Shown here piece by piece: positions 1 to 64,000 of a stretch of 64,000 nucleotides of DNA (positions are counted from its first letter, which is position 1; the number at the start of each line of letters is the position of its first letter). A program made the translations under genes and the position numbers. The notes below the pieces were generated by a model. That model worked only from the letters and a program-made list of their open reading frames with translations, was not told where the DNA came from and did no database searches. The DNA is from a virus. The stretch lies in the IMG/VR virus record IMGVR_UViG_3300027770_000027, positions 163,353-227,352 of that record. The stretch is one strand, 5' to 3'.

Positions 1-29
1 ACTAGTAAACGGTAAACGTTGTCGCTCAT
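1..29 (-). CDS. Partial leftward CDS, 5' end only
   Basis: Only the first nine codons are inside the window (ATG at 29, reading MSDNVYRLL), so no function can be given. The call rests on position: a perfect T4-type late promoter on the same strand lies 16 nt upstream, and the next minus-strand gene (gp4) is further upstream in the same direction. The frame stays open to the window edge. It may be a virion gene, judging only from its promoter and neighbours. Confidence 0.35.
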
Positions 30-45
30 ATTTGATATTGTTAAA

Positions 46-53
46 TATTTATA
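46..53 (-). promoter_or_regulatory. T4-type late promoter, perfect TATAAATA
   Basis: The plus strand reads TATTTATA, giving TATAAATA on the minus strand, the consensus recognised by T4 gp55. The leftward ATG follows after 16 nt. The core TAAATATTTA is palindromic, so a rightward variant (GTTAAATA, 40-47) exists as well and could serve the plus-strand gene at 118. Confidence 0.55.
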
Positions 54-117
54 CTTAAAGGGTGTCCTATCAACAATTTGCTTGCGCGTCCCTGAAAATA
101 CATCTATAATTATTTTG

Positions 118-345
118 ATGACAAGTCCAATAAATTCAACAGTTGCTAGTTACCTTTCAATTAAACCAGTTATGCAAAGTATGAAAACTTTGAATGACCA
201 ACTTCCAAAAAATTCACTTCCAGTAGACTCTATGGGCACTATTCAAAGCAGAGCAGAACAAATTGCTCATCCACAACTTTCAATTTATAATGCTCATGGT
301 ATTGTAACTCCAAACTCTCCAAATACTTTGTTGGTTCATGCTTAG
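118..345 (+). CDS. Hypothetical small protein, 75 aa
   Basis: Unrecognised. The reading frame extends upstream to 19, but the upstream residues look like random AT-rich translation, so ATG 118 is preferred. The product is polar, Ser/Thr/Asn/Pro-rich and has no membrane segment, signal or cysteine. It is one of few plus-strand genes among minus-strand virion genes and its stop overlaps the tail of the gp4 gene by 4 nt. No minus-strand frame competes for this interval, which supports it. There is no clear ribosome-binding site. Confidence 0.4.
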   Translation: MTSPINSTVASYLSIKPVMQSMKTLNDQLPKNSLPVDSMGTIQSRAEQIAHPQLSIYNAHGIVTPNSPNTLLVHA

Positions 346-809
346 AGTTTTTTATTAATATCTTTTTCAGTCATTACAAAAAATAAATAACCGTTCTTTT
401 CACTCCACTTTCTAGCAGCCTCCCATTTGGCGTTGTTGACTATGTATTGTGTTTGTTCGAAAAGAACGGTTTTTTTACTTTTACGAGGAGTTATTTTGGG
501 AGTTTGTAAGAATTTTTCTGGTTTAATTTCAATTAAAAGTTTTTTTAAAGATCCGTCTGCTTCTTTGAGACAAACTACTAGATCTACAAAATAACGATGC
601 ATTTTATTATCTAGTGGTGAAATGTAGGGAATGATTACAGACTCAGATCCCCAAGTTACTACTTTATCATTAGAATCCATCCATCGATATGCTTTTAATT
701 CTAAGCTAGATCTAAAAAATATAGGTACAGATCCTTTATACTTTTGTGGATTTTGAGGAGAGAATATGCCTTGGTTATATTCTTTGTTTTTATTGAGGTG
801 TTTTCTCAT
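342..809 (-). CDS. 4: Head completion protein, T4 gp4-like
   Basis: 155 aa, close to T4 gp4 (head completion, tail joining). The N-terminal half carries the family pattern: FFRSSLELKAYRWMD, then WGSE, then IPYISPLDNKMHRYFVDL, followed by an LIEIKPEK strand. This layout (E, D, ExK) resembles a restriction-endonuclease-like fold, and in the family the protein is thought to process DNA ends or seal the filled head. It is the last gene of the minus-strand series gp15, fibre, gp20, gp13-like, gp4, three nt after the previous stop. A lysine-rich C-terminus could bind DNA. Confidence 0.8.
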   Translation of the reverse strand: MRKHLNKNKEYNQGIFSPQNPQKYKGSVPIFFRSSLELKAYRWMDSNDKVVTWGSESVIIPYISPLDNKMHRYFVDLVVCLKEADGSLKKLLIEIKPEKFLQTPKITPRKSKKTVLFEQTQYIVNNAKWEAARKWSEKNGYLFFVMTEKDINKKL

Positions 810-812
810 TTA

Positions 813-2012
813 TTAACCAATAAGAAATGGTATCGGGTCTCTGTCGATTAGATCAGAAGTGATTTCTGCTTCTAACTTATCTCTTTCAGATAATCCCTGA
901 CTCATTAAATCTGTATAATTGACAGACTGACCTCCAAAAAGAATAGAACCAGAAAATTTACCTCTGGTGTGGGCTACTGTGAGTTTGGTTAAAGCTAATG
1001 TATACCTATAAACCCATAACTGACTCACAATATCTTTGATGGGTTTCTGGACAATACATTTGACTAGGCCAAAATACACAGAATTTTGTGTAGGTTCTGG
1101 AATAATTTTAAGCATTTGAGTTTCAGGATAAAACCGAAGATATGGTGTAAGTGCTAATGTTTTTTCTCTGGTTTCTATCCATCCTTTCAAAGCTTGCCAA
1201 GTAACTAAATCATAACCCACATTACCCAGCAAATGACCGAAGTATGCTTGCTGTGCTATCGCGTGTTCTATAGTGAACAAAGTGTTGATTCCCGTGTTAC
1301 TTCCTTCTTGGAAGGAAGAAACGTCAACAACGCGGCGGTAGTTGTTCATATCAAAGTCCCACCCAGTATATCCAAGGCGCATTTCATTGGGAACATTTGC
1401 TCCAGAAAGTGTTTGAGTTTGACCGGAGCCATTGACTATTACCACCTTATAAGCTCCTGGTGCTGGCGGCAGAGCAAATGTAATTCTTACAGTGTTTGCA
1501 TCTGGGGTACTAACACTGGGATATACTAAACTATTGGTAGTAGTATCATATACATTTACAACGACCGTGGAGTCGTTCATATTATGAACAACATCAAAAG
1601 TGCTACGAGATCCGTCACCTATGACCTCATCATGTTCTGATAAGGATACAGTAAACATAGGGGGTCCATTATAATCACCAGTTGTAGTATTAGGATCTAC
1701 TGCAAATAAATCTGGACTTATGTTTAACAATTTACCTATAGCAAGTCCCTGTTTTGGAGTATATAGATCAGATCTAAAAATTAAAAATTCTTCTGTATTG
1801 CCGGCAAATTTGGTAAAATATTCACAAGCAGTGTCTATTATGGTATAAAGCTGTTCGTCAGAAATTTCTATTTGAACCAACGGATATCCCAACATGCGCT
1901 TTACTCTTTCACCAAGTAATTCATAACTGGTTATCCTATTAGTAAAGGTGGTACTTCCGAATATACCACTTAAAGCTCTGCCGGAAGTTGCAAATGTTGG
2001 GATTACTGCCAT
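813..2012 (-). CDS. 13: Neck protein, T4 gp13-like, with an inserted domain
   Basis: 399 aa against about 309 for T4 gp13. The N-terminus fits the gp13 pattern (GERVKRMLGYPLVQIEISDEQL, then a Tyr/Phe helix near EYFTKF). The C-terminus also fits: LTKLTVAHTRGKFSG, a GGQSVNY turn, then DKLEAEI, ending in PFLIG. Between residues about 115 and 215 lies extra sequence with alternating Val/Thr strands (VVVNVYD, NTVRITFALPPAPGAYKVVIV), like Ig-type decoration domains of phage virion proteins. gp13 with gp14 closes the filled head. The gene starts 10 nt after the portal stop. The assignment comes from pattern memory and needs a profile search. Confidence 0.55.
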   Translation of the reverse strand: MAVIPTFATSGRALSGIFGSTTFTNRITSYELLGERVKRMLGYPLVQIEISDEQLYTIIDTACEYFTKFAGNTEEFLIFRSDLYTPKQGLAIGKLLNISPDLFAVDPNTTTGDYNGPPMFTVSLSEHDEVIGDGSRSTFDVVHNMNDSTVVVNVYDTTTNSLVYPSVSTPDANTVRITFALPPAPGAYKVVIVNGSGQTQTLSGANVPNEMRLGYTGWDFDMNNYRRVVDVSSFQEGSNTGINTLFTIEHAIAQQAYFGHLLGNVGYDLVTWQALKGWIETREKTLALTPYLRFYPETQMLKIIPEPTQNSVYFGLVKCIVQKPIKDIVSQLWVYRYTLALTKLTVAHTRGKFSGSILFGGQSVNYTDLMSQGLSERDKLEAEITSDLIDRDPIPFLIG

Positions 2013-2022
2013 AATGTACTAC

Positions 2023-3897
2023 TTATCCAGTAGGAGCGGCTTCTGGGGCTGGTGGCGGGGCTTCTCCGCCTTCTGGAGCAACGGCGCCGCCTTCTGGAGC
2101 AACGGCGCCGCCTTCTGGAGATACTTCTGCTCCACCTCCACCAAATTCTGGTATAGCACTACCTCCACCCCCACCCCCACCTTCAGCACCGGCACCACCT
2201 TCAGCTCCACCAGCTGCAGATGCTGCTGCTTGAGCTGCTTCAATTTGTTCTCTCCAGTTAGGACCTGCGTTGGTAATTTGCTGCAATTCCCATTTAAATG
2301 CAGCTTCCTTACGTTGCCATTCCATGTTTTCACTAATTTTAGTATCACTAAATCCTAGATAGTGTCGTTGAGCAAATATATTAGATATTCCTTCATTTTG
2401 AGACATATCTGCAAAATTCTTTTGTTTTAATTCTTGCATCTGTTGTTGACGAATCGCAAAGTAATTTGATGGTGGATTAAATGAAAGGTTTATAAATGAC
2501 TCGTGAAGTTTGTATTCATTCCACCAGCCCTTAATTTTTAAATGGGTTATAAAGGCAGCTTTAAGACCAAATGCAAATTGATTTTGCAAACGCATTATAA
2601 ATTTAGCAAATCTTAATTCTTCTCGAAGAATTTCTGAACCGTCTTTAAATGCTTCATTGGGGTTGAGTCTAGTTAGAGGCACTTTCAAGCTCTTGTAAAG
2701 TTTGTTTACAAAATACATCAAATCATCTAACTTTCCTAGGTTGTCGCCTCCTTGGAGCACAGACACATCTGATCCAGTCTCACCGGTACGTTTTGCAAAC
2801 CAATAACTATCTAACATTGATTGTGGGTTATAAGAATTTACAACAGATCCACCGTTATTTGACCCATCATATACCTGTTTAGACCAATATTGCTGCTTCA
2901 ATTGCTGCATATATGCTTGGGCCTTAGCGGGAGGCATATTACCCACGTCAATTACAAATTTTAAACGTTCTGGTGCTCTAACTAAACGATAAATGATGAT
3001 TGCATCCTCTAGTAAAGATAAAAGTTTATAAGCACGACGACAATTTTCAATAAAAGGAATTCTAACAGTTAAATCCTCATTCCAGAGACCAGAATTTATA
3101 TAGGTAATTTGATTACCCTGCAAAGTCATTAATTGTTGCTGAAGATTGTTTCCGGGACTAACATTGTTAGTTTGTTGAGATAATGGTCCAGATGGATTAT
3201 TGTTTAAATTAATAGGTTTAGAAAAAACAAAATTTTCTATAACATTATTTTGTATATTATCATATACAGGACTTATAGTCTCTGCTGGTATGTTAAGACA
3301 TCCAATAATTCCATAATCGGTTTTGTCTTTATAAGTGATATTTTCGAAGAAAACCTCACCTTCTACCAATAAATGTCTGCAATATCCCCATCCTTTGTGT
3401 TCTAAATCATAGATATTAATGAACTTTTCAAATTCTTTCTGCAATTCTGCCTTGGCTTCAGATTCTATGTCACAAAATGCAGAAAATGCTAAATGAATAA
3501 TTTTACCATTTTCATCTTTAACAATAAATTCATCACAAATTTCATCCAAACAATCTGATACTTCAGAAAAAGCGGCCATTCTGCGATATTCTGCTAATCT
3601 TCTGATCTTATCTGTATCTACTTGTGCATAGATATAATTGTGATAAGGGCTGTGTGATCCAAAAGCAGCACTGCCTGTGGGTCCATACTCCATACCCATA
3701 GCGGGTCCGGTGATTACCGACTGCTTTAATAAGCGAAAATCTGTGCGTTTGGCTAACCTATCAAAAAGTTCATACTTGGGGTTGCCCGCAGAAACATCTA
3801 ATCCAGCGGCTACATACGGCAAACGTTGTAAAACACTTGAAATAAAATTGCGTCCTACATTTTGTCCGCGGCTTGAAGTTGGTAAAAGATCTGCCAT
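2023..3897 (-). CDS. 20: Portal vertex protein gp20
   Basis: 624 aa; T4 gp20 is 524. The family signature is clear in the middle: GSDVSVLQGGDNLGKLDDL, MYFVNKLYKSLKVPLTRLNPNE and EILREELRFAKFIMRLQNQF. N-terminal EYRRMAAFSEVSDCLDEICDE is also typical. The protein forms the dodecameric ring through which DNA enters and leaves the head. Past residue about 555 comes a low-complexity tail of Gly, Ala, Pro and Glu, absent from T4 gp20 and encoded in part by a 21-bp tandem repeat. The start is preceded by TATAAT five nt upstream. The next virion genes follow directly. Confidence 0.92.
   Translation of the reverse strand: MADLLPTSSRGQNVGRNFISSVLQRLPYVAAGLDVSAGNPKYELFDRLAKRTDFRLLKQSVITGPAMGMEYGPTGSAAFGSHSPYHNYIYAQVDTDKIRRLAEYRRMAAFSEVSDCLDEICDEFIVKDENGKIIHLAFSAFCDIESEAKAELQKEFEKFINIYDLEHKGWGYCRHLLVEGEVFFENITYKDKTDYGIIGCLNIPAETISPVYDNIQNNVIENFVFSKPINLNNNPSGPLSQQTNNVSPGNNLQQQLMTLQGNQITYINSGLWNEDLTVRIPFIENCRRAYKLLSLLEDAIIIYRLVRAPERLKFVIDVGNMPPAKAQAYMQQLKQQYWSKQVYDGSNNGGSVVNSYNPQSMLDSYWFAKRTGETGSDVSVLQGGDNLGKLDDLMYFVNKLYKSLKVPLTRLNPNEAFKDGSEILREELRFAKFIMRLQNQFAFGLKAAFITHLKIKGWWNEYKLHESFINLSFNPPSNYFAIRQQQMQELKQKNFADMSQNEGISNIFAQRHYLGFSDTKISENMEWQRKEAAFKWELQQITNAGPNWREQIEAAQAAASAAGGAEGGAGAEGGGGGGGSAIPEFGGGGAEVSPEGGAVAPEGGAVAPEGGEAPPPAPEAAPTG
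2069..2120. repeat. 21-bp tandem repeat in the portal gene 3' end
   Basis: Two exact adjacent copies of a 21-nt unit (2069-2089 and 2090-2110) and a 10-nt partial third copy. They encode the repeated peptide EGGAVAP in the portal C-terminal tail. The unit length is a multiple of three, so copy changes keep the frame. The region is much richer in G and C than the rest of the gene. Confidence 0.85.
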
Positions 3898-3953
3898 ATA
3901 TTATATAATTACTATAAATTGTAACTTAACACCATATTATCCTATTATTGAAC

Positions 3954-5246
3954 TTAATCAAAATAACTATGTGGCAAATTCCAGTGCCCATCTGTGAATA
4001 TTAGAGTAACAACCATTGGATGCTGGGGTGTTGTTGCACCTCTGAATGGCAACCACCAGTCTTTGTCTGCAGTTTCTTCAATATTAGTACCAGACGAATA
4101 CCTTGCGTGTGCAAATTTTACAGTGGTGTACTCATCCTCGTTTGTATACTTTCCACTTGGCACCAAATACATTATTTGTCCCTCTATTCCATCTGCTAGG
4201 GTATACATATCACTACTAGGAGTAGTACCATTGCCGTAAGGAACTAGTTTATTGATTTGTTTGGTTAAATCTATCGCAATACTGCCAGCATTGGAGCCTG
4301 CATCGACGGTAGATGTGGAAGCAACAAAAGAACCTGGAAACGTAGCAACACCAGCTGGGCTGAAATACCAGCTTTTAGATACTAGATTATCAGGATCTGC
4401 GTTATCAATAGCCTCTATACTAACACCTTCTCCACTTGCAATATGAAATCCCATACCAACTCTAATAGAAGTGTTGTTTCTATCAAAAACTATACCCCCG
4501 TTTTGAGCCAATAACAGATCTCCTTGTTTAGTAAACGCCCAGCGATTAACATTATCATTTAAATTTGTTTCTATGTTGAAGGCTCCGGATAATTCTGTAG
4601 TAGGGGAAAAACTATTGTCAACAACTCCCACCCAAACATCCTTATCATATGATGTCAAAGAGGCCCATGCTCCGGGAGTCCCTACTAAATCTACTCCCCC
4701 ACCATTCCACGCATCACCTAACATACCCCCTTTAGCCAAATATAAATTGCCGTCTGAACTTAAAGTTGTAGTATATAAATTACTTGATAAAATATTGGTA
4801 ATAGTGGAAGTTGCACTTCCCCAATGACTGGATAAACTGCTTGTAGTAGCGTAAACAGAATTCCAATTTACTGAAGATGCTGTCAAATTATATACAGTTG
4901 AAGACAAGTCTGTCGGTCTACTGTTCCATTGACTGGATAAACTGCTTGTGATGGCGTAGACTGAATTCCATTTTAAAGACTCCGCAGTTAAATTTGATAT
5001 ATCAGTTCTAAAAACAATATCTGAAGATAATAAATTGTTAATAGACCTCAAATCTAAAGCACTTAAATCTAAGAGGGCAGCACTAAGAGAGTTTAAAGAT
5101 ACTAAAACTGGATTATTAGCATTTGCAAAAGAAACAACACTGAATAGTGTAGTATTAAGTGTGCGTCCATTATGATACACTAGAAGCAGATCTGCACTTG
5201 TGAGATCAGATATTGTTGTAAAATCTTTTATAGTCTTTTGTTGCAT
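3954..5246 (-). CDS. Putative tail fibre or whisker protein, 430 aa
   Basis: The N-terminal 60 residues (TIKDFTTISDLTSADLLLVY) look like a short attachment domain. Residues about 60-160 are built of degenerate repeats around LKWNSVYAITSSLSSQWNS and VNWNSVYATTSSLSSHWGS, with heavy Ser/Thr/Leu content typical of trimeric coiled fibre shafts. The C-terminal part is Gly/Asn-rich beta sequence, ending in WNLPHSYFD. It lies between gp15 and gp20 and has its own late promoter ending 9 nt before ATG. No enzymatic motif was seen. It could equally be a neck whisker or a capsid decoration fibre. Confidence 0.6.
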   Translation of the reverse strand: MQQKTIKDFTTISDLTSADLLLVYHNGRTLNTTLFSVVSFANANNPVLVSLNSLSAALLDLSALDLRSINNLLSSDIVFRTDISNLTAESLKWNSVYAITSSLSSQWNSRPTDLSSTVYNLTASSVNWNSVYATTSSLSSHWGSATSTITNILSSNLYTTTLSSDGNLYLAKGGMLGDAWNGGGVDLVGTPGAWASLTSYDKDVWVGVVDNSFSPTTELSGAFNIETNLNDNVNRWAFTKQGDLLLAQNGGIVFDRNNTSIRVGMGFHIASGEGVSIEAIDNADPDNLVSKSWYFSPAGVATFPGSFVASTSTVDAGSNAGSIAIDLTKQINKLVPYGNGTTPSSDMYTLADGIEGQIMYLVPSGKYTNEDEYTTVKFAHARYSSGTNIEETADKDWWLPFRGATTPQHPMVVTLIFTDGHWNLPHSYFD

Positions 5247-5255
5247 ACTCTAGAA

Positions 5256-5262
5256 TATTTAG
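5256..5262 (-). promoter_or_regulatory. Late promoter CTAAATA overlapping the gp15 stop
   Basis: Minus-strand CTAAATA, 9 nt before the fibre ATG. The TAA stop of the gp15 gene (5261-5259) lies inside the motif. One mismatch from the T4 late consensus. Confidence 0.6.
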
Positions 5263-6506
5263 TTCCAAACTAGAGTATTTCCGAATTCATCGACTATGTT
5301 TGCGTTGTCTTCTGTTAAAATAGATATTCCCAAATAATTTATAGGAATCCCATTTACCACCGGAGAGGGTTCATATACCCAACCACTCCAAGAACTAATA
5401 GCGGGTCTCAGGCTACAAGTAGATAATTTGCCGTATCCGGCTTCATTTTCAACAATAATATCTATATATCCAAAATTAAGTGGTATTTGAGGTAGACTAA
5501 ACTGTAGATGTTCATCCGTAATGGGGTTAAAACTAGAAAGCCTAACTGCATTAAATGGAGGATTGAATGAAGAAAGCTTGGGATATGCTGAAAATAAATC
5601 CCATGTCTGAATATTATCAAACATGGATGGATCACTTGCACTTAAATATACATTACGTGGCTGAAATAAATATTTTCCATAAACGTCTAAGAAAACAGCA
5701 GACACTGGAAGAGTTGGAATAAGTGCATCATTATAATAAAGACAAGATGGATATACAACTTTTGGATGAGGAATTGCTGATATAGATCGGGTATCAGTTT
5801 CTAAGGTTTTTAATAAACGGTCTCCTTCTCTGATATCCCCCAAAGCGGTAAAATCTGTGTTTATATAGTAGATTTTTTTATAAGGTTCATCAAATTTCTT
5901 AAAAATCCATCCCTTTATAGTAAAAGAGGTGTCTGCAGACAATTTAAAAGGAGCTCCAGCTGCTAATTCTTGTGGGTATGTGGGTGTTATGGTGCCGGAC
6001 CAAGTAACTTCTGAGCGAATTTCAAACGGAGTGTCAGATTCTTTAAGACCTGGAAATTTCCAAGAAATTACTACATATGGATCATTATATGGAATGATGT
6101 TAGATATAATCTGGTCCATATCTTCCTGATATTTTGCTATAATAGTCATATTAACAGCAATGTTAACTGGAAGAGGTTGTGGTATTTTCTTTAAAAATAT
6201 TTCCGGCACTTCTGGAGTGTTGAAAGGTATCATAAACCCTTCATTTTTATTAAAAACCCTAGATTTGTCCCTAGTGATACTAGCAATGGATACAGCAATT
6301 GCTGGAACAGTGGGAGCACCTGGTCCTGGGGTGTTTAAAGTTTCAAACACACGCTGTTTAGGAGCATATACAAATGAAACTTTGGTGTCTGATGAAAGAA
6401 TTTCATTATGATCTTTATCATACCTCTTGATAACAATGTCATTAAAAGCAGCTATGAACTGCTCTAGCATGGTCATTACTTCAAAATTGTATGTATAGTT
6501 CCTCAT
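5259..6506 (-). CDS. 15: Tail terminator / sheath stabiliser gp15 with Ig-like extension
   Basis: 415 aa; T4 gp15 is 272. The first 240 residues match the T4 gp15 layout: YTYNFEVMTMLEQFIAAFNDI, IKRYDKD, VSFVYAPKQRV, then MTIIAKYQEDMDQIISNIIPY and a later SFTIKGWIFK strand. gp15 caps the tail tube and sheath and joins the tail to the neck. The remaining 170 residues are unlike T4 gp15; they are Pro/Ser-rich with strands ending IDIIVENEAGYG, suggestive of an IPT/Ig-like surface domain. It is the first gene of the minus-strand virion series, with a CATAAATA promoter 8 nt before ATG. Confidence 0.72.
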   Translation of the reverse strand: MRNYTYNFEVMTMLEQFIAAFNDIVIKRYDKDHNEILSSDTKVSFVYAPKQRVFETLNTPGPGAPTVPAIAVSIASITRDKSRVFNKNEGFMIPFNTPEVPEIFLKKIPQPLPVNIAVNMTIIAKYQEDMDQIISNIIPYNDPYVVISWKFPGLKESDTPFEIRSEVTWSGTITPTYPQELAAGAPFKLSADTSFTIKGWIFKKFDEPYKKIYYINTDFTALGDIREGDRLLKTLETDTRSISAIPHPKVVYPSCLYYNDALIPTLPVSAVFLDVYGKYLFQPRNVYLSASDPSMFDNIQTWDLFSAYPKLSSFNPPFNAVRLSSFNPITDEHLQFSLPQIPLNFGYIDIIVENEAGYGKLSTCSLRPAISSWSGWVYEPSPVVNGIPINYLGISILTEDNANIVDEFGNTLVWN

Positions 6507-6514
6507 CAGACAAG

Positions 6515-6522
6515 TATTTATG
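6515..6522 (-). promoter_or_regulatory. Late promoter CATAAATA for the gp15 series
   Basis: Minus-strand CATAAATA, one mismatch from TATAAATA, 8 nt before the gp15 ATG. It lies in the short gap after the helicase gene, whose own stop sits in a second TAAATA copy just upstream (about 6524-6529). Confidence 0.65.
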
Positions 6523-6526
6523 GTAT

Positions 6527-8197
6527 TTACATAAATCGTTCTAGAAAATACTTAGGAAGATATTTTTTATTAGTAGTTATCGCTTTTACAGCAGCTCCAT
6601 CTAAAATATAAGTCACTGCATGATCTTCTTTTGATCGAGTACACCTTCCACTCATTTGAATAAGACTGTCTAACATCTTCATACCATAATAATGAGGATT
6701 TTTGTCAAATTGTTTTTTAATTCTTTTAGAACCTAGCGGTAGATAAGGAGCTTTGATAATAATTTGAAACCTTCCCAAGTCATCATCTAAACTAACTCCA
6801 GTGTCTAACGAAGGGCTTACCAGAATAGTATCTTCTTCTATTCTTTTTTTATGAATTGCAATAATATCTTCATTACTTGAACCCACTTCTCTAAATAAAA
6901 ATCTTAAATTTTGTCTCGTCTTTTGTTTTAACTTTTCTGTGATACTGTTGGTATGGGTATGAATTAGTCCCTTTTCTCCTTTATGCATTTCACATATCTT
7001 CAAAGCCATGTCAATTACCTTAGGAAGAGTTGATTCTATGGTTTTAAATGACAGACTATACTTGCTTGAAACGTATATAGGAGACTTAGAAGAAGGAAAG
7101 GTTGAATCTATATCTATAAATGAATATTCATTATTTGAGATACCCAAACTCTTTGCATATTCTTCTACATTACTAATAGTAGCCGACATCATGAGAATAT
7201 GGTTAGCATTTCCGAAAATAGTCTGTGCTAATGGTTTAATGTCGTAAGGCACAAAAGTTACTTCTTTGTTATCCTTATACTCCACAAGATATTGACACTC
7301 TTGCCAGTTTAGAACGGCGTCCATGATTGAATTATACAAACTAGTGAGTTTACCCAAGCGCTGTTGCTGTTTAAAAAGTAAACTGTCAAACCCACTTCCT
7401 TTGTTTGATATCAAAGTTAACTTGTGTCTCAATTCTTGCATCTGTTCTTTGACTTGCAGAAATATATCTTGCAACCACATTCCGGCTTCCTCCGCATCGT
7501 CTGAAATAATTTTCTTGAATACAATTTCTTCTGCTGTTAATTGAGCATAGTTTAATGTAATTGAATACTGCCCTACAATTTCACTTTCAATCTTGTCTGC
7601 TTCATCAAAGATTAAATATTGGCGTTTCATCAAAAATGTCGGCATATTAAAATACGCTCGATAATTTAAGACTGGATCTGAAGACATCAATGCATTTTTG
7701 CGGATCTTATAATAAGGACATCTATCTTCTGCAAAACATTCTTGTTTTAATTTAGGACTAAACAAACAAGGAGCAAAATCAACAGTAACGTTAGGATCCA
7801 CTGCACAAGTGTAATTATTTTTACCCTTGGGTGCAATTTGATCTGTAAACAATTCTGTATACTGATTTTGTAATGATTTTGTGACTGTTAAAATTGCGGA
7901 CCCGTATGATGATTCTGATAGGAAAGTTTCTTTGTGTAAGTAATTTCCTTGATTATCTTTTTTAAAAGCTTCATACGATTCTAACAATCGCTGTCTATTA
8001 GAATCAATACCTCTTGATGATCTTGCCAATGTAGTTGCTATGTGTGATTTGCCAGATCCTGTAGGAAGTCTGGCTATTACATATTTTTTACCGCTTTGAA
8101 ACTCTTTTTGAATAAATTTAAGAGCTTCTATTTGTTGTGGTCGTGGACTATCTTGTCCAGGGAAATAATCAATTACGTTTTGTGTATTTGTCTTCAA
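6527..8197 (-). CDS. DinG/XPD-type superfamily 2 DNA helicase
   Basis: 556 aa. Walker A is ARLPTGSGKSH near residue 48; motif II is the DEAD box in LIFDEADKIE near residue 200; motif III-like MMSATIS follows; the C-terminus has QMSGRCTRSKEDH, the arginine-finger motif VI. Between motifs I and II four cysteines (YTCAVD, APCLF, QECFA, DRCPYY) are spaced like the 4Fe-4S cluster of DinG/XPD, so it probably unwinds DNA 5' to 3'. The first codon is TTG at 8197, and no ATG lies between it and the Walker A. It overlaps the preceding small gene by 29 nt. Confidence 0.85.
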   Translation of the reverse strand: MKTNTQNVIDYFPGQDSPRPQQIEALKFIQKEFQSGKKYVIARLPTGSGKSHIATTLARSSRGIDSNRQRLLESYEAFKKDNQGNYLHKETFLSESSYGSAILTVTKSLQNQYTELFTDQIAPKGKNNYTCAVDPNVTVDFAPCLFSPKLKQECFAEDRCPYYKIRKNALMSSDPVLNYRAYFNMPTFLMKRQYLIFDEADKIESEIVGQYSITLNYAQLTAEEIVFKKIISDDAEEAGMWLQDIFLQVKEQMQELRHKLTLISNKGSGFDSLLFKQQQRLGKLTSLYNSIMDAVLNWQECQYLVEYKDNKEVTFVPYDIKPLAQTIFGNANHILMMSATISNVEEYAKSLGISNNEYSFIDIDSTFPSSKSPIYVSSKYSLSFKTIESTLPKVIDMALKICEMHKGEKGLIHTHTNSITEKLKQKTRQNLRFLFREVGSSNEDIIAIHKKRIEEDTILVSPSLDTGVSLDDDLGRFQIIIKAPYLPLGSKRIKKQFDKNPHYYGMKMLDSLIQMSGRCTRSKEDHAVTYILDGAAVKAITTNKKYLPKYFLERFM

Positions 8198-8426
8198 GCT
8201 TCTTTAGTATATCGAAATTTAAAACTTTTTGCACGCAGGAACATGGGATGTGTGTAAAATTTTGATGATCCCTGCCAACAAATTTACGACCGTAACATTT
8301 ATTACAGCTATTCTTTGGAAGTTTGGTGACCGGTAGATATCCAGGACCGAGAATAAATAAATCCGCAATTAAAACTTGCTGGATAGTTCCCGCAAAAACA
8401 TTAAAAACATTGGTGGTTTCATTCAT
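8169..8426 (-). CDS. Small putative zinc-ribbon protein, 85 aa
   Basis: Residues 41-65 hold CNKCYGRKF followed by IPCSC, a CxxC-x~14-CxC arrangement like a zinc ribbon. The N-terminus is hydrophobic beta sequence (VLIADLFILGPGYL). The function is unknown. It starts 8 nt inside the end of the upstream gene and its own tail overlaps the helicase start, so translation is probably coupled across the three genes. It may bind nucleic acid or the helicase, but nothing in the sequence decides this. Confidence 0.6.
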   Translation of the reverse strand: MNETTNVFNVFAGTIQQVLIADLFILGPGYLPVTKLPKNSCNKCYGRKFVGRDHQNFTHIPCSCVQKVLNFDILKKLEDKYTKRN

Positions 8427-8775
8427 GGGTATTAATAGTTAAAATGGTGTCCCAATATTTATTTTTGACTCCAATTACTGGGTATACTTTTAGGTAATTT
8501 TCTATTTCTGGCGCTAATTTTGCGAGTGTCTTAATCCTGTAGTCAAAATATACTAGATTGTCTTCATTATGAGACTCTGTAGCATATGGAATGGGTATTT
8601 CTACCTTGTCTCCTTCTTTCTTAAGAGTGTTTAAAATGAAAGTAAGATAAAAATTCTTTTGATAAAAAAGAATGAGTTTACCTTGCTTAAAAATTTTATT
8701 ATTAATCTCTAAGGAAATGGTTTTTTGCAAAAGATATTTACATATTTCTTCTAAATTTGAGCCGTTAATGTTCAT
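8419..8775 (-). CDS. Hypothetical protein, 118 aa
   Basis: Unrecognised. Mixed alpha/beta composition with basic stretches (KIFKQGKLILFYQKNFYL), no cysteine cluster and no membrane segment. It starts in a TAATG stop-start overlap with the SH3-like gene upstream and overlaps the zinc-ribbon gene downstream, which places it in a tightly coupled series from the co-chaperonin-like gene to the helicase. Confidence 0.55.
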   Translation of the reverse strand: MNINGSNLEEICKYLLQKTISLEINNKIFKQGKLILFYQKNFYLTFILNTLKKEGDKVEIPIPYATESHNEDNLVYFDYRIKTLAKLAPEIENYLKVYPVIGVKNKYWDTILTINTHE

Positions 8776-9158
8776 TAGGTGTTCATGAAAGCAGCTTTTT
8801 GTTCACTGCTCATCTTTGATAAGACATCATTGTAGTACTCCCAGAAATCCTCAATTGGAGTTGACGGAATTAATTTGATTACTTCTGTAGAATCTGCCGG
8901 AATGGCTCTCCAATTCTGCATAAACATATCAAAAACTACAACTAAATTATAATTGTTTGGATTGTATGGTGGTTTTCCAGCAGGTGCATTAAAATTAAAA
9001 ATTTTACGACCCAATTCTGAATCCAAAATTGCTGGATTGAGAGATGCTAACATACGCCTGGTAGCAGGTTTTCCGGCTACTGGATTTTTTCTAGTAAATT
9101 TTAATTCTACAACATTATTTTCTAACAATTGTTGTAAACCAGCAGATGAAAGTCCCAT
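8775..9158 (-). CDS. SH3-barrel protein, DUF2693-like
   Basis: 127 aa with ATG at 9158, one nt after the TAA of the upstream gene; the longer frame to 9206 would overlap that gene and is rejected. The core VVELKFTRKN, then PATRRMLASLNPAIL, then NLVVVFDMFMQNWRAIP follows the pattern of the DUF2693 SH3-like barrel (a basic strand, a T/S-L-N-P turn, VFD, then a W-R strand). Such proteins are common in phages and have no settled role. The assignment is from pattern memory. Confidence 0.55.
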   Translation of the reverse strand: MGLSSAGLQQLLENNVVELKFTRKNPVAGKPATRRMLASLNPAILDSELGRKIFNFNAPAGKPPYNPNNYNLVVVFDMFMQNWRAIPADSTEVIKLIPSTPIEDFWEYYNDVLSKMSSEQKAAFMNT

Positions 9159-9159
9159 G

Positions 9160-9549
9160 TTATTCGATTGGTTTATAGTCACAAACTCCAAAAATTCGAT
9201 CTTCATTTAAGAAGGCAACATTACTTAAACCATTGATAGAATTTACCTTCAATCCTCGATCATTCGGAAACACTACATGATCTCCTTCTTTGACAATTTT
9301 ACAATCAGGTCCGGCAAGGATGACCTTACCAACTCGCCAAGTGTGTTCTACTGCATTAATAGGAATCCACAAGCTTCCGCGTCGGATTTCTGTTCCAGAC
9401 TCATTAATATCCGCATACTGAATCATTAAAATATTGTCTAATACTTTTGTGATATTCCAGTCATCCAATTCATAGCTCTTTCCCTGATAGTGTTCAATTT
9501 GAATTTTACCACCAATGCGGTCTTGTAGGTTTGTGGGTCTGTCTATCAT
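9160..9549 (-). CDS. GroES-like co-chaperonin, possibly a gp31 analogue
   Basis: 129 aa. From residue 58 on the sequence follows the chaperonin-10 barrel: RRGSLWIPI, a variable loop, RVGKVILAGPDC, VKEGDHVVFPND, ending AFLNEDRIFGVCD. In T4, gp31 replaces GroES so that GroEL can fold the major capsid protein. An extra 50 N-terminal residues (IGGKIQIEHYQGKSYELDDW) precede the barrel. A late promoter TTAAATA lies 5 nt before ATG. No mobile-loop IVL-type motif could be fixed, so the identity is only moderate. Confidence 0.5.
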   Translation of the reverse strand: MIDRPTNLQDRIGGKIQIEHYQGKSYELDDWNITKVLDNILMIQYADINESGTEIRRGSLWIPINAVEHTWRVGKVILAGPDCKIVKEGDHVVFPNDRGLKVNSINGLSNVAFLNEDRIFGVCDYKPIE

Positions 9550-9553
9550 ATTT

Positions 9554-9949
9554 TTATTTAAGTGATTTGTTTAATTGTTCAAGTGTTGAATTATAGAGAT
9601 TAATTTCTCTTTGAGATAATTCCATGTTATTAGCAATAATATTTGCATCCGAATCTTCTTCTTTTGATTTAGAAGAAGCTTTTTTAATGTAAGATAATTT
9701 ACAACTTATTTTAGGCAAAAGAGTTTTGTAAAATTTACCAGCCAAAAAATTTTCTTTAGACAATGGAGTTTTATACACCCATCTATTAAAAGTAACATTT
9801 ACTATTTGAGCTAAAGAATTATCTGCCATAGATAACCATCTATTGGTAATAAAAATAGATGGTATACTATGTTCTTCTGGGATCTTAGAAGACTTCTTAA
9901 GAATCCAATTTAAATAAGGAAACAGATCATCTTTATATTGAGGTTTCAT
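9554..9949 (-). CDS. Possible clamp-loader small subunit (gp62-like)
   Basis: 131 aa with ATG 9949 in a TAATG overlap with the DUF366 stop. LFPYLNWILKK followed by SIFITNRWLSMADNSLAQIVN recalls the start of T4-type gp62 proteins, where an N-terminal WLS/LSYF helix after a short aromatic stretch is conserved. The C-terminus has a Ser/Lys/Glu-rich linker and a final helix. T4 gp62 is 187 aa, so this would be short. The clamp is encoded in this window, but gp44 was not seen. Treat it as a hypothesis. Confidence 0.3.
   Translation of the reverse strand: MKPQYKDDLFPYLNWILKKSSKIPEEHSIPSIFITNRWLSMADNSLAQIVNVTFNRWVYKTPLSKENFLAGKFYKTLLPKISCKLSYIKKASSKSKEEDSDANIIANNMELSQREINLYNSTLEQLNKSLK
9555..9561 (-). 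promoter_or_regulatory. Late promoter TTAAATA overlapping a stop codon
   Basis: Minus-strand TTAAATA, 5 nt before the ATG of the GroES-like gene. The TAA of the upstream gene (9556-9554) uses the last bases of the motif. Confidence 0.6.
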
Positions 9950-10542
9950 TAAATGACTTTGGTGGTGGCTGTGAAACAATCTTGGATAATTTCATAAAAG
10001 ATATCATCAATCTTATAAGCCAATTTTTCGACCAAGTCATCTGTAAGATAAAGAGAGAATGCAAAACTAGGAGCTCTGCTTCCTGCACTGATATTAATTC
10101 CAAAATGTCCCAGAGCAACTGTATCTGTAACCTTAGTAATGCTTACACTGGCTTTGCCCCAGTCTTCTTTACCATCTTCACCCATGCCCTTTTTACGAAG
10201 CATCAGATCATCTCCGTTTACTTCAACATCATAAAGTCCAAAAATATCTGTTCTAAAAAGATTAGCAATTTCTTGAACAAATAATCTTTGAAAGAAGACC
10301 GCTCCAATCGGATTCATATTAGGAATCTCCCAACATACACTTAGAGCATCGTCTGAGTATATAAAATCATTTGATAGCTTATCTTCAAGATCAATTAAAT
10401 TATCTTTAACATCCATATTGCCTCGTGTAATATAGGCAACTCCAAGTGGATTATATTCCTTGCGAAAAATTTGATATCCAAAACGATTGTGGATTAAAGA
10501 TCCGTCATAGTCTTCATCATTATAAATTCTTGATCTGCTCAT
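9949..10542 (-). CDS. DUF366 family protein
   Basis: 197 aa. Landmarks match DUF366: EDYDGSLIHNRFGY at the start, GNMDVKDNLIDLED, then FFQRLFVQEIANLF, NGDDLMLRK, KASVSITKV and LGHFGINISAG. DUF366 is known mostly from archaea and some bacteria and has no established activity. The start at residue MSRSR (10542) avoids a 35-nt overlap with the gene before; a longer form from 10602 cannot be excluded. It closes a block queC, amidotransferase, glycosyltransferase, DUF366, so a role in 7-deazaguanine metabolism is a reasonable inference from position, but it is not shown by the sequence. Confidence 0.55.
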   Translation of the reverse strand: MSRSRIYNDEDYDGSLIHNRFGYQIFRKEYNPLGVAYITRGNMDVKDNLIDLEDKLSNDFIYSDDALSVCWEIPNMNPIGAVFFQRLFVQEIANLFRTDIFGLYDVEVNGDDLMLRKKGMGEDGKEDWGKASVSITKVTDTVALGHFGINISAGSRAPSFAFSLYLTDDLVEKLAYKIDDIFYEIIQDCFTATTKVI

Positions 10543-10567
10543 AAATATATGATAGCTGTTAACTAGC

Positions 10568-11251
10568 TTAAGTCCCGAATTTTTTTGAGAAGAGTTTTGC
10601 ACTGTCCATCCAGTCTGGGGTGTTCATACTGTCTCCCAGCCCATGATGAACTACTCGAATAGGCAATACCCCCATTTTGACCTTTTTGGCGTTGCAGTCT
10701 AAACAAAAAGCCAAATCATAGTGGTGAAAATTAAAATCTTTATCAAATTTAGCACCTTTAGTAGTCACTGCTTCTACATCAATTGCTAAGAACAAACCAT
10801 CTAATACCAGAGCTCTAGAATTTGTGGGCCCGAATACAGTTGTCCACACTCTACTATCCGCCGCATGGGCAACTTCTCCTACATGAGTAGGTCTTTCAGA
10901 CATCAAATGCCACGCAGGAGCTTTGGAGAGATTGATAGATTTGGCACCAGCCAAACCAGTGACTTCATAAGGAGAATTTTGTAATTTGTCTACTAAAAGC
11001 AAATCTTCCAATTCAACATCATCATGTACAAAAAGTAAAATACTTTTCTTGTGTTTTGGATCTTCTAAAAAAGTATTGTAAAGTTTGGACAAACCTTCTT
11101 TATTATCCTTTACAATAACAAAATCAAAAACTCCTTTACGAAACAAATCGTTGGAGTCATATTGACGCTGTAAGGATTTAAAAATTGGCCTGTTTTCAAA
11201 TTCTTTGATGTCTTTTGCTTGAGTTGCAATTACTGCAGTTACTTTTTTCAT
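10568..11251 (-). CDS. Glycosyltransferase-like protein in the queC block
   Basis: 227 aa. ILLFVHDDVELED near residue 70 is the acidic DxD-like motif of the GT-A 'glycosyltransferase-like' family (PF13712 type), followed by GLAGA, RVWTTVFG and LVLDGLFLAIDVE, then the HHYDLAFCLDCN helix with a second acid, and RVVHHGLGDS. These fit a GT2-related nucleotide-sugar transferase. The acceptor is unknown. It overlaps the amidotransferase gene by 4 nt (ATGA), so it belongs to the same transcript as queC. A DNA-base or virion acceptor are both possible. Confidence 0.65.
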   Translation of the reverse strand: MKKVTAVIATQAKDIKEFENRPIFKSLQRQYDSNDLFRKGVFDFVIVKDNKEGLSKLYNTFLEDPKHKKSILLFVHDDVELEDLLLVDKLQNSPYEVTGLAGAKSINLSKAPAWHLMSERPTHVGEVAHAADSRVWTTVFGPTNSRALVLDGLFLAIDVEAVTTKGAKFDKDFNFHHYDLAFCLDCNAKKVKMGVLPIRVVHHGLGDSMNTPDWMDSAKLFSKKFGT

Positions 11252-11886
11252 ATAAAATAAGGACTTTCGTAAGAAAATGTTCCTTCTTTTGAGAAAGAAC
11301 CTTCTTTTAATTTAAACCAAATTCCATCTTCTTCAACGCATGTAGAATCTTGAAACTGAGAAGACGAAAAAGAATCTTTATCCATCCACAATGAACTACC
11401 CGCCTTGACCACATACACCTCTCCGTCCCACACAATCCAACTGGTAAGTAATCCTTGATAGTTGGAATATGTTTTTGATATACTGTAATTTTTAATTAAA
11501 TCATGGGGTATCATTTGGGAGTCCACCTCAAATGGAGGATTACTATTAATTTCTTCAAAATTTGTTATAATACCATTGTGAGCTACAAAACAACCATCCT
11601 GGTCAAATGGGTGAGTTGTTTTGTCACTCCATTTAGTTTCTGTACTATTAGTGGGTGCTCTGGAATGAAAAAGAAAATAATCGTAAGGTTGATTACTCAA
11701 TGCTAACTTATATTGATAATTTTCAAAATCTGTATCTGTCAGGTGTCCTGGCAGTTTGTGTATAAAATATGATTTTGAGTTTCTACAAACCGCCATGAAC
11801 CCCGTAGAATAACTACCTCGATGTAAATTTAATTTGTAAAGATTAAATGCTTTTTCAAAATTTGAACTGCCTGCAATTCCACACAT
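11248..11886 (-). CDS. Class II glutamine amidotransferase, stand-alone
   Basis: 212 aa starting MCGIAGS, with the catalytic Cys at position 2; ATG 11886 is chosen because this family needs that N-terminal cysteine. Further landmarks are LHRGSYSTGF, LFHSRAPTN, THPF and CFVAHNGIITNFEE (glutamine pocket and oxyanion Asn-Gly), then DSQ. No synthase or isomerase domain follows. The gene starts 4 nt after the queC stop. In archaea and phage 9g a GATase is fused to QueC (Gat-QueC) for archaeosine formation; here the two parts are separate. It likely delivers ammonia to a preQ0- or CDG-derived substrate. Confidence 0.8.
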   Translation of the reverse strand: MCGIAGSSNFEKAFNLYKLNLHRGSYSTGFMAVCRNSKSYFIHKLPGHLTDTDFENYQYKLALSNQPYDYFLFHSRAPTNSTETKWSDKTTHPFDQDGCFVAHNGIITNFEEINSNPPFEVDSQMIPHDLIKNYSISKTYSNYQGLLTSWIVWDGEVYVVKAGSSLWMDKDSFSSSQFQDSTCVEEDGIWFKLKEGSFSKEGTFSYESPYFI

Positions 11887-11890
11887 GATA

Positions 11891-12631
11891 TTATAATACT
11901 GTGCAATTATATTTTTGCCAATCAATGATTCGCGAATATTGTAGAGGATCTACCTTTTTAAGTTGGATCCAGCCTGCCAATCTTGCTGAACAACTTGGAC
12001 ATTCTCCACATGACTTTTCGTGTTCGGTATAGCAAGTACGAGTTTGTGTAAAATCTACACCCAATTCAATTCCATATTCTATAATTTCTTTTTTTGTTTT
12101 ATCAATTAAAGGTGCTTTAATTTCTATTTGTTTGCGCCTGTTCAAAGAAAGAATAGTATTTAACCGGTTCCTAAATCCTGGTGTACAATCCCAGAACCCA
12201 GAAGTATCATCTGCTTTGGCAGCTCCGTATAGAACATGTTCTGCTCCTACACTTTCTGCCATACCAATTGCCAAAGACAAAAATATCATATTTCTATTGG
12301 GAACGTATGCAGTATTTTGTGGATCTCCGATAACCTCTTTCATTTTAGGAACATCTACGTCATCTCTTGTCAAGGCTGAATCAAATTTTAAAAATTTTAA
12401 AGCTAATGGAAATCTACTATACTTTATTTTTTCAGCATGTTTTGATTTAAAAATAATATTTGTAATATAATCCTCTGCTCTGGTTAATTCACTGATATTT
12501 CTTTGTCCGTAATCTATACCTAAAGCATATACTTGTTCATAATTTGTCAATGCATGATGCAAAACAACTGTGCTATCCATGCCACCACTGTATAAAACAA
12601 CACAAGACTTCGGAGAAAACGATGTATCCAT
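11891..12631 (-). CDS. queC: 7-cyano-7-deazaguanine (preQ0) synthase QueC
   Basis: 246 aa. PP-loop VVLYSGGMDSTV near residue 13, then ALGIDYGQRN, YVPNRNMIFLSLA, and a C-terminal zinc site TCYTEHEKSCGECPSCSARL. QueC converts CDG to preQ0 using ATP and ammonia, through the amide ADG. ATG 12631 is preferred over 12685 because the 18 extra residues are hydrophobic noise and would overlap the divergent gene. It heads a minus-strand block with a GATase, a glycosyltransferase and DUF366; QueD, QueE, FolE2 and a DpdA-like protein are on the plus strand far to the right. Confidence 0.93.
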   Translation of the reverse strand: MDTSFSPKSCVVLYSGGMDSTVVLHHALTNYEQVYALGIDYGQRNISELTRAEDYITNIIFKSKHAEKIKYSRFPLALKFLKFDSALTRDDVDVPKMKEVIGDPQNTAYVPNRNMIFLSLAIGMAESVGAEHVLYGAAKADDTSGFWDCTPGFRNRLNTILSLNRRKQIEIKAPLIDKTKKEIIEYGIELGVDFTQTRTCYTEHEKSCGECPSCSARLAGWIQLKKVDPLQYSRIIDWQKYNCTVL

Positions 12632-12633
12632 AT

Positions 12634-12641
12634 GGTAAATA
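12634..12641 (+). promoter_or_regulatory. Late-promoter-like GGTAAATA
   Basis: Plus-strand GGTAAATA, 8 nt before ATG 12650, in the 18-nt gap between divergent genes. It deviates from TATAAATA at two positions, but the distance to the start matches the other late sites. Confidence 0.4.
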
Positions 12642-12649
12642 TAGTATAA

Positions 12650-13219
12650 ATGAAAACTTCGAAGAAATCTAGCAAAAAGAATCAAAAAGTGTATAGCAAA
12701 GCACAGAAAAGTGAAGTTGCACGAATTTTAAAGTCAAATCAGCAAGAATGTGGGTGTGATGAATCTTATGTTCCATTTCTTAAAAGTTTTATCAAACATT
12801 TAGTAAGAGAAGCAGATGAAGCTCCAGCTGTAGAACCCCAGGACCCACAAAGTTTTACACAAGATCAAAATCAAAAAGATTTTAAGGGATCTTTAGAGCC
12901 ATCTACACAGCCAGACCAATTTGATACAGAAGGAACTGATCCAAATCTGGCTGCTGATGCTATTGCTTCTATTACAGAATGGTCGGGTAGATTGGAGGAG
13001 TTTGCAAAATTCTTAAATAGTCCGGATAGCCAGTCTTTACATGCTACATTAGCAGCTCAGGATCGTCCGGGTTCTTTGTTAAGAGGAGTTACTCGTAAAG
13101 CATCTGATAGTATTACACGTATTGCAGGAGAAGTAGAAAAACTTAAAGAGGTTCTTAATCAATTTATTATTATGGCTCCTAAAAAACAAAGAGATACAGA
13201 TCAACTTAAAATGGCTTAA
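12650..13219 (+). CDS. Hypothetical protein, 189 aa
   Basis: Unrecognised. The first 30 residues are very basic (KKSSKKNQKVYSKAQKSE), followed by a helix with a CGC motif, a Pro/Gln/Asp-rich linker (residues about 60-105) and a helical C-terminal half. It is a single plus-strand gene between queC and the primase and its tail overlaps the primase stop by 4 nt. The basic start, acidic linker and late-type promoter would suit an internal head or scaffold-associated protein, but there is no direct evidence. Confidence 0.5.
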   Translation: MKTSKKSSKKNQKVYSKAQKSEVARILKSNQQECGCDESYVPFLKSFIKHLVREADEAPAVEPQDPQSFTQDQNQKDFKGSLEPSTQPDQFDTEGTDPNLAADAIASITEWSGRLEEFAKFLNSPDSQSLHATLAAQDRPGSLLRGVTRKASDSITRIAGEVEKLKEVLNQFIIMAPKKQRDTDQLKMA

Positions 13220-14181
13220 ACTTCATACAGAGAATCTAAAATTAAACTGTAAGGTATTTCGTCTATTCCTTCTTTTACTGCCCATTCATTGAAATCTTTG
13301 AATGGACTATTAGAAGGCCAGCGGAATACCTTTTGTTTTGCTGTTAATAGCTCAAAAATCTTCTGCTTGGCAGCATCATCTTTGCGTGGATTGTCTAATA
13401 TCCATATTTTTTCATGTAAAGGAAACTCTGATAACTGTTTTTGCTGTAATGGTGTTAGATTTAGACCTGCCAAACTTACTCCATTTTGAACAAACATAGA
13501 ATCTAGAGGACCTTCAAACAAGAAAATAGAATCCAATTCAATTTTTACACGCTCAATAGCATATACTGACTTATCATATCCCACTTTATTGAGATATCGA
13601 GGCTCAGAACCATCTAGAGAACGGGTTTGATACCAAACTATACGGTTATTTCTATCTGTGTAAGGAATACATAGACGATTTTTGTGAAAAGAATCTGTTA
13701 AGCTAATATAATATGAAGAACTTTTATTTATAGCCGTATTTAATCTACGATGCTCTATATAATCCAGTGCTTTCTGAAAATACTGATTAGTTCCATAATA
13801 TATTTGTTGCTGTTTGTCATTAACATTGATGGAATCATATGGTAATATGGGTTTTTCCTTAGAAGTTTGTTTACTTCCTTTATAATTCTCAGATACATCT
13901 ATAGATATATCTCCGCTAAATGCTTCTGCTTCAATTTCTTCCCGAGAAAGACCTGACGACAATTCTATATAAGTCTGTGAATTCCATCCACGACCACAAT
14001 TAAAACAATAAAAAGAGTTGGTTGAAGGATAATAGAATAATCTCTTTTTCTTCAACCAACTCTTTCCTTCTCTACAAATATTACAAGAAGCGTTGTAATT
14101 TCCGTCAAACTTTCGAAATACGGGTTCTCCCGAATGAGTATAAAACTTACTCAACACATAATGTCCCGGGAGCTGCTTCAT
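13216..14181 (-). CDS. 61: DNA primase, zinc ribbon plus TOPRIM (gp61-like)
   Basis: 321 aa. The N-terminal zinc site is CNIC near residue 33 and CFNC near residue 59, with KSWLKKKR and FYYPSTNSFYCF between, as in DnaG-type primases. The TOPRIM part has FLFEGPLDSMFVQNG and WILDNPRKDDAAK, with the expected Glu and DxD-like acids. It would make primers for the lagging strand together with the gp41 helicase encoded at 53.5 kb. The start lies 20 nt after the preceding stop. Length is close to T4 gp61 (342). Confidence 0.82.
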   Translation of the reverse strand: MKQLPGHYVLSKFYTHSGEPVFRKFDGNYNASCNICREGKSWLKKKRLFYYPSTNSFYCFNCGRGWNSQTYIELSSGLSREEIEAEAFSGDISIDVSENYKGSKQTSKEKPILPYDSINVNDKQQQIYYGTNQYFQKALDYIEHRRLNTAINKSSSYYISLTDSFHKNRLCIPYTDRNNRIVWYQTRSLDGSEPRYLNKVGYDKSVYAIERVKIELDSIFLFEGPLDSMFVQNGVSLAGLNLTPLQQKQLSEFPLHEKIWILDNPRKDDAAKQKIFELLTAKQKVFRWPSNSPFKDFNEWAVKEGIDEIPYSLILDSLYEV

Positions 14182-14201
14182 ATAAGCAGTATATAGGAAT
14201 T

Positions 14202-15281
14202 TTAACCTTTAATCACGCTCATAGATTTGAAAATATTACTGTATAAATGTTTGAAATCTACACTATCTTCTAATCCCATCTTTGGGGTCATGCCTCCAAG
14301 TGATTGTCGATGCAAATTTGCCAATTCTGCCTGCTTAGCTCTGTCTAAATCTGCCGCCTGGTCTTCCTCAGATCCCATATCTGCTAGTGTTCCTCCGTTA
14401 TCTTGCTTGGGAATGGCTGTCCATCCATCATCTGTTCTTTTAATTAAATCTTTTCTGCCCAATTCTCCGGCTATTCCTCTTAGATATGATTTAATAGTAG
14501 CATCAGAGTCAGCATACTGTCTGGGAATTAAATTTCTATCAATCTTAGAAACCAATTCATTGTTCTCTAGAGGACCTTCTGCTTCAATCAGATCTAATAG
14601 AGCTTGTTGAATGTCTGATAAATCTAATTCTGCTCCTTCTTTTCCAGTAAATCCCGCTTTATCCGGTGTTGCTGCTGGTTCCTCATTTTTTTGAGAAGGA
14701 GTTTCTTCTGGTTCTGGTTCGACTGGAACCTCTTCAGTTTCTCCAGGTGTTTCTTCGGGAGAAACCTCTGTTTCAGCTGGTGTGTTTTCAGCTTCTTCGG
14801 ATCCAGATCCTTCTTCATCTTTAATATCTTCTGAAGAAGCTTGTGGTAGGGCGGCTCCTGCTGGGTTGTTTCCAGATTCATCTGGAGTTTGAGTAATTAA
14901 ATTCAAGCCGTAAAGATAATTTCCAATAGTTTTCATCCATTTTTCAGCTGGGGAAGCAGACCAACCTGCTGTATGTTTGAGAAAATCAAAAATAGCAGCC
15001 TGCATCTTTGCATTATCAGGATATGTTTTACCAGAACCATGTCCACTCTTAAGAAAAAGCTCTAAGGCCTTCCAAGCGTCCTGGCCATTATACTTTCCAT
15101 CTCGAGCATTAGGCTTGCGTCGTTCACCAGAACGAGGATCTACATCAGTTTCAGTAAACTTATTTATCCAATCTGGTTTAGGCGCTCTGCTAACTGCGTC
15201 TAGAGCAGGAATTGTGATAGCGCCACGAGGAGCAGCCATTTCTTCTAAATAATTTTCACAAAGATTTTCAAATAAACTCAT
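14202..15281 (-). CDS. Hypothetical late protein with acidic linker, 359 aa
   Basis: Unrecognised. It has a folded N-terminal part (residues 1-130, including WINKF and DGKYNGQDAWKALELFLKS), a Glu/Pro/Ser/Thr linker (about 145-205) and a C-terminal winged-helix-like segment (LDLSDIQQALLDLIEAEGPL, then LRGIAGELGRKDLI and GWTAI). The opening MSLFENLCENYL recalls short amphipathic capsid-targeting sequences of T4 internal proteins. The promoter is CATAAATA, 6 nt before ATG. A packaged DNA-binding or scaffold role is conceivable but unproven. Confidence 0.55.
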   Translation of the reverse strand: MSLFENLCENYLEEMAAPRGAITIPALDAVSRAPKPDWINKFTETDVDPRSGERRKPNARDGKYNGQDAWKALELFLKSGHGSGKTYPDNAKMQAAIFDFLKHTAGWSASPAEKWMKTIGNYLYGLNLITQTPDESGNNPAGAALPQASSEDIKDEEGSGSEEAENTPAETEVSPEETPGETEEVPVEPEPEETPSQKNEEPAATPDKAGFTGKEGAELDLSDIQQALLDLIEAEGPLENNELVSKIDRNLIPRQYADSDATIKSYLRGIAGELGRKDLIKRTDDGWTAIPKQDNGGTLADMGSEEDQAADLDRAKQAELANLHRQSLGGMTPKMGLEDSVDFKHLYSNIFKSMSVIKG

Positions 15282-15287
15282 ATATCT

Positions 15288-15295
15288 TATTTATG
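15288..15295 (-). promoter_or_regulatory. Late promoter CATAAATA containing a stop codon
   Basis: Minus-strand CATAAATA, 6 nt before ATG 15281. The TAA that ends the upstream kinase gene (15293-15291) is the central part of the motif. Confidence 0.65.
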
Positions 15296-15929
15296 GTGTC
15301 CAAATGTCAGATATCAAACTTTGTTCTTCACCAAATTGTTTACCATTCTCCTGTACGTACATGGTTGTTAATGCAATTCGCTGTTCTCTGGTACCAAAAA
15401 TTTCAATAAAAGCAGCTGAATCTCCTTTTGGAAAAATTCTTCCATCCCCTTGCAAATAAGACTGATTAAAAACTTTAAAAATGTTATCAATTTCTTCTCG
15501 GTACACAGGATCTGTATCTCTAATACCATCTGCAACAATTTCAACTGGAGAAGCTTTGGTTAGTGGTAGAAAAAAAAGTATATCATATAGTCTCAATGTT
15601 TCTCTCACGAGGATTCTAGAAGTATCTAAGAACTTTTCAGACACCAAGCCATTCAAATGAAGCCAAGAAGAGTATGCTAGATTGTCTAGTACACACCGAT
15701 CAAAAATTACAAAATCATTTTTACTATACTGAGTGGCTTGTTCTGCTAAAAAATCTAAAATTTGTCTTTGTGATTCTTCAGAGCCTTCTTTGTTGAGAGG
15801 GATATTGTTTTCCTTAACAAGATCTCTGTAAGTCTTCTCTGGAGTTTTATACATCGGCCATTTTGCTAGAAAATCTTGAATGTATGTAGATTTACCAACA
15901 CATTGGGTTCCTATTACAGCTATTTTCAT
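15291..15929 (-). CDS. P-loop kinase-like ATPase (AAA_28/NadR type)
   Basis: 212 aa. MKIAVIGTQCVGKSTYIQDF holds the Walker A at residues 7-14. NDFVIFDRCVLDNLAY near residue 76 is the DR motif of nucleotide and nucleoside kinases, followed by the helix RLYDILFFLPL and a lid-like segment with GIRDTDPVYREEID. The family includes NadR-type kinases and phage dNMP kinases; which substrate is used cannot be told. A dNMP kinase would fit a phage that makes unusual DNA. The stop codon sits in the next promoter. Confidence 0.7.
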   Translation of the reverse strand: MKIAVIGTQCVGKSTYIQDFLAKWPMYKTPEKTYRDLVKENNIPLNKEGSEESQRQILDFLAEQATQYSKNDFVIFDRCVLDNLAYSSWLHLNGLVSEKFLDTSRILVRETLRLYDILFFLPLTKASPVEIVADGIRDTDPVYREEIDNIFKVFNQSYLQGDGRIFPKGDSAAFIEIFGTREQRIALTTMYVQENGKQFGEEQSLISDIWTP

Positions 15930-15932
15930 AAA

Positions 15933-16181
15933 TTAGTGTTTTAATAGTTCTGGAAAAAACTTTGTAAGTGTATTTTCATTCATAATTTCTTGTTTGTCAA
16001 GAAAAACATTGCATAAAGGTACATTGGGATGGGAACATCTTAGAGAAACTGCCAAATTAATCATTTTTTCAATATCTTCACTATAAAGAGTATGATTTAC
16101 ACTAGGAATAGCACAAAAAAGTAGTGCTTCCAAAATTAATTGGACGTTTTCTTTAACTAATAACGGGTTGGTATTGGACAT
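15933..16181 (-). CDS. Hypothetical protein, 82 aa
   Basis: Unrecognised small helical protein (NVQLILEALLFCAIPS, EDIEKMINLAVSLRC). A weak Shine-Dalgarno-like AAGGA lies a few nt before ATG, and it ends 3 nt before the kinase gene, so the two are probably translated together. No motif points to a function. Confidence 0.5.
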   Translation of the reverse strand: MSNTNPLLVKENVQLILEALLFCAIPSVNHTLYSEDIEKMINLAVSLRCSHPNVPLCNVFLDKQEIMNENTLTKFFPELLKH

Positions 16182-16207
16182 ATGTCCTTTATACCCTTAT
16201 TTTTAAA

Positions 16208-16942
16208 TTAGTCACCTGAAGTTACCATCATAGAGCCGGTACTATTAGTTGCTAGTATCTTTTTAATATTGTTATAGGTATCATCTGCGGCTTTTAATGC
16301 AGCTTCTAATTGAGAAGGATCTTGAGATAACTGTTCCATAGTATCTAAATTGTCTGGAAGGGTCTCTAAAGTAGAATCTATAAAAGGATCTGCCGTTTGA
16401 ACTTTATCCATTGGGGTGCTTAATGATTGAATACATACACCAATCATTAAAATTCTAGTTGCGGCATTCATTTTATGAATGACATCATCAATATTTACTT
16501 TTAGATTTGCATACTGTCCACCGTCTTTAATTCTTACAGCTGTTAAAAGAAGTTGTATGGCTTTTGCCGCCGTTTCAGGATTTCCTAATTGTTCATCTAT
16601 TTTATCCAATTCTGTTAAACAGCGATTAATAACATCTTCTTTTGATTTTTCTCTTCTTATGCTATCTACATCTGTCAAGAAACACGCAGCTGCTAATTGT
16701 ACTAATTGAATTCTGGCCAAAGCATCTTTTCCTGGTAGCACTGAAGTATCCCCTTCTGGTGTTCCCGCTACAGGTGGTGTAGTGGCTGCGTCTGCTTGTG
16801 TTTCGGGTTCAGCTGGATTTAGTGCATCTTCCTCGTTTAATATTTTTTTAAGAAAATTGTCAAATTTTGAATATCTGTTTGAATTTTTACTCAAAGATAT
16901 TTCTTCTTGTATTAAAGAAGTTAGAAATTTATTAGAAGCCAT
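16208..16942 (-). CDS. Hypothetical late protein, 244 aa
   Basis: Unrecognised, mostly helical. The N-terminus (KFLTSLIQEEISLSKNSNRYSKFDNFLKKIL) is amphipathic, then a Pro/Ala/Thr/Glu linker (about 38-65), then a helical domain of Leu/Ala-rich segments (RIQLVQLAAACFL, AIQLLLTAVRI, RILMIGVCIQSL). The build (short helix, acidic linker, helical body) parallels the 359-aa protein at 14202 and suggests an internal head or scaffold-type protein. An AATAAATA promoter ends 5 nt before ATG, directly downstream of the DUF1501 genes. Confidence 0.55.
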   Translation of the reverse strand: MASNKFLTSLIQEEISLSKNSNRYSKFDNFLKKILNEEDALNPAEPETQADAATTPPVAGTPEGDTSVLPGKDALARIQLVQLAAACFLTDVDSIRREKSKEDVINRCLTELDKIDEQLGNPETAAKAIQLLLTAVRIKDGGQYANLKVNIDDVIHKMNAATRILMIGVCIQSLSTPMDKVQTADPFIDSTLETLPDNLDTMEQLSQDPSQLEAALKAADDTYNNIKKILATNSTGSMMVTSGD

Positions 16943-16947
16943 AATTC

Positions 16948-16955
16948 TATTTATT
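16948..16955 (-). promoter_or_regulatory. Late promoter AATAAATA overlapping the DUF1501 stop
   Basis: Minus-strand AATAAATA, 5 nt before ATG 16942. The TAA ending the second DUF1501 gene (16956-16954) shares two bases with it. Confidence 0.6.
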
Positions 16956-18318
16956 AAGCAATAACCTCTTTGACCACATTTCCGTATACATCTGTGAGCC
17001 TAAATGGTCTACCATTGTATTCATAAACAAGTTTGGTGTGATCAAATCCCATCAAAGCAAGCATGGTTGCATGGAGATCGTGAATATGAACAATATCTTT
17101 GACTGATTTACCTCCAGTTTCATCAGTCTCTCCGTAACGCTGCCCACCTTTAACTCCACCTCCGGCCATCCAAACACTAAAGGCTTTGCCGTTGTGATCT
17201 CTTCCTGGAGCGCCTACTCCACCACCTGCCTGGACTGTACGACCAAATTCTCCACCCCAAACCACAAGAGTAGAATCCAGCATCCCTCTTTGCTTCAAGT
17301 CTGTAAGAAGAGCACCAAATGGCTGATCGTATCTTCCTGCAGTTCTTGTCATGGCGTTCTTAATATCCATGTGATGATCATAGCCACCTACATTCACCTG
17401 CACAAAACGAACTCCACGTTCAACCAAACGTCTTGCAAGCAACATCTTAGCCCCTTCCTCAGTTTCACCGTACAAAGCCTTTGCTTCTGCAGATTCTTTA
17501 GAGATATCAAAAGCATCAGTAGCTTCAGTTTGCATTTTAAATGCTGTTTCAAAAGCCTCGATGCGTGACTCAAGCTGGGCATCTCTTTGAAGTTTTGCGA
17601 GATGGTTTGAGTTCAGTGTATTTGCAAAATTAATCTGCCTTCTTTGTCTTTCAAGAGTAGAAAATTCGCTGCGAATGTTGGCTAAAATCTGTTCTGCTTT
17701 TATTCCTCTACGATATGATACGTTACAACCCTGATACATTCCTGGCAAGAAAGCACATTGTCTCCATTCTGAAGCTCCGTTTAAGGAAATAAATCCAGGC
17801 ATGCTTTGATTCTCTGTACCCAGCCCATACACCATCCAAGATCCCATGCTAGGCTTGGAAAGCTGAGCAGATCCAGTTGCCATCATTTTTTGAGCAATAT
17901 TATGATCTGGAATTTCTGTCTGCATGCTGTTAATGATAGCAATATCATCAGCATGGCTTCCCAATTGAGACCAAACTTCTGAATAATGAATACCAGATTT
18001 TCCAAACTGTTTGAACTCAAAAGGAGAAGCTAGCAAATTGCCAAACTCATGTTTTACTCCATCTCTCTTTTGAAGTTCTGGTTTGTAATCAAACGTGTCA
18101 ACATGAGATGGTGCTCCAGTTGCAAACAAGTGAATGATAGATTTTGCTTTCACTGGCCAGTGAGGCTTTTTTGGAGCAGTTGGAGAAACTGCTTCAGCTG
18201 TCATTGGATTTAAACCATAAAGAGAAGCCAATGAAAGTCCTCCAAGTCCCCAACCAAAGTCGGTAAGGAATTCTCTACGTGTTTGTGGGTCGCTATTGTG
18301 ATGTCCGCAGTCGCTCAT
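16954..18318 (-). CDS. DUF1501 protein with Tat signal (second copy)
   Basis: 454 aa. A twin-arginine signal (TRREFLTDFGWGLGGLSLASLYG) opens the protein, so export of a folded protein to the periplasm is expected. Family landmarks: SIIHLFATGAPSHVDTFDYKP, IPDHNIAQKMMATGS, GVRFVQVNVGGYDHHMDI, LVVWGGEFGRT, GRDHNGKAFSVWMAGGGVKGG and YGETDETGG. DUF1501 proteins belong to the alkaline phosphatase/sulfatase-like superfamily and are abundant in Planctomycetes and Verrucomicrobia, usually next to DUF1549/DUF1553 genes, which are missing here. The gene begins 6 nt after the first copy and is intact. Its role in a phage is unknown; it could act on the cell envelope or a surface polymer late in infection. 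Confidence 0.9.
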   Translation of the reverse strand: MSDCGHHNSDPQTRREFLTDFGWGLGGLSLASLYGLNPMTAEAVSPTAPKKPHWPVKAKSIIHLFATGAPSHVDTFDYKPELQKRDGVKHEFGNLLASPFEFKQFGKSGIHYSEVWSQLGSHADDIAIINSMQTEIPDHNIAQKMMATGSAQLSKPSMGSWMVYGLGTENQSMPGFISLNGASEWRQCAFLPGMYQGCNVSYRRGIKAEQILANIRSEFSTLERQRRQINFANTLNSNHLAKLQRDAQLESRIEAFETAFKMQTEATDAFDISKESAEAKALYGETEEGAKMLLARRLVERGVRFVQVNVGGYDHHMDIKNAMTRTAGRYDQPFGALLTDLKQRGMLDSTLVVWGGEFGRTVQAGGGVGAPGRDHNGKAFSVWMAGGGVKGGQRYGETDETGGKSVKDIVHIHDLHATMLALMGFDHTKLVYEYNGRPFRLTDVYGNVVKEVIA

Positions 18319-18324
18319 AAAATA

Positions 18325-19584
18325 TTAGGCTAAAAGTTCTTTTACTACAGTCCCATTATACACTATTGCTACAGGACGTCCATCTGGAGTTTCTAGTTTA
18401 GAATCGGGATTAATTCCAATTTGATTATACATCGTAGCTGCAAGATTTTCTGGTGATAGAGCTGACTCTTCGACATCTCCGCCAGTAGCATCAGATGCTC
18501 CGTGAATATAACCTCTCTTAATACCTCCACCAGCTAGAGCTACTGAGAATACTCTCGGCCAGTGATCTCTTCCGCCGTCTTTATTAATTTTAGGAGTACG
18601 ACCAAATTCAGAACTTACCATAACAAGAGTAGAATCTAACATGCCACGTTGATCTAGATCTGTAATAAGAGCAGCATATGCTTGATCAAATGCAGGTAAG
18701 GTTTTGTTCATGTTTGCACCAATATTAGTATGCATGTCCCAACCACCATAAGTGACAGATACAAAGCGTACTCCAGACTCTACCAACCGACGAGACATTA
18801 ATAGTCTTTGACCTGCTTGATTAAGGCCATAAGCTTCTCTTAGGGCATCTGATTCTTTAGTTAAATCAAAAGCTCCCTTCGCCTTTGGAGAAGAAATTAA
18901 ATCATATGCTTGCTGATAGAAAGTATCCATTGCAGCAAGGTTGTCACTCTTTTCGAGATATCTAAAATGTTTATCTACGGTATCAAGAATACTACGTCTT
19001 TTATCAAATCGTTCTTCACTAACAGTTGATTGCAAATCTCTTACCTTAAATCCTGGAGCAGCTGGATCAGAGCCAAGACTAAAAGGACCGTAAGCGTTAG
19101 ATAAATAACCAGTACCAGCGACTTCCCCATGAGCGTTAGGAACAGAAACATAAGCTGGCAAACTATTACGACCACCTAATTGTTGAGCTGTTACTGAACC
19201 AAAAGAAGGATATGTCACAGCAGGAGATGGACGATAACCAGTAAACATAGTGGATGTACCTCTTTCATGAGCTGCATCTCCGTGAGTCATGGAACGGACT
19301 ACTGAAATTTTATCTGCAATTTTTGCTGTCTTTGCTAAATTTTCTGAAAAGTGGACTCCGGGAATTACTGTCTGCACAGATTTGAGAGGCCCTCTATACT
19401 CTGCAGGGGCTAAAGGTTTTGGATCCCACATTTCTTGCGCTGCAGCTCCACCGGGCAAATAAATGTGAATGACTGATTGAGCTTTTGGGGTGAGGGGCGA
19501 CTCTGCTTGAAGTTTTAAGGCGTCTCCTAACGAAAGACCTAAACCTCCAAATAGACCAGTGTAAAGAAAATCACGTCTGTTCAT
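18325..19584 (-). CDS. DUF1501 protein with Tat signal (first copy)
   Basis: 419 aa. Tat signal NRRDFLYTGLFGGLGLSLGD, then SVIHIYLPGGAAAQEMWDPK, MTHGDAAHERGTSTMFTGY, GVRFVSVTYGGWDMHTNI, MVSSEFGRTPKINKDGGRDH and ALAGGGIKRGYIHGASD: the complete set of DUF1501 landmarks, with no frameshift. It differs clearly from the second copy, so the pair is an old duplication or was taken up as a pair. A phage late promoter TTAAATA ends 5 nt before ATG, so the gene is wired into phage late expression. By eye, some stretches are richer in GC than the flanking phage genes, as expected after transfer from a bacterium. Confidence 0.9.
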   Translation of the reverse strand: MNRRDFLYTGLFGGLGLSLGDALKLQAESPLTPKAQSVIHIYLPGGAAAQEMWDPKPLAPAEYRGPLKSVQTVIPGVHFSENLAKTAKIADKISVVRSMTHGDAAHERGTSTMFTGYRPSPAVTYPSFGSVTAQQLGGRNSLPAYVSVPNAHGEVAGTGYLSNAYGPFSLGSDPAAPGFKVRDLQSTVSEERFDKRRSILDTVDKHFRYLEKSDNLAAMDTFYQQAYDLISSPKAKGAFDLTKESDALREAYGLNQAGQRLLMSRRLVESGVRFVSVTYGGWDMHTNIGANMNKTLPAFDQAYAALITDLDQRGMLDSTLVMVSSEFGRTPKINKDGGRDHWPRVFSVALAGGGIKRGYIHGASDATGGDVEESALSPENLAATMYNQIGINPDSKLETPDGRPVAIVYNGTVVKELLA

Positions 19585-19589
19585 ATATC

Positions 19590-19596
19590 TATTTAA
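19590..19596 (-). promoter_or_regulatory. Late promoter TTAAATA of the DUF1501 pair
   Basis: Minus-strand TTAAATA, 5 nt before ATG 19584. The stop TAA of the upstream 91-aa gene (19595-19593) is inside the motif. Confidence 0.6.
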
Positions 19597-19868
19597 TCTA
19601 GATCTGGGTCCGTTGCCTTAATAAGATAGGAATGACCGTCTTTTCTCATCATCGCAAAAATGTTTAAAATGGATTTAGAAAACCACAATTGTTTATCATC
19701 ATCTATACAAGCTAGATATCTATCATAGATTAAATACAATATAGAAGCAACCCACATTGGATCCATGTCATGTGTCTGTATATCTTTAATGGCTGGTAAC
19801 CACATTTGATTTTTTTCAGAATAAATTCTTACAATTTTTATAATTTCTTCTATTTCTTTATCTTCCAT
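19593..19868 (-). CDS. Hypothetical protein, 91 aa
   Basis: Unrecognised. Acidic helical N-terminus (MEDKEIEEIIKIVRIY) and aromatic helical body (DPMWVASILYLIYDRYLACI), no signal or metal site. It starts 1 nt after the GT9-like gene stop and ends inside the DUF1501 promoter, so it is the last gene of the series that begins with the zinc-finger-like gene at 21753. Confidence 0.5.
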   Translation of the reverse strand: MEDKEIEEIIKIVRIYSEKNQMWLPAIKDIQTHDMDPMWVASILYLIYDRYLACIDDDKQLWFSKSILNIFAMMRKDGHSYLIKATDPDLD

Positions 19869-19869
19869 G

Positions 19870-20757
19870 TTATTTTTCCTTTAGGTAATCTAAAAATAAT
19901 TGTTTATCAAACAAATTGTCGAGATCATCAAAAGGACATTCATATAAACGGCGTCCAATCCAATCATAATCTTCTAAATAAGAATCTACAAGATGTCTAT
20001 AATTAGGTGCTAATTGGGGACCCACATTAACATTACTAGAATATCCAAAAACTGTAGGAGAATTGCTTATCCAAGCAACTGCTGCCTTTTTATCTAAGGC
20101 GGTTGCTACGTGTTGAATTACAGAATCTATTAATATAAACTTATCTGATAGATAGGTATAACAAAACAAATTACGTAAATTATCAGTTACTTGAATAGTG
20201 TTCTCTAATTTTGGTTGATTCTCTCTGCGTATGTGTAAAATTTTATTAAAATCCTTATGAACAGTATTAACTAAGTCTTGGGCAATTGCAAGTGGAATAT
20301 CTCTGGCCCAAGAATAATCTACATCTTGTCCATCTGCTCCTCCGTTAGTTTGTAACAATAAAACTGGTCCTTGTTTGTTTACCAATTTAGCAGCATTAAT
20401 GAGTTCTCTTTGAGTTAATGTTAATTGAGGTTTAATTTGTACACATTTAATACCAAATAGGTCACACCATACTTGCACTAAATGACTTTTTTTGTTTATA
20501 AAGTCACTACAATGATAAGGTTCGGTTCTTAAAATAATTGAATTTTTATCCTTAACAAAGTCATCATAAAAATATGCAAATTGTCCAGTTTTATAAACTC
20601 TATAAATTAATGGATTATGAAGGAACACTTCCGGCCAGGCAGTTACCACTATTAGTTTATGATCTGGATAAGCAGCTTTGATAGAAACACAAACAGCTGT
20701 TGCCATTACACTTTTTCCAGCGCCTCCGTCAATGTGAAAAATTACATACTTGTCCAT
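19870..20757 (-). CDS. Heptosyltransferase-like (GT9) protein
   Basis: 295 aa. The opening VIFHIDGGAGKSVMATAVCVSIKAAYPDHKL and the later VVTAWPEVFLHNPLIYRVY follow the GT9 N-terminal pattern (glycine turn, helix, K-x-x-YPD, then a strand and NP). The C-terminal half has FILIDSVIQHVATAL and AVAWISNSPTVFGYS, as in the sugar-nucleotide binding half of heptosyltransferases. GGAGKS looks like a Walker A, but there is no Walker B partner. The role may be to modify a glycan on the host surface or the virion. It overlaps the gene before it by 16 nt. Confidence 0.6.
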   Translation of the reverse strand: MDKYVIFHIDGGAGKSVMATAVCVSIKAAYPDHKLIVVTAWPEVFLHNPLIYRVYKTGQFAYFYDDFVKDKNSIILRTEPYHCSDFINKKSHLVQVWCDLFGIKCVQIKPQLTLTQRELINAAKLVNKQGPVLLLQTNGGADGQDVDYSWARDIPLAIAQDLVNTVHKDFNKILHIRRENQPKLENTIQVTDNLRNLFCYTYLSDKFILIDSVIQHVATALDKKAAVAWISNSPTVFGYSSNVNVGPQLAPNYRHLVDSYLEDYDWIGRRLYECPFDDLDNLFDKQLFLDYLKEK

Positions 20758-21227
20758 TTTTTTGTTATTTTAATGATAAATTCTGTTTCTTCACCGGTGA
20801 GATCTACACATTTTAATCCTTTATAAAATCTTCCAGAAGTATTAAAATTAAAAATATCTGGAATATTGTCGTAAAAATAAGTATTACAATTTTTTTTAAA
20901 AATTTTGTATATAGATTTTATTACAAATTCTTTATTGTCTATATAATTGTCAAAAATATCTGGTATAGTGTAGTTTTTACTAACTGTCAAAATCTTAATA
21001 TTATAATTCTGATAAACAATTCTAATATCAAATATAATATCAGAAATTTCTTTTTCAACAAAAAATTTAAAATATTTTTCTCTACCGGTAATTTTTTTAT
21101 TTTTAAGTAAATCCCATTCAGTGTACTTGTTAACAATACGGGTTAAAAAGCTATCCAAGTAATTATGGAAAGGGAAAATTATGATTCTCTGGGGTAAGTG
21201 TACAACCAGATGATCTTTAATGTTCAT
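20742..21227 (-). CDS. Hypothetical protein, 161 aa
   Basis: Unrecognised. ATG 21227 (MNIKDHLVVHLPQ) is preferred over 21263 because the shorter form overlaps the upstream stop by only 11 nt. The protein is rich in Ile, Asn, Lys and Tyr, with beta strands (RIIIFPFHNYL, DIRIVYQNYNIKILTVS) and a C-terminal GRFYKGLKCVDLTGEE strand. The local base composition is very AT-rich. No motif was found. Confidence 0.5.
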   Translation of the reverse strand: MNIKDHLVVHLPQRIIIFPFHNYLDSFLTRIVNKYTEWDLLKNKKITGREKYFKFFVEKEISDIIFDIRIVYQNYNIKILTVSKNYTIPDIFDNYIDNKEFVIKSIYKIFKKNCNTYFYDNIPDIFNFNTSGRFYKGLKCVDLTGEETEFIIKITKKWTSM

Positions 21228-21753
21228 TATCCAACATAATAGCCTCAGCCAAAGATTCTTCAACTATTTCTGGTGGAAGATTTTTATAAGCTTCTTCAAC
21301 TATTTTGTTGAATTCTTTAAATTGTAAGGCAAACTTCATCTTATAATCATGAGCATTTATAAGATCTTGTTTGGAAAGTTTAGAATATATAGAGGTTTCT
21401 TGTAAGCTTAAAGCTTCTAACAAAGGTTCTGCTATTGAATATAATATAGAAGCCACTCTATTATATAGTCTATCCAATGGAGATTTATAAGTTTCCATTA
21501 ATGGTTTCTTTTTAAGTTTGTTGAAAAAATAATTTAAAACCACCGCTTTTTCTGTTTGAACATTACCTCTATTTAAAAATTCTCCACCACTGATGTGGTT
21601 TTTATTATAAGGATTATATACACAACCACTGCCAACTGCATCTGTTCCGCAATACATACACCCCTTGCCACCGATGTGAGCATGTGTGTTGGTAGGGGAA
21701 AACAAACAAGGCTGGCCAAAAGATTGTGATTGGCAGTAAATGCATCTACTCAT
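21217..21753 (-). CDS. Putative double zinc-finger protein, 178 aa
   Basis: Two N-terminal repeats share one plan: CIYCQSQSFGQPCLFSPTNTH (residues 4-24) and CMYCGTDAVGSGCVYNPYNKNH (32-53), each CxxC, a glycine turn, C, then a proline loop and His. The pattern CxxC-x8-C-x~7-H predicts a zinc-binding motif. The rest is helical (residues 65-178). The function is unknown; a tail or head assembly protein or nucleic-acid binder would both fit. A CTAAATA promoter ends 5 nt before ATG, and the divergent fibre gene has its own late site. Confidence 0.6.
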   Translation of the reverse strand: MSRCIYCQSQSFGQPCLFSPTNTHAHIGGKGCMYCGTDAVGSGCVYNPYNKNHISGGEFLNRGNVQTEKAVVLNYFFNKLKKKPLMETYKSPLDRLYNRVASILYSIAEPLLEALSLQETSIYSKLSKQDLINAHDYKMKFALQFKEFNKIVEEAYKNLPPEIVEESLAEAIMLDNEH

Positions 21754-21758
21754 ATTGT

Positions 21759-21765
21759 TATTTAG
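21759..21765 (-). promoter_or_regulatory. Late promoter CTAAATA, minus strand
   Basis: CTAAATA, 5 nt before ATG 21753. It starts the minus-strand series zinc-finger, hypothetical, GT9-like, 91-aa gene. Confidence 0.6.
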
Positions 21766-21803
21766 GGGATTTTAAAAACAATGCCATAAAAATGTTTCAA
21801 GAG

Positions 21804-21832
21804 TGTAAATATAGAAGAACATTTTATCTTCT
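21804..21832 (+). promoter_or_regulatory. Late promoter TGTAAATA and start-proximal hairpin of the fibre gene
   Basis: TGTAAATA at 21804-21811, 21 nt before ATG. The leader contains AGAAGA (21813-21818) and TCTTCT (21827-21832), a perfect 6-bp inverted repeat with an 8-nt loop whose 3' arm touches the ATG. It could limit translation or stabilise the mRNA end. Confidence 0.45.
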
Positions 21833-24800
21833 ATGGGACTCCAAATATACAATCAACCCCAGGTCATTAACACCCTTATAGCCACCAATATATCTTCCCC
21901 TTCTTTGAGTGGTGTTCATTATGGAGACGGTGCGCCTCTGACAGACTTAAACGCTACCAACATTAGTCAAGGCACTTTAAATAACAGTAGACTGCCGGCA
22001 GTTGCAACCTTTACTACGTCTATTTCTTCTCCCTCTGTTAGTGGAGATGGTGCTAATTTGACGGGTTTAAACGCTACCAACATTAGTCAAGGCACTTTAA
22101 ATAACAGTAGACTGCCAGCAGCTGCAACTTTTGCTACCAGTGTTTCTTCCATAACTGTCAGTGGAGATGGTGCTAATTTGACGGGTTTAAACGCTACCAA
22201 CATTAGTCAAGGCACTTTAAATAACAGTAGACTGCCAGCAGTTGCAACTTTTGCTACCAGTGTTTCTTCCATAACTGTCAGTGGTATTTTTTATGGTGAT
22301 GGTAGTAATTTATCAAATTTAGACGCTGGAGATATCATCCAGGGCACCTTAAACAACAGCAGATTACCAGCCGTTGCAACTTTTACCACCAGTGTTTCAT
22401 CACCGGCCTTAAGTGGTAATCATTATGGAGATGGTTCTGCGTTGACTAATTTAAACGCAACCAACATTGCCAGTGGTACTTTAAACAATAGTAGGTTACC
22501 TGCTATAGCCACCTTTACCACCTCAGTGTCTTCCCCAGCTTTAAGTGGTAATCATTATGGAGATGGTAGTAAATTGACCGGGGTGGTTCTTTCTACCGGT
22601 GGAACCATAACCGGTGACTTGAATATCACCGGTAATTTAAGTGCTCTAGGCACCACTACTCAAATAGACACCATGGTATTTGTTACTAGTGCAGTTTCTG
22701 TAACTAATACTGGTACTGGACCTGCTTTGTATGTAAAACAAACAGGTAGTAATGATGTGGCATCATTTTATGACGACACAACTTCAGCATTAATTATTAA
22801 AGACGGTGGTAATGTTGGTATTGGAGACAGCTCTCCCGGTTCTAAGTTATCTGTTTATTCTTCTTCTGATACGCAACCAGCAGTAACTATTACTCAACTT
22901 GGAACTGCAAATGCTCTTATTATTGAAGATTCTACGAGCCCTGATAATACCCCATTTGTTATTGATGCAGATGGAAACGTCTTAATAGGATTATCAGCTA
23001 CGTATGCAAGTCCGTTTAACTACCCCTTCCAAATATCCAGAGCAGGAACTAGTGGAGCCACTTTTGCAAGATTCACGAACAGCACTTCTAGCGCAGGATT
23101 GAGATTTGCAAAATCTCGTGGATCCACCAACGGAACTTTTAGTGGTGGACTTAGCTCAGGAGACAACATTGGAGTAATAGATTACTACGGAGACAATGGG
23201 GCCCTTAGTGCAACAAGAACTGCGTGGATTGCAAACGAAGCAGACGGTCTATTTACAGCTTCCAGTGCTCCAAGTAGATTCACAATTGCTACAACAGCTT
23301 CAGGATCAACAACTCCTGTTGAACGTTTGCGGATTGATAATGTCGGCAATGTTGGTATTGGAGATACTTCTCCAAACTCCAAACTATCAGTTTACTCCAC
23401 TTCTAATACAGAAGCCGCAGTAACTATTAACCAAACCGGAACAGGAAACGCATTTGTTGTAGAAGATTCCACGAGTCCTGATAGCACACCGTTTGTAATT
23501 GATGCAGACGGAAACGTAATTGTTGGGGGACTTTCTGCATATAATGATTCTACTACTACTGCTTCCAATAGTCGGATGCAATTACAAGTAGTAAGACAAG
23601 GTAACATTTCTTCTAGAATGGGTATGTGGACTTTCTCCACTCAAGTTGGAGATCGTGGAATATTTTCATTTAACAAATCAGCTGCAACTACTACAGGAAT
23701 TGCTTCTGCTGTTTCAATTAATGAAGACATTGGTTCTATAGATTTTAACGGTTACGATAAAGCTGTTGTTCCTGTTTTGCAAAGAGCAGCAATGATTTTA
23801 GGGGAAGTTGACGGAGTACCACTTTCAGGATCCGTTCCCGGAAGAATAAGCTTCCTTACTACTTCATCAGGGTCTGATGATGTTACAGAAAAAATGCGGA
23901 TTACCAATGACGGCAAGGTTGGTATTGGGACCGAAGCCCCGGGTGAAAAATTGACGGTAGCTGGAAACATCAGTGCCCAAGGAAACATCAGCTCTACTTT
24001 TTACGGTTCTAATGGATTCGTAAAAGACGCGCTAAATCCAGGAATTTCATCCTTCAAATCCTCTAATTCTAGATTTGATCTTCCATCTCAAGCTGCTTTT
24101 GACAGTTCTGGCAATTTATACATTTCCAGCAATCGTGCCATTCGCAAGATAACTCCAGCCGGTGTAGTTTCAACTTTTGCGGGTTCACCGGGACAATCCG
24201 GTACATCAAATGGTACAGGAACCGCCGCCAGATTCAACACTCCAACTGGAATGGCGTTTGATTCCAGCGGCAATCTATTCGTAGCAGACTTCGGCAATAA
24301 CAACATTCGTAAAATAAGTCCAGCTGGGGTGGTGTCCTCTTTTGCTGGTTCAACTGCAGGGCTCTCCGGATCAACAAACAATTCAACGGGATCTTCTGCT
24401 AGATTTTACGGACCAATTGGTGTTGCCATAGATTCTTCTAATAATTTATTTGTAGCAGACTCTGTCAACAACACTATCCGCAAGATAACTGCTGCTGGTG
24501 CGGTAACCACTTTTGCTGGTATAGTGGGCTCAACAGGCTCGACAGATGGGGCCGGAACCGTAGCCACATTCTGGGAACCACATGGGATCACCATAGATTC
24601 TAGTAACACGTTATACGTTGCAGATAGAAACAATGCAAAAATTCGTAAAATAACTTCTGGAGCACTTGTATCTACCTTAGCAACTCTAGCCCTGGCTATG
24701 GAGATAGATATAGATTCTTCTGGAAATTTATTTGTATCCAACAACGACAACCATGTTATTTACAAAGTAACACCAACCGGAACATCCTCAGTTTTTGCCG

Positions 24801-26506
24801 GAACTTTAGACTCTCCCGGATCAACAGATGGTTCCAGCGGCACTCAATTCTACGGTCCACTTGGAGTTGCGGTGGATAGGTATGACAATGTATTTATTAG
24901 TGATCAATTCAACCACACCATCCGTAGAATTACATCTGCAGGTGTGGTCTCAACTGTAGCAGGAGAGACTGGTACAGAAGATACTGTAGATGATGCATTT
25001 CCTTCTGTAACATACTACACTGACAGAGTTATCCTGGATAATAACGCCAATAGGGTCAATGTAGGTATTGGCTCTTCCACACCTAATGAAAGATTGACAG
25101 TGGTCGGAAATATTAGTTCCACAGGAGGTGTTTATTCTAAAGGATTCATCTCAAACAGGGCAGACTCTACTCAAGAAGGCGGACAAATTGATTTCAATAG
25201 GTCTTATGACAACGCCAAATCTTTTTCCGTAGACGTATATAGTGACGTGGCTGGATCTCAACAAAGTAGACTTAGGTTTGTTGATGCTATCGCTGGAGTT
25301 GAAAGAATGACTATGTTGAGTGGTGGTAATGTTGGTATAGGAACGGCATTTCCAAATAAACCCCTAACAGTTGTTGGAGACATTAGTGCAAGTGGTATTG
25401 TATATGGCAATTATGGAGTTGGATCTAATCTAACTGTCACCTCAAATGTCAGTGCTGGGGGCAGTCTATATGGAGATGGTAGAAATTTAACATTTACTCC
25501 ATACTCAAACACCACACTTGCTACCACAAAACTCAGTGGATTTCTTTATAATGGTACGGACTATTATGATTATAGTTTAATAGTCCCTAAAATTGGAAGC
25601 AATAAGATAGATATTGCATACAATTCTGCCATATTAAGTGGGTTATCTAATACATTAAGTGGTGGTGGTTCAAATGGATTATTTGGTCCTGCAATGCCTT
25701 ATGATCAATGGTATTATAATTATAAATCCTCCTATTCTACTATTGTGGGAGGTTATAATAATAGGATTATAACTAGTTCTTATAGTTCTATATTGGGGGG
25801 GCAAAATAATTCAATTGTAGGACCAGCAATCAGTAATGCGTTTGTTATCGGATCAAATATTACAGCTCAATACTCGGATGCCGTTCACGTCAACAACGTA
25901 ATCTCTTATGGAAGTTTAATAGGTAACCAAGTACAAACTGGAACCTTAATATCATTCACGGATAATACCAACTTAATGACAGTTCCTAGAGTTAGAGCCT
26001 CTTTGAATTTTGATGGAATTCCGAAGACCGCTAAGACGTATACTAGGTCTACGACCACAATTACTGTGACATTTGCTAGTCATGGATATTCTAGTGGAAT
26101 GATTGCAGAAATTACAGCCGCTACTGATACTGGTGTAAATGGAGTGGGTAAAGTTATTACTGTTATAGATGCAAATACATTTTCATTTACAACAACCGCA
26201 GTTGGAGCAAATGGAACTTTGACTATTAGAAGCATGATCAAATCTTCTTATAATGTAAGTTCTATTACCAGTAATGCGGTGGGTGATTACACTGTAACAT
26301 TTTCAACAGTTCTGCCGGACGCTTATTATATACCTTCTTTGTCATTTATACATAATAGCACAGCAAATGACAACGCAAATGTTGCTGTATATTCTTTAGG
26401 CACCATGCTTGCTGGTTCTTGCAGGATATTCTGTGCAAGACAAACCACAAATACAGGTACTACCAATGATACCGATTATGCTCTTTGTGGCACCTTTACT
26501 AGATAA
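21833..26506 (+). CDS. Giant fibre protein with NHL propeller, 1557 aa
   Basis: Modular. Residues about 30-260 are five or more repeats around LTGLNATNISQGTLNNSRLP. Residues 320-740 carry repeats of GNVGIGDSSPGSKLSVYS type and EDSTSPDNTPFVIDADGNV, common in bacterial and phage adhesins. Residues about 750-1050 are NHL repeats (FDSSGNLFVADFGNNNIRKI and variants, each followed by AGVVSTFAG), predicting a beta-propeller. Residues about 1255-1350 resemble YadA-type head repeats (YSSILGGQNNSIVG, AFVIGSNITAQ). The C-terminus is a beta-rich tip. The protein is probably a long tail fibre or surface adhesin; the propeller may bind sugar or protein. It is intact, has a late-type promoter and is the largest gene in the window. 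Confidence 0.8.
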   Translation: MGLQIYNQPQVINTLIATNISSPSLSGVHYGDGAPLTDLNATNISQGTLNNSRLPAVATFTTSISSPSVSGDGANLTGLNATNISQGTLNNSRLPAAATFATSVSSITVSGDGANLTGLNATNISQGTLNNSRLPAVATFATSVSSITVSGIFYGDGSNLSNLDAGDIIQGTLNNSRLPAVATFTTSVSSPALSGNHYGDGSALTNLNATNIASGTLNNSRLPAIATFTTSVSSPALSGNHYGDGSKLTGVVLSTGGTITGDLNITGNLSALGTTTQIDTMVFVTSAVSVTNTGTGPALYVKQTGSNDVASFYDDTTSALIIKDGGNVGIGDSSPGSKLSVYSSSDTQPAVTITQLGTANALIIEDSTSPDNTPFVIDADGNVLIGLSATYASPFNYPFQISRAGTSGATFARFTNSTSSAGLRFAKSRGSTNGTFSGGLSSGDNIGVIDYYGDNGALSATRTAWIANEADGLFTASSAPSRFTIATTASGSTTPVERLRIDNVGNVGIGDTSPNSKLSVYSTSNTEAAVTINQTGTGNAFVVEDSTSPDSTPFVIDADGNVIVGGLSAYNDSTTTASNSRMQLQVVRQGNISSRMGMWTFSTQVGDRGIFSFNKSAATTTGIASAVSINEDIGSIDFNGYDKAVVPVLQRAAMILGEVDGVPLSGSVPGRISFLTTSSGSDDVTEKMRITNDGKVGIGTEAPGEKLTVAGNISAQGNISSTFYGSNGFVKDALNPGISSFKSSNSRFDLPSQAAFDSSGNLYISSNRAIRKITPAGVVSTFAGSPGQSGTSNGTGTAARFNTPTGMAFDSSGNLFVADFGNNNIRKISPAGVVSSFAGSTAGLSGSTNNSTGSSARFYGPIGVAIDSSNNLFVADSVNNTIRKITAAGAVTTFAGIVGSTGSTDGAGTVATFWEPHGITIDSSNTLYVADRNNAKIRKITSGALVSTLATLALAMEIDIDSSGNLFVSNNDNHVIYKVTPTGTSSVFAGTLDSPGSTDGSSGTQFYGPLGVAVDRYDNVFISDQFNHTIRRITSAGVVSTVAGETGTEDTVDDAFPSVTYYTDRVILDNNANRVNVGIGSSTPNERLTVVGNISSTGGVYSKGFISNRADSTQEGGQIDFNRSYDNAKSFSVDVYSDVAGSQQSRLRFVDAIAGVERMTMLSGGNVGIGTAFPNKPLTVVGDISASGIVYGNYGVGSNLTVTSNVSAGGSLYGDGRNLTFTPYSNTTLATTKLSGFLYNGTDYYDYSLIVPKIGSNKIDIAYNSAILSGLSNTLSGGGSNGLFGPAMPYDQWYYNYKSSYSTIVGGYNNRIITSSYSSILGGQNNSIVGPAISNAFVIGSNITAQYSDAVHVNNVISYGSLIGNQVQTGTLISFTDNTNLMTVPRVRASLNFDGIPKTAKTYTRSTTTITVTFASHGYSSGMIAEITAATDTGVNGVGKVITVIDANTFSFTTTAVGANGTLTIRSMIKSSYNVSSITSNAVGDYTVTFSTVLPDAYYIPSLSFIHNSTANDNANVAVYSLGTMLAGSCRIFCARQTTNTGTTNDTDYALCGTFTR
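21949..22500 (+). repeat. In-frame 120-bp repeats in the fibre gene
   Basis: Copies start with the same bases at 21951, 22071 and 22191, exactly 120 nt apart; the segments 22021-22140 and 22141-22260 differ at only a few positions. Two more divergent copies follow near 22330 and 22455. The period is a multiple of three, so gain or loss of copies keeps the reading frame and changes shaft length. Confidence 0.85.
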
Positions 26507-26923
26507 TTAAGAATCAATTAAATTTTTAGGAGCTTTTCCTATTCTTACATTGATTATTCCATTATAATAATCAGTACGAAACATGGCTCTCTGTAAAATT
26601 TGAGCCTCTATTTCATAATATGCCATTTCCCATTTACAGGTACAAGTTCTTAAAATAATAAATGTGAAATTTTCTTTGCCCAATCGTTGTATATCGGCAC
26701 AAAGTTTTTCTGAGGAACTAGTATATGTTTTCCAGTCAGATTCTTTAATATCTCTTCTGGCTCTGGTTTTACCTTTAAGAGGTTTTCTTTTAATTTTAGA
26801 TTTACACTGTTTTTTACCAATATAAATCTTTTTTTCCAATATATTTGTTATTTCATAGATAAAACCAAATGTATTTTCATCTATAACAACCCCTTCAGTC
26901 AATTTCCAATGACCACAATCCAT
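26507..26923 (-). CDS. GIY-YIG endonuclease-like protein (SegE type)
   Basis: 138 aa. GFIYEITNILEKKIYIGKKQ is the GIY-YIG motif (first strand GFIY, second strand YIG), followed by KRKPLKGKTRARRD, SDWKTYTSSSEKL, GKENFTFIILRTC and the catalytic-type Glu in AYYEIEAQIL. This matches the SegE-like family of T4-type phages, which may be free-standing homing endonucleases or repair nucleases. It has a GGAGGT ribosome site and starts in a TAATG overlap with the small gene before it. It converges on the fibre gene with no gap. Confidence 0.7.
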   Translation of the reverse strand: MDCGHWKLTEGVVIDENTFGFIYEITNILEKKIYIGKKQCKSKIKRKPLKGKTRARRDIKESDWKTYTSSSEKLCADIQRLGKENFTFIILRTCTCKWEMAYYEIEAQILQRAMFRTDYYNGIINVRIGKAPKNLIDS

Positions 26924-27156
26924 TACAGACCTCCAGTTTTGATTTGAGGTCTTCTAATGATTGGTGTCACTTCTATACTAGACTTTTTCTTTTTTCTTTT
27001 AGGGCCTTTAGTAGAAGTTTGACCAGTAATTGCCATAGAAGTCCTAACATCTGCCTTAGAATTATCATTAAAATCTACAGCAGTTCCAAAAGTTCCTCCA
27101 GAACCTGCTATATTGCCCATAATATTCTCATAAAGTTGTTGAAATTTGTTAGACAT
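26923..27156 (-). CDS. Hypothetical basic protein, 77 aa
   Basis: Unrecognised. MSNKFQQLYENIMGNIAGSGG at the start recalls short capsid-targeting helices of T4 internal proteins. The C-terminal half is basic (KGPKRKKKKS) followed by IEVTPIIRRPQIKTGG. TATAAT lies 5 nt before ATG on the minus strand. It is coupled to the GIY-YIG gene by a TAATG overlap. It could be a packaged or scaffold-associated peptide. Confidence 0.45.
   Translation of the reverse strand: MSNKFQQLYENIMGNIAGSGGTFGTAVDFNDNSKADVRTSMAITGQTSTKGPKRKKKKSSIEVTPIIRRPQIKTGGL
26929..26934 (-). promoter_or_regulatory. Strong Shine-Dalgarno site GGAGGT
   Basis: Minus-strand GGAGGT, 5 nt before ATG 26923, inside the end of the upstream gene. 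It shows that internal genes of a transcript use normal ribosome sites, in contrast to the nearly leaderless first genes. Confidence 0.7.
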
Positions 27157-27190
27157 AGGGGATTATAATGTTATTCCTTAGTAACTACTT

Positions 27191-27592
27191 ATGATTGATC
27201 TTGATAAATACAATGAAGAATTAAAAGAAGATACTAGGGTTGATGAATTAAACTTACTTCAAAAACAACTTATGCTCCCTGGTATTAAACATAAATGGGT
27301 GGCTCGTTTAATTTATGCAAAAAAACATCTTAATTCCTTAATTAAGAAAAAGAAAATGACCTACGTTGCAGTACACGCAACTCTAGAAAGTCAAAATGCA
27401 ATACCTCCCAACATTCCTAAAAATGCATTAGACCGTAAGATAGAAAATTCAGATTCTATTCAAAAAATAATTCAAGACATTGAAGATACAGAAATTGTCA
27501 TTCAATATCTAGAAAAAGTAGAAACTATACTTCGGTCTATGACATATGATATTAAAAACATTATAGATATTAATAAACTAGAAACCACCTAA
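27191..27592 (+). CDS. uvsY: Recombination mediator UvsY-like
   Basis: 133 aa, against 137 for T4 UvsY. The layout is similar: acidic start (DLDKYNEELKEDTRVD), a central basic helix (KWVARLIYAKKHLNSLIKKKKMTY), an EDTEIVIQYLEKVETILRSM helix and a short final helix. UvsY loads the UvsX recombinase on SSB-coated DNA. It is followed with a one-base overlap by the UvsW helicase; in T4 the two genes are also neighbours, which supports the call as much as the sequence does. Confidence 0.65.
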   Translation: MIDLDKYNEELKEDTRVDELNLLQKQLMLPGIKHKWVARLIYAKKHLNSLIKKKKMTYVAVHATLESQNAIPPNIPKNALDRKIENSDSIQKIIQDIEDTEIVIQYLEKVETILRSMTYDIKNIIDINKLETT

Positions 27593-29037
27593 TGAATAAG
27601 GTAGAATTAATATTGATCAATAAAAACAAACAAGCACAGATATCTGGTGATGCTAGTTCTGTTGCATTGATTCGAGAACATTTATCAGTTCCTAATCCTA
27701 CCTACCGCCATTCTCCGTTTGCTAGTTCCAGACTTTATTGTATTACTCCTCAAGGTAAATTTGAAATTGGAATGTTGGGAGAAATAGTCAATTACCTTTA
27801 TTTTAATAATATACTATTTAATATTCAACCAGAATTAAAAAAAATGTACACCCCTGGATTTAAAGATCCTGTGGTGGTAAGTCTTAATAGAGAGTATAGA
27901 GATTATCAAGAAAAATCTATCATTAATGCCTTAAAACAAGGTCGTGGAGTAACAGTTATTCCAACCGCTGGTGGTAAAACTTTGATAATGGCTGGACTCC
28001 TGAAAAGTCTGCAGAATCATTTTGCTAAAGAATTTAACAAAGCCAATCCTAAAATTTTAGTGATGGTCCCTTCTATTCAATTAGTAGAACAAACTGCAGA
28101 AGACTTTATTTCTTATGGACTGGTTAATGTATCTAAATGGTCTGGTAATAATCCTTATAATTCTGAAAGTGACATCACAGTAGCTGGTACACAGATTTTA
28201 ATGTCTGATAAAACAGATTTGTCTGTATTGTCAGACATAGACATTCTATTGATTGATGAAGTTCATTCTGTAAAAAGAGGTAACCGAATTAATGATGTTT
28301 TAAAATTTGTATCTACTTCATATCGTTTTGGATTTACTGGTACTCTGCCCTCTACTAAAATTGATGAATGGAATATTGTAGGAAGACTAGGTCCTATAAC
28401 ATATGAAGAAAAGACCCATACTCTTAAAGAACAGTCCTTTGTATCTAATTTTAAAATTGTTATACTGAATATACAACACGCCAATCCTCCGGTATTTGAT
28501 ATAAACCTTCAAGAACCAGCGTTGGCCTATCAGGAAGAGATGGAATATCTAATGGGTAATGATAGACGCAATAATATTATTTGTAATTTGGCCTTTAAAT
28601 TGCCGGAAAACACTCTAATAATGGTGGATAGAATTGAACACGGAATTAATCTCTATAATAAATTATTAGAAATAAACAAATCTACAGAAAGACCTATATA
28701 TTTTATTCAAGGTTCCACGGAAATGGAAGATAGGGAAAAGGTTAGAGCTTTAATGGATGGTCGCAGGGACGTTATAGTTGTAGCTATTTCTAAAATTTTT
28801 AGTACGGGTATCAACATACCCAATCTTCACAACATTATTTTTGCTTCTATAGGAAAAGCTAAAATTAAAATTATGCAATCTATTGGACGTGTATTAAGAT
28901 TACATCCTACCAAAGAAATGGCTATAATTTTTGATTTAGCAGATAATACCCGCTACGGAAAAAAACATGTTGAAGACCGTAAAAAAATGTACAAATTAGA
29001 AAAGTATGAGTATACCGAAAAAACCATCCAGGCGTGA
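27592..29037 (+). CDS. uvsW: Helicase UvsW
   Basis: 481 aa (T4: 502). After an N-terminal 100-residue domain come REYRDYQEKSI (Q-like motif), VIPTAGGKTLIMAGLL (Walker A), LVMVPSIQLVEQ, LIDEVHSVK (motif II), GFTGTLPS (motif III) and, in the second half, IIFASIGKAK with MQSIGRVLRLH (motif VI). UvsW unwinds branched recombination intermediates and R-loops, and in T4 marks the shift from origin-based to recombination-based replication. Its end overlaps the gp55 start by 32 nt. Confidence 0.9.
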   Translation: MNKVELILINKNKQAQISGDASSVALIREHLSVPNPTYRHSPFASSRLYCITPQGKFEIGMLGEIVNYLYFNNILFNIQPELKKMYTPGFKDPVVVSLNREYRDYQEKSIINALKQGRGVTVIPTAGGKTLIMAGLLKSLQNHFAKEFNKANPKILVMVPSIQLVEQTAEDFISYGLVNVSKWSGNNPYNSESDITVAGTQILMSDKTDLSVLSDIDILLIDEVHSVKRGNRINDVLKFVSTSYRFGFTGTLPSTKIDEWNIVGRLGPITYEEKTHTLKEQSFVSNFKIVILNIQHANPPVFDINLQEPALAYQEEMEYLMGNDRRNNIICNLAFKLPENTLIMVDRIEHGINLYNKLLEINKSTERPIYFIQGSTEMEDREKVRALMDGRRDVIVVAISKIFSTGINIPNLHNIIFASIGKAKIKIMQSIGRVLRLHPTKEMAIIFDLADNTRYGKKHVEDRKKMYKLEKYEYTEKTIQA

Positions 29038-29635
29038 AAAAAACCTAGCCAAGCTAGAAAATTTCGAAAACATTGTTTACACCAAAGAAGAAGCTGTCTT
29101 TTTGGGGTATGAATCTGAAGATGAAGATCCAGAAGACGAAGACGAAGACGAAGATGATGAAAATTCTGAAGAGGAAACACCATCTATTGCTAATAAAAAA
29201 GAATATGTAAAAAAACCAGTCAACAAAGAAAAATTTTATGTAAATCCGCAGGAGTTTGATGATGAAATTGTAAAATATTATGACTCAGATCATATGTCTG
29301 ACAACTTGGCGTTAATGGTTAGTAAAATAGCGCACAAGCTGAGTTATGCACCCAACTTTATTAACTATACATATAGAGAAGAAATGGTAGGAGACGGAAT
29401 TATCCGCATGTTTAAGGCTCTTACATCCAAGAAATATGATCGGGTCAAAGGAACTAACCCCTTTTCATATTTTACCCGCATTGCTTTTAACGCGTTCCGT
29501 AATCGAATCAAAAAAGAAAAACATTTAAGAGAAACACACGAAAAATATCAAAATGAATTATTGCTTTTTTCTGAAAACTATAATACTATAGTCAAGAACA
29601 ATCAGCTCAAAATTCAAAGGAATCATTTAGATTAA
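29006..29635 (+). CDS. 55: Late transcription sigma factor gp55
   Basis: 209 aa (T4: 185). The sigma-like core NLALMVSKIAHKLSYAPNF, YREEMVGDGIIRMFKAL and NPFSYFTRIAFNAFRNRIKKEK is typical of gp55, which directs host RNA polymerase to TATAAATA late promoters. Between residues about 30 and 60 is a run of Asp/Glu that T4 gp55 lacks. The C-terminus (IQRNHLD) shows no obvious clamp-binding SLDFL-type end, so coupling to the clamp may differ. ATG 29006 lies inside the end of uvsW. Confidence 0.85.
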   Translation: MSIPKKPSRREKNLAKLENFENIVYTKEEAVFLGYESEDEDPEDEDEDEDDENSEEETPSIANKKEYVKKPVNKEKFYVNPQEFDDEIVKYYDSDHMSDNLALMVSKIAHKLSYAPNFINYTYREEMVGDGIIRMFKALTSKKYDRVKGTNPFSYFTRIAFNAFRNRIKKEKHLRETHEKYQNELLLFSENYNTIVKNNQLKIQRNHLD

Positions 29636-29636
29636 T

Positions 29637-30692
29637 ATGTCAAAACTCTCAAGTCAATATATAGGTTTATTTTCAGACATTCATATTGGCTTGGGACAAG
29701 ACAGTTCTATTTGGCATAAAAATATATTAGAATTTGCAGAATGGGCAGCAGCAACCTATGCCCGTAAAGGAATCACAGAAATTATCATTCCTGGTGATAT
29801 ATTTCACAATCGTAATGAAATTTCTGTGAATACTTTAGCAATGGCTAAAGACTTCTTTAAAATATTTGAAGATTTTAAAATTTATATTTCAACTGGAAAT
29901 CATGACTGTTATTATAAAGACCGATCTGATGTAAATTCTATCTCCCTTCTAGGAGGTTGGAATAATATTGTATTAGTTGATAAAGAACCTCTTATTCTTA
30001 ATACTAATTTTGATAAAAATATTTCACTCATTCCGTGGGGAGTGGGTGTACAAGATATTCCTAAAAGTGATATATGTATAGGTCATTTTGAAATTAATTC
30101 ATTTAAGATGAATACCTATAAGGAATGTGACCACGGAGTTGATTCTTTGAGCCTTTTCGATAAAGCACCTTATATTATATCTGGTCATTTTCATCACAAA
30201 GACCATCGAGTCTATAACAACGGTGATATCCTATATCTAGGAAGTCCTTATCAACAAAATTTTGGAGACATGGATTCAACAAGAGGTATTTATATTTTTG
30301 ATATCAAAACAAATTGTTATGAATTTATTGAAAATACAATTTCTCCAGTTCATTGGAAAATTTCTTTACATAAAATTTTAGAAGGTGACCTTACAAGTAC
30401 CATGTTGAAGAGCATTATTCCAAACAACATGATTAGTTTTTTGATAGATAAAGAATATGGACAAGATAAACTAAGTTTGTTAATTTCAAAATTACAAAAT
30501 CTCAAACCCAAATTTTTTCGCACAGAATATCAAACTAAAGACTCTACTTTTGAAATGGGGGTTCATGATAATGAATACAACGCAGTAGATATTCCTAAAA
30601 GTTTAGAAGATTTTATTGAAGTATTAGACACTCCGTTTAAAAAAGAAGTCAATGACTATTTAAAAGAACTCTATAACACATTTGTAACATGA
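29637..30692 (+). CDS. 47: Recombination nuclease subunit gp47 (Mre11/SbcD-like)
   Basis: 351 aa (T4: 339). Metallophosphatase motifs in order: FSDIHIG near residue 13, IPGDIFHNR near 49, STGNHDCYY near 85, IGHFEIN, and SGHFHHKD. With gp46 it forms the nuclease that resects DNA ends for recombination-dependent replication. In T4 genes 47 and 46 are neighbours; here 12.4 kb of sugar-related genes lie between them. It starts 1 nt after the gp55 stop and overlaps the first island gene by 4 nt. Confidence 0.92.
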   Translation: MSKLSSQYIGLFSDIHIGLGQDSSIWHKNILEFAEWAAATYARKGITEIIIPGDIFHNRNEISVNTLAMAKDFFKIFEDFKIYISTGNHDCYYKDRSDVNSISLLGGWNNIVLVDKEPLILNTNFDKNISLIPWGVGVQDIPKSDICIGHFEINSFKMNTYKECDHGVDSLSLFDKAPYIISGHFHHKDHRVYNNGDILYLGSPYQQNFGDMDSTRGIYIFDIKTNCYEFIENTISPVHWKISLHKILEGDLTSTMLKSIIPNNMISFLIDKEYGQDKLSLLISKLQNLKPKFFRTEYQTKDSTFEMGVHDNEYNAVDIPKSLEDFIEVLDTPFKKEVNDYLKELYNTFVT

Positions 30693-31444
30693 ATGATCAA
30701 ATATCTATCGGCATTATTGACGCCTACTCACAATTAAATCTAGACCAATGTATTTCCTCAATTCCTAAAGAATTGAGGAATGCTGTTTTGGTAGTGTCTA
30801 ATACCAATAACAAAATTCCAGATGATGTAGAACACATTAAATACACAGGAGAAATAGGATTATCCTCTTTAAGAAACCGATGTTTAACTCAATTCCGATT
30901 AAATTCTAAAATAAAGTATTATTTTTTAATAACTTCAAACACAGCAATAACAGATCCAGACATTTTTCAAAATACTATTAAGACCGCCTCTGTGTTTGGT
31001 ACTTGGGTTATGACTGGCCCTGGTCTAAAGTCTATTCCTATAGAAGATGATGTTAATAATGTAACTATAAATCTATCACCGGAATTAAATGCAAATTTCT
31101 TGTTTATATATTCTAATGTATTGAAGAATGTAGGATTTTTTAATGAACAAATGTACTGTAACGAGCCATTAGATGTAATAGATTTTATCACCAGATGTCG
31201 CAAAGTTAACATCTATCCGCCAAATCATTACAATCCCACAATTGCAAAGGGAATTTTTACATCAAATACTCCTAGTACAAAGGTAAAATTTAATAATGAA
31301 GAAAAGATTCAACATTTGTCTTATGGATTTTTCCACCATCTACACAAATATGTACCAGGTCAAGGAGATCCGGTAGGAGTCACACAAGAACAGGCATTAC
31401 AAGCTCTAGAAAATATACAAAAAACTTATGCAAGATCCTTATAA
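30689..31444 (+). CDS. Glycosyltransferase family 2-like protein
   Basis: 251 aa. ISIGIIDAYSQLNLDQCISSIPK is the GT2 first strand and helix; GLSSLRNRCL is the typical nucleotide-site helix; YYFLITSNTAITD stands where the DxD motif is expected but lacks the aspartates. Metal binding is therefore doubtful and the protein may be inactive or non-canonical. Two related genes follow, suggesting local duplication. It overlaps gp47 by 4 nt and the next gene by 17 nt. Confidence 0.55.
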   Translation: MNDQISIGIIDAYSQLNLDQCISSIPKELRNAVLVVSNTNNKIPDDVEHIKYTGEIGLSSLRNRCLTQFRLNSKIKYYFLITSNTAITDPDIFQNTIKTASVFGTWVMTGPGLKSIPIEDDVNNVTINLSPELNANFLFIYSNVLKNVGFFNEQMYCNEPLDVIDFITRCRKVNIYPPNHYNPTIAKGIFTSNTPSTKVKFNNEEKIQHLSYGFFHHLHKYVPGQGDPVGVTQEQALQALENIQKTYARSL

Positions 31445-32264
31445 AATTGGAATTGGTTTAATTACATGTGATAGACCACATTTTTTGAAGAAAAGCTTGG
31501 AAAGATTACTGTCTTTTCCTTCAATTTCTAAAGGAAACACAACATTGGTTATTGTGGATGATGGTAACAGTACTTCTATTATTGAGGACAGACCAAAGAA
31601 TGTAAAATACATTAAAACTAGTGGTAGAACTGGAGTAGCAAAGGCTAAAAACTTGGCTTTAAAATATTTGATTGAAAACAAATGTACAGATTATTTTGTA
31701 TTAGAAGATGATATTGAAATATTAAGTGAGTCTGTTTTTAGTGCGTATATTAATGCTTCTAAAAAAACTGGAATACAACATTTTAATTATGCTTTACACG
31801 GAAACCACAATAGAGAGAATGGACTTCCCGTCATTAGAAAATCTATTAAATATCCAAACGGAGAAACTATTGATTTGTACAGTAATTTGTTAGGAGCTTT
31901 AAGTTACTTTTCAAAGAAATGTCTAGATGAGGTTGGGTTATTGGATGAAAACTTTTACAATGCCATGGAACATGTAGACCACACTTATCAAATTATTAAA
32001 AAGGGATTTCATCCTCCCTTTAGATGGTTTGCAGATATTAGTAATACAGAAGGTCTTATTAGAGATATTGTAGAAGATCATAAAGAAAGTGTTATTAGAT
32101 CTCAAGAAAATTTTCAAGAAACTTTTAAAAATGGATTAGATCAATTTATTAAAAAAAATAATTTTTCAGTTGTTAATGGATATGGTCCAGCAGAAAAATT
32201 TTATTCACTAGAAAACACTCAACAAACTCTTAAAGATATATGGAAACAATTAGCGGAAAAATAG
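31428..32264 (+). CDS. Glycosyltransferase family 2
   Basis: 278 aa. IGIGLITCDRPHFLKKSLERLL, then TLVIVDDGN, GRTGVAKAKNLALKYL and YFVLEDDIEILSE, where LEDD is the DxD-type metal site. Later LLGALSYFSKKCLDEVGLLDENF and MEHVDHTYQIIKKG contribute the acceptor-side ED/H motif. A classical GT-A enzyme. The substrate and acceptor are unknown. Resembles the next gene in layout (LEDDIEI and IEDDMII), so these are likely paralogues. Confidence 0.75.
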   Translation: MQDPYKIGIGLITCDRPHFLKKSLERLLSFPSISKGNTTLVIVDDGNSTSIIEDRPKNVKYIKTSGRTGVAKAKNLALKYLIENKCTDYFVLEDDIEILSESVFSAYINASKKTGIQHFNYALHGNHNRENGLPVIRKSIKYPNGETIDLYSNLLGALSYFSKKCLDEVGLLDENFYNAMEHVDHTYQIIKKGFHPPFRWFADISNTEGLIRDIVEDHKESVIRSQENFQETFKNGLDQFIKKNNFSVVNGYGPAEKFYSLENTQQTLKDIWKQLAEK

Positions 32265-33031
32265 GTGTTGGTATTACCACATATAATTCTGAAAGCTATT
32301 TTCAAAAACTATATGACTCTATTGCTGAGAGTAATATAGATGAATTAGTTGTAGTAAATGGTGGAAATCCTTACAAGCAATCTTATACAAGATGTAACGC
32401 TTGGATACAAGATGAAAAAAATAGATTTCCATCAGCTTGTCGCAATAGTTGTATTGAATATTTATTAGAAAATGGGTGTGAACACATATTTCTAATAGAA
32501 GATGATATGATTATTAAAAAACCAGACATTTTTCAATTTTACATAAAACATTCAAAGATGTCTGGGTTGAAATATTTGTGTTTTGCAAGTACTTCTGCCT
32601 ATGCAGGGCCTCCTGGAGATAGAACCCCTAAATTAATAGTAAATTACTCTCACAATCTAGGAATATCCTTCTTTCCGCATATGTGTAACGAATTTACGTA
32701 TCATCATCGTTCTTGTTTTGAGGAATACGGAGTTTATGATGAAAATTTAAGAGATTTATTTGATGTGGATATGGTATATCGTCAATCCATATCAAATTCA
32801 AATGTTTCTGCTTTCTGGTGGTTTGCAGACCCTACAAATTCAGATGATTATATAGAAAATAATCCAGTAGCGGTAAGCAGACTACAAACGGCTCGAGCAG
32901 ACGGTTCCAGAGCGGACATTATTCATAAAGCATATGAATATTTTTACAAAAAACACAAATTAAATGTATTAGACATTTCAGAAAAGACTGATACAGATTT
33001 GATCAAGTTTTTAAAACGTATAAAACCATGA
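32240..33031 (+). CDS. Glycosyltransferase family 2
   Basis: 263 aa. KIGVGITTYNSESYFQKLYDSI, ELVVVNGG, FPSACRNSCIEYLLENG and FLIEDDMIIKKPD give a complete GT-A core with DxD-type EDD. The acceptor part has NLGISFFPHMCNEF, GVYDENLRDLFDVDMVYR and FWWFADP. It is related to the preceding gene. The start METISGK overlaps that gene by 25 nt. Confidence 0.72.
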   Translation: METISGKIGVGITTYNSESYFQKLYDSIAESNIDELVVVNGGNPYKQSYTRCNAWIQDEKNRFPSACRNSCIEYLLENGCEHIFLIEDDMIIKKPDIFQFYIKHSKMSGLKYLCFASTSAYAGPPGDRTPKLIVNYSHNLGISFFPHMCNEFTYHHRSCFEEYGVYDENLRDLFDVDMVYRQSISNSNVSAFWWFADPTNSDDYIENNPVAVSRLQTARADGSRADIIHKAYEYFYKKHKLNVLDISEKTDTDLIKFLKRIKP

Positions 33032-33804
33032 AACTAGCCATAGGAATTAATATTTTTAAAAAGTATGATCGACAAGATCATTGTATAGAGACTCTAATTA
33101 AATTAGCTCAAGATTTTCAAGAAATAACTCTTTATAACATTACGTTTAAAGAAGAACTTTCTGAAAATGTAAATTTTGTACATCTACCATTACTTTCTCG
33201 ATGTGCTAAAGATTTAATAGAAGATTCTATTTCTACAAAACCCATATCAAAAGATTTTTTTGACATTCTATCACAACAAGATTGTGATTATTTTATGTTT
33301 TTAAATAGTGATGTGATGCCTACCAGAAAATTAATTAAATTAATTTTAAAGGGTGAATATGAAACATATGCAGCCTCAAGACATGAAATACTGCCATTAA
33401 ACAATATTACAGACGATCTCTCCGCGTTTAAAATAGAGATTGCGGGATTTGATGCATGGGTTTGTAAAAAAGAATGGTGGATAAACCATCGAGACTTGTT
33501 TAAAGATTATGTCATAGGAAATCATTTGTGGGATGTTGCATATGCAGTTACCTTTTTTCAAAATAGTAATGGAAAATTTTGTAATAAAGACTTTTATCTA
33601 GCTCATGAAAAACATCCAATTAATTGGAATGATTCTTCTCCAGAAGCCACCCACAATGCACAACTTTTTAATTCAACCACTTTTCATAAACGGTGGCATG
33701 AATTTATATATTCCAATTTAGTCCTAAGAATGCCTCCTGGACAATTTTTAATTCCATTAGATAATGAGGAAAAATTAGAAAAAAAGTTTTTTAAGTCTTT
33801 ATGA
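33028..33804 (+). CDS. Putative GT-A type glycosyltransferase
   Basis: 258 aa. KLAIGINIFKKYDRQDHCIETLI is a GT2-like start and DYFMFLNSDVMPTRKLIKLIL holds a D-x-like site (NSD). IAGFDAWVCKKEWW and YVIGNHLWDVAYAVTFF are unusual; the latter has the W-D pair seen in several predicted polysaccharide transferases. The family could not be named. ATGA overlaps join it to both neighbours. Confidence 0.55.
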   Translation: MKLAIGINIFKKYDRQDHCIETLIKLAQDFQEITLYNITFKEELSENVNFVHLPLLSRCAKDLIEDSISTKPISKDFFDILSQQDCDYFMFLNSDVMPTRKLIKLILKGEYETYAASRHEILPLNNITDDLSAFKIEIAGFDAWVCKKEWWINHRDLFKDYVIGNHLWDVAYAVTFFQNSNGKFCNKDFYLAHEKHPINWNDSSPEATHNAQLFNSTTFHKRWHEFIYSNLVLRMPPGQFLIPLDNEEKLEKKFFKSL

Positions 33805-34490
33805 AATTATATACGGTATTCACTGAATCTCATCGAGAATTGTTTGAAAATTACTTCCTCAAAACACTTCCATGGGATAATCGATTAGAATTGAGAGTTT
33901 TATTTAAGCCACAAGTGTGTAACGCCGAGTTTCACAGTGAAGGATGGCGCGAAACTATGTATTATAAGGTCCGTTGTTTTAAACAAGCACTTTATGAAAC
34001 TGAAAAGGGAGAATGTTTTATGTTTTCTGATCCTGACATACAATTTTTTAAACCTTTTTATGATGATTTGTTGAATCGCGTAAAAAATTGTGATGCAGTC
34101 TTTCAGAATGATTATGCTGGTGGTGTTAATACTGGTTTTTTCGTAATGAGATCAACTGCTCAAACCAGAGCATTTGTCAATACTGTAGAAGGTAATTTAG
34201 AAAAATTTCCAGAAGAGCAGGCGTGTTTTAATTACTTGTTACAAACTTTTAATAATCCAGCAAACAAATCTATAGCATACAACGCTCAATTGTTGCCTCC
34301 AGAGTATTGGACCTATGGAGAAATTGCCATACAAAGACCAAAAGGAGGACAACCATTCAGTCATTGGAACGATGAAGAAGATTTTGATATTCCTAAAAAC
34401 ATAGTAATGCATCACGCCAATTGGACTAAAACTTTTAAAGACAAAATAAAAATATTAGACAGAGTTAGAGAAAAATTTAAAAAATTATGA
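33801..34490 (+). CDS. Nucleotide-diphospho-sugar transferase (PF03407-like)
   Basis: 229 aa. ECFMFSDPDIQFFKPFYDDLL has the DxD metal site (DPD), CDAVFQNDYAGGVNTGFFVMRST is the family's donor-site signature, and NAQLLPPEYW with IVMHHANWTKTFKDK closes the fold as in PF03407/GT77-type enzymes. The N-terminus (YTVFTESHRELFENYFLKTL) fits too. The sugar is unknown. Confidence 0.72.
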   Translation: MKLYTVFTESHRELFENYFLKTLPWDNRLELRVLFKPQVCNAEFHSEGWRETMYYKVRCFKQALYETEKGECFMFSDPDIQFFKPFYDDLLNRVKNCDAVFQNDYAGGVNTGFFVMRSTAQTRAFVNTVEGNLEKFPEEQACFNYLLQTFNNPANKSIAYNAQLLPPEYWTYGEIAIQRPKGGQPFSHWNDEEDFDIPKNIVMHHANWTKTFKDKIKILDRVREKFKKL

Positions 34491-35179
34491 ATATTACATT
34501 GGGATTTTTAAATTTTAATAGTTTAAGTTATATTAAAAAACAATTAGAAAGAGATTATTTTAAATTATCAAATGGTATAATAAATGAAATTGTTATACAA
34601 GATGATTGCGGAGGTGATGATTTTGAATTTTTAAAAAAAGAAGAAACCTCTAATATAAAGGTTTTTCAAAATGAAAAACGAATTAAACCATTACTAGGGA
34701 GAATAAACCTTATAAACAATTGTTCAAATGATTGGGTATTGTTAATGGATTCTGATAATTTTTTAGACAAAAATTCTTTTGATGTTTTGTTTAAAAATTT
34801 AGATTTTAAAGAAAACACCATATATGCTCCGGATTTTGCAAGACCTCAATTTAATTACAAAGGAGTATCTGGAACAACACTAGATTTAAATTTGGTTAAA
34901 AATAATCTTGCCTATTTAATGTGTTTTTTAAATACTGGAAATTATTTGATTCCTAAAAAAACCTACTTGAGTGTTGCTTCTAACATTGATAAAAAATTTA
35001 CAGAATATACTATGGAAGTGTTTTATTACAACTATCTATGGTTAAGCAATAACAACCTTATCAAATGTGTTCAAGGATTTGAATATGATCATACGATGAG
35101 AGAGGATTGTTTTTCTTATTCCAACGACAGAAATTCAAATGACGTACTACATTTAATAACTCAATTATATTTAAAATGA
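34487..35179 (+). CDS. Glycosyltransferase family 2-like protein
   Basis: 230 aa. NITLGFLNFNSLSYIKKQL, EIVIQDDCGGDD, LLGRINLINNCSNDWVLLMDSDNFLD (DxD: DSD), then GNYLIPKKTYLSVA. A short GT-A core with intact metal site. Very AT-rich. Joined to both neighbours by 4-nt overlaps. Confidence 0.68.
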   Translation: MNITLGFLNFNSLSYIKKQLERDYFKLSNGIINEIVIQDDCGGDDFEFLKKEETSNIKVFQNEKRIKPLLGRINLINNCSNDWVLLMDSDNFLDKNSFDVLFKNLDFKENTIYAPDFARPQFNYKGVSGTTLDLNLVKNNLAYLMCFLNTGNYLIPKKTYLSVASNIDKKFTEYTMEVFYYNYLWLSNNNLIKCVQGFEYDHTMREDCFSYSNDRNSNDVLHLITQLYLK

Positions 35180-35892
35180 TACCACCAAAATTAAAAGATT
35201 TAACCAAAGAACAATTAGAAAAGTATACATTAAATAATCAAATTCCTATCAGGGAATGGTATTTTAATGAATCGGAAGTCAATGTTTCACATCTATATGA
35301 ACCAAATGTTATACAGCACCTTAAAGAAAAGGCAAAATATAGACAAACCAATTATTACGGACAGACAGATAATTGGTTGTATCAGGCTTTAACAGATTTT
35401 TCCGTATTTCAAAAAGATGTATTAATTATAGGTTCTTTAATGCCTTGGTATGAGTCTATAGCGTTAGAGTTTGGTTGTAAATCTTGTACGGTGGTTGAAT
35501 ATAGAAAACAAGATAAATTGGTTCCAAATGTAAAATACATCCAACCTCAAGAATTGGAAGATTTAAAATTTGATGCCGTTTTTTCTATTTCATCATATGA
35601 ACATGATGGACTTGGCCGGTACGGTGACCCTTTAAGTCCAGATGCAGATTTGTCTGCAATGGAAACCATCAAAAATAATATTAAACCCGGAGGATTATTA
35701 TATCTGGCAGTTCCTGTGGGAGAAGATGAAATAGTTTGGAATGCTCATCGAGTTTATGGTAAGATTAGATTACCACTATTAATGAAAAATTGGGATCTAC
35801 TAGCAAAATATGGAGTAACAAAAGATATATGGAGCACACCGTATACAAATGATTGTCCTGCCCAACCAGTATTTGTATTAAGAAATAATTAA
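35176..35892 (+). CDS. DUF268-like protein, probable methyltransferase fold
   Basis: 238 aa. DVLIIGSLMPWYESIALEFG stands as motif I, CTVVEYRK as motif II; then SSYEHDGLGRYGDPL, DLSAMETIKNNIKPGGLLYL, AVPVGEDEIVWNAHRVYG and RLPLLMKNWD match the DUF268 signature. DUF268 proteins occur in polysaccharide gene clusters and resemble SAM-dependent methyltransferases without proven activity. The role here may be sugar O-methylation or transfer. Confidence 0.7.
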   Translation: MIPPKLKDLTKEQLEKYTLNNQIPIREWYFNESEVNVSHLYEPNVIQHLKEKAKYRQTNYYGQTDNWLYQALTDFSVFQKDVLIIGSLMPWYESIALEFGCKSCTVVEYRKQDKLVPNVKYIQPQELEDLKFDAVFSISSYEHDGLGRYGDPLSPDADLSAMETIKNNIKPGGLLYLAVPVGEDEIVWNAHRVYGKIRLPLLMKNWDLLAKYGVTKDIWSTPYTNDCPAQPVFVLRNN

Positions 35893-35894
35893 AA

Positions 35895-36785
35895 ATGAAA
35901 CTGAGCTCATTTAATGAATTTATTCTAGAAATAGAACAGTCTGCGTATCCTCCTTATCACACTGGAAAATACTTGGAACGCTATTTTATAGATTTTTACA
36001 TTAAAAATCGTAAAGAATTTGACGACACAGGATACCAATTTCTACCTATTTGTTGGACAGATATTTATCTACACAGAAATAATTTAGTTTTTAAATTACA
36101 GAATGTTTTAAACACTTTAGACATCAACAAAAAATATTTTACAGTATCTCAGCATGATGATGCACCTACCGAAAAATTACCACCTAACACCTTAAAATTT
36201 TCAGCTGGAGGTAATCAACCAAACTGTATTCCGATACCGTTAATATGTAGTGCAATATCTAATATAAAAGAAACGAAAAAAGATATATTTTGTAGTTTTG
36301 TAGGCAGTTCAACACATCCCCTTCGAATAGAGATGGTACAACACTTATCAGATAAAAAAAACTATCTTTTACAATTAAAAAATTGGTCTCCTTCCGTAGA
36401 AAATGATAAAAAGGATTTGTTCTTAGATATAACACCCAGAAGTAAATTTACATTATGCCCCAGGGGATATGGAGCAACTAGCTTTCGTTTGTATGAAGCT
36501 ATGCAATTAAATTCTGTTCCAGTGTATATTTATGAAAATTTTCCATATATTCCCTTTGAAGACAAAATAGACTGGAGTAGATTGGCAGTTTTGATAGACA
36601 GAAAAGATATAAAAAATATAGATAACATACTATTGAGTATAACAGATGAAAAATATGAAGATATGTTAAAATATATCAGAGAAATATATCCAAAATATTT
36701 TACATTAGAGGGCATGTGTCAAATTTTACTTAAAACTTTACAAGAAAAACATGAAAAAGATATTATTCGTAATAGCTCGTTATAA
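35895..36785 (+). CDS. Exostosin-like glycosyltransferase (GT47)
   Basis: 296 aa. The C-terminal half has the exostosin pattern: FCSFVGSSTHPLR, then SKFTLCPRGYGATSFRLYEA, MQLNSVPVYIYENFPYIPFED and KIDWSRLAVLI. The N-terminal half (YHTGKYLERYF, ICWTDIYLHRN) is the usual acceptor side. The very start MKLSSFNEFILE is a short amphipathic helix resembling T4 capsid-targeting tags, probably by chance. It overlaps the next gene by 35 nt. Confidence 0.75.
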   Translation: MKLSSFNEFILEIEQSAYPPYHTGKYLERYFIDFYIKNRKEFDDTGYQFLPICWTDIYLHRNNLVFKLQNVLNTLDINKKYFTVSQHDDAPTEKLPPNTLKFSAGGNQPNCIPIPLICSAISNIKETKKDIFCSFVGSSTHPLRIEMVQHLSDKKNYLLQLKNWSPSVENDKKDLFLDITPRSKFTLCPRGYGATSFRLYEAMQLNSVPVYIYENFPYIPFEDKIDWSRLAVLIDRKDIKNIDNILLSITDEKYEDMLKYIREIYPKYFTLEGMCQILLKTLQEKHEKDIIRNSSL

Positions 36786-37515
36786 TGACGACCGGCAACA
36801 GATATTTGATGAGATAATCTCTCCGAGAAATAAAGCATATGCTTTAAAACATGGATTCAAATATGTAGAAATTAAAAAATCCACACATCTTCCGATTATA
36901 AGAAATAATCCTATATGGTGGAAGATGTTTATAATAAAACAATTAGTAGAAGAAAATAAATTACAGGACGGAGATACCATTACTGCTTTGGATGCTGACA
37001 TGTATATAACCGATTTAGGTGTAAATTTAGAATCTGACAAATCATTTACATATTCTATTGATAGTGGAAATACCCATTGTATGGGATGGTATACATTAAG
37101 ACTTAATGAATGGTCCAGAAATTTAATTAATATGATTACAGATGAAAATCGATATATTAAATTAATAAATAAAATATCAATTCATCCTAGACTTAATATT
37201 TATTATAATTTATGGGAGTCTTGGGCAGAACAAGCTAGTTGGTATAGCCTTGCTGGTATAATAGGGCACAGTGATATACCATTTAGTGATATGAAAAATT
37301 TTGGTTTTCATTCTGATGTGACCGAAGATACCATATATTCTATAGAAGATTTAAAAAATAATGTATTTATATATCCTACTGAATATAATGTAACAGAATG
37401 GGAGGGGGAAAGTTCTTGTCAATTTAACATTAATCAACTTAAACACAAAGAAGATGTCAAAATAAGGCATTTTGCTGGAGGTCAAAATTGGAATAATATA
37501 AAAAATTGGATTTAA
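36751..37515 (+). CDS. GT34-like glycosyltransferase (GMA12/MNN10 type)
   Basis: 254 aa. MKKILFVIARYNDD, RNKAYALKHGFKYVEIK (the Y-A-x-x-H-G-Y/F motif of GT34), WWKMFIIKQLV, and DTITALDADMYITD with the DxD site (DAD). Later WAEQASWYSLAGI and VKIRHFAGGQNW match the family end. It overlaps the exostosin-like gene before it. The substrate is unknown. Confidence 0.72.
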   Translation: MKKILFVIARYNDDRQQIFDEIISPRNKAYALKHGFKYVEIKKSTHLPIIRNNPIWWKMFIIKQLVEENKLQDGDTITALDADMYITDLGVNLESDKSFTYSIDSGNTHCMGWYTLRLNEWSRNLINMITDENRYIKLINKISIHPRLNIYYNLWESWAEQASWYSLAGIIGHSDIPFSDMKNFGFHSDVTEDTIYSIEDLKNNVFIYPTEYNVTEWEGESSCQFNINQLKHKEDVKIRHFAGGQNWNNIKNWI

Positions 37516-37517
37516 TT

Positions 37518-37643
37518 ATGAAATTTTTTAAAAAAATTTACATAGCATTTCAAGATCATTTAATTAATTATTTGGATATTAAAAATAATTCTAATTATTG
37601 GATTAACTGTTTTATTAAAAACAACATAGAATATATCATTTGA
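37518..37643 (+). CDS. Small ORF, 41 aa
   Basis: A short frame starting 2 nt after the GT34-like stop and ending 9 nt before the epimerase gene, so it fills the only gap in this part of the island. The peptide begins MKFFKKIYIAFQDHL and is rich in Ile, Asn and Lys. In sequence this AT-rich, an ORF of this length can arise by chance. No function can be assigned. Confidence 0.35.
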   Translation: MKFFKKIYIAFQDHLINYLDIKNNSNYWINCFIKNNIEYII

Positions 37644-37652
37644 CACTAAATT

Positions 37653-38684
37653 ATGAAAAAAATATTAATAACAGGTTCTGGTGGGTTGATAGGTTCAGAA
37701 GCAGTAGAATTTTATTGTAAAGAAGGATATGATGTATATGGTATAGATAATAATTATCGAGAACATTTTTTTGGAAAAAGTGGATCTGTAGAATGGAGAA
37801 TAGAAGAATTGTCTAAATATAAAAATTATAAACATTATTCTTGTGACATTACAAAAATACAAGAAGTAGAAAATATATTCAAATCTCATACATTTGATTT
37901 GATAATTCATACAGCCGCACAGCCATCTCATGATTTAGCTAGTAAAATACCAATATTGGATTTCTCGGTTAATGCTACAGGAACTTTAAATATTTTAGAA
38001 AATTATCGATTGTATTGTCCAGAATCCGTTTTTATTTTTACATCTACTAATAAAGTTTATGGGGATCGTCCTAATTATGAAACATACGTCGAAGAAGAAA
38101 ATCGATACACTCCATTAAATGAAGAATTAAAAAAAGGATTTGATGAATTTCTAAGTATAGATCAGTGTTTACATAGTGTTTTTGGGGCAAGTAAACTTGC
38201 TGCTGATATAATGGTACAAGAATATGGAAAATACTTTAATTTAAAAACAGTGGTTTTTAGAGGAGGTTGTCTTACTGGACCCAAACACTCTGGTGTTGAA
38301 TTGCACGGATTTTTGTCTTATCTTATTAAATGTTGCTTGAATAATATTCCATATAACATATATGGATATAAAGGAAAACAAGTTAGAGATAATATACATT
38401 CCTCTGATCTTATTTCTGCTTTTAATCATTACTTTTTAAATCCAAAAACTAACGGAATCGTATATAATATAGGAGGGGGTATAAATTCAAATTGTTCTGT
38501 TTTAGAAGCTATAAATATTGTAGAAAAACTTTCTAAAAAAACTATGAAAACAACATTTATAGATTATAATAGAATAGGGGACCACCAATGGTGGATTACC
38601 GATATTTCTAAATTCAAAACCGATTACCCTAATTGGAAGCAGAAATATAACTTAGAAAAATTAGTAGAAAGTTTTTTCAATTAA
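37653..38684 (+). CDS. NAD-dependent sugar epimerase (CDP-paratose 2-epimerase-like)
   Basis: 343 aa. Rossmann motif ILITGSGGLIGSEAVEF at residues 3-19, then YDVYGIDNNYREHFFG, DLIIHTAAQPSHDLA, FIFTSTNKVYGDRPN (Ser-Thr active site) and HSVFGASKLAADIMVQEYG, where YxxxK is replaced by FxxxK (F-G-A-S-K). VVFRGGCLTGPKHSGVELHGFL and VRDNIHSSDLI match the Tyv/RfbE branch. It would make a nucleotide sugar for the neighbouring transferases. The catalytic Tyr position holds Phe, so activity should be tested. Confidence 0.8.
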   Translation: MKKILITGSGGLIGSEAVEFYCKEGYDVYGIDNNYREHFFGKSGSVEWRIEELSKYKNYKHYSCDITKIQEVENIFKSHTFDLIIHTAAQPSHDLASKIPILDFSVNATGTLNILENYRLYCPESVFIFTSTNKVYGDRPNYETYVEEENRYTPLNEELKKGFDEFLSIDQCLHSVFGASKLAADIMVQEYGKYFNLKTVVFRGGCLTGPKHSGVELHGFLSYLIKCCLNNIPYNIYGYKGKQVRDNIHSSDLISAFNHYFLNPKTNGIVYNIGGGINSNCSVLEAINIVEKLSKKTMKTTFIDYNRIGDHQWWITDISKFKTDYPNWKQKYNLEKLVESFFN

Positions 38685-38692
38685 CTTAAATA
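38685..38692 (+). promoter_or_regulatory. Late-promoter-like CTTAAATA inside the sugar island
   Basis: CTTAAATA, 5 nt before ATG 38698 of the GT10-like gene, at the same distance as virion-gene promoters. It suggests that the second half of the island is expressed late. Confidence 0.5.
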
Positions 38693-38697
38693 TCCAC

Positions 38698-39597
38698 ATG
38701 AAAACATTAAGAATAAATTTTGTCGATTTTTGGCCCAATTTTATGAAAAATGATAATATGTACTATAATATACTATCATCTAAATATAATGTTATTATTG
38801 ATGAAATAAATCCAGAAATTTTATTTTTTTCTGTTGATTATGCAGGTGCTGGGGAAAGGTTTAAATATAAGAATTGTTTACGAGTTTTTCATACTGGAGA
38901 AAGTGTGTATGTTAACTGGGATGAAACGGATGTTGCATTTACAATGCATCATACAGACGACAAAAGGCACTACAGAATTCCGGGATGGGCCACGTATTTA
39001 AACTGGTACAACAGACCATATAATGACAATCGAGATATAGCCAATTTAATGGATATTGACACATTACTTTCCAAACCAAAGGAAGTGAATAAATCAAAAT
39101 TTTGTAGTTTTATCGCAACGCAACCAAAAGGAAGAAGAGTAGATTTTGTACCAAAATTAAATCAATATAAAACTGTTCATAGTCCGGGACCATTATATAA
39201 TAATACACCAAGAATTGTAGATATTAATGGAAATTGGGCAAGAGGTGATCAGAGATATAAAACCGATTTTATAAAAAATTGTAAATTTGATGTAGCAATG
39301 GAAAATACACAAGTTCCGGGGTATGCTACAGAAAGAATAATACATGCAATGTATGTAAACACAATACCCATTTATTGGGGATCAGAAACTATAGAACAGG
39401 ATTTCAATCCAGATTCATTTATTAATTGGCATAAATATGGATCAGATGAAGCTACAATTGAAGCTGTCAAAGAAATTGATTCTGATCTTAAAAAATATAC
39501 TAAAATGTTAAGAGAACCGTTTTGGATTGATAATAAAATACCAGATTCTGTAAAACCAGAAGCTATTTTAGGGTTTTTAGAAAAATTTATACAATGA
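38698..39597 (+). CDS. GT10-like (alpha-1,3-fucosyltransferase type) protein
   Basis: 299 aa. RVFHTGESVYVNWDETDVAF near residue 65 corresponds to the GT10 N-terminal signature, and KTDFIKNCKFDVAMENTQVP, GYATERIIHAMYVNTIPIYWG is the family's donor motif (F-x-x-A-x-E-N, Y-x-T-E-K/R, P-I-Y-W-G). CSFIATQPKGRRVDFVPKLN also fits. GDP-fucose or a related donor is expected. It has its own late-type promoter and overlaps the GT25-like gene by 4 nt. Confidence 0.8.
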   Translation: MKTLRINFVDFWPNFMKNDNMYYNILSSKYNVIIDEINPEILFFSVDYAGAGERFKYKNCLRVFHTGESVYVNWDETDVAFTMHHTDDKRHYRIPGWATYLNWYNRPYNDNRDIANLMDIDTLLSKPKEVNKSKFCSFIATQPKGRRVDFVPKLNQYKTVHSPGPLYNNTPRIVDINGNWARGDQRYKTDFIKNCKFDVAMENTQVPGYATERIIHAMYVNTIPIYWGSETIEQDFNPDSFINWHKYGSDEATIEAVKEIDSDLKKYTKMLREPFWIDNKIPDSVKPEAILGFLEKFIQ

Positions 39598-40289
39598 AAC
39601 CTGATAAAATATATATCATACATTATACAAAACTCACAGAACGATATAACAAAATATCAAAATTTTTAGAATTTTGTAAAATACCTTATGAGTTTATAAC
39701 TGATTATGATAAAGAAGATTTAACGGATGAAATTATAAAATATTTTTATTCAACGGATGTAAATGGATTTAATAATAAAATTAAATTTCTTTGGGATAAT
39801 AATATAAACAAATTTAGAGTATTAAGTTTATCCGAAATTTCTTGTGCTATTAAACATATGATAGCAATTAAAAAAATATCAGAAGAATGCAAAAATTATG
39901 GAATGATTATAGAAGATGATGCAATATTTTTTGATAATTTTAATACGAATTTTTTGAAATATATAAAAAATACACCAGATGATTGGGGATCGATTTTCTT
40001 GGGAGAAGGGTGTGGAATACAATTTCAAAAAGAAATTATTTCTCGAAATACAAAAATAAACGATAATATATTCTTGATTAAACCACCAGCATCAAATTGT
40101 GCGGAGGCTTATTTATTAAAGAGTGAATTAGCCGCAAAAATTTACAAAAATATTCCTTTTCATATAGCTTTTGATTGGGAAATAGCATATCAATTATATT
40201 TTTTAAATGTACCAACATATTGGTGGTATCCTTCATTAGTAAGACAAGGCTCTAAAGATGGCTCATATAAATCCTCATTAAACAATTAG
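39594..40289 (+). CDS. GT25-like glycosyltransferase
   Basis: 231 aa. KIYIIHYTKLTERYNKISKFL, IPYEFITDYDKED, LSLSEISCAIKHMIAIKKI (the S-x-x-E-x-x-C-x-x-S/K-H motif of LPS galactosyltransferases), YGMIIEDDAIFFDNF (DxD) and PPASNCAEAYLLKSELA. A typical GT25 of LPS-type biosynthesis. The acceptor is unknown. Confidence 0.78.
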   Translation: MKPDKIYIIHYTKLTERYNKISKFLEFCKIPYEFITDYDKEDLTDEIIKYFYSTDVNGFNNKIKFLWDNNINKFRVLSLSEISCAIKHMIAIKKISEECKNYGMIIEDDAIFFDNFNTNFLKYIKNTPDDWGSIFLGEGCGIQFQKEIISRNTKINDNIFLIKPPASNCAEAYLLKSELAAKIYKNIPFHIAFDWEIAYQLYFLNVPTYWWYPSLVRQGSKDGSYKSSLNN

Positions 40290-40294
40290 AAAAT

Positions 40295-40894
40295 ATGAAT
40301 TTAAATCTTAATATAATAAACAAATATTTTACTCCTAATAATATATTAGACATAGGTGCAAATATTGGTGATTTTAATCTGTATAGCCAACACTTTTTTC
40401 CAAACGCATACATATATTCAATTGAAGGCAACAAAACATGCGAAAATTGTCTAAAAGATCGCAACTTAAATTATAAAATTTGTTTATTGGGTTCTAAAAA
40501 AGATACGGCAATTTTTTATAAAAATAAACTTGAACCCACATCTACGGGAAATTCCTTATATAGAGAATTAACTCCTCATTTTTGTGATGAAAACGTCATA
40601 GAAGAATTATCACAAATAGAAACATTAGATGACATTTTGGCATATTCTGATATTGTATTTGATTTTATAAAAATTGACACTCAAGGATCAGAAATAGATA
40701 TATTGAAAGGTGGGTTAAAAACATTAAATAAAGCAAAAGCGGTATTATTAGAAGTATCATACAAACCATATAATTTAAACTCTCCATTAGAAGACGAAGT
40801 TATTTCGTTCATGAAAATATATGGATATGAAACTATCGAAGAATTAGCACACAATCCGAATGTCGGACAACGTGATTTACTATTTATAAAATGA
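40295..40894 (+). CDS. FkbM-type SAM methyltransferase
   Basis: 199 aa. NILDIGANIGDFNLYS is motif I, IYSIEGNKTCENCL motif II, and DFIKIDTQGSEIDILKGG with KAVLLEVSYKPYN is the FkbM family signature. These enzymes O-methylate sugars or other small acceptors. The gene overlaps the next by 4 nt and probably caps glycans made by neighbouring transferases. Confidence 0.8.
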   Translation: MNLNLNIINKYFTPNNILDIGANIGDFNLYSQHFFPNAYIYSIEGNKTCENCLKDRNLNYKICLLGSKKDTAIFYKNKLEPTSTGNSLYRELTPHFCDENVIEELSQIETLDDILAYSDIVFDFIKIDTQGSEIDILKGGLKTLNKAKAVLLEVSYKPYNLNSPLEDEVISFMKIYGYETIEELAHNPNVGQRDLLFIK

Positions 40895-41853
40895 AAATTG
40901 GATTTTACATGCCCCATATTGATATACAAGGAACTGGAGTTTCTGTATTTGAATATTGCCTTTTTAATAAAAGCTTATTAGGAAACGAGTCTGTAATGAT
41001 TCATGACAAAAACCATAGTAGCAATAATGAAAAAGCTATAACAAAATTCAAAGATGCCGGTATAGAAATCATCAGTTTAGATGGATCAGAAAATCAGAAA
41101 GAAATAGAAAAAACACTGGAAGATAAAAATATTGATGGATTATATATTCAAAAATTAGGAAGAATAGCAGATGGGGGGTTTGCTAGCAATAAACCAACTC
41201 TTATACATTCTAACGGACTATATAATGAACCTCACGGAACTGTATATTCTTATATTAGTGAATGGTCTAGTTTGAAATGCTCTAATGGAAAACATCCATA
41301 TATTCCTTATATAGTAAGATTGCCCGATTTTGAAGAAGATTATCGCAAACATTTAAATATACCAAAAGATGCAATTGTATATGGAAGAATTGGTGGTTAT
41401 TATTCTTGGAATATTGAATGGGTTAATAATGTGATTATAGATTACTTAAATACAAACAAAAATGTTTATTTTTTATTTGTTCAAACACCTAATTTTATTA
41501 ATCATGACCGTGTTTTGTTTTTGAATTCCACATCAAATCTAGAAGAAAAAAGAAAATTTATTAATACTTGCGATGTGATGATTCATGCACGATTAGAAGG
41601 AGAAACATTTGGTCTTGCTTGTGCAGAATTTTCGTTTTGTAATAAGCCTGTTATTACTTTTGAACAATCTGATCAACAAAATCATATTCATATTCTAAAA
41701 GACAAAGGAATATATTATAATTCTCCGCAATCTCTCTCTGATATATTTAAATCATTTACAAAACAACCAGAAAAAGACTGGAATGCGTATAAAGATTTTA
41801 ATCCAAAAACAGTAATGGAAAAATTTAAAACAATTTTTTTGAATATTATATAA
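40891..41853 (+). CDS. GT4-like (GT-B) glycosyltransferase
   Basis: 320 aa. N-terminal half GFYMPHIDIQGTGVSVFEYC is the glycine loop of GT-B folds. AIVYGRIGGYYSWNIEWVNN begins the donor domain, followed by VYFLFVQTPNF and FINTCDVMIHARLEGETFGLACAEFSFCNKPVITF, the GT4 E-x7-E motif with the conserved EGE/FGLA segment. The enzyme is probably active. The sugar is unknown. Confidence 0.75.
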   Translation: MKIGFYMPHIDIQGTGVSVFEYCLFNKSLLGNESVMIHDKNHSSNNEKAITKFKDAGIEIISLDGSENQKEIEKTLEDKNIDGLYIQKLGRIADGGFASNKPTLIHSNGLYNEPHGTVYSYISEWSSLKCSNGKHPYIPYIVRLPDFEEDYRKHLNIPKDAIVYGRIGGYYSWNIEWVNNVIIDYLNTNKNVYFLFVQTPNFINHDRVLFLNSTSNLEEKRKFINTCDVMIHARLEGETFGLACAEFSFCNKPVITFEQSDQQNHIHILKDKGIYYNSPQSLSDIFKSFTKQPEKDWNAYKDFNPKTVMEKFKTIFLNII

Positions 41854-41854
41854 T

Positions 41855-42430
41855 ATGAAAATACAAATAAAAAAAGACGATGTCATACAATTCAATATAG
41901 AACATTTAAAAAAACTATCAATTTCACCAGAACATTGGCATCCCGCTGGAATCAGTGAATACCGACTATATTCATATCTTTCTACATTATTTGATAATAC
42001 TATTATATTAGATATAGGAACTAGAACTGGTAATTCTGCCCTTGCTTTATCACATAATTCATCTAATAAGATTATTAGTTATGATTTACAAGAACAAGGC
42101 GCGAGTAACATAAAAAAGGATAATATTACTTGGAAAATTAAAAATTTCATGGAAGACAGTGAAATAAATTGGGATAATGTTTCTATAGTTATGATAGACG
42201 TAGACCCACATGATGGAATACAAGAAAGAGAAATGATGAAATGGTTGGAAGAAAAAAAATGGAAAGGTATTCTTATACATGATGATATAATGGAATTTGG
42301 ACGATGGGCTGAAAATTGTAATATGTGGGATGAAATAAAATACGAAAAACTTATTTTAACCGATATCGGCCATTCGACAGGAACTGGGTTGGTGAATTTC
42401 GGAGAATCCCACGAAATTATTATAATTTAA
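41855..42430 (+). CDS. Class I SAM methyltransferase-like protein
   Basis: 191 aa. ILDIGTRTGNSALALSHNS is motif I, IISYDLQEQGASN motif II, and SIVMIDVDPHDGIQEREMMKWL the DxDxH-type metal/acceptor segment of Methyltransf_24-like enzymes; ILIHDDIMEFGRW follows. Small-molecule or sugar methylation is plausible. It starts 1 nt after the GT4-like gene. Confidence 0.7.
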   Translation: MKIQIKKDDVIQFNIEHLKKLSISPEHWHPAGISEYRLYSYLSTLFDNTIILDIGTRTGNSALALSHNSSNKIISYDLQEQGASNIKKDNITWKIKNFMEDSEINWDNVSIVMIDVDPHDGIQEREMMKWLEEKKWKGILIHDDIMEFGRWAENCNMWDEIKYEKLILTDIGHSTGTGLVNFGESHEIIII

Positions 42431-42431
42431 T

Positions 42432-43073
42432 ATGAAGAATGATTTTAAATACACATCAAACAATAATAGATCACAGGTTTTAGAATTTTTAAAAGAAAAT
42501 AATTTTTCTAGAGTGTTAGATGTTGGATACTCTGCTAATAACTGGTCTTCTGAATATACAACTCATTATATGGATATTAATGAATCAGATCTGTCTAAAA
42601 AATGGTTTGAGGGAGATATTAATGTACCATATATTTGGGAGAACGTACAAAAAGAAGTTGACAAAAATGGTAAATTTGATTTTTGTATATGTACTCATAC
42701 ATTAGAGGATATTATTAATCCTCATTATGTTTGTTGTATGATGGAAAAATATTCAAAGGCAGGGTTTATTGCAACTCCCTCAAAGTATGTTGAAATGTCT
42801 CGCCACGTAGATATGGGATATCCTTATAGAGGGTATATTCATCATCGTTATATTTTTAATAAAGAAAATAATGAGTATGTGGCATATCCAAAATTAAGTT
42901 TTGTGGAACAAGATAATCGATTTGACCGTTTAAGTTCCGATTTACAAGAAAATAACGCAGAAATACAATTTTTTTGGGAGGATAAAATTAATTTAATTAT
43001 AAAAAACAACAATTATATGGGACCCACTGTGGATCATGTCTTGAGGTATTACAACGACCTCTTACAGAACTAA
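42432..43073 (+). CDS. Putative SAM methyltransferase-like protein
   Basis: 213 aa. VLDVGYSANNWSSEYTTHYMDI stands as motif I and II in a weak form (the glycine loop is altered), and FDFCICTHTLEDIINPHYVCCMM is the motif IV region (C-x-H-T-L-E-D). The end HHRYIFNKENN and FVEQDNRFDRL is conserved in predicted polysaccharide-locus methyltransferases. It is the last island gene before gp46, 52 nt ahead of its start. Confidence 0.55.
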   Translation: MKNDFKYTSNNNRSQVLEFLKENNFSRVLDVGYSANNWSSEYTTHYMDINESDLSKKWFEGDINVPYIWENVQKEVDKNGKFDFCICTHTLEDIINPHYVCCMMEKYSKAGFIATPSKYVEMSRHVDMGYPYRGYIHHRYIFNKENNEYVAYPKLSFVEQDNRFDRLSSDLQENNAEIQFFWEDKINLIIKNNNYMGPTVDHVLRYYNDLLQN

Positions 43074-43081
43074 TTTAGATC

Positions 43082-43109
43082 TTGAATTTTTCTAGTTGTT
43101 CTGTATAAT
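43082..43109 (+). promoter_or_regulatory. Sigma70-like promoter of gp46
   Basis: TTGAAT at 43082-43087 and TATAAT at 43104-43109 with a 16-nt spacer, 16 nt before ATG 43126. The -10 lies in a 17-bp palindrome. It would let gp46 be expressed early, independently of the sugar island. Confidence 0.6.
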
Positions 43110-43115
43110 ACAGAA
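43099..43115. promoter_or_regulatory. 17-bp perfect palindrome over the gp46 -10 box
   Basis: TTCTGTAT, one central A, then ATACAGAA: 8-bp arms with no mismatch, covering the TATAAT box. It could be an operator for a dimeric repressor or a small transcript hairpin. Confidence 0.5.
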
Positions 43116-43125
43116 GCCTAGATAT

Positions 43126-44952
43126 ATGAAGTCTGTTGTATTTAAAAGTATCAAAATTCAAAATTTTCTTTCTGTGGGAGAAACTCCTATTGAATTACAA
43201 TTTAACACCGGAATATCTCTCATTACTGGAGAAAACCGAGACAAGGGTGGTCGAAATGGTGTTGGAAAGAGTTCTGTTGTAGAGTCTTTATATTGGTGTC
43301 TTTTTGGATCCACCATGAGAGACATTAAAAGAGAAAAAATCATCCACCAACAAGCAGACAGTTCTTGTGTTGTTAAATTGTTTTTTGATATTGTCTCTCT
43401 TTCAAAGAGAGATTGTTATGAATTGACAAGATCTATTGATCCTAATAAAGTTTCTTTGATTTGTAATGATGTAGACATTACAAGATCTTCAATGCCTAAG
43501 ACAGATGAATTAATTAAAGAGCTTGTCGGGGCTACAGAGGAGGTTTTTCAGAATGCGGTTATCATGTCTGCCAACAATACGTTGCCCTTCATGGCCCAGA
43601 AAAAGGTAGACAAGAGAAAATTTGTAGAAGGAATTCTACATCTAGGGGTTTTTGGAGAAATGCTATTGCAAATACGCCAGGACTACAATGACAATAAAAA
43701 GAAAAGTGAAATTGTAAGCACCAAATTTTTAGACAATCAGAAAAATTTAAATATCTATAAAAAACAATCAGAAAAATTTAAACAAAATCAAGAAACTAAA
43801 ATATCTTCTCTAACATCACGAATCGAAGAAATTAGTGATGTAATTTTAGATTTACAAAAACAAAACAGCAATTCTGCTTCAATACAAGAGTCTAAAGATG
43901 ATTTACAGTTGCAGATTACAAAAAAAGAAGACAAGATAGAAAAACTTTCTAAATTGTCTAATGAATGTATTGCCTCTGGTTTAGAGTTAGCCACTAAAAT
44001 TCAAAATTTAGTATCAGCTATCAAGTTTAATACACAAGAAAGAAACAAACTCCAACAAACAACTAAGACTTGTCCGGTGTGTAATCAGGACATTGCTAGT
44101 GTGGATGAACACCATATTCATAATTTGATAACAGAACTACAATCTAATATTCAAATTGATGAAAAATTGTTAGCATTTGCTCGTTCAGAAAAGAAAACCC
44201 AGGAAGAAAGTTGCAAGCGTATCGATGAAGCTCATAATATGTTACTTGGAGAGATACGATTGCATGAAAAAGAATTAAATTCTTTGGGATTAATAGCACA
44301 ACAGATAACCCAGCAAGAGATTAGGGCTAAAGAACTTAAAAATCAAATTGAAGAAATTGAAAAAGAAGATGATCAATTTGTATCTCTAATACAAACAACA
44401 GAGGAGTCTATTAAATCTTTGGAAATTGATGTAGAAGATATTCAAAAACAACTTTCAATTTTAGAAACCGCCAAATACATAGTATCTGAAGAAGGTGTTA
44501 AGACTTATATAGTCAAGAAGATGCTAAGTGTACTTAATAACCGTCTTAATTTTTATCTACAAGCCTTAGAAGCTCCTTGTCAATGTGAGTTTAATGAAAT
44601 GTTCGAGGAAACCATTCACAACGACCACGGAAAGGAATGTTCTTACTTCAATTTTAGCGGTGGAGAGAGAAAGCGTATCGACTTAGCCATTCTTTTTATG
44701 TTTCAAGATCTATTGCGCATGCAAACCGGCACTTCCTTTTCGATTAGCATGTATGATGAGCTGTTTGACTCTGCTTTGGATGAAAAGGGCGTCGAGAAAA
44801 TCTTAGACATCCTCAAGGAAAGGGTTGAAAAGTATAAAGAAAACATTTATATTATATCTCACAACAAGGCAGCTATCAAATCCGGAATTGATCGTGTAAT
44901 TCTTTTAGAAAAACATAACGGCAAAACCAGATACGCAGAACAACTTAATTAA
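43126..44952 (+). CDS. 46: Recombination nuclease ATPase subunit gp46 (Rad50/SbcC-like)
   Basis: 608 aa (T4: 560). FKSIKIQNFLSVGETPIEL at the start and GGRNGVGKSSVVESLYWCLFG (Walker A) near residue 40; long coiled coils (residues about 190-460) with the zinc hook CPVCNQDI at the middle; then SYFNFSGGERKRIDLAI (ABC signature) and ISMYDELFDSALDEKG (Walker B) and IYIISHNKAAI. ATG 43126 begins the recognisable domain and follows the promoter; the upstream ten residues of the longer frame are rejected. With gp47 it resects DNA ends. Confidence 0.93.
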   Translation: MKSVVFKSIKIQNFLSVGETPIELQFNTGISLITGENRDKGGRNGVGKSSVVESLYWCLFGSTMRDIKREKIIHQQADSSCVVKLFFDIVSLSKRDCYELTRSIDPNKVSLICNDVDITRSSMPKTDELIKELVGATEEVFQNAVIMSANNTLPFMAQKKVDKRKFVEGILHLGVFGEMLLQIRQDYNDNKKKSEIVSTKFLDNQKNLNIYKKQSEKFKQNQETKISSLTSRIEEISDVILDLQKQNSNSASIQESKDDLQLQITKKEDKIEKLSKLSNECIASGLELATKIQNLVSAIKFNTQERNKLQQTTKTCPVCNQDIASVDEHHIHNLITELQSNIQIDEKLLAFARSEKKTQEESCKRIDEAHNMLLGEIRLHEKELNSLGLIAQQITQQEIRAKELKNQIEEIEKEDDQFVSLIQTTEESIKSLEIDVEDIQKQLSILETAKYIVSEEGVKTYIVKKMLSVLNNRLNFYLQALEAPCQCEFNEMFEETIHNDHGKECSYFNFSGGERKRIDLAILFMFQDLLRMQTGTSFSISMYDELFDSALDEKGVEKILDILKERVEKYKENIYIISHNKAAIKSGIDRVILLEKHNGKTRYAEQLN

Positions 44953-44958
44953 ACATAT

Positions 44959-45711
44959 ATGTCAGAAGAAAATTATCTATTAATCAGTGATGACGGTCCT
45001 GGATTTCATACTATTGAAGGAGAAGGAGAACTTATTGGAAGACCAAGTGTCTTTATGCGTCTCTTTGGATGCAATTTGACATGTAAAGGTTGGGCTACTC
45101 CAGATTCTCCTTGGGGATGTGATTCCTTTATCTCTTGGTCTAAGAAAAATAAATATACATTTGAACAAATGTTCAATTTTTATGAAGAAAATGGACTAGC
45201 AGAAAAGTTAATGCGCGGAGATATTTGGAAAATTACAGGAGGAGAACCAATGCTACGCCAAGAACCTCTTTTAAATTTTGTAAGAGCATTTGTTGAGCGT
45301 TTTAATTTTTTACCCACTATAGATTTTGAGACCAACGGAACCATCAAGCCAAATGATTTATGGGTAAATGAATTCCAAGCAACCTTTACAGTGTCTCCTA
45401 AAATGTCCAACAATGGAGATCCTGTAGAAAAGAGATTTAAACCAGAAGTATTAGATTGGCACTGTGTTAATGATTCTTGTTTTAAGTTTGTTATAGGGTC
45501 AGAACAAGATTTGGAAGAATTGAAGGATGTTTATCTGTCTAGTACAGAATTTGCTATTCATTCTAGTCGAGTTTGGCTGATGGTGTGTGCAGGATCTCGT
45601 CAAGAACATATTGAACGGGCGGGTTCTGTTGCAGAATATGCTAAAAAATTAGGATTAAATTTTTCACCGCGCTTGCAACTTGTAATTTGGGATAAAGCTC
45701 TTAAAGTTTAA
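44959..45711 (+). CDS. queE: 7-carboxy-7-deazaguanine synthase QueE, variant cysteine motif
   Basis: 250 aa. GPGFHTIEGEGELIGRPSVFMRL is the substrate-side start, KITGGEPMLRQ the GGEP SAM motif, TIDFETNGTI and FTVSPKMSNNGDP the distal motifs, and LQLVIWD the end. The iron-sulfur ligands read CNLTCKGW then WGCDSF, a CX3CX11C spacing rather than the usual CX3CX2C. It forms CDG from CPH4, the third step to preQ0. It starts 6 nt after gp46 and is followed by a glycosyltransferase and gp43. Confidence 0.9.
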   Translation: MSEENYLLISDDGPGFHTIEGEGELIGRPSVFMRLFGCNLTCKGWATPDSPWGCDSFISWSKKNKYTFEQMFNFYEENGLAEKLMRGDIWKITGGEPMLRQEPLLNFVRAFVERFNFLPTIDFETNGTIKPNDLWVNEFQATFTVSPKMSNNGDPVEKRFKPEVLDWHCVNDSCFKFVIGSEQDLEELKDVYLSSTEFAIHSSRVWLMVCAGSRQEHIERAGSVAEYAKKLGLNFSPRLQLVIWDKALKV

Positions 45712-45746
45712 GTGCCTTTTCTGTTTATTTTCCTACTTATAATCAA

Positions 45747-47048
45747 ATGGCCTTAAAGATTAAAACCCAAAACAATGATGATCATGTAGTATACTCTTAC
45801 AACACAGTTCCTACACGTCTTCCAAATCTTCCAGCTGGCATTTATCAAAACTTTTTGCCTGTACATTTTTACATTGCAGTACAACCAATTAGAATACCGA
45901 AGCCAAAAGCAGTTGAAATGCCTGAAGTAGGACTACCAAGGGCTATTAATTACTATGCTGATTACGGTGGTTGTGGATTCTGGCGAATGATTTGGCCAGA
46001 AGTGTCGTTAAATGCTTATGCTCGAGCCACCATCAGTGGGTTAACGAGTATGGTCTTAGATATGCGCTTTTACCAAGGCATAAAGGCTATCAGATTTCAA
46101 AGACAAGCTACTCCAATGCAAAATGTTTTCATCAAGGAATTGAGAAAACATCAAAAAGAAATGGGATTCCGTTTAATTTATGAGGTTGATGATATTGTTT
46201 TTAGAAATGACATCCCCGATTACAATAGATGCAAAGAAGCATTTGCCACGAAAGAGACAGAAGACACAATTTTAGATATTATGGGTTCAATGGATGAAAT
46301 TACGGTTACTTGTAATTTCATGAAAGAATATTATATAAACAAAACCGGAAATAAAAAGGTCACAGTTATTCCTAACTATGCTCCAAAGTCCTGGCTTTCA
46401 CGCTTATATGATCCAGAAAGAATTGCAAAGTCTTATGAACAATACAAAAGACGTCCTCGAGTTATGTATGCCGGCTCTGGAACTCATGTAGATGTTATCA
46501 ATAGGACCGGGATGAAGGACGATTTTGAGCATGTCATTGAGGAAATTATTAAGGCTCGTAAGAAATTTAAGTTTGTATGGAAGGGTACCTTTCCAATTGC
46601 ATTAAAACCGTTTATTGATAATGGAGATATGGAGTTTGTGCAATGGTCTCCACTGTTTGATCATCCTAAGAGCATGTTTGACACCAATTGTAATGTATGT
46701 TTTGCTTCTTTGCAGGATAATATTTTCAATAGATCCAAGAGTAATATTAAAATCATTGAAGCTGGTGGCTTGGGGATGCCTGGAGCCTTCCAAGATATGT
46801 GTACCTATGAGGATGCGGAGGTAAAATTTAAGTCCGGTGCAGATTTAATCAACCAATTGGAGTATATTACAAGTGATGTTGATAGATATATGCAATTATC
46901 TGCTAATATTAACAAGTTTACTAACGGATTGTGGCTAGAAGATCATCTAGATCAGTATGAAGCCGTGTATTTCACGGAGTTTGGATCAAAAGAACGAAAT
47001 TTAAAAAGTCCAAGCTTGATTTCCTTGAATAAAGATCAGAAAATATAG
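45747..47048 (+). CDS. GT4-like glycosyltransferase beside the polymerase gene
   Basis: 433 aa. An N-terminal half (INYYADYGGCGFWRMIWPE, KAIRFQRQATPMQNVFIKEL, IYEVDDIVFRNDIPDYN, EITVTCNFMKEYYINKTGN, VTVIPNYAPKSW) and a donor domain (RPRVMYAGSGTHVD, KFVWKGTFPIALKPF, FVQWSPLFDHP, SKSNIKIIEAGGLGMPGAF) give a full GT-B fold. It lies between queE and gp43, 2 nt before the latter, away from the main sugar island. A DNA-modifying role is possible from position; a virion or host glycan target is equally open. Confidence 0.7.
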   Translation: MALKIKTQNNDDHVVYSYNTVPTRLPNLPAGIYQNFLPVHFYIAVQPIRIPKPKAVEMPEVGLPRAINYYADYGGCGFWRMIWPEVSLNAYARATISGLTSMVLDMRFYQGIKAIRFQRQATPMQNVFIKELRKHQKEMGFRLIYEVDDIVFRNDIPDYNRCKEAFATKETEDTILDIMGSMDEITVTCNFMKEYYINKTGNKKVTVIPNYAPKSWLSRLYDPERIAKSYEQYKRRPRVMYAGSGTHVDVINRTGMKDDFEHVIEEIIKARKKFKFVWKGTFPIALKPFIDNGDMEFVQWSPLFDHPKSMFDTNCNVCFASLQDNIFNRSKSNIKIIEAGGLGMPGAFQDMCTYEDAEVKFKSGADLINQLEYITSDVDRYMQLSANINKFTNGLWLEDHLDQYEAVYFTEFGSKERNLKSPSLISLNKDQKI

Positions 47049-47049
47049 C

Positions 47050-49620
47050 ATGTATCGAAATGTTTTTTATGATTCTGGCAAGCAATGCATTCATCTATGG
47101 ACCTGGAATGAACAAGGCAAGCGAGTTAAAATTGAATCAAGTTACGAACCATATCTTTTTGTGGAGTCTAACAGTGGTGAGGACGCTATCTCTATTTTCA
47201 ACACTCCTCTAAAGCGTGTTAAATTTAAGAATCAATTCGAAAGAAACAAGTTTGTCAATGAAACTCCGATTAAAAGAATATTCCACAACCTAAGTTGTGA
47301 GCAAGATTTTCTTTTAAATACTTTTAAGGACAATTTACACAAGCCAGAAGCCCTTTCAAATCCTTTAAAAATCTTTTTTCTGGATATTGAAACATATTCT
47401 CCTGGTGAATTTCCAGATCCTCATAACCCAAAAGACCCCATCAATCTAATCACCCTCTGTGATTCTTTGTCGGGACATTATTATTCATGGGGATTGAAGC
47501 CTTACAAGAGTAAGGATAAGGATGTCACATACTTTTATTGCAAAAAAGAGTCAGAACTGCTGATGGGATTTTTAAATTTTTGGAGTAAGGACCATCCAGA
47601 CATGTTGGTTACCTGGAATGGTGAAGGCTTTGATGTTCCCTACATCATGAATCGTCTGGGTAATCTTTTAGGAGAAGAGGAAACCAGTAGGATGTCTCCG
47701 GTAAATTCTATTTATTACCGGGAAAATGTCGCCATGAATAAATTTGGCAAGATGATTAACCGGTGGTATATTCGAGGAGTTAGTAATATTGACTACATGG
47801 AAGTCTATAAAACCTTTTCCCGGGGTGACCGAGAATCATACTCTTTAAATTTCATCGGGGAACTGGAATTGAATGAGGGGAAGACAGACGTTGGTGGACA
47901 GAATTTAGCAGAACTGTCAGAGCAAGACTGGGAACTTTTTGTAGACTATAACATTCAGGATGTCAAGTTGTTGGTCAAGTTGGACGAAAAACTTAAATTT
48001 ATCAAATTGATCAGAGCGCTATCCTACAAAGGATTTATTCCGTTTGAACAATCTCTCGGCAAAGTTTCTATGATCACAGGAGCAGTTGCTCACCAGGCAA
48101 TGCTTCAAAATTATAGAATTCCTACTTTTAAAAATGATGGCATCCGTGATGAATATGTTGGTGGGTATGTACACGAACCAGAAAGAGGATTGAGCAATGC
48201 TGTAGTAAGTTATGATGCCAATAGTTTGTATCCTAATACAATTATTACCCTCAACATTTCACCAGAAACAAAAATTGGTCGCATATTAGAAGTTGTTGAA
48301 GGGGAATATACCATTAAATTAACTAATGAACGTTTAGTAACACTTCCTAAAGAAAAGTTTGATAGGCTAGTACATAAAGAAGAACTTTCAATTTCACGGT
48401 ATAATGTACTTTACACTCAAAAATTTAAAGGAGTAGTTCCTAATCTAATTGATCGCATCTATAAAGAGCGTGTAGAAACCAAAGCTAGAGTGTCAGAATT
48501 GGTAGACATCGCACAAGACACAGAAGATCTAGAAAAGAAGGAAATTTTAGAAGCGGAAATTCATAACTTAGACACTATTCAAAATGTATTAAAATTAATC
48601 CTTAATAGTATCTACGGAGTATTTGCTCAAAAATATTCTCCGCTATTTGATATTGACCATTCTGCCAGTATTACCTTAACTGGACAAGCAGTTGCAAAGC
48701 AAGCCTCAGAGATTGCATATCAATATTCACAACTTAAGGGGTTTAAGGGTGATAAGAAAGAAGTATACATTTATGGTGATACAGATTCTTGTTATTTTAG
48801 TATTGCTCCGGTTTTAAAAGAGTTGGGAGCGTCTTTACTTAAAGATGGAAAACTCACAAAGGAAGCTCGACTTGTTCTTAAGGAAATTGATGGTTATTTG
48901 AATACTTCAATCATCACGTGGGCCAGAGAAGAATTTAAATCTACAGATCCACGTTTCGTGTTTAAACAAGAAGCCATTTGTGACGTAGCTTTCTTTCAAG
49001 AAAAAAAGAGATATATTCTCCATGTTATAGAACAAGAGGGGAAGACTCCTAAGAAACCCTTCAAATATGTAGGAGTAGAAGTTGCTCGCTCTACAATTTC
49101 AAAGCCGGTTAAAAGTCTTATCATGCAGGTTATTGAAAGTGCTATGCTGGTACAGGATAAGAAGAAAGCTGATGAAGTATTTCGTCGAGCTTATGAGGAA
49201 TTTTGTAATTTTAAAATTGAAGATGCTTCTATTCGTAGCAAAATTTCAGATTATGAAAAGTATGAAGCAAGGATAGGAGATTTGGGTCAAACGGGTAAAG
49301 GTACCCCTATTGGTCCTAAGGCAGGTATCAGCTACAATAACCTATTAAAGAAGCTAAAACTAGAAGGCAAATATGAACCCATTGGAAGTGGGCGTAAAAT
49401 CAAATATTTTTATGCAGCACGCAACAATTACAATTACAAAGTCATGGGATTCAATGATACATATCCTCCAGAATTGAAAGAAATTGTGGGATTAAATTAT
49501 CAATTGATGTTTGAAAAAATATTAGCACCTCCTATTCAACGGTTTTATGATGGAGTTGGTTGGAGGCTTCCCACTCCAGGAAGAGAAGTTCAAACAGATT
49601 TGTTTGATTTGTTTGAATAA
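47050..49620 (+). CDS. 43: Replicative DNA polymerase gp43 (family B)
   Basis: 856 aa (T4: 898). The exonuclease domain has FFLDIETYSPGEFPDPHNP (ExoI), VTWNGEGFDVPYIMNRL (ExoII) and DYNIQDVKLLVKLDEKL (ExoIII). Polymerase motifs are VSYDANSLYPNTIITLNISP (A), LKLILNSIYGVFAQKYSP (B) and VYIYGDTDSCYFSI (C). All catalytic acids are present. The C-terminus TDLFDLFE fits a clamp-binding tail. In this phage the enzyme may have to copy 7-deazaguanine-containing template. Confidence 0.95.
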   Translation: MYRNVFYDSGKQCIHLWTWNEQGKRVKIESSYEPYLFVESNSGEDAISIFNTPLKRVKFKNQFERNKFVNETPIKRIFHNLSCEQDFLLNTFKDNLHKPEALSNPLKIFFLDIETYSPGEFPDPHNPKDPINLITLCDSLSGHYYSWGLKPYKSKDKDVTYFYCKKESELLMGFLNFWSKDHPDMLVTWNGEGFDVPYIMNRLGNLLGEEETSRMSPVNSIYYRENVAMNKFGKMINRWYIRGVSNIDYMEVYKTFSRGDRESYSLNFIGELELNEGKTDVGGQNLAELSEQDWELFVDYNIQDVKLLVKLDEKLKFIKLIRALSYKGFIPFEQSLGKVSMITGAVAHQAMLQNYRIPTFKNDGIRDEYVGGYVHEPERGLSNAVVSYDANSLYPNTIITLNISPETKIGRILEVVEGEYTIKLTNERLVTLPKEKFDRLVHKEELSISRYNVLYTQKFKGVVPNLIDRIYKERVETKARVSELVDIAQDTEDLEKKEILEAEIHNLDTIQNVLKLILNSIYGVFAQKYSPLFDIDHSASITLTGQAVAKQASEIAYQYSQLKGFKGDKKEVYIYGDTDSCYFSIAPVLKELGASLLKDGKLTKEARLVLKEIDGYLNTSIITWAREEFKSTDPRFVFKQEAICDVAFFQEKKRYILHVIEQEGKTPKKPFKYVGVEVARSTISKPVKSLIMQVIESAMLVQDKKKADEVFRRAYEEFCNFKIEDASIRSKISDYEKYEARIGDLGQTGKGTPIGPKAGISYNNLLKKLKLEGKYEPIGSGRKIKYFYAARNNYNYKVMGFNDTYPPELKEIVGLNYQLMFEKILAPPIQRFYDGVGWRLPTPGREVQTDLFDLFE

Positions 49621-49637
49621 CCTCTTATTATAGTTAT

Positions 49638-50495
49638 ATGTTCAAGAAAGCATTAATAGCTCACGAAGCTCCTAGAGCAGCAATGGATAGAGTACAAGAA
49701 ATTACCGACTATGATTATTGTTTGGTACATCTCTTAGAGGAAGACCCCACTTATTTAAAATTTTTTAAAGAAGCTAAAGATAAAGGTAGATCCATCATCA
49801 TGGATTGTAGTCTGTTTGAATTGGGTCATGCATTTGATCCGGAAAAATATTATAAATGGCTTTTAGAAATACAACCAAATGAATACATAATTCCAGACGT
49901 GTGGCAAGAGTGTGAATCTAATTTGAAATCTTACAAAGAATTTACTTCAAAATTTGATCTCTCCAAATTAACTGGGAAACGCATAGGTGTATTACAGGGA
50001 AGGTCTTATGAAGACTTTAAACGAGCATATCTTTTCATGAAAACAGAGGCAGATAAGATTGCTATAAGTTTTGGATATGATTATTACTGGGAAAATTTTT
50101 CAACCAGTTGGCAAATTTCAGGACTTTGGATCGGTCAAAATTTACGTAATGTTGCAGACTTCGAAAAGATGGTAGCTAAGCCAACATCATATGCTCACGG
50201 AAGAACCCATTTAATTGAAAGTTTGTTTGAAGATGAAATCTGGGATACTACAAAGCCTCATCATTTATTGGGATGTGGAATTCCTATAGAATTTGCAAAT
50301 CTAGACCCATCAATTGAAAGTATTGATACCTCTCATCCTGTAATGTGTGGATTTTATGAAAAATCCTACGAAGAACCCACAACCATGTGGAGTAAAATTC
50401 ACGAAAAAATGGTTGATGTATATGATAAAGATATTTCAGACTCACAGTGGAACTTAATCAAATCTAACATAACACAATTTAAAAATCTTGTATGA
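49638..50495 (+). CDS. dpdA: DpdA-like DNA 7-deazaguanine transglycosylase
   Basis: 285 aa. The fold pattern of tRNA-guanine transglycosylases is visible: IMDCSLFELGHAFD in place of the DSGGFQ segment, YIIPDVWQEC, RIGVLQGRSYEDFK (the P-V-V-Q-G region), KIAISFGYDYYW, and HHLLGCGIPIEFANLD followed by IESIDTSHPVMCGF, where the Asp of IDTSHP is the likely nucleophile. DpdA enzymes exchange G for preQ0 in DNA. The gene sits between the polymerase and thyX. Full-length tRNA enzymes are longer and have a zinc site, which is absent here, as in phage DpdA. Confidence 0.72.
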   Translation: MFKKALIAHEAPRAAMDRVQEITDYDYCLVHLLEEDPTYLKFFKEAKDKGRSIIMDCSLFELGHAFDPEKYYKWLLEIQPNEYIIPDVWQECESNLKSYKEFTSKFDLSKLTGKRIGVLQGRSYEDFKRAYLFMKTEADKIAISFGYDYYWENFSTSWQISGLWIGQNLRNVADFEKMVAKPTSYAHGRTHLIESLFEDEIWDTTKPHHLLGCGIPIEFANLDPSIESIDTSHPVMCGFYEKSYEEPTTMWSKIHEKMVDVYDKDISDSQWNLIKSNITQFKNLV

Positions 50496-51304
50496 AAATA
50501 AGCGTTAAATCAATTACCCAACCATTAGTCAGGACAGAAGATGATGTACGATTTCTGACACCTGAGGAATTTATCGTATATACTGCCAGGGTATCAAATC
50601 CGTCAAATCAATTAAACACATTATCAGCTTCTAAATTAATAAAATATTGTATCAATCATGAACACTGGTCTGTGTTTGAACAGGCAGACATGACCCTAGA
50701 AATTGTAACTAGCAGAGACATATCGGCTCAAATTATTCGTCATAAAAGTTTTTCTTTTCAAGAGTTTAGTCAGCGATACAGTGCTGTAACTAACCTAGAA
50801 TCTTTTGATATTAGAAAACAAGCAGAAAAAAATCGTCAATCTAGTGAAGAAATTTTAGATTTGCCAGAAGAAGACATACAGAAAATTACCACTTATTTGC
50901 AAGCTGGTATGGATTTGTATGATTATCTCTTAAAGAAGGGAGCTGCTAGAGAAAGCGCGCGAAAAATTCTTCCTCTTTGTGCACAGACCACTTTATATAT
51001 GAAAGGATCTATAAGATCTTGGATTCATTATATTATGTTGAGGTCTAAAAAAGAAACTCAACTAGAACATCGAGAAATTGCTATAACAGCTGGAAAAATT
51101 TTACAAAAAACATTTCCAGCTGTGTTTGAAGCTTTGGAAGAAATTAAAACAGAGGCAGAAGAATTTGAAAAGTGGAAAGCAAATCCACATTATCAGTGTA
51201 ATGAACACCCCCAGACTTCCCCTTCAAGAGAAGGATTAAAAATTGCGCCAACTCAAGAAGAGATTCGCAAAACTCTGGTTGACAATGGCACATACATACT
51301 TTAA
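50492..51304 (+). CDS. thyX: Flavin-dependent thymidylate synthase ThyX
   Basis: 270 aa. The ThyX signature RHKSFSFQEFSQRY (RHRx7S type) is near residue 79, preceded by HEHWSVFEQADMTLEI, and followed by ARESARKILPLCAQTTLYM and IRSWIHYIMLRSKKETQLEHREIA. It makes dTMP from dUMP with FAD, where T4 uses an unrelated ThyA-type enzyme. It overlaps dpdA by 4 nt, so both are likely expressed as nucleotide and base-supply functions. Confidence 0.92.
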   Translation: MKISVKSITQPLVRTEDDVRFLTPEEFIVYTARVSNPSNQLNTLSASKLIKYCINHEHWSVFEQADMTLEIVTSRDISAQIIRHKSFSFQEFSQRYSAVTNLESFDIRKQAEKNRQSSEEILDLPEEDIQKITTYLQAGMDLYDYLLKKGAARESARKILPLCAQTTLYMKGSIRSWIHYIMLRSKKETQLEHREIAITAGKILQKTFPAVFEALEEIKTEAEEFEKWKANPHYQCNEHPQTSPSREGLKIAPTQEEIRKTLVDNGTYIL

Positions 51305-51314
51305 TATTAACATC

Positions 51315-51710
51315 ATGAGTAATGAAAACACACCACAAACAAACGTAGTTGTCTTTTTAGACATCGTTGGCAGAACCATCCTAGCTGAACAGGTAACCAA
51401 GACTGCTACTGAACTAACTGTTAAGAATCCAGTCATCTTTAATGTTGTTCCTGCAGACAACGGTCGTATGACTGTACAATTGTTTCCGGTATTCTTCAAG
51501 GAATTCCTTGCAGACAAGTCTGAAGACACAGTCTTTACTTGGAAGACTGATCAAATTACTGAATCCAATATTACAGCTTTGGATTTCCGACTATTGGGAC
51601 AATATTCTCAAATGTTTAATCCAGCAAATGTATTTGTTCCAGCAAATGAAGCAGGTGCAGTTAATCAACAGCCAGCCAACGCACAGGTTGTTAATTTATT
51701 TGACGAATAA
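51315..51710 (+). CDS. Conserved hypothetical protein, Sm-like beta fold possible
   Basis: 131 aa from ATG 51315; the longer frame from 51243 overlaps thyX and is rejected. NVVVFLDIVGRTILAEQVTKTATELTVKNPVIFNVVP is a run of beta strands as in small SH3/Sm barrels, followed by MTVQLFPVFFKEFLAD and a Gln/Asn/Pro-rich tail. It precedes uvsX by 8 nt. The function is unknown; its position suggests the recombination or replication group. Confidence 0.55.
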   Translation: MSNENTPQTNVVVFLDIVGRTILAEQVTKTATELTVKNPVIFNVVPADNGRMTVQLFPVFFKEFLADKSEDTVFTWKTDQITESNITALDFRLLGQYSQMFNPANVFVPANEAGAVNQQPANAQVVNLFDE

Positions 51711-51718
51711 AAAATAAT

Positions 51719-52846
51719 ATGGCAAAAAAAACCCATTCTCCGGATGTGATGGCTGCTTTTAAGGTCTTAGATGACCTTAATCCAGACGCTACATTTCTCA
51801 ATGAATCCGCTCTTTCAAATATTAGCTCTTTCATTGATACAGGTTCAATGGCTCTTAATGCAATCATTAGTGGCTCCCTCAAAAATGGGGGAGTCCCTTC
51901 TGGTCGTATCACAGGGTTCAGTGGACCAACCTCTTGCGGCAAGACATATATCATTAATCGCATCCTGGCAAATGCTCAAAAAGCTGGTCGTTATGTAGTT
52001 ATTTTTGATACAGAAAATGCAGTAGATGACAAGGGAGCTACTAATATGGGTATGGATACTTCTAAAGTGAAGTATTGTCCTGTAGAGACTGTAGAACAGT
52101 GCCGTAATCAGATTAGCCAATTTTTGGATTCTGTTATTGCTAAAAAATTAAACAGCCAATTTATTATTTCTATAGATTCTCTTGGTAATTTAGTTTCTAC
52201 CAAGGAAATGGCAGACGTTGCTGCTGGAAAAGAAGCAATGGACATGGGTACACGAGCTAAAGGTCTTAAAAGCATGTTGAGAGTATTAACACATAAAGCA
52301 GCAAAAGCTGATGTGCCTATTATTTTCTCAAATCATGTTTATGAAAATCCCGCAGCCATGTTTCCTACATTAGTAAAACAACAATCAGGAGGATCTGGTC
52401 CTCTTTATATGTCTTCTGTATTGGTACAAATGTCTGTAAAGAATGAAAAAACCACAGGAGGAAATACCGGTAGTCGGGATGCCGTAGAAGATACTTCTCC
52501 AATGTCTAAAGACATCAACGGTGTAACTCTACGAGCACTTACTACTAAAAATAGGGTAGTTCCTCCTTTCATGGAAACTGAAATGTATCTTAACTTTAAG
52601 AATGGATTGGCAAAATATTCTGGATTGTTAGATATGGCAGTTGGGTATGGTGTAGTAATCCAAAATGGAGCAACATTTGCGTTGCCAGATGGCACCAAGT
52701 TGGGATATTATAAAAATTGGAGAGACAATGAAGAAATTTGGAATAAAATTCTACCAGAATTAGAAATCAAACTTCATGATGAACTTCAATATAAAAAAGA
52801 AGTAACTTCCAAAGAACCAGAAGACAATGAAGAAGACGAGGACTAG
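51719..52846 (+). CDS. uvsX: Recombinase UvsX (RecA-like)
   Basis: 375 aa (T4: 391). ITGFSGPTSCGKTYIINRIL holds the Walker A, VVIFDTENAVDDKGA the catalytic Glu region, FIISIDSLGNLVSTKEM Walker B, and VPIIFSNHVYENP with GGSGPLYMSSVLVQM the L2-side motifs. The C-terminus is acidic (EPEDNEEDED), as in UvsX and RecA. It forms filaments on ssDNA loaded by UvsY. The last 20 nt overlap a small basic ORF. Confidence 0.93.
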   Translation: MAKKTHSPDVMAAFKVLDDLNPDATFLNESALSNISSFIDTGSMALNAIISGSLKNGGVPSGRITGFSGPTSCGKTYIINRILANAQKAGRYVVIFDTENAVDDKGATNMGMDTSKVKYCPVETVEQCRNQISQFLDSVIAKKLNSQFIISIDSLGNLVSTKEMADVAAGKEAMDMGTRAKGLKSMLRVLTHKAAKADVPIIFSNHVYENPAAMFPTLVKQQSGGSGPLYMSSVLVQMSVKNEKTTGGNTGSRDAVEDTSPMSKDINGVTLRALTTKNRVVPPFMETEMYLNFKNGLAKYSGLLDMAVGYGVVIQNGATFALPDGTKLGYYKNWRDNEEIWNKILPELEIKLHDELQYKKEVTSKEPEDNEEDED

Positions 52847-52928
52847 TACACGTACCGTCAAAAAAGGAAATGTAACAGTACGCAAAACAGTTACAATTTC
52901 AAAAACAATTAAACCTAGAAAAAAATAA
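52827..52928 (+). CDS. Small highly basic peptide, 33 aa
   Basis: Begins in the UvsX acidic tail codons in another frame and stops directly before the queD ATG. The peptide starts MKKTRTSTRTVKKGNV and contains about 13 Lys/Arg and no acidic residue. It exactly fills the gap between uvsX and queD. A histone-like or RNA-binding peptide could be imagined; it may also be a chance frame. Confidence 0.45.
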   Translation: MKKTRTSTRTVKKGNVTVRKTVTISKTIKPRKK

Positions 52929-53390
52929 ATGGATATATTTGCATCATCTTTATTTGAAAGTACCAAAATAATTGAATTGGGTAGTTGTGCCTTTCGACAG
53001 TGGAGAGCTACAAATTCTCATTGTCGTTTTATTCATGGTTATCAGTTAAAGGCTAAGTTTTGGTTTAGCGGAACAGAATTGGATGATAAAAATTGGGTTG
53101 TAGACTTTGGAAGTCTAAAAGATCTTAAGAAAATCTTACAATCCCAATTTGATCATACCTTGTGTATTGCTCAAGATGATCCATTACTACCATCATTTAT
53201 TCAATTACATGATAATGGTGGATGTGATTTGAGAATCATGGAAGGTGTGGGTATTGAAAAGACTGCAGAGTGGTGTTTTAATGCAGCTGATAAATATATT
53301 AGGGAATCTACCTATGATCGCTGTTGGGTGAGTAAAGTTGAAGTATGGGAACATACAGAAAATTCAGCAACCTATAGGCGTCCCTTTTAA
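52929..53390 (+). CDS. queD: 6-carboxytetrahydropterin synthase QueD, variant metal site
   Basis: 153 aa. CAFRQWRATNSHCRFIHGYQLKAKFWF, then NWVVDFGSLKDLKKIL, FDHTLCIAQDDP, EKTAEWCFNAADKYI and VEVWEHTENSATY follow the PTPS/QueD fold, with the DHT and E-H residues of the active site. The canonical first zinc His and the HGH pair are not conserved (R-Q-W and HGY); this looks like the known HGY subfamily seen in proteobacteria. It would make CPH4 from dihydroneopterin triphosphate, step two to preQ0. A strong terminator follows. Confidence 0.82.
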   Translation: MDIFASSLFESTKIIELGSCAFRQWRATNSHCRFIHGYQLKAKFWFSGTELDDKNWVVDFGSLKDLKKILQSQFDHTLCIAQDDPLLPSFIQLHDNGGCDLRIMEGVGIEKTAEWCFNAADKYIRESTYDRCWVSKVEVWEHTENSATYRRPF

Positions 53391-53415
53391 GTAACTCTTC
53401 CCCCAGAACGTTTCA

Positions 53416-53453
53416 AATAAAGGCTATTGACCTTCCCGTCAATAGCCTTTATT
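53416..53453 (+). terminator. Intrinsic terminator after queD
   Basis: A perfect 16-bp stem, AATAAAGGCTATTGAC against GTCAATAGCCTTTATT, with a CTTCCC loop. The A-run and T-run on both sides allow it to work in either direction. It separates queD from gp41. Confidence 0.9.
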
Positions 53454-53462
53454 ATATTAGAA

Positions 53463-54845
53463 ATGAAATCTTCTCTTCCGTTAGACCTTTCTCTTTTTGA
53501 GAAACTTATTGTATATAATGCATTAACGGATTCTAGTTATCTTGAAGCTGTTATAGAACATGCAAAACCTTCTTACTTTGAAAACAAAAATATTAAATCT
53601 GTGTTTGAGTCTCTGGCTCAGTATTATTCAACCTACGGCAAAACTCCTAACATTACGGAACTCAAGGTCCACATGGTGGATCAAGAAAAGCGCAATGCGT
53701 TAAAAGAGGTTGCTGTATCATTTGCTGAAATTGATAAAACATATGATAAGGAAATTCTATTAAAGAATTCAGAAAAATTCTTTAGAGAAAAGGCAGTATA
53801 TAATACTGTAATAAAAACCTCCATAGAGGTACAATCAGGTCAAATTAATACATCAAAAATCTTAGAAGATTTTGAAAAGGCGTGTCAAATTAATCTTGTT
53901 GAAAATTATGGATTTGATTATTTGGAAAGTATTGATGAACATTGTAAAGAATTACTCAAAACAGCCAAAACAATTTCTTCAGGATGGAAATGGCTTGATG
54001 AAAAAATTGGAGGTGGATTTTTAGCAGATGGTCGAGCTCTATATGTTTTTTATGGAGTGACCAATGTTGGTAAATCTATCTTTCTTGGAAACATTGCTAC
54101 CAATATTTTGAGTCAAGATAAAACAGTTGTCCTTATTTCTTTGGAAATGTCAGAACAAGTATATGCCAAGCGCATATCTGCTCAATTGACTAAGATTCCA
54201 ATGAATGATTTAACACTTCAGATTGAACCCCTGAAGCAAAGCATCGGCACTTATAAATTAAAACATAAAAATGCCAAATTAATCATTAAAGAATTTCCTC
54301 CTAAATCAGTATCACCAGTACACATCAAATCATACATTGATAAATTGGTGAGAAAAGGAGTAAAACCAGATGTGATTGTGTTAGATTATATTAATCTAGT
54401 AGCTCCTCCAGAAAAGGGACTAAATTCTTACGAATCAGTTAAGCAAATTACAGAAATGGTCAGAGCATTGTCTTACCATTTTGAGTGTCCGGTTATTAGT
54501 GCTACTCAGACCAACAGATCTGCGTATGGAGAATCTAATCCGGGACTTGAAACCATGAGTGAATCTATGGGATTGTCTCATACCGCAGACGCGCAGTTTC
54601 CAATTTGGACAGAAGAAGAAGATTTTGATTTAGGAATTATCCATATGGGTATTACAAAGAATCGATTCGGGCCTAGAGAGTGTCATACTGTTCTAGAAAT
54701 AGATTATCCTACACTCTCTCTGAGAGATCCTAGTGATGTATCTAAAACATACACTCTACCAAGGACAGTTCTGCCCGGATCTACTTCAGGAACCACTAGT
54801 ATTTCCGACACCCTTAAAATGATAGAATCCCTGGACAATGATTGA
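53463..54845 (+). CDS. 41: Replicative helicase gp41 (DnaB-like)
   Basis: 460 aa (T4: 475). ATG 53463 follows the terminator; the longer frame would start inside the hairpin. N-terminal helical domain (EKLIVYNALTDSSYLEAVIEHAKP, ENKNIKSVFESLAQYY), then WKWLDEKIGGGF, YVFYGVTNVGKSIFLG (Walker A), VVLISLEMSEQVYAKRI, DVIVLDYINLV (Walker B) and ISATQTNRSAY with GLETMSESMG. It unwinds 5' to 3' on the lagging strand with primase. It overlaps the next gene by 8 nt. Confidence 0.93.
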   Translation: MKSSLPLDLSLFEKLIVYNALTDSSYLEAVIEHAKPSYFENKNIKSVFESLAQYYSTYGKTPNITELKVHMVDQEKRNALKEVAVSFAEIDKTYDKEILLKNSEKFFREKAVYNTVIKTSIEVQSGQINTSKILEDFEKACQINLVENYGFDYLESIDEHCKELLKTAKTISSGWKWLDEKIGGGFLADGRALYVFYGVTNVGKSIFLGNIATNILSQDKTVVLISLEMSEQVYAKRISAQLTKIPMNDLTLQIEPLKQSIGTYKLKHKNAKLIIKEFPPKSVSPVHIKSYIDKLVRKGVKPDVIVLDYINLVAPPEKGLNSYESVKQITEMVRALSYHFECPVISATQTNRSAYGESNPGLETMSESMGLSHTADAQFPIWTEEEDFDLGIIHMGITKNRFGPRECHTVLEIDYPTLSLRDPSDVSKTYTLPRTVLPGSTSGTTSISDTLKMIESLDND

Positions 54846-55755
54846 GGATTTCCTAAATAAAAACATGACCGGATGTGTTAATGCCTTTACCCATAAAGAT
54901 TTGGATGGCGCTGTGAGTCTCCTAACTTTGATGTGGGCACTACCAGACTGTTACATTTCATATAAATCTGTTAATAATTTAGAAATTGAAACCCTCAAAT
55001 CTCAAGTTCAAAGTGTTAATAAACCGTGTAAAACGTTTATTTTAGATTTGGCCTTGAGAGAAGAATTTCTTCCCGATTTAGACCAAGAACACATAACTTT
55101 TATAGATCATCATGAAACTTCTATAGATTTTATTTCAAGATTTCAAAAGGCAAAAATTATACACAAAGATTTATCCTCTAATGCCTTACACATGGCACAG
55201 ATTTTTAAATCTGAAAAATTTCCGGTCAGGACAAATGCTCAAAAAATGCTTATAGCATTGGCGGATGATTTTGATTGTTATCGTTTGAAAATTCCAGAAT
55301 CTTACGATTTAAATTTATTGTTTTGGTCTGAATATAAAAACAATTTTACAAAATTTATTAAAGATTATTCCAATGGATTTAAACCCTTCACAGAACAACA
55401 AAAAAAAGCTATAGAGTTTCTTAAAAGAGAAGCTATAGAAGAAGCAGATAAGCTATCTTTATTTGAAGGCGTCGTTAATTTTGGATCTAAGAAAAAACGA
55501 GTAATAGCAGCCATGGCAGAAAAGTTTACAAATGGTGCTATGGATATAACCATTCAACGCCACCAACCAGATATTTTCTTTTTTATTAATATTAAAACAC
55601 AAAAAGTTTGTGTCAGACAAAACACAAAAGAAGATCCTATAGATGTTGGTAAATTTGCAGAAAAAATTTGTGACGGTGGTGGTCATCGGCATGCCGGTGG
55701 AGGAAAAATTACTCCCTTATTCATGGAAGTAACCAAAAACCTCAAGCCCCTATAA
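54838..55755 (+). CDS. DHH/DHHA1 phosphoesterase
   Basis: 305 aa. AFTHKDLDGAVSLLTLMW (motif I DxDG-type), TFILDLALREEF (II), TFIDHHETSIDF (III, DHH) and MLIALADDFDCYRL (IV), then a C-terminal DHHA1 with CDGGGHRHAGGGKI. This is the NrnA/GdpP-type architecture without membrane or sensor parts. Family members degrade nanoRNAs, pAp or cyclic dinucleotides. Here it may recycle short RNAs, or remove cyclic-nucleotide alarm signals of host defence; the sequence does not decide. Its TAA stop is inside the next late promoter. Confidence 0.82.
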   Translation: MIEDFLNKNMTGCVNAFTHKDLDGAVSLLTLMWALPDCYISYKSVNNLEIETLKSQVQSVNKPCKTFILDLALREEFLPDLDQEHITFIDHHETSIDFISRFQKAKIIHKDLSSNALHMAQIFKSEKFPVRTNAQKMLIALADDFDCYRLKIPESYDLNLLFWSEYKNNFTKFIKDYSNGFKPFTEQQKKAIEFLKREAIEEADKLSLFEGVVNFGSKKKRVIAAMAEKFTNGAMDITIQRHQPDIFFFINIKTQKVCVRQNTKEDPIDVGKFAEKICDGGGHRHAGGGKITPLFMEVTKNLKPL

Positions 55756-55758
55756 ATA
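55751..55758 (+). promoter_or_regulatory. Perfect late promoter TATAAATA containing a stop codon
   Basis: TATAAATA, 6 nt before ATG 55765. The TAA of the DHH gene (55753-55755) is the middle of the motif. With the T4 geometry, transcription would start next to the ATG. Confidence 0.75.
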
Positions 55759-55764
55759 ACCAAT

Positions 55765-56136
55765 ATGATCATCACATCATCCCAGCAAATTGAAGACATG
55801 ATGAATCCGTTGGAAGCAACAGATTTAAATGAGTTTGAAGACATCGCCTTAAAATTTGGAGCATTCGTCTGTATAGCTCGGAATAAAAAATTAAATTATC
55901 TTAACTTTCTTAAATTTTTAATTGAAGATAAAAAAACTCAAAAAATCTTTTTTGAATTACTTGGAGATTATAATTTACAGAATATAATTAAAACCTACCT
56001 TAGTTTAACACCCAATATTTATAAAAAGATTTTTCGTTTTAAACAAAACCGACAACCCAATGACCGAAATTCAAAAACAAATATACAACAGCTACCTGAG
56101 ACACTCGCGGCAAGGACTGCCGTGGAAACCCCGTAA
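55765..56136 (+). CDS. Hypothetical late protein, 123 aa
   Basis: Unrecognised. SQQIEDMMNPLEATDLNEFEDIALKFGAFVCIARN and helical NFLKFLIEDKKTQKIFFELLGDYNLQNIIKTYL; basic, Asn-rich C-terminus. It has the clearest late promoter in the window and its end overlaps the next gene by 77 nt. In T4 the order 33-59-32 occurs at this place; the size would suit gp33, but no gp33-type clamp-binding end was seen, so only synteny suggests it. Confidence 0.5.
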   Translation: MIITSSQQIEDMMNPLEATDLNEFEDIALKFGAFVCIARNKKLNYLNFLKFLIEDKKTQKIFFELLGDYNLQNIIKTYLSLTPNIYKKIFRFKQNRQPNDRNSKTNIQQLPETLAARTAVETP

Positions 56137-56704
56137 AGACTTTACAGATATTTCAACGGAAACAGAAACGCTACTCGCAAGACTTTCACAATTTTTTGAC
56201 AAATTTAGACATATTAAATGGGATGACTTTTTCGGAGCACCCAACAGCTTGCATCCCGATGAAAAATATCCTCCATTAAAATTTTTTATTTCTCGGGCTG
56301 CTATTAAAACATATAATTTGTATCATAAACAAAGAGAAGATTTGTCTCCCGAAAATCAAGCAGATTGGATTAAAGAGGGTTTACAATTTATTGCAACTTT
56401 TTGCATAACCAATAAAATTCCTCTTGAAAATTATTTGTCTGTTAAAAAAGATTCTATGCCGGTCTGGACAGAACATTACCGACAACATTTTATCAGTCCT
56501 TATAGCCTGATGGAATTGGGAGATATAAACATTAGTGCTCTAGAAGAGGATGAAAGAGAATTATGGATTCCTGGATTGTCTCAAAATTTTTCCTCTTTCA
56601 AATACCGATATCACAATTCTCCTCAAATTAAAAATCTCGTCAAAACCGGGACCTCTAAATTGAAAACTTTAATAAATTCTCACTTGAATTCCCTCTCCGC
56701 TTGA
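56060..56704 (+). CDS. Hypothetical protein before SSB (gp59 position)
   Basis: 214 aa. Aromatic helical protein: QIYNSYLRHSRQGLPWKPRKDF, LLARLSQFFDKFRHIKWDDFF, ISRAAIKTYNLYHKQRED, WIKEGLQFIATFCITN, LWIPGLSQNFSSFKYRYH. T4 gp59, the helicase loader, has 217 aa and lies directly before gene 32, so length and position agree, but the gp59 sequence motifs were not recognised. The start overlaps the preceding gene by 77 nt. Confidence 0.45.
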   Translation: MTEIQKQIYNSYLRHSRQGLPWKPRKDFTDISTETETLLARLSQFFDKFRHIKWDDFFGAPNSLHPDEKYPPLKFFISRAAIKTYNLYHKQREDLSPENQADWIKEGLQFIATFCITNKIPLENYLSVKKDSMPVWTEHYRQHFISPYSLMELGDINISALEEDERELWIPGLSQNFSSFKYRYHNSPQIKNLVKTGTSKLKTLINSHLNSLSA

Positions 56705-56712
56705 CCTATAAT
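56684..56712 (+). promoter_or_regulatory. Sigma70-like promoter of gp32 with G-free leader
   Basis: TTGAAT at 56684-56689, 17-nt spacer, TATAAT at 56707-56712. The 38 nt from there to ATG contain no G, mostly A and C (ACAAACC repeats), so no Shine-Dalgarno is possible and the leader should be unstructured. Confidence 0.7.
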
Positions 56713-56750
56713 ATTAATCACACAAACCACAAACCACATAACAAATAACC

Positions 56751-57626
56751 ATGAAATACACCGCTAACCTATTTGATTCCATCAAAGAAGCTCTGAACAA
56801 AAAGTCAAATTCTGAAGCCTCTAGTTTTAGAGACTTTATGAAATTAGAAATTGGCAAAACATATTTGGTCCGTCTATTGCCAAATATTAAAAATCCAGAA
56901 CGTACCATGTTTCACTACTACCACCATCTGTGGAATAGTGTGATTACAAATCAAATTACCTCTGTTCTTTGTCCCACCACTTACGGAGAACGTTGTCCTA
57001 TTGATGAATATCGCTCTAAATTGTACCGAGCCCAAGACAAGGCAGAAATTGAACGCAATAAACCAATTAAGCGCAACGAAAATTGGCTTGTGAATGTCTA
57101 CGTCATTCAAGATCCAACCAATCCAGAGAATAACGGACAGGTTAAAATTCTTCGTTATGGTAAACAATTAGATAAGATTATCACAGCAGCAATTTCCGGA
57201 GACGATTCCGCAGAATTTGGTTCCAAAGTTTTTGATCTTTCTGAAAAGGGATGTAATCTTCGGATCAAAGTTGAAGAAAATGAAGGAAAGTATCCTACAT
57301 ACGTTGCGTCAAGGTTTTTGAGTCCATCTACATTGGCCGGAAACCCAGATACAGATCTACTTTATGATAGTGTAAAAGATCTTGAGAGTATCTTTGAACA
57401 CAAATCTTTTGATGAAGTTCAAAAAATCTTTACCCAACACTGGCTCGGTCAAACTGAAGCTACTCCTAAAACCTCTTCTACCAAAGAAGTAGAAGATGAG
57501 GACAATTTTGAAGTAGAGTCTTACACCCCAGCCAAAAAAACCACAACAACCGTCTCTGAAGCAGAAGATGAAACGAATTCAACTCCAGTGGATGATCGCA
57601 TCCAAGACATTCTTCGTGATCTCTAA
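56751..57626 (+). CDS. 32: Single-stranded DNA-binding protein gp32
   Basis: 291 aa (T4: 301). The N-terminal LAST-like and basic segment (SIKEALNKKSN), then LEIGKTYLVRLLPN, the zinc-region FHYYHHLWNSV with CPTTYGERCPIDEY, RNENWLVNVYVIQDP and NNGQVKILRYGKQLDK, as in the gp32 OB fold. The final 60 residues are acidic (EDEDNFEVES, EAEDETNS) and end in DRIQDILRDL, the protein-docking tail. It coats ssDNA in replication and recombination. Its leader may allow autoregulation, as in T4. Confidence 0.92.
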   Translation: MKYTANLFDSIKEALNKKSNSEASSFRDFMKLEIGKTYLVRLLPNIKNPERTMFHYYHHLWNSVITNQITSVLCPTTYGERCPIDEYRSKLYRAQDKAEIERNKPIKRNENWLVNVYVIQDPTNPENNGQVKILRYGKQLDKIITAAISGDDSAEFGSKVFDLSEKGCNLRIKVEENEGKYPTYVASRFLSPSTLAGNPDTDLLYDSVKDLESIFEHKSFDEVQKIFTQHWLGQTEATPKTSSTKEVEDEDNFEVESYTPAKKTTTTVSEAEDETNSTPVDDRIQDILRDL

Positions 57627-57690
57627 TATTTGGAGATTTTTAAAAGAAACTAGCTATTATATACACAAATCATTAACCAATAAAAAACAT

Positions 57691-58539
57691 ATGCCACGCA
57701 TCAAAACCAACGACGACATTCCCGACATTCAAAATACACTTGATGGATTTCCTAAGAAGTATATTCCAAAGGTAGGATCTCGTAATATTGTAGTTCCTAT
57801 GCAGATTCTTCGCAGGGATGGTACTATTAATCCTACTAAGGCAATTATTAGTATGTACACAGATTTGACTCCTGAAGTTAAGGGCACTAATATGAGCCGT
57901 TATCGCATTCTTGTTGAGGAAGTCTTGGCTAATCAAACTCATCGTATTGATGAAGTTATGGATATCCTACTAGATGAATGTAAGCTTCGACTCAAGAGTC
58001 AAAATGCCTACATCAAGATTAAGTTTGATTACTTTCTTAAGAAAGAAGCACCAGTTTCTAAGGTAGTTTCTCACATGGATTATCAGGGATCTCTGGAAGG
58101 TCGACTGATTAACGGAGAAAAGAAATTTTATCTACACGGCAATGTTCTTTACGCTTCCCTGTGTCCATGTTCAAAAGAAATTTCAGATTACGGTGCTCAC
58201 AATCAGCAATCATATGCAGACGTGACAGTTGAGTTGGCTAACGTAGGGACTGCAGAGTCAGATAATATCTATTGGCTAGAAGAATTGATTTTAGCAGTGG
58301 AAAAAAGTTCTTCGGCTCCAATTGTTAATGCACTCAAGCGTGTTGATGAAGCCTATCAAACAGAATTAATGTATGAAAATCCAGTATTTGTTGAAGACAT
58401 GGTTCGTAAGGTTGCAGTTGAACTTGATAAAGATCTTGATGGTCGCATCAAGGATTATCTAGTAATTGTAAACCACTATGAATCCATCCATTCAAGCATT
58501 GCTGTATCAGTAATTAATGCAGGAAGGGACTTGAAGTAG
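57691..58539 (+). CDS. folE2: GTP cyclohydrolase FolE2 (type IB)
   Basis: 282 aa. ATG 57691 begins the conserved part; the longer frame overlaps gp32. IPDIQNTLDGFPKKYIPKVG, VPMQILRRDG, AIISMYTDLTPEVKGTNMSRY, and the catalytic ASLCPCSKEISDYGAHNQQSY are FolE2 signatures. It makes dihydroneopterin triphosphate from GTP, the first step of the preQ0 route with QueD, QueE and QueC. The 30 nt before ATG also have no G, with a weak TATTAT box at 57655. A terminator follows. Confidence 0.92.
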   Translation: MPRIKTNDDIPDIQNTLDGFPKKYIPKVGSRNIVVPMQILRRDGTINPTKAIISMYTDLTPEVKGTNMSRYRILVEEVLANQTHRIDEVMDILLDECKLRLKSQNAYIKIKFDYFLKKEAPVSKVVSHMDYQGSLEGRLINGEKKFYLHGNVLYASLCPCSKEISDYGAHNQQSYADVTVELANVGTAESDNIYWLEELILAVEKSSSAPIVNALKRVDEAYQTELMYENPVFVEDMVRKVAVELDKDLDGRIKDYLVIVNHYESIHSSIAVSVINAGRDLK

Positions 58540-58552
58540 TCAAAAAGTTTAT

Positions 58553-58584
58553 AAAAAAGGCTTCTGGCAACAGAAGCCTTTTTT
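58553..58584 (+). terminator. Intrinsic terminator after folE2
   Basis: A perfect 14-bp stem, AAAAAAGGCTTCTG against CAGAAGCCTTTTTT, with a GCAA loop, ending in six T. It closes the gp32-folE2 unit. Confidence 0.92.
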
Positions 58585-58611
58585 GTTGCTTTAAACCATT
58601 ATACCTATAAT
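58583..58611 (+). promoter_or_regulatory. Sigma70-like promoter upstream of the clamp gene
   Basis: TTGTTG at 58583-58588, 17-nt spacer, TATAAT at 58606-58611, 10 nt before ATG 58622. It directly follows the folE2 terminator, so the 162-aa gene and the clamp form a separate unit. Confidence 0.6.
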
Positions 58612-58621
58612 ATAATAACAT

Positions 58622-59110
58622 ATGATCTCTGAAAAAGAATTTGACAAAGAAGCTGCTATGCTTGCAGCGTTTACAGGTGGACAACTTAACACCATTGATA
58701 AAATGATGGATAGTTCTAGTGGACATTTACAAGCAAATCGACTTGATGTAAATTCCTTTATTGATACTTATAAAACTGGTAGTCGAATCAGAGCCAATCG
58801 ATCAGATCCTGCCAATAGAGGATATGTATCAGAAGATGTGGTGCAGTCTATGGTACCAGACAATTCTACCCTGTCTCGCGCAGAAAATGTGGAAATACAC
58901 ATAACACAACAAGCTCAAAATGTTTCAAATCCAATTGTTTCTGCTCCAGTTTCTGCAAATTCTCCCGTAGTAATCACATCAAAAATGGAAGAAGATATTG
59001 CTTCTATTAAAAATTTGATGGAAAGAATCAATGCCAATTTAACCAAAATGTCTGGTATGATGGGCAAGGTATTTTGCAGCTTGACAGAAAAGGAAAACTT
59101 CAACAAATAG
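58622..59110 (+). CDS. Hypothetical protein before the clamp, 162 aa
   Basis: Unrecognised. N-terminal helical part (EKEFDKEAAMLAAFTGGQL), a central polar segment (NRLDVNSFIDTYKTGSRIR, GYVSEDVVQSMVP) and a C-terminal helix (KMEEDIASIKNLMERINANLTKMSGMM) that may form a coiled coil. It starts the short unit that ends with gp45, 5 nt ahead of the clamp gene. Confidence 0.5.
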   Translation: MISEKEFDKEAAMLAAFTGGQLNTIDKMMDSSSGHLQANRLDVNSFIDTYKTGSRIRANRSDPANRGYVSEDVVQSMVPDNSTLSRAENVEIHITQQAQNVSNPIVSAPVSANSPVVITSKMEEDIASIKNLMERINANLTKMSGMMGKVFCSLTEKENFNK

Positions 59111-59115
59111 TTTAA

Positions 59116-59868
59116 ATGTCTAATATTCCTCTTCCGAAAAGCTATCTGGAAAAGATCCTCAAACCCATCAACAGACTTACGGAATGTTGTGTTTTAAATG
59201 CCGTAGACGATACTTTATATTCTGTGTGTAGTTCCGCAGATAATACAGTTATTTTATATGCCAAAGCCCAACTTCCGGTTAAAGTAGATCCAAAAGTTCG
59301 ATTAAATTTAATCAGTATTAAAAAGTTTCTATCTGGACTAGAATGCTTAGGACCAGACGGATTATTTTCAATGGAATGTGATACTAATAGTATTCGTTGT
59401 GAGCTACACAATCCAGAATCCGGTGAAAAGACACATTTTAAATATCACTTGGTAGATGACAGTATTGTCAAGGAAGCACCCGTAAATTTAAATAAAATAT
59501 CAGCATTAAAATTTAATACAGAATTTGTTTTAATACCATCAAAATTGAAACAAATCATGTCTGCATATGCGTTTGCGTCTGATATGACAAAAATTTATTT
59601 TTACTCAAAAGGAGATTCTCTTATTGCAGAAATTAATGATAAGACCCTTCAAAATGTAGATAATATTACACTAGTAGCTACCAATGTAATTGAAGGAGAT
59701 CCTATAGATGAGCCGATTCCCTTAAGTCTAGAGGTGTTTAAAAATCTAGCTCAGTGTAAAACAAATGTTAAAGTAAAGTACAATTCTCAATATAAAGTCT
59801 TTGTGTTTCAAAATATGGAGGAAGAGGGTGTGGAACTTAAATATATCATTTCTGCTCTAGTAAAGTAG
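59116..59868 (+). CDS. 45: DNA polymerase sliding clamp gp45
   Basis: 250 aa (T4: 228). Two similar halves of PCNA-like fold: LEKILKPINRLTECCVLNAVDDTLYSVCSSADNTVILYAKA and LKQIMSAYAFASDMTKIYFYSKGDSLIAEIND, linked by a beta connector, ending VELKYIISALVK. It tethers gp43 and in T4 also activates late transcription with gp55 and gp33. Assignment by fold pattern and context. Confidence 0.8.
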   Translation: MSNIPLPKSYLEKILKPINRLTECCVLNAVDDTLYSVCSSADNTVILYAKAQLPVKVDPKVRLNLISIKKFLSGLECLGPDGLFSMECDTNSIRCELHNPESGEKTHFKYHLVDDSIVKEAPVNLNKISALKFNTEFVLIPSKLKQIMSAYAFASDMTKIYFYSKGDSLIAEINDKTLQNVDNITLVATNVIEGDPIDEPIPLSLEVFKNLAQCKTNVKVKYNSQYKVFVFQNMEEEGVELKYIISALVK

Positions 59869-59876
59869 TAAAAATT

Positions 59877-59884
59877 GTTAAATA
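59877..59884 (+). promoter_or_regulatory. Late promoter GTTAAATA
   Basis: GTTAAATA, 7 nt before ATG 59892. It marks the change from replication genes to late genes at the right end. Confidence 0.55.
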
Positions 59885-59891
59885 TATTTAT

Positions 59892-60215
59892 ATGGCAAAA
59901 AACAAAATTACCACATGTAGTTATTTCATAAAGAGGCTGCGTGATAGTGGATATGTCGCGGATAAACTATTTGATAATTATGGTAAAATCGATGCGAGAT
60001 CCTGGACCGCTATGATTGATCCAGAAAACACTTCAATTTTTGTCACTTGCTATAACAATCATAAACAATTAGGAGAAGAATATTTTGAAATTCATGATGG
60101 TGGGCAATATGTGCCAGAAAGATTCAAAATTAAAACTAGTTCTATAGAAGTTTTAATTGAATATTTGGTTAAATTTGGTATCAATAACAAGGCATCTACG
60201 TATGGCAATTCCTAA
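59892..60215 (+). CDS. Conserved hypothetical late protein, 107 aa
   Basis: CSYFIKRLRDSGYVADKLFDNYGKIDARSWTAMIDPENTSIFVTCYNN followed by FEIHDGGQYVPERFKIKTSSIEVLIEYLVKFG: one helix, several strands and a final helix. The pattern seems conserved in marine T4-like phages, but no function is known to me. It overlaps the next gene by 14 nt. Confidence 0.55.
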   Translation: MAKNKITTCSYFIKRLRDSGYVADKLFDNYGKIDARSWTAMIDPENTSIFVTCYNNHKQLGEEYFEIHDGGQYVPERFKIKTSSIEVLIEYLVKFGINNKASTYGNS

Positions 60216-60663
60216 AAAAAATAATAAAAAAATCCAGGTCTCACGGCCACAAAAACTTCAAATCTCTGTAGCAGTTCCGTCTCTTTCTGGCATGGATGCT
60301 TCTGTTGCCTCTCAAATTATTTCTGAAATTAAAAATAATATTTTTAATTCTATCAATGATGCAGAACTCAAAAGTGCTTTGGATAAATGGATGAAGGAAA
60401 ATCATAATGATGTTCAAATAGCTGAAAGAGATTATATGTTATTAAAGTCTGTTATTACTGAATATCTAGATAGTTATATATTATTTGGTTATAACACTAA
60501 AGGAGAACGAATTATTGTACAGCATGCAAATTCTGCCAGAGACCGAGATGCTGTGATGGAATTTTTAAAAACTATATTCATGCAACAACAGCAAACTAAC
60601 TTCTTAGATCTTGAAGATAGTTATGACGAAGATGACGAAGATGATGAACAAGGAGAATTTTAA
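60202..60663 (+). CDS. Hypothetical protein, 153 aa, acidic tail
   Basis: ATG 60202 (MAIPKKNNKK) is chosen over 60157 to limit the overlap. Basic start, then LQISVAVPSLSGMDASVASQIISEIKNN, a helical middle (AELKSALDKWMKEN, YMLLKSVITEYLDS), and a final run DEDDEDDEQGEF. No known domain. Probably a late protein, from its position. Confidence 0.5.
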   Translation: MAIPKKNNKKIQVSRPQKLQISVAVPSLSGMDASVASQIISEIKNNIFNSINDAELKSALDKWMKENHNDVQIAERDYMLLKSVITEYLDSYILFGYNTKGERIIVQHANSARDRDAVMEFLKTIFMQQQQTNFLDLEDSYDEDDEDDEQGEF

Positions 60664-60665
60664 AT

Positions 60666-62282
60666 ATGTCTGACGCAGATAATAAAGGATTACAAGCACA
60701 TAATGAGTATCTAGCTAAACTGGCTGCAGATAATACATCTCAGCAGGACAAATATACTAGTAATTTTACAGAGCATGCCACTGGAGAAAGGGAAGAGTAT
60801 TATCCAGGAACTCTCAACAAAAACAAATACGGCGAGACCTTAATTAAAAATTTGGCTAGTGAAGATGAACACAAAGCCTCTATTAAAAACCAGGCAATAG
60901 TTCACGGTGGAGTTCATCCCACTGACATGAAGCTAAAATATAATAATCCTTATATAGGAGCAGATGATTTTGCTGCTGGAGATTCTCCAGATGGACCACA
61001 CGGAGTCCCTCTAATCAATTATCGATTAATGAGTAAGCTAAATGATCACTTGAATGATCCGGATTTTAATCCAATTTTAGCAGAGCCAGAAATTCCAATT
61101 ACTCCTAAATCTATAATGCCAGATTTGGCGGCATTTTCAAAAGTTGGTGATCCTAGATGGTCTTTAGGAGCCGCCCTGCAAAAGATGTTTCAAACACAGC
61201 TTCCTAAAATTAATGCTTGGCAAGAAATGGTAGAGGCTGGTGGGCAAATTATTAAAGATACCTACATATGTATGGCAGACGGCACTATCATTAAAAAAGC
61301 ATCTGCAGAAACTCTCAACTATCTCAATAATTTAAACGGCGCTTCTCAAGTGGATGTAACAACTACTTCAGACGGAACCGGCGAATCAACTGTCAATATA
61401 AAAAGTACTCCATTTTCTTTGAGTGGATCTTCATTTACCATCCCCCCTCCAAGTGCCGAGAAAATGGTTGAAGATTTTCATCGAGAAAGAAATGCTGCTC
61501 TTAAGAGACATGCGGATGCCTTTGTTGCATATATTAAAAATCATTATATGACTCCTATATGGATTCCATCTATTGAAGAATTTAAGACATGGGACGTAGA
61601 AGCGGTAATGCTTAATCCTCCTGGTATGTTCTTTTTAAGACTCAAATGGTATGTTTGGTATAAAGAATTTGTCCGAGAAAAATTTATACCCAAGCATTGG
61701 GAGATTAGAGATCCTAATAATCCAAACAAATGGGTTTATTATGCTGATTGGTATAATGAAAATGACACTGTAAATGGCATAGGACATTTTGTTACAGAAG
61801 ATCCCAGTGCCCCTAACGGAGCACCAGATCCAGAAACAGTTGGTACTGCTGGAGAGTATTATAATGGAACATTTTTTACAAATACAGCATTAAACCAATT
61901 TGGAAAACAAGCTTTATTGGATGCAAAAACTCAAATTCGACTAATACCTTCTTATTGGGAGGGTTATTGGGACATCTTCAACAATGAACAGGGAGGCCCA
62001 GGACCTGCAAGTTGGCGCAACAGCAAGGGTAAAGACGGGGGTCCTAGATTTAGACCAGGTAAATATAATGGCTGGCGCCACGTCAGTGAGTCACGAGGCC
62101 CAACTAATGGCGAACTAACAAACATTAGAGCAAAAAGATATTACCAAGACCAAATGGATTATGTCGTTGCAGAATTAGCAGTCCCTCGAAAGGATGTTGG
62201 TAATATAATTGCTACCAACAACCATCGAGAAGCTATGAGAGACTTGTCAGAACCGATTCCTGACTACACCACAATGACTTAA
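60666..62282 (+). CDS. Hypothetical large protein, probably virion, 538 aa
   Basis: Unrecognised. Residues 1-180 are polar with repeated Asn/Pro turns (GDSPDGPHGVPLINYRLMS); residues about 185-260 contain AWQEMVEAGGQIIKDTYICMADGTIIKK and a Ser/Thr-rich stretch; the rest is aromatic (WYVWYKEFVREKFIPKHWEIRD, WVYYADWYNEND, SYWEGYWDIFNNEQGGPGPASW). Size and composition suit a baseplate or tail-associated protein. Its end overlaps the convergent gene by 4 nt. Confidence 0.5.
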   Translation: MSDADNKGLQAHNEYLAKLAADNTSQQDKYTSNFTEHATGEREEYYPGTLNKNKYGETLIKNLASEDEHKASIKNQAIVHGGVHPTDMKLKYNNPYIGADDFAAGDSPDGPHGVPLINYRLMSKLNDHLNDPDFNPILAEPEIPITPKSIMPDLAAFSKVGDPRWSLGAALQKMFQTQLPKINAWQEMVEAGGQIIKDTYICMADGTIIKKASAETLNYLNNLNGASQVDVTTTSDGTGESTVNIKSTPFSLSGSSFTIPPPSAEKMVEDFHRERNAALKRHADAFVAYIKNHYMTPIWIPSIEEFKTWDVEAVMLNPPGMFFLRLKWYVWYKEFVREKFIPKHWEIRDPNNPNKWVYYADWYNENDTVNGIGHFVTEDPSAPNGAPDPETVGTAGEYYNGTFFTNTALNQFGKQALLDAKTQIRLIPSYWEGYWDIFNNEQGGPGPASWRNSKGKDGGPRFRPGKYNGWRHVSESRGPTNGELTNIRAKRYYQDQMDYVVAELAVPRKDVGNIIATNNHREAMRDLSEPIPDYTTMT

Positions 62283-64000
62283 TCGCAATTAAGAATCTTC
62301 GGGGTCTTAACTGTACCCTTATATGGTGTACCAGCTGGTGGGTCTCCAGGGTGTTTGTCCACTCGAGGATTGCCGCCAGCAGTGAAATCTGGTCCAGCAT
62401 CTGGTGGTGGTAAATTGGGAACCACAAAATATTTCCACCAAGAAGATCCTGGATCACCAGGTCCACCGTTAGGAATTAGGTCCATATTAGGATCTACGTA
62501 TCTGTCTACGTAATTTTTGCCTTTGAATGGATCTTCTGGGTCTAGACCATAAGATTCATTTCTTGCTTTTGACCAAGTTGCTCCACCACCACACGGTCCG
62601 GGTTTGCAATGAGGTCCGGGCCTTGGGAAAGATCCTTTGACCCCAGCTGGAGCCGGGATTGGAGATGTAGAGTGCTCAGCAGATCCAGCAGTTGCTTCAC
62701 GAGTCATATAATAATTGCCCAAAGGCACACTAACCTCTCCACCGTGTTCCATGGAAAACATTTGATGATTGTGATAAAAACTAAATACCGGACACATACC
62801 GCCCCACAAACCAGTAGTATAAGCCGGCCCACCACCAACAGCACATATTGAATATCCTATGGTAACCACCAAACACCATCCACTGATAATAGGATCTAGT
62901 GTAATAGCATTCATAACCTGATCATACAGACCCATTGTGAAGCTCATTATATTATCTGCTCTGAGAATCCATCCCAAGTCTAATGCCACTTTACCTATCA
63001 TGTCTTTAGTGTTACTGGCAGTTCTTAAAGCAATAGAAGAACCTACTCCATAACCAACACTAGTGGCTATTTGACTAGTTTTTGTTGGCGTAACAGGAGC
63101 CGACATTGATGGACAATGTAAAAACGGTATATGGGCAGCTCCGTCTATACTAAGGGAGCCAGTTGCGTGAATATTTTTACTAGTTGATATATTTCCATTT
63201 ACATGACACCTGTCAGAATCTATAACAATTCCACCGTCTCCACTTCGGTCATTTGCTACCAAATGAATCATTTTTCCAGAAACTGTAGTTTTATTTCCAG
63301 AACTGAGAAGAGCTTCTCCGGCTTGTGCATGTATTTCTACACTTCCTCCAGACACATCTATTAGCCCCTTAGTTTCTAAACGAATACCCGGGGCGCCAGC
63401 ATTGACTGTAAATTTTTCTGAAACATTTACATATAAATTAGCATCTGTGAGCTGAACTGGTTGTGCATAAATAGCTCGAGGACAATTTCCTATAGATACT
63501 GGATACACTCCGTTTTGACCCACACCAGATCCAGTTTGCATTGCGTGATAATCTTTGGTAAAATGAACATCTTGTTCATTTTTAGCCAATCCGATGTTTA
63601 TAACACAACCATTTTTAGTAGAAACTAAGAAATCTGCAGACTTGCCTAAATTAATTTGATGTTTATTAATTTCTTCTTGATTAGATTTAATACCATTATC
63701 TCGATGTGAATTTAGAGTATTCATCGAGGCTTGTGGACTGGCCACCGTATGATTTTTACATCCCGGAGAACCACAAGATTTTTTCATCGTGCTTGGCATA
63801 GCGGCAGCCGCGGGCTTAACAGACAATTTACTCGCCACTAACTGGAAAAATTTAGAAACATACTTCATGTAAGGACCTATATAAGGTACTTCAGTTAATA
63901 AGTCTAAATATTTTGTAGTATATACCCATATTTTAGAATGTTCATCTCGAAGCCTCATTGAGTTACACACTCCACAAGGAATTCTTGGATCCACGGCAGC
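62279..64000 (-). CDS. Partial large virion protein, possibly baseplate or spike
   Basis: The frame is open to the right edge, so the N-terminus is missing; 573 residues are visible. It has CGVCNS near the edge, a segment GSPGCKNHTV, then a beta-helix-like stretch (IRLETKGLIDVSGGSVEIHAQAGEALLSSG, VIDSDRCHVNGNISTSKNIHATGSL), hydrophobic segments, and a Gly/Pro-rich C-terminus. The beta part resembles spike proteins of gp5/VgrG type. The last part is Pro/Gly-rich (GPHCKPGPCGGG). A baseplate role is an inference. Confidence 0.5.
   Translation of the reverse strand, partial: AAVDPRIPCGVCNSMRLRDEHSKIWVYTTKYLDLLTEVPYIGPYMKYVSKFFQLVASKLSVKPAAAAMPSTMKKSCGSPGCKNHTVASPQASMNTLNSHRDNGIKSNQEEINKHQINLGKSADFLVSTKNGCVINIGLAKNEQDVHFTKDYHAMQTGSGVGQNGVYPVSIGNCPRAIYAQPVQLTDANLYVNVSEKFTVNAGAPGIRLETKGLIDVSGGSVEIHAQAGEALLSSGNKTTVSGKMIHLVANDRSGDGGIVIDSDRCHVNGNISTSKNIHATGSLSIDGAAHIPFLHCPSMSAPVTPTKTSQIATSVGYGVGSSIALRTASNTKDMIGKVALDLGWILRADNIMSFTMGLYDQVMNAITLDPIISGWCLVVTIGYSICAVGGGPAYTTGLWGGMCPVFSFYHNHQMFSMEHGGEVSVPLGNYYMTREATAGSAEHSTSPIPAPAGVKGSFPRPGPHCKPGPCGGGATWSKARNESYGLDPEDPFKGKNYVDRYVDPNMDLIPNGGPGDPGSSWWKYFVVPNLPPPDAGPDFTAGGNPRVDKHPGDPPAGTPYKGTVKTPKILNCD

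Follow-up and report, generated by a model that had tools for sequence, protein, structure and literature searches.

The phage described here very probably makes a 7-deazaguanine and swaps it for guanine in its DNA, with a gene set that couples preQ0 biosynthesis and a DNA guanine transglycosylase (DpdA) to tailoring candidates, namely a class II glutamine amidotransferase (GAT), a DUF366 protein and a family-2 glycosyltransferase-like protein. The window analysed is the final 64 kb of a 227,352-b viral record, and the phage is a member of an uncultured T4-like clade. Family searches established that the preQ0 set (FolE or FolE2, QueD, QueE and QueC) is encoded in full, which bears out the sequence-only reading of a complete route from GTP to preQ0, and the gene coordinates confirm four places for the pathway genes, distributed over both strands. 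The genes named by that reading all stand, while the DUF366 and glycosyltransferase-like genes had escaped it.

Results

The 7-cyano-7-deazaguanine (preQ0) synthase QueC is encoded on the minus strand at 11891-12685 (PF06508, 1.2e-53; TIGR00364, above cut-off), the conserved start probably being the ATG at 12631 within this call. SGGxDS, VPxRN and the Cys zinc motif are present, and the protein deviates from the reference motifs (PMC13329287) in having FWDC for YPDC and N for H in YxQxHxxE; the Y131F mutant of E. coli QueC partly retains activity (PMC13329287). The remaining biosynthetic genes are on the plus strand. QueE, the radical SAM 7-carboxy-7-deazaguanine synthase (44959-45711), gave family matches under the curated cut-offs, the best being to TIGR03963 (1.5e-15), as well as a match to phrog_2076 (2e-44), and its three clustered Cys are conserved among relatives. 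The QueD-like 6-carboxytetrahydropterin synthase (52929-53390; PF01242, 4.9e-19; phrog_2389, 2e-37) has the catalytic Cys and the FDH motif, and two of the three usual His of its zinc site are altered in the phage subfamily to which it belongs. FolE2 (GTP cyclohydrolase IB; 57691-58539; PF02649, 2.3e-63) stands where cultured phages have FolE; 50,697 cultured-phage records yielded only three weak FolE2 matches (31-37%), none of them in an annotated record, and a related contig, L004, encodes a FolE2 with 92% identity to that of the window. On sequence grounds the family matches of FolE2, QueC, QueD and QueE are not due to chance. QueF is absent from the whole record, in which searches with immuto and CP220 reference proteins also detected no second copies of the pathway genes.

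DpdA was assigned to the 285-aa product of 49638-50495 (plus strand), for which Pfam and NCBIfam gave no match. The Pfam TGT model PF01702 matched nothing in the record, DpdA included, and just 2 of 34 DpdA relatives (best E 0.088). A PF01702 match is not a defining feature of phage DpdA; the published DpdA2 was likewise missed by PSI-BLAST from the 9g DpdA (PMC6884629). As a sequence-only PDB search with DpdA returned no match, a fold comparison was needed, and the AlphaFold model (pLDDT 93) proved to have a TGT-type (beta/alpha)8 fold, all of its top 50 PDB matches being TGTs (E 2.6e-7 to 2.8e-6, probability 1.00). D56, D87, Q120-G121, LLGCG and D230 are invariant or nearly so in the 34 relatives, and the DpdA profile can be aligned to E. 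coli TGT across the successive motifs, the D230 region corresponding to FDCVMPT, albeit with a weak score (P 0.0026). Owing to the PF01702 miss and this weak score, it is the fold, the motifs and the gene context that carry the assignment. Membership of the TGT/DpdA families, on which the sequence-only reading had staked its case in advance, is upheld by the fold matches and the retained TGT motifs. By tblastn the protein is 39.6% identical to a Flavobacterium phage immuto protein annotated as DpdA and 34% identical, over 98% of its length, to a protein of Campylobacter phage CP220, whereas its alignment with DpdA of the first type, from phage Skure of CAjan's genus, was not significant. Among the 9g, CAjan and CP220 types named by the sequence-only reading, the enzyme belongs to that of CP220 and immuto and not to that of 9g or CAjan.

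The relatedness to the immuto and CP220 proteins suggests that the substrate of DpdA is DNA rather than tRNA. In relatives the same protein is located among preQ0 genes, and the family and the preQ0 pathway are kept together across many viral contigs. This retention, the presence of DpdA in the window itself and the lack in the record of both QueF and a Pfam-detectable tRNA TGT make it very improbable that the preQ0 genes serve to raise host tRNA queuosine during infection while the DNA stays unmodified. Such a boost has been proposed for phages with preQ0 genes and no DpdA (PMC6884629), and the DUF366-bearing bacteria discussed below carry QueD and mostly QueF, in keeping with tRNA queuosine.

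The genes queC, GAT, glycosyltransferase-like and DUF366 form one tight block on the minus strand of the window, which recurs in 19 other viral contigs, and a promoter scan of 8-16 kb revealed no excess (31 versus 29.3 in shuffles). GAT (11248-11886; motifs; phrog_18128, 5.7e-15) follows queC after 4 nt and retains the N-terminal Cys (MCGIAG), in agreement with the class II amidotransferase that had been proposed beside QueC. Among block-bearing relatives the MC[GA]I start, RG, HxRAPT, HNGI and D[ST]Q are conserved, and with them the Cys nucleophile (MC[GA]I) and the oxyanion Asn-Gly (HNGI), three members reading IC in the extracted frame; the match to GATase_6 reached only 0.012. GAT and QueC are two genes and lack the fusion that characterizes Gat-QueC, for which reason the partner of GAT is one that we infer; the pair may nevertheless act like Gat-QueC, though by the fusion criterion it is not one. 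The pairing recurs in at least three settings, namely the clade of the window, the DpdA contigs L066, L090, L093 and L094, and Vibrio phage 2.275.O.

The glycosyltransferase-like gene (10568-11251; PF13712, 4e-6) overlaps GAT by 4 nt, and its product carries invariant HDDV and FHHYD motifs. It lies beside queC and GAT in 19 viral contigs; no homologue was found among cultured phages, and no structure was matched by sequence. GAT adjoins it in the freshwater contigs and in marine G006 and G007, and is near it in G001, with two gene orders being represented; in L014-L016 a sugar-nucleotide enzyme sits between the two. Many further glycosyltransferase-like genes are found in the phage at 30689-43073. 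The PF13712 match and the gene context make transfer of a sugar to a DNA base a possible role of this protein.

We consider it distinctly unlikely that the partner of GAT is the glycosyltransferase-like gene and not QueC, the two serving amino-sugar or asparagine chemistry, despite the GlmS-type proteins that are its best curated matches, all weak, and despite the 1-3 kb that separate queC from the GAT/glycosyltransferase-like pair in G006 and G007. GAT is without a sugar isomerase or synthetase domain, and in L066, L090, L093, L094 and Vibrio phage 2.275.O a GAT homologue follows queC where profile searches find no such glycosyltransferase. QueC, moreover, is an ATP-pyrophosphatase, a kind of enzyme commonly served by class II amidotransferases.

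The DUF366 protein (9949-10542; PF04017, 2.6e-17) scored 63.3 bits against a Pfam cut-off of 29.9. With its AlphaFold model (pLDDT 85) Foldseek retrieved 2ddz, the DUF366 protein of Pyrococcus horikoshii (1.8e-11), and then biotin and lipoate protein ligases, the model thereby indicating a biotin/lipoate-ligase fold shared with both. The GDD, KxS and H-x-(G/A)-x-N motifs are shared, and their positions by our own reading resemble those in the ligases, while the biotin-ligase ATP-loop was not identified in its usual form. All 18 DUF366-bearing viral contigs tested have queC, and 54 of 63 sampled bacterial DUF366 genes are beside queC and 3 more beside queE. A single phage clade and a single bacterial order make up most of these sets, and the bacterial arrangement occurs in several unrelated groups. 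In most marine relatives DUF366 is beside GroES-like and helicase genes, with queC elsewhere on the contig. To our knowledge DUF366 has no function assigned, and the papers searched contained no published link between it and the preQ0 pathway.

Several roles for these genes were rejected. Marine G001, G002, G003 and G005 have both QueF and DUF366, which argues against DUF366 or the GAT/glycosyltransferase pair as a QueF substitute, and for the pair the same follows from the position of GAT near queC in QueF-bearing G001, G003 and G005 (those examined). DUF366 as a substitute for QueD in bacteria is contradicted by a PTPS/QueD-family gene in 21 of 21 DUF366 genomes tested. The DUF366 match in 'Microcystis phage MaAM05' was dismissed as evidence for the family in a cultured phage, since it sits among housekeeping genes of bacterial type and a Vampirovibrio MAG encodes a protein with 100% identity to it.

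Discussion

The window combines features that are distributed differently among the known systems. Campylobacter phage CP220 has a homologous DpdA, which we take to be of the type called DpdA3, and encodes QueD nearby, though with the usual metal site that is altered in the window QueD; its DNA carries the amide form in place of G. No Campylobacter phage turned up in the searches for DUF366 and the glycosyltransferase-like gene. Flavobacterium phage immuto (Immutovirus) resembles the window in DpdA, QueE, QueC and a QueD whose metal site is altered in the same way, but its record in IMG/VR has FolE and QueF, from which a preQ1-type product is expected, and no DUF366, whereas the window has FolE2, GAT and DUF366 and lacks QueF. 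Low Shine-Dalgarno use in the window suggests a host group similar to that of immuto. Enterobacteria phage 9g shares the preQ0 genes, a class II amidotransferase with QueC, and DpdA (PMC6884629); it differs in having amidotransferase and QueC as one fused protein and in a DpdA of the first type. In 9g, Gat-QueC and DpdA lead to dG+ in DNA, while CAjan and Rosebush, with queC and no amidotransferase, reach dPreQ0 (PMC6884629).

By family, FolE2 would convert GTP to dihydroneopterin triphosphate, and together with QueD and QueE would lead to 7-carboxy-7-deazaguanine (CDG), which QueC would turn into preQ0 with ATP and ammonia. DpdA, with its TGT fold and both TGT aspartates, would cut guanine from DNA after replication and put in the deazapurine. 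GAT may supply ammonia from glutamine to QueC or to a QueC-like reaction on the base, in the manner of the fused Gat-QueC of 9g, which would yield the amide or archaeosine form. As QueF is absent, preQ0, the amide or the archaeosine form is the likeliest end product, and a glycosylated 7-deazaguanine is possible; we agree with the sequence-only reading that the sequence does not fix the choice. The DNA so modified is likely to resist restriction enzymes, by analogy with published work in other phages, knockout of dpdA in CAjan abolishing the modification and making the DNA cuttable (PMC6884629).

It is quite possible, though short of an even chance, that the modification is plain preQ0 or amide, with the glycosyltransferase-like gene and DUF366 serving surface sugars or host metabolism and being neighbours by descent only. 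The other glycosyltransferase-like genes of the phage, the location of DUF366 away from queC in most marine relatives and the dPreQ0 of CAjan and Rosebush (PMC6884629) all favour such an account; the persistence of the GAT/glycosyltransferase-like neighbourhood in freshwater and marine contigs with two gene orders, and the adjacency of DUF366 to queC or queE in several groups of bacteria unrelated to each other, speak against it. DUF366 and the glycosyltransferase-like gene are members of the queC/GAT gene block and in our preferred reading act on the same pathway, where carboxylate activation or acyl transfer may be the task of DUF366 and the glycosyltransferase-like protein may add a sugar. 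We think it rather unlikely that all of these steps combine, with QueC and GAT forming an amide or amidine, DUF366 carrying out a new ligase or acyl-transfer step on an intermediate of the pathway and the glycosyltransferase-like enzyme adding a sugar to the base to give a glycosylated 7-deazaguanine in DNA; were this so, DUF366 would belong, unrecognized, to the bacterial preQ0 pathway as well.

The 7-deazaguanine pathway is itself a known anti-restriction device, and its known range in phages is widened here to FolE2, an unfused amidotransferase and an uncultured T4-like clade. The novelty lies in DUF366, for which a structure has been solved: the family tracks preQ0 genes both in phages and in several groups of bacteria, which makes its function directly testable. 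The ligase-like DUF366 and the glycosyltransferase-like gene may together represent a base decoration that has not yet been described. Should the base be the target of the glycosyltransferase-like gene, 7-deazaguanine bearing a sugar would add a new base to those found in DNA, and such a base could protect the phage DNA from more defences.

Results and Discussion

The sequence-only reading proposed that this virus encodes a complete pathway for placing a 7-deazaguanine in its DNA, and this proved correct for the pathway as a whole. FolE2, QueD, QueE and QueC, the enzymes leading from GTP to preQ0, were all recovered by family searches, and the genes do lie on both strands in four places: the queC-GAT-GT-DUF366 region at 9949-12685 on the minus strand (family searches and motifs) and, on the plus strand, the gene for QueE at 44959-45711 (family searches), the stretch from DpdA to QueD at 49638-53390 (family searches for QueD, fold and homology for DpdA) and the gene for FolE2 at 57691-58539 (family searches). 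The window forms the final 64 kb of a record of 227,352 bases from an uncultured virus, the remainder of which was searched with selected families and reference proteins only. In an identity search of the cultured-phage collection the DNA polymerase of the window was nearest to T4-like gp43 at approximately 30%, indicating that a close relative is absent from that collection. FolE2 is 92% identical to its counterpart on L004, a comparison contig, whereas the DpdA proteins of the two share just 57% identity, a contrast that perhaps reflects recent exchange or strong constraint.

The 285-amino acid product of 49638-50495 had been proposed as a DpdA-like transglycosylase, and although sequence searches of Pfam, NCBIfam and PDB returned no match, tblastn established 39.6% identity to a protein of Flavobacterium phage immuto annotated as DpdA and 33-34% identity to proteins of CP220-group Campylobacter phages. 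A distant relative is present in Weizmannia phage Youna2, amid genes for QueC, QueD, QueE and FolE. A model of the protein built from an alignment of 34 relatives gave a confident predicted structure (pLDDT 93.3), for which the best 50 PDB fold matches were without exception tRNA-guanine transglycosylases (TGTs). The invariant residues and motifs, being D56 (within DxSxFEL), D87, Q120-G121, LLGCG and D230 (within DTSxP), fit those of TGTs, and profile comparison aligned the D87, Q120-G121, LLGCG and D230 regions with E. coli TGT. Fold and motifs uphold the assignment, and from its relatedness to other DpdA proteins we infer that the enzyme would act on DNA. The QueD-like protein encoded at 52929-53390 has lost two of the three usual zinc-binding histidines, as has that of immuto, and its subfamily reads FRQW...HC..(I/L)HGY where the zinc site would normally lie; this alteration is common to immuto-type phages, but is not shared by phage Skure.

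A class II glutamine amidotransferase (GAT) adjoining QueC had also been predicted, and was found at 11248-11886 on the minus strand, 4 nt past queC, with an N-terminus beginning MCGIAG and the class II motifs retained. In other DpdA contigs, as in Vibrio phage 2.275.O, homologues come after queC, and no glycosyltransferase of the kind described below was detected beside them. In phage 9g a fused Gat-QueC together with DpdA leads to archaeosine in DNA (PMC6884629), whereas here the two are separate genes; by analogy, the split pair may perform the same role. QueF was detected in four DUF366-bearing marine relatives, and no contig carrying the four-gene block of queC, GAT, GT and DUF366 had it. 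It does not replace GAT, because GAT is present in marine relatives as well. No QueF was found in the present record, so that a preQ1-type base in the DNA is unlikely unless supplied by the host, while preQ0, its amide and archaeosine remain as candidate end products.

Two genes of the block had been overlooked and were identified by family searches, both on the minus strand: GT, encoding a family-2 glycosyltransferase-like protein, at 10568-11251, and DUF366 at 9949-10542. The four genes occur together in 19 other viral contigs, in the order queC-GAT-GT-DUF366 or queC-GT-GAT-DUF366. As three loci (L014-L016) have a sugar-nucleotide reductase/epimerase-type gene between GAT and GT, glycosylation is retained as a possibility. 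Neither GT nor DUF366 was matched in any genuine cultured phage. A DUF366 locus in the record 'Microcystis phage MaAM05' (GenBank MW495066.1, 106417-126956) was rejected as phage, as it contains secDF, glyS, mtgA, fliM and pomA; its DUF366 protein matches one from a Vampirovibrio MAG at 100% identity, and by its gene content the record looks like bacterial DNA.

All 18 DUF366-bearing viral contigs tested contain queC, with queE present in 15 and DpdA in 11, several of these contigs being fragments. In bacteria DUF366 adjoins queC at 54 of 63 loci and queE at three; these loci are mostly from a single order, Gastranaerophilales, but adjacency to queC or queE was also seen in Bdellovibrionales, Deltaproteobacteria, Armatimonadota and WS1. 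Co-occurrence counts here are phylogenetically non-independent. For the predicted DUF366 structure (pLDDT 85) the leading match is 2ddz, a DUF366 protein of Pyrococcus, followed by biotin and lipoate ligases, and the motifs GDD, KxS and H-x-(G/A)-x-N are invariant across phage and bacterial members. Our guess is that DUF366 acts on a carboxylate, for instance 7-carboxy-7-deazaguanine, by activation or acyl transfer. At three bacterial loci (L210, L252 and L257) the QueC beside DUF366 has FxDN instead of the canonical YPDC, and such proteins may constitute a distinct QueC subgroup.

Elsewhere in the window, two adjacent DUF1501 proteins (PF07394, 3e-134 and 6e-111) with Tat-like N-termini are encoded at 16954-19584; they are unusual for a phage and probably bacterial in origin. 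At 30689-43073, genes of glycosyltransferase-like, methyltransferase-like and epimerase type follow one another, with a GC content of 28-30%, below that of the rest of the window. Across the whole window Shine-Dalgarno-like sites are depleted, preceding 2 of 52 ATG-start genes as compared to 16% of random stretches, which suggests a host with Bacteroidota-type initiation.

Judged from gene content, this phage has a variant of an established 7-deazaguanine system, to which DUF366 and GT would form an extension. This predicted extension provides an uncharacterised family with a definite pathway in which its function can be tested.

Follow-up and report, generated by a model that had tools for sequence, protein, structure and literature searches.

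A DUF366 protein as a probable partner of QueC in a T4-like phage and in cellular genomes, next to a glycosyltransferase that is probably unrelated

The analysed window comprises 64,000 nucleotides (positions 163,353 to 227,352) of the IMG/VR record IMGVR_UViG_3300027770_000027, a T4-like phage of 227 kb. Open reading frames for QueC, a stand-alone glutamine amidotransferase (GAT), a glycosyltransferase and a DUF366 protein follow each other on the minus strand (Table 1). The tight spacing described in an earlier sequence-only reading was confirmed, with a gap of 4 nt between QueC and GAT, an overlap of 4 nt between GAT and the glycosyltransferase and a gap of 25 nt before DUF366. The array runs on in the same direction with a 131-aa gene, which forms the edge of the variable block and gave no match in Pfam or PHROG, and a GroES-like gene, which is a syntenic anchor. 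The order QueC-GAT-glycosyltransferase-DUF366 is kept, in some cases with inserts, in the distinct viral contigs L012-L018 and L034, while L022 and L234-L243 show the variant order QueC-glycosyltransferase-GAT-DUF366. Due to this conservation across distinct contigs the association is not a product of chance.

Table 1. Positions of the QueC block, its downstream neighbours and further 7-deazaguanine genes in the window
Feature	Position	Strand	Remarks
GroES/gp31-like co-chaperonin	9160..9549	-	phrog_3188 GroES E 5e-5; PF00166 E 9e-4, below cut-off
Conserved 131-aa gene	9554..9949	-	downstream of (DUF366)/glycosyltransferase in every fully flanked relative
DUF366 (PF04017), BPL/LplA-like predicted fold	9949..10542	-	197 aa
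GT-A fold glycosyltransferase, HDDV motif	10568..11251	-	227 aa; predicted model, foldseek
GAT, stand-alone class II glutamine amidotransferase, Ntn nucleophile Cys2	11248..11886	-	212 aa; MCGIAG start
QueC, 7-cyano-7-deazaguanine synthase	11891..12631	-	246 aa; PF06508, TIGR00364, motifs
QueE-like radical SAM, 7-carboxy-7-deazaguanine synthase	44959..45711	+	phrog_2076 E 2e-44
Divergent TGT/DpdA-like protein (phrog_19058), candidate DNA guanine transglycosylase	49638..50495	+	
QueD, 6-pyruvoyl-tetrahydropterin synthase family	52929..53390	+	PF01242 69 bits; phrog_2389

QueC matches PF06508 with 182 bits (cut-off 22) and the equivalog model TIGR00364 with 162 bits (cut-off 150). The motifs SGGMDS and VPNRN are present, the cysteine motif reads C(x)7CxxCxxC where the signature is C(x)8CxxCxxC, the stretch YGQRNISE is without the histidine of YxQxHxxE, and FWDC stands in place of YPDC. 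The profile matches of GAT are weak and general (PF13522 with 16.1 bits, below the cut-off; glmS also weak), and its PHROG matches are phrog_18128 (E 6e-15) and phrog_4736 (E 1e-12). GAT, with its N-terminal cysteine, and QueC are conserved neighbours encoded by separate, unfused genes, and an adjacent QueC-GAT pair is present too in the Vibrio phages nt-1, F86 and 2.275.O. GAT is likely the ammonia-supplying partner of QueC in a split Gat-QueC. Judged by homology, QueC would use this ammonia to amidate 7-carboxy-7-deazaguanine (CDG) towards ADG/preQ0 or G+.

Further genes of the pathway lie elsewhere in the window. The QueE-like protein matches QueE from nt-1, Saguaro and 9g, and together with QueD it would, by homology, provide CDG. 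FolE was not found in the phage; this activity may come from the host. The gene of the DpdA-like protein was first picked out by motifs near QueE and QueD, followed by a deep-profile comparison with negative controls. PF01702 (TGT) gave no match in the phage record, including this protein, and phmmer with DpdA1, DpdA2 and mycobacteriophage DpdA gave no match in the phage. In the deep-profile comparison, a test in which DpdA1 scores poorly, the protein matched TGT with 77% probability and E 2e-5 (negative controls 0.1%); in shallow profile comparisons with TGT/DpdA the known DpdAs failed too. The active-site residues D56, D87, G121, LLG and D230 are invariant in 61 sequences and Q120 is kept in 60/61, and within 5 kb of 26 relatives we found QueD 24 times, QueE 22 times, FolE 21 times and QueC 20 times. 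As the same genome encodes QueE and QueD along with the divergent relative of TGT/DpdA, it is likely, at the level of sequence, that the phage carries a 7-deazaguanine DNA-modification system. The DpdA-like enzyme would swap guanine in DNA for the deazaguanine base, and the block described here would be the QueC arm of this system. 7-Deazaguanine in phage DNA blocks restriction enzymes.

DUF366 (PF04017, 63.3 bits against a cut-off of 29.9) travels with QueC. Among the viral records compared, which are mostly fragments and in which an absence of QueC or DUF366 means that it was not found in the available sequence, QueC occurs in 17/17 large phage records with an intact DUF366, far from DUF366 in 7 of these. 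It occurs in 0/15 large records that have the glycosyltransferase and no intact DUF366, the latter being scored at the slot and not genome-wide in every record. In cells, many of whose DUF366 loci come from the single lineage Gastranaerophilales, QueC lies directly upstream of DUF366 at 50/64 loci (49 by ORF search, and L097 by an HMM search that put QueD and QueC just upstream). Runs of queD-queC-DUF366-queE(-folE) are found in L091, L092, L096, L097 and L098, and queC-DUF366-queE in L095. A strong QueC match is present in 36 of the 39 cellular genomes with DUF366, TGT in 37 and QueD in 36. A phylum search for DUF366 alone found it in 81/115 Thermococcus relatives. DUF366 is absent from many QueC-bearing organisms and modified phages, among them E. 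coli, 9g and nt-1. The sole case named "phage", the DUF366 of Microcystis phage MaAM05, matches a Vampirovibrio chromosome almost exactly and has secDF, fabI and ompA as neighbours; it was set aside as probable bacterial DNA.

The residues of DUF366 follow the same pattern. G110, D111, D112, K130, H146, N150, D51, E53 and D54 are invariant in 25 DUF366 proteins of QueC-positive phages and near-invariant in 15 cellular ones, with D112 and K130 invariant in both sets, and the invariant residues are lost in 13 DUF366-like proteins from phages in which no QueC was found. The latter proteins appear to be relics. Since DUF366 stands nearly always alongside the QueC pathway, we propose that it probably belongs to the 7-deazaguanine pathway as an overlooked component; this membership is strongly supported, and the protein would work together with QueC in phages, bacteria and archaea. 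The earlier suggestion that DUF366 could be an enzyme of the route is well supported by the gene context, the joint occurrence in genomes of three kinds and the loss of the invariant residues where no QueC was found. The accompanying statement that neither DUF366 nor the glycosyltransferase has a known role in 7-deazaguanine synthesis holds for the open literature searched, where nothing places DUF366 in such a role and PF04017 gave no match. Literature matches to "DUF366" were mainly names of the DUF3669 type.

The predicted model of DUF366 (pLDDT 87) has PH1033 (PDB 2ddz), a solved structure of unknown function, as top structural match with a TM of 0.76. Both proteins are one family by sequence (E 9e-62, mixed profile) with a like predicted fold, and the pathway of 2ddz was not known before. 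The next foldseek matches are BPLs and LplA (TM 0.43-0.56, E 1e-5 to 1e-4, prob 1.0), the BPLs standing right behind 2ddz with a TM of about 0.5 and E 3e-5, and an HMM search starting from DUF366 reaches the Aquifex BPL with E 0.003, with the Asp before the catalytic motif, the Lys of this motif and the Asn of GIN aligned; with a single BirA as hhalign target there was no match. Unlike biotin and lipoate ligases, DUF366 is a short stand-alone domain without biotin or lipoate context, and the adenylate-binding loops GRGRxxR of BPL and RxSGGG of LplA were found in 0/92 DUF366 sequences. DUF366 is thus predicted to be a relative of these ligases that retains Asp, Lys and Asn and misses the adenylate loop, and this absence weakens its reading as an ATP-dependent ligase.

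Cells with DUF366 have QueD and QueC, QueE in several operons and QueF in about half, so that none of the canonical steps is obviously missing. A substitution of QueD, QueE or QueF by DUF366 was rejected because all three coexist with it in many genomes. Biotin and lipoate ligases activate carboxylates using ATP. Due to the ligase-like fold and the conserved Asp, Lys and Asn, we tentatively suggest that DUF366 might bind or activate the carboxylate of CDG, either in the QueC step or in one adjoining it. DUF366 could also be an inert partner of QueC, such as a scaffold, a chaperone or a channel for CDG/ADG, that uses an ancestral ligase pocket for binding only. The complete set of canonical steps in DUF366 genomes and the missing adenylate loop speak for such a partner; however, invariant acidic residues, Lys, His and Asn across archaea, bacteria and phages suggest chemistry over packing, and we regard this possibility as rather doubtful. 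QatC and Cap9 are protein deazaguanylases of the QueC family, which ligate the carboxylate of CDG to a protein N-terminus (PMC13329287). With this precedent, the strict link of DUF366 to the CDG-consuming QueC and the predicted BPL fold with ligase Asp, Lys and Asn would fit a CDG-protein (or CDG-amine) ligase, which attaches CDG to lysine or another amine. In that precedent the ligation is performed by the QueC homologue, whereas the phage has a QueC that is canonical by its profile matches and DUF366 as an additional protein. However, no conserved gene for a small acceptor protein was noticed adjoining DUF366, the adenylate-binding loop is lacking, and cellular DUF366 genes lie among ordinary tRNA-queuosine or archaeosine genes; such a ligase is therefore unlikely. 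Still less probable is a new ATP-dependent CDG-amine ligase that leads to an undescribed derivative in phage DNA or protein, perhaps decorated by the glycosyltransferase in QueC-positive phages only.

The glycosyltransferase matches PF13712 with 27.1 bits, barely at the cut-off of 27. Its AlphaFold model (pLDDT 93) matches the GT-A protein majastridin (2nxv/2qgi, E 1e-10), and H76-D77-D78 is invariant in 66 sequences. The sequence-only reading had raised the possibility that a base is first amidated and then glycosylated to a new DNA hypermodification. In such a model the adjacent glycosyltransferase would act on the amidated 7-deazaguanine in DNA, and DUF366 would be a helper enzyme. The model could draw on the tight gene order in the QueC-positive group, the intact active site of the predicted GT-A fold, an inserted gene for a sugar-nucleotide epimerase that separates GAT from the glycosyltransferase in L017/L018, and an overlap of the glycosyltransferase start with a DpdA-like gene in one QueC-less group. 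However, QueC is near only 10/32 fully flanked glycosyltransferase loci, and the gene is intact at the same slot without QueC in whole records of 226, 212, 211 and 163 kb. QueC-less phages that keep it mostly have no DpdA-like gene either. The glycosyltransferase tree implies five or more gains or losses of QueC while the glycosyltransferase itself stays, and many phages with DUF366 and QueC are without it at the corresponding place. In related phages the glycosyltransferase thus occurs mostly without queuosine genes, a pattern that the earlier reading itself had named as a refutation. This disfavours a role of the glycosyltransferase in the pathway and leaves the glycosylation model very improbable; DUF366 instead tracks QueC. 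Judged from its sequence distribution, the glycosyltransferase is probably a core gene of the phage lineage that shares the slot and acts on an unrelated substrate of its own. Taken as a whole, we consider with good confidence that the block is a QueC arm with DUF366 as overlooked partner and an unrelated glycosyltransferase.

The genes could in principle raise tRNA queuosine in the host instead of modifying phage DNA, as suggested for phages with preQ0 genes and no recognised DpdA (PMC6884629), and the phage has no PF01702 TGT match; however, the DpdA-like gene of the TGT superfamily, its clusters with queD/queE/folE/queC in relatives and a family that takes in Campylobacter CP220 make this highly unlikely. 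For Campylobacter phages a high level of dADG modification has been reported (PMC6884629). The CP220 group and Flavobacterium phage immuto have DpdA-like relatives that are 40-51% identical to the L147 homologue, and the annotation of immuto calls this protein DpdA, together with QueD, QueE, FolE and QueF. Both are without a DUF366 match and their gene order is unlike that of the present phage. The Gat-QueC/DpdA system for dG+ in phage 9g (Hutinet et al. 2019, PMC6884629) combines QueC and a glutaminase of class II with QueD, QueE and an enzyme of the TGT family in a single genome, as does the present phage judged by homology. In contrast to 9g, GAT and QueC are split, the DpdA-like protein belongs to another divergent family, no FolE was found and DUF366 comes in addition. 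The Vibrio phages nt-1 and F86 with their dPreQ0-dG+ loci are T4-like too and have adjacent queC-GAT a few genes from gp31/GroES, but DpdA2 and FolE adjoin QueC and neither DUF366 nor the glycosyltransferase is present there.

The QueC pathway supplies tRNA queuosine, archaeosine and the newly found protein deazaguanylation. A protein that tracks QueC and decays without it would be an unrecognised member of the textbook four-enzyme pathway and gives a lead to the function of PH1033 (2ddz). The DpdA-like protein provides a DpdA candidate for phages without a recognised DpdA, for example the Campylobacter CP220 group.

The ORF coordinates bear out the spacing that the sequence-only reading had given for the queC block, where QueC and the glutamine amidotransferase (GAT) lie 4 nt apart, GAT and the glycosyltransferase (GT) overlap by 4 nt, and 25 nt separate the GT from DUF366. 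Beyond DUF366, the minus-strand array continues with a 131-aa gene of unassigned function and a GroES/gp31-like gene. The record is 227352 bases long and the window is its end (163353-227352). Two adjacent DUF1501 proteins (16954-18318 and 18325-19584; 449 and 372 bits), for which no PHROG match was found, are also encoded in this phage genome.

Genes of the queC block and further 7-deazaguanine pathway genes, in window coordinates
Product	Coordinates	Strand	Basis
QueC	11891-12631	minus	PF06508, 182 bits; TIGR00364 above cut-off
GAT, stand-alone class II glutamine amidotransferase	11248-11886	minus	begins MCGIAG
GT, glycosyltransferase	10568-11251	minus	PF13712, score barely at cut-off
DUF366	9949-10542	minus	PF04017, 63 bits
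QueE	44959-45711		phrog_2076
Candidate divergent TGT/DpdA-like protein	49638-50495		phrog_19058 (PHROG of unknown function)
QueD	52929-53390		PF01242; phrog_2389

The co-occurrence survey separates DUF366, which tracks QueC, from the GT, which is kept without it. In fully flanked viral loci, each of the two genes immediately precedes the 131-aa gene and gp31, and QueC lies within 5 kb in 9 of the 25 loci with DUF366 and in 10 of the 32 with the GT. In whole-record searches, however, QueC was present in all 17 large viral records with intact DUF366, distant from it in 7, and in none of 15 large GT records (possibly incomplete; among them 226, 212, 211 and 163 kb) that lack intact DUF366 at this slot, the genome-wide DUF366 search covering part of these 15. 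In 25 DUF366 proteins from QueC-positive phages, D51, E53, D54, Q85, G110, D111, D112, K130, S134, H146 and N150 are invariant, and the same set is nearly invariant in 15 cellular homologues. These residues are lost in 13 DUF366-like proteins of phages in which QueC was not detected in the whole record (large records) or the flanks (small contigs): most have Glu or Gln in place of K130, the D51 position falls in an alignment gap, and nearly all lack the GDD motif. In QueC-less phages such as L320 and L322, relics at the same slot are still open reading frames. The GT HDD and other invariant GT residues are preserved in every group, with or without QueC, and QueC presence switches at least five times on the GT tree. 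Because DUF366 residues decay without QueC while GT residues stay, we read DUF366 as selected for only in the presence of the 7-deazaguanine route, and the GT as selected for either way.

In cellular genomes, QueC was located by ORF search directly upstream of DUF366 in 49 of 64 loci, a count that overstates independence since many loci are Gastranaerophilales. HMM search added L097, with QueD and QueC just upstream; among the loci counted by ORF search, QueC is two genes away in the Thermococci contig L102. The run queD-queC-DUF366-queE occurs in five loci (L091, L092, L096 with folE, L097 and L098) and queC-DUF366-queE in L095; these operons come from several bacterial MAGs with no close relationship (Deltaproteobacteria, Clostridiales, Eisenbacteria and unclassified bacteria). 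Among 39 DUF366 genomes, 36 had a strong QueC match, 37 TGT, 36 QueD and 20 QueF above cut-off. Since QueD and QueC, and in several operons QueE, stand alongside DUF366, its role as a replacement for one of them is ruled out. We are confident that DUF366 belongs to the 7-deazaguanine pathway. In L095 and L098, both from Deltaproteobacteria, a dGTPase-like HD gene follows queE. In the Microcystis phage MaAM05 record, the region MW495066.1 106417-126956 has a bacterial look and is probably bacterial chromosome: it carries secDF, fabI, ompA and a DUF366 that shares 99-100% identity with Vampirovibrio.

A modification system with QueC and DpdA is already known (PMC6884629). The open literature searched held no link of DUF366/PF04017 to it, PF04017 is not named in the indexed text of PMC13329287, a 2026 study of the QueC family, and the DUF366 proteins tested matched no NCBIfam model and no informative PHROG. 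As the search covered the open literature, we regard the role of DUF366 in this pathway as provisionally undescribed.

The block is likely set in a phage DNA 7-deazaguanine modification system, given QueE, QueD and a DpdA-like gene in the genome, pathway neighbours in relatives and the Campylobacter dADG precedent. FolE was not found in the phage genome, and PF01702 and known DpdA queries gave no transglycosylase match there. In deep profile comparison, the phrog_19058 protein matched TGT at 77% (E 2e-5), with two negative controls at 0.1% and known DpdA1 scoring below it. Across 61 family members, the TGT-type residues D56, D87, G121, LLG and D230 never vary, and 60 members retain Q120. Among 26 well-flanked viral relatives, QueD (24), QueE (22), FolE (21) and QueC (20) lie within 5 kb of the gene. 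Members include Campylobacter phage CP220 (CPT_0056) and a Flavobacterium phage immuto protein annotated as DpdA. Hutinet et al. 2019 (PMC6884629) note extensive dADG modification in Campylobacter phages that lack any recognised DpdA. Judged from sequence, this divergent TGT/DpdA-like family is a candidate DNA transglycosylase for phages without recognised DpdA, including the CP220 group.

The predicted DUF366 model (pLDDT 87) matches PH1033 (2ddz) first, then biotin (BPL) and lipoate (LplA) protein ligases, and a DUF366 profile matches Aquifex BPL (E 0.003), an alignment that pairs GDD, Lys and HxGxN of DUF366 with the Asp, the catalytic Lys and the GIN Asn of the ligase. Ligases of this fold activate carboxylates, and the QueC substrate 7-carboxy-7-deazaguanine (CDG) is a carboxylate; DUF366 might thus bind or activate CDG at the QueC step, a tentative proposal. 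Of the rival readings, an inert partner of QueC seems rather unlikely and a CDG ligase slightly less likely still. BPL and LplA have adenylate-binding loops that the DUF366 sequences checked lack.

Hexosylated 7-deazaguanine made by the GT, as the sequence-only reading had proposed, is not the best reading: the tight spacing of the GT in the QueC-positive group, an epimerase gene inserted in the block (L017/L018) and a DpdA-like gene overlapping the GT start in one QueC-less group are outweighed by the occurrence of the GT in phages with neither QueC nor a DpdA-like gene. By predicted-structure comparison the fold is GT-A, near majastridin. A second TGT-like family, phrog_20335, homologous to phrog_19058 (hhalign 98.9%), overlaps or abuts the GT start with no QueC nearby (L032, 7198-8001; L151, L153-L157). 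Elsewhere in the window, roughly a dozen genes in a row (30689-43073) are for the most part sugar-related; GT2 glycosyltransferases and an NAD epimerase are among them.
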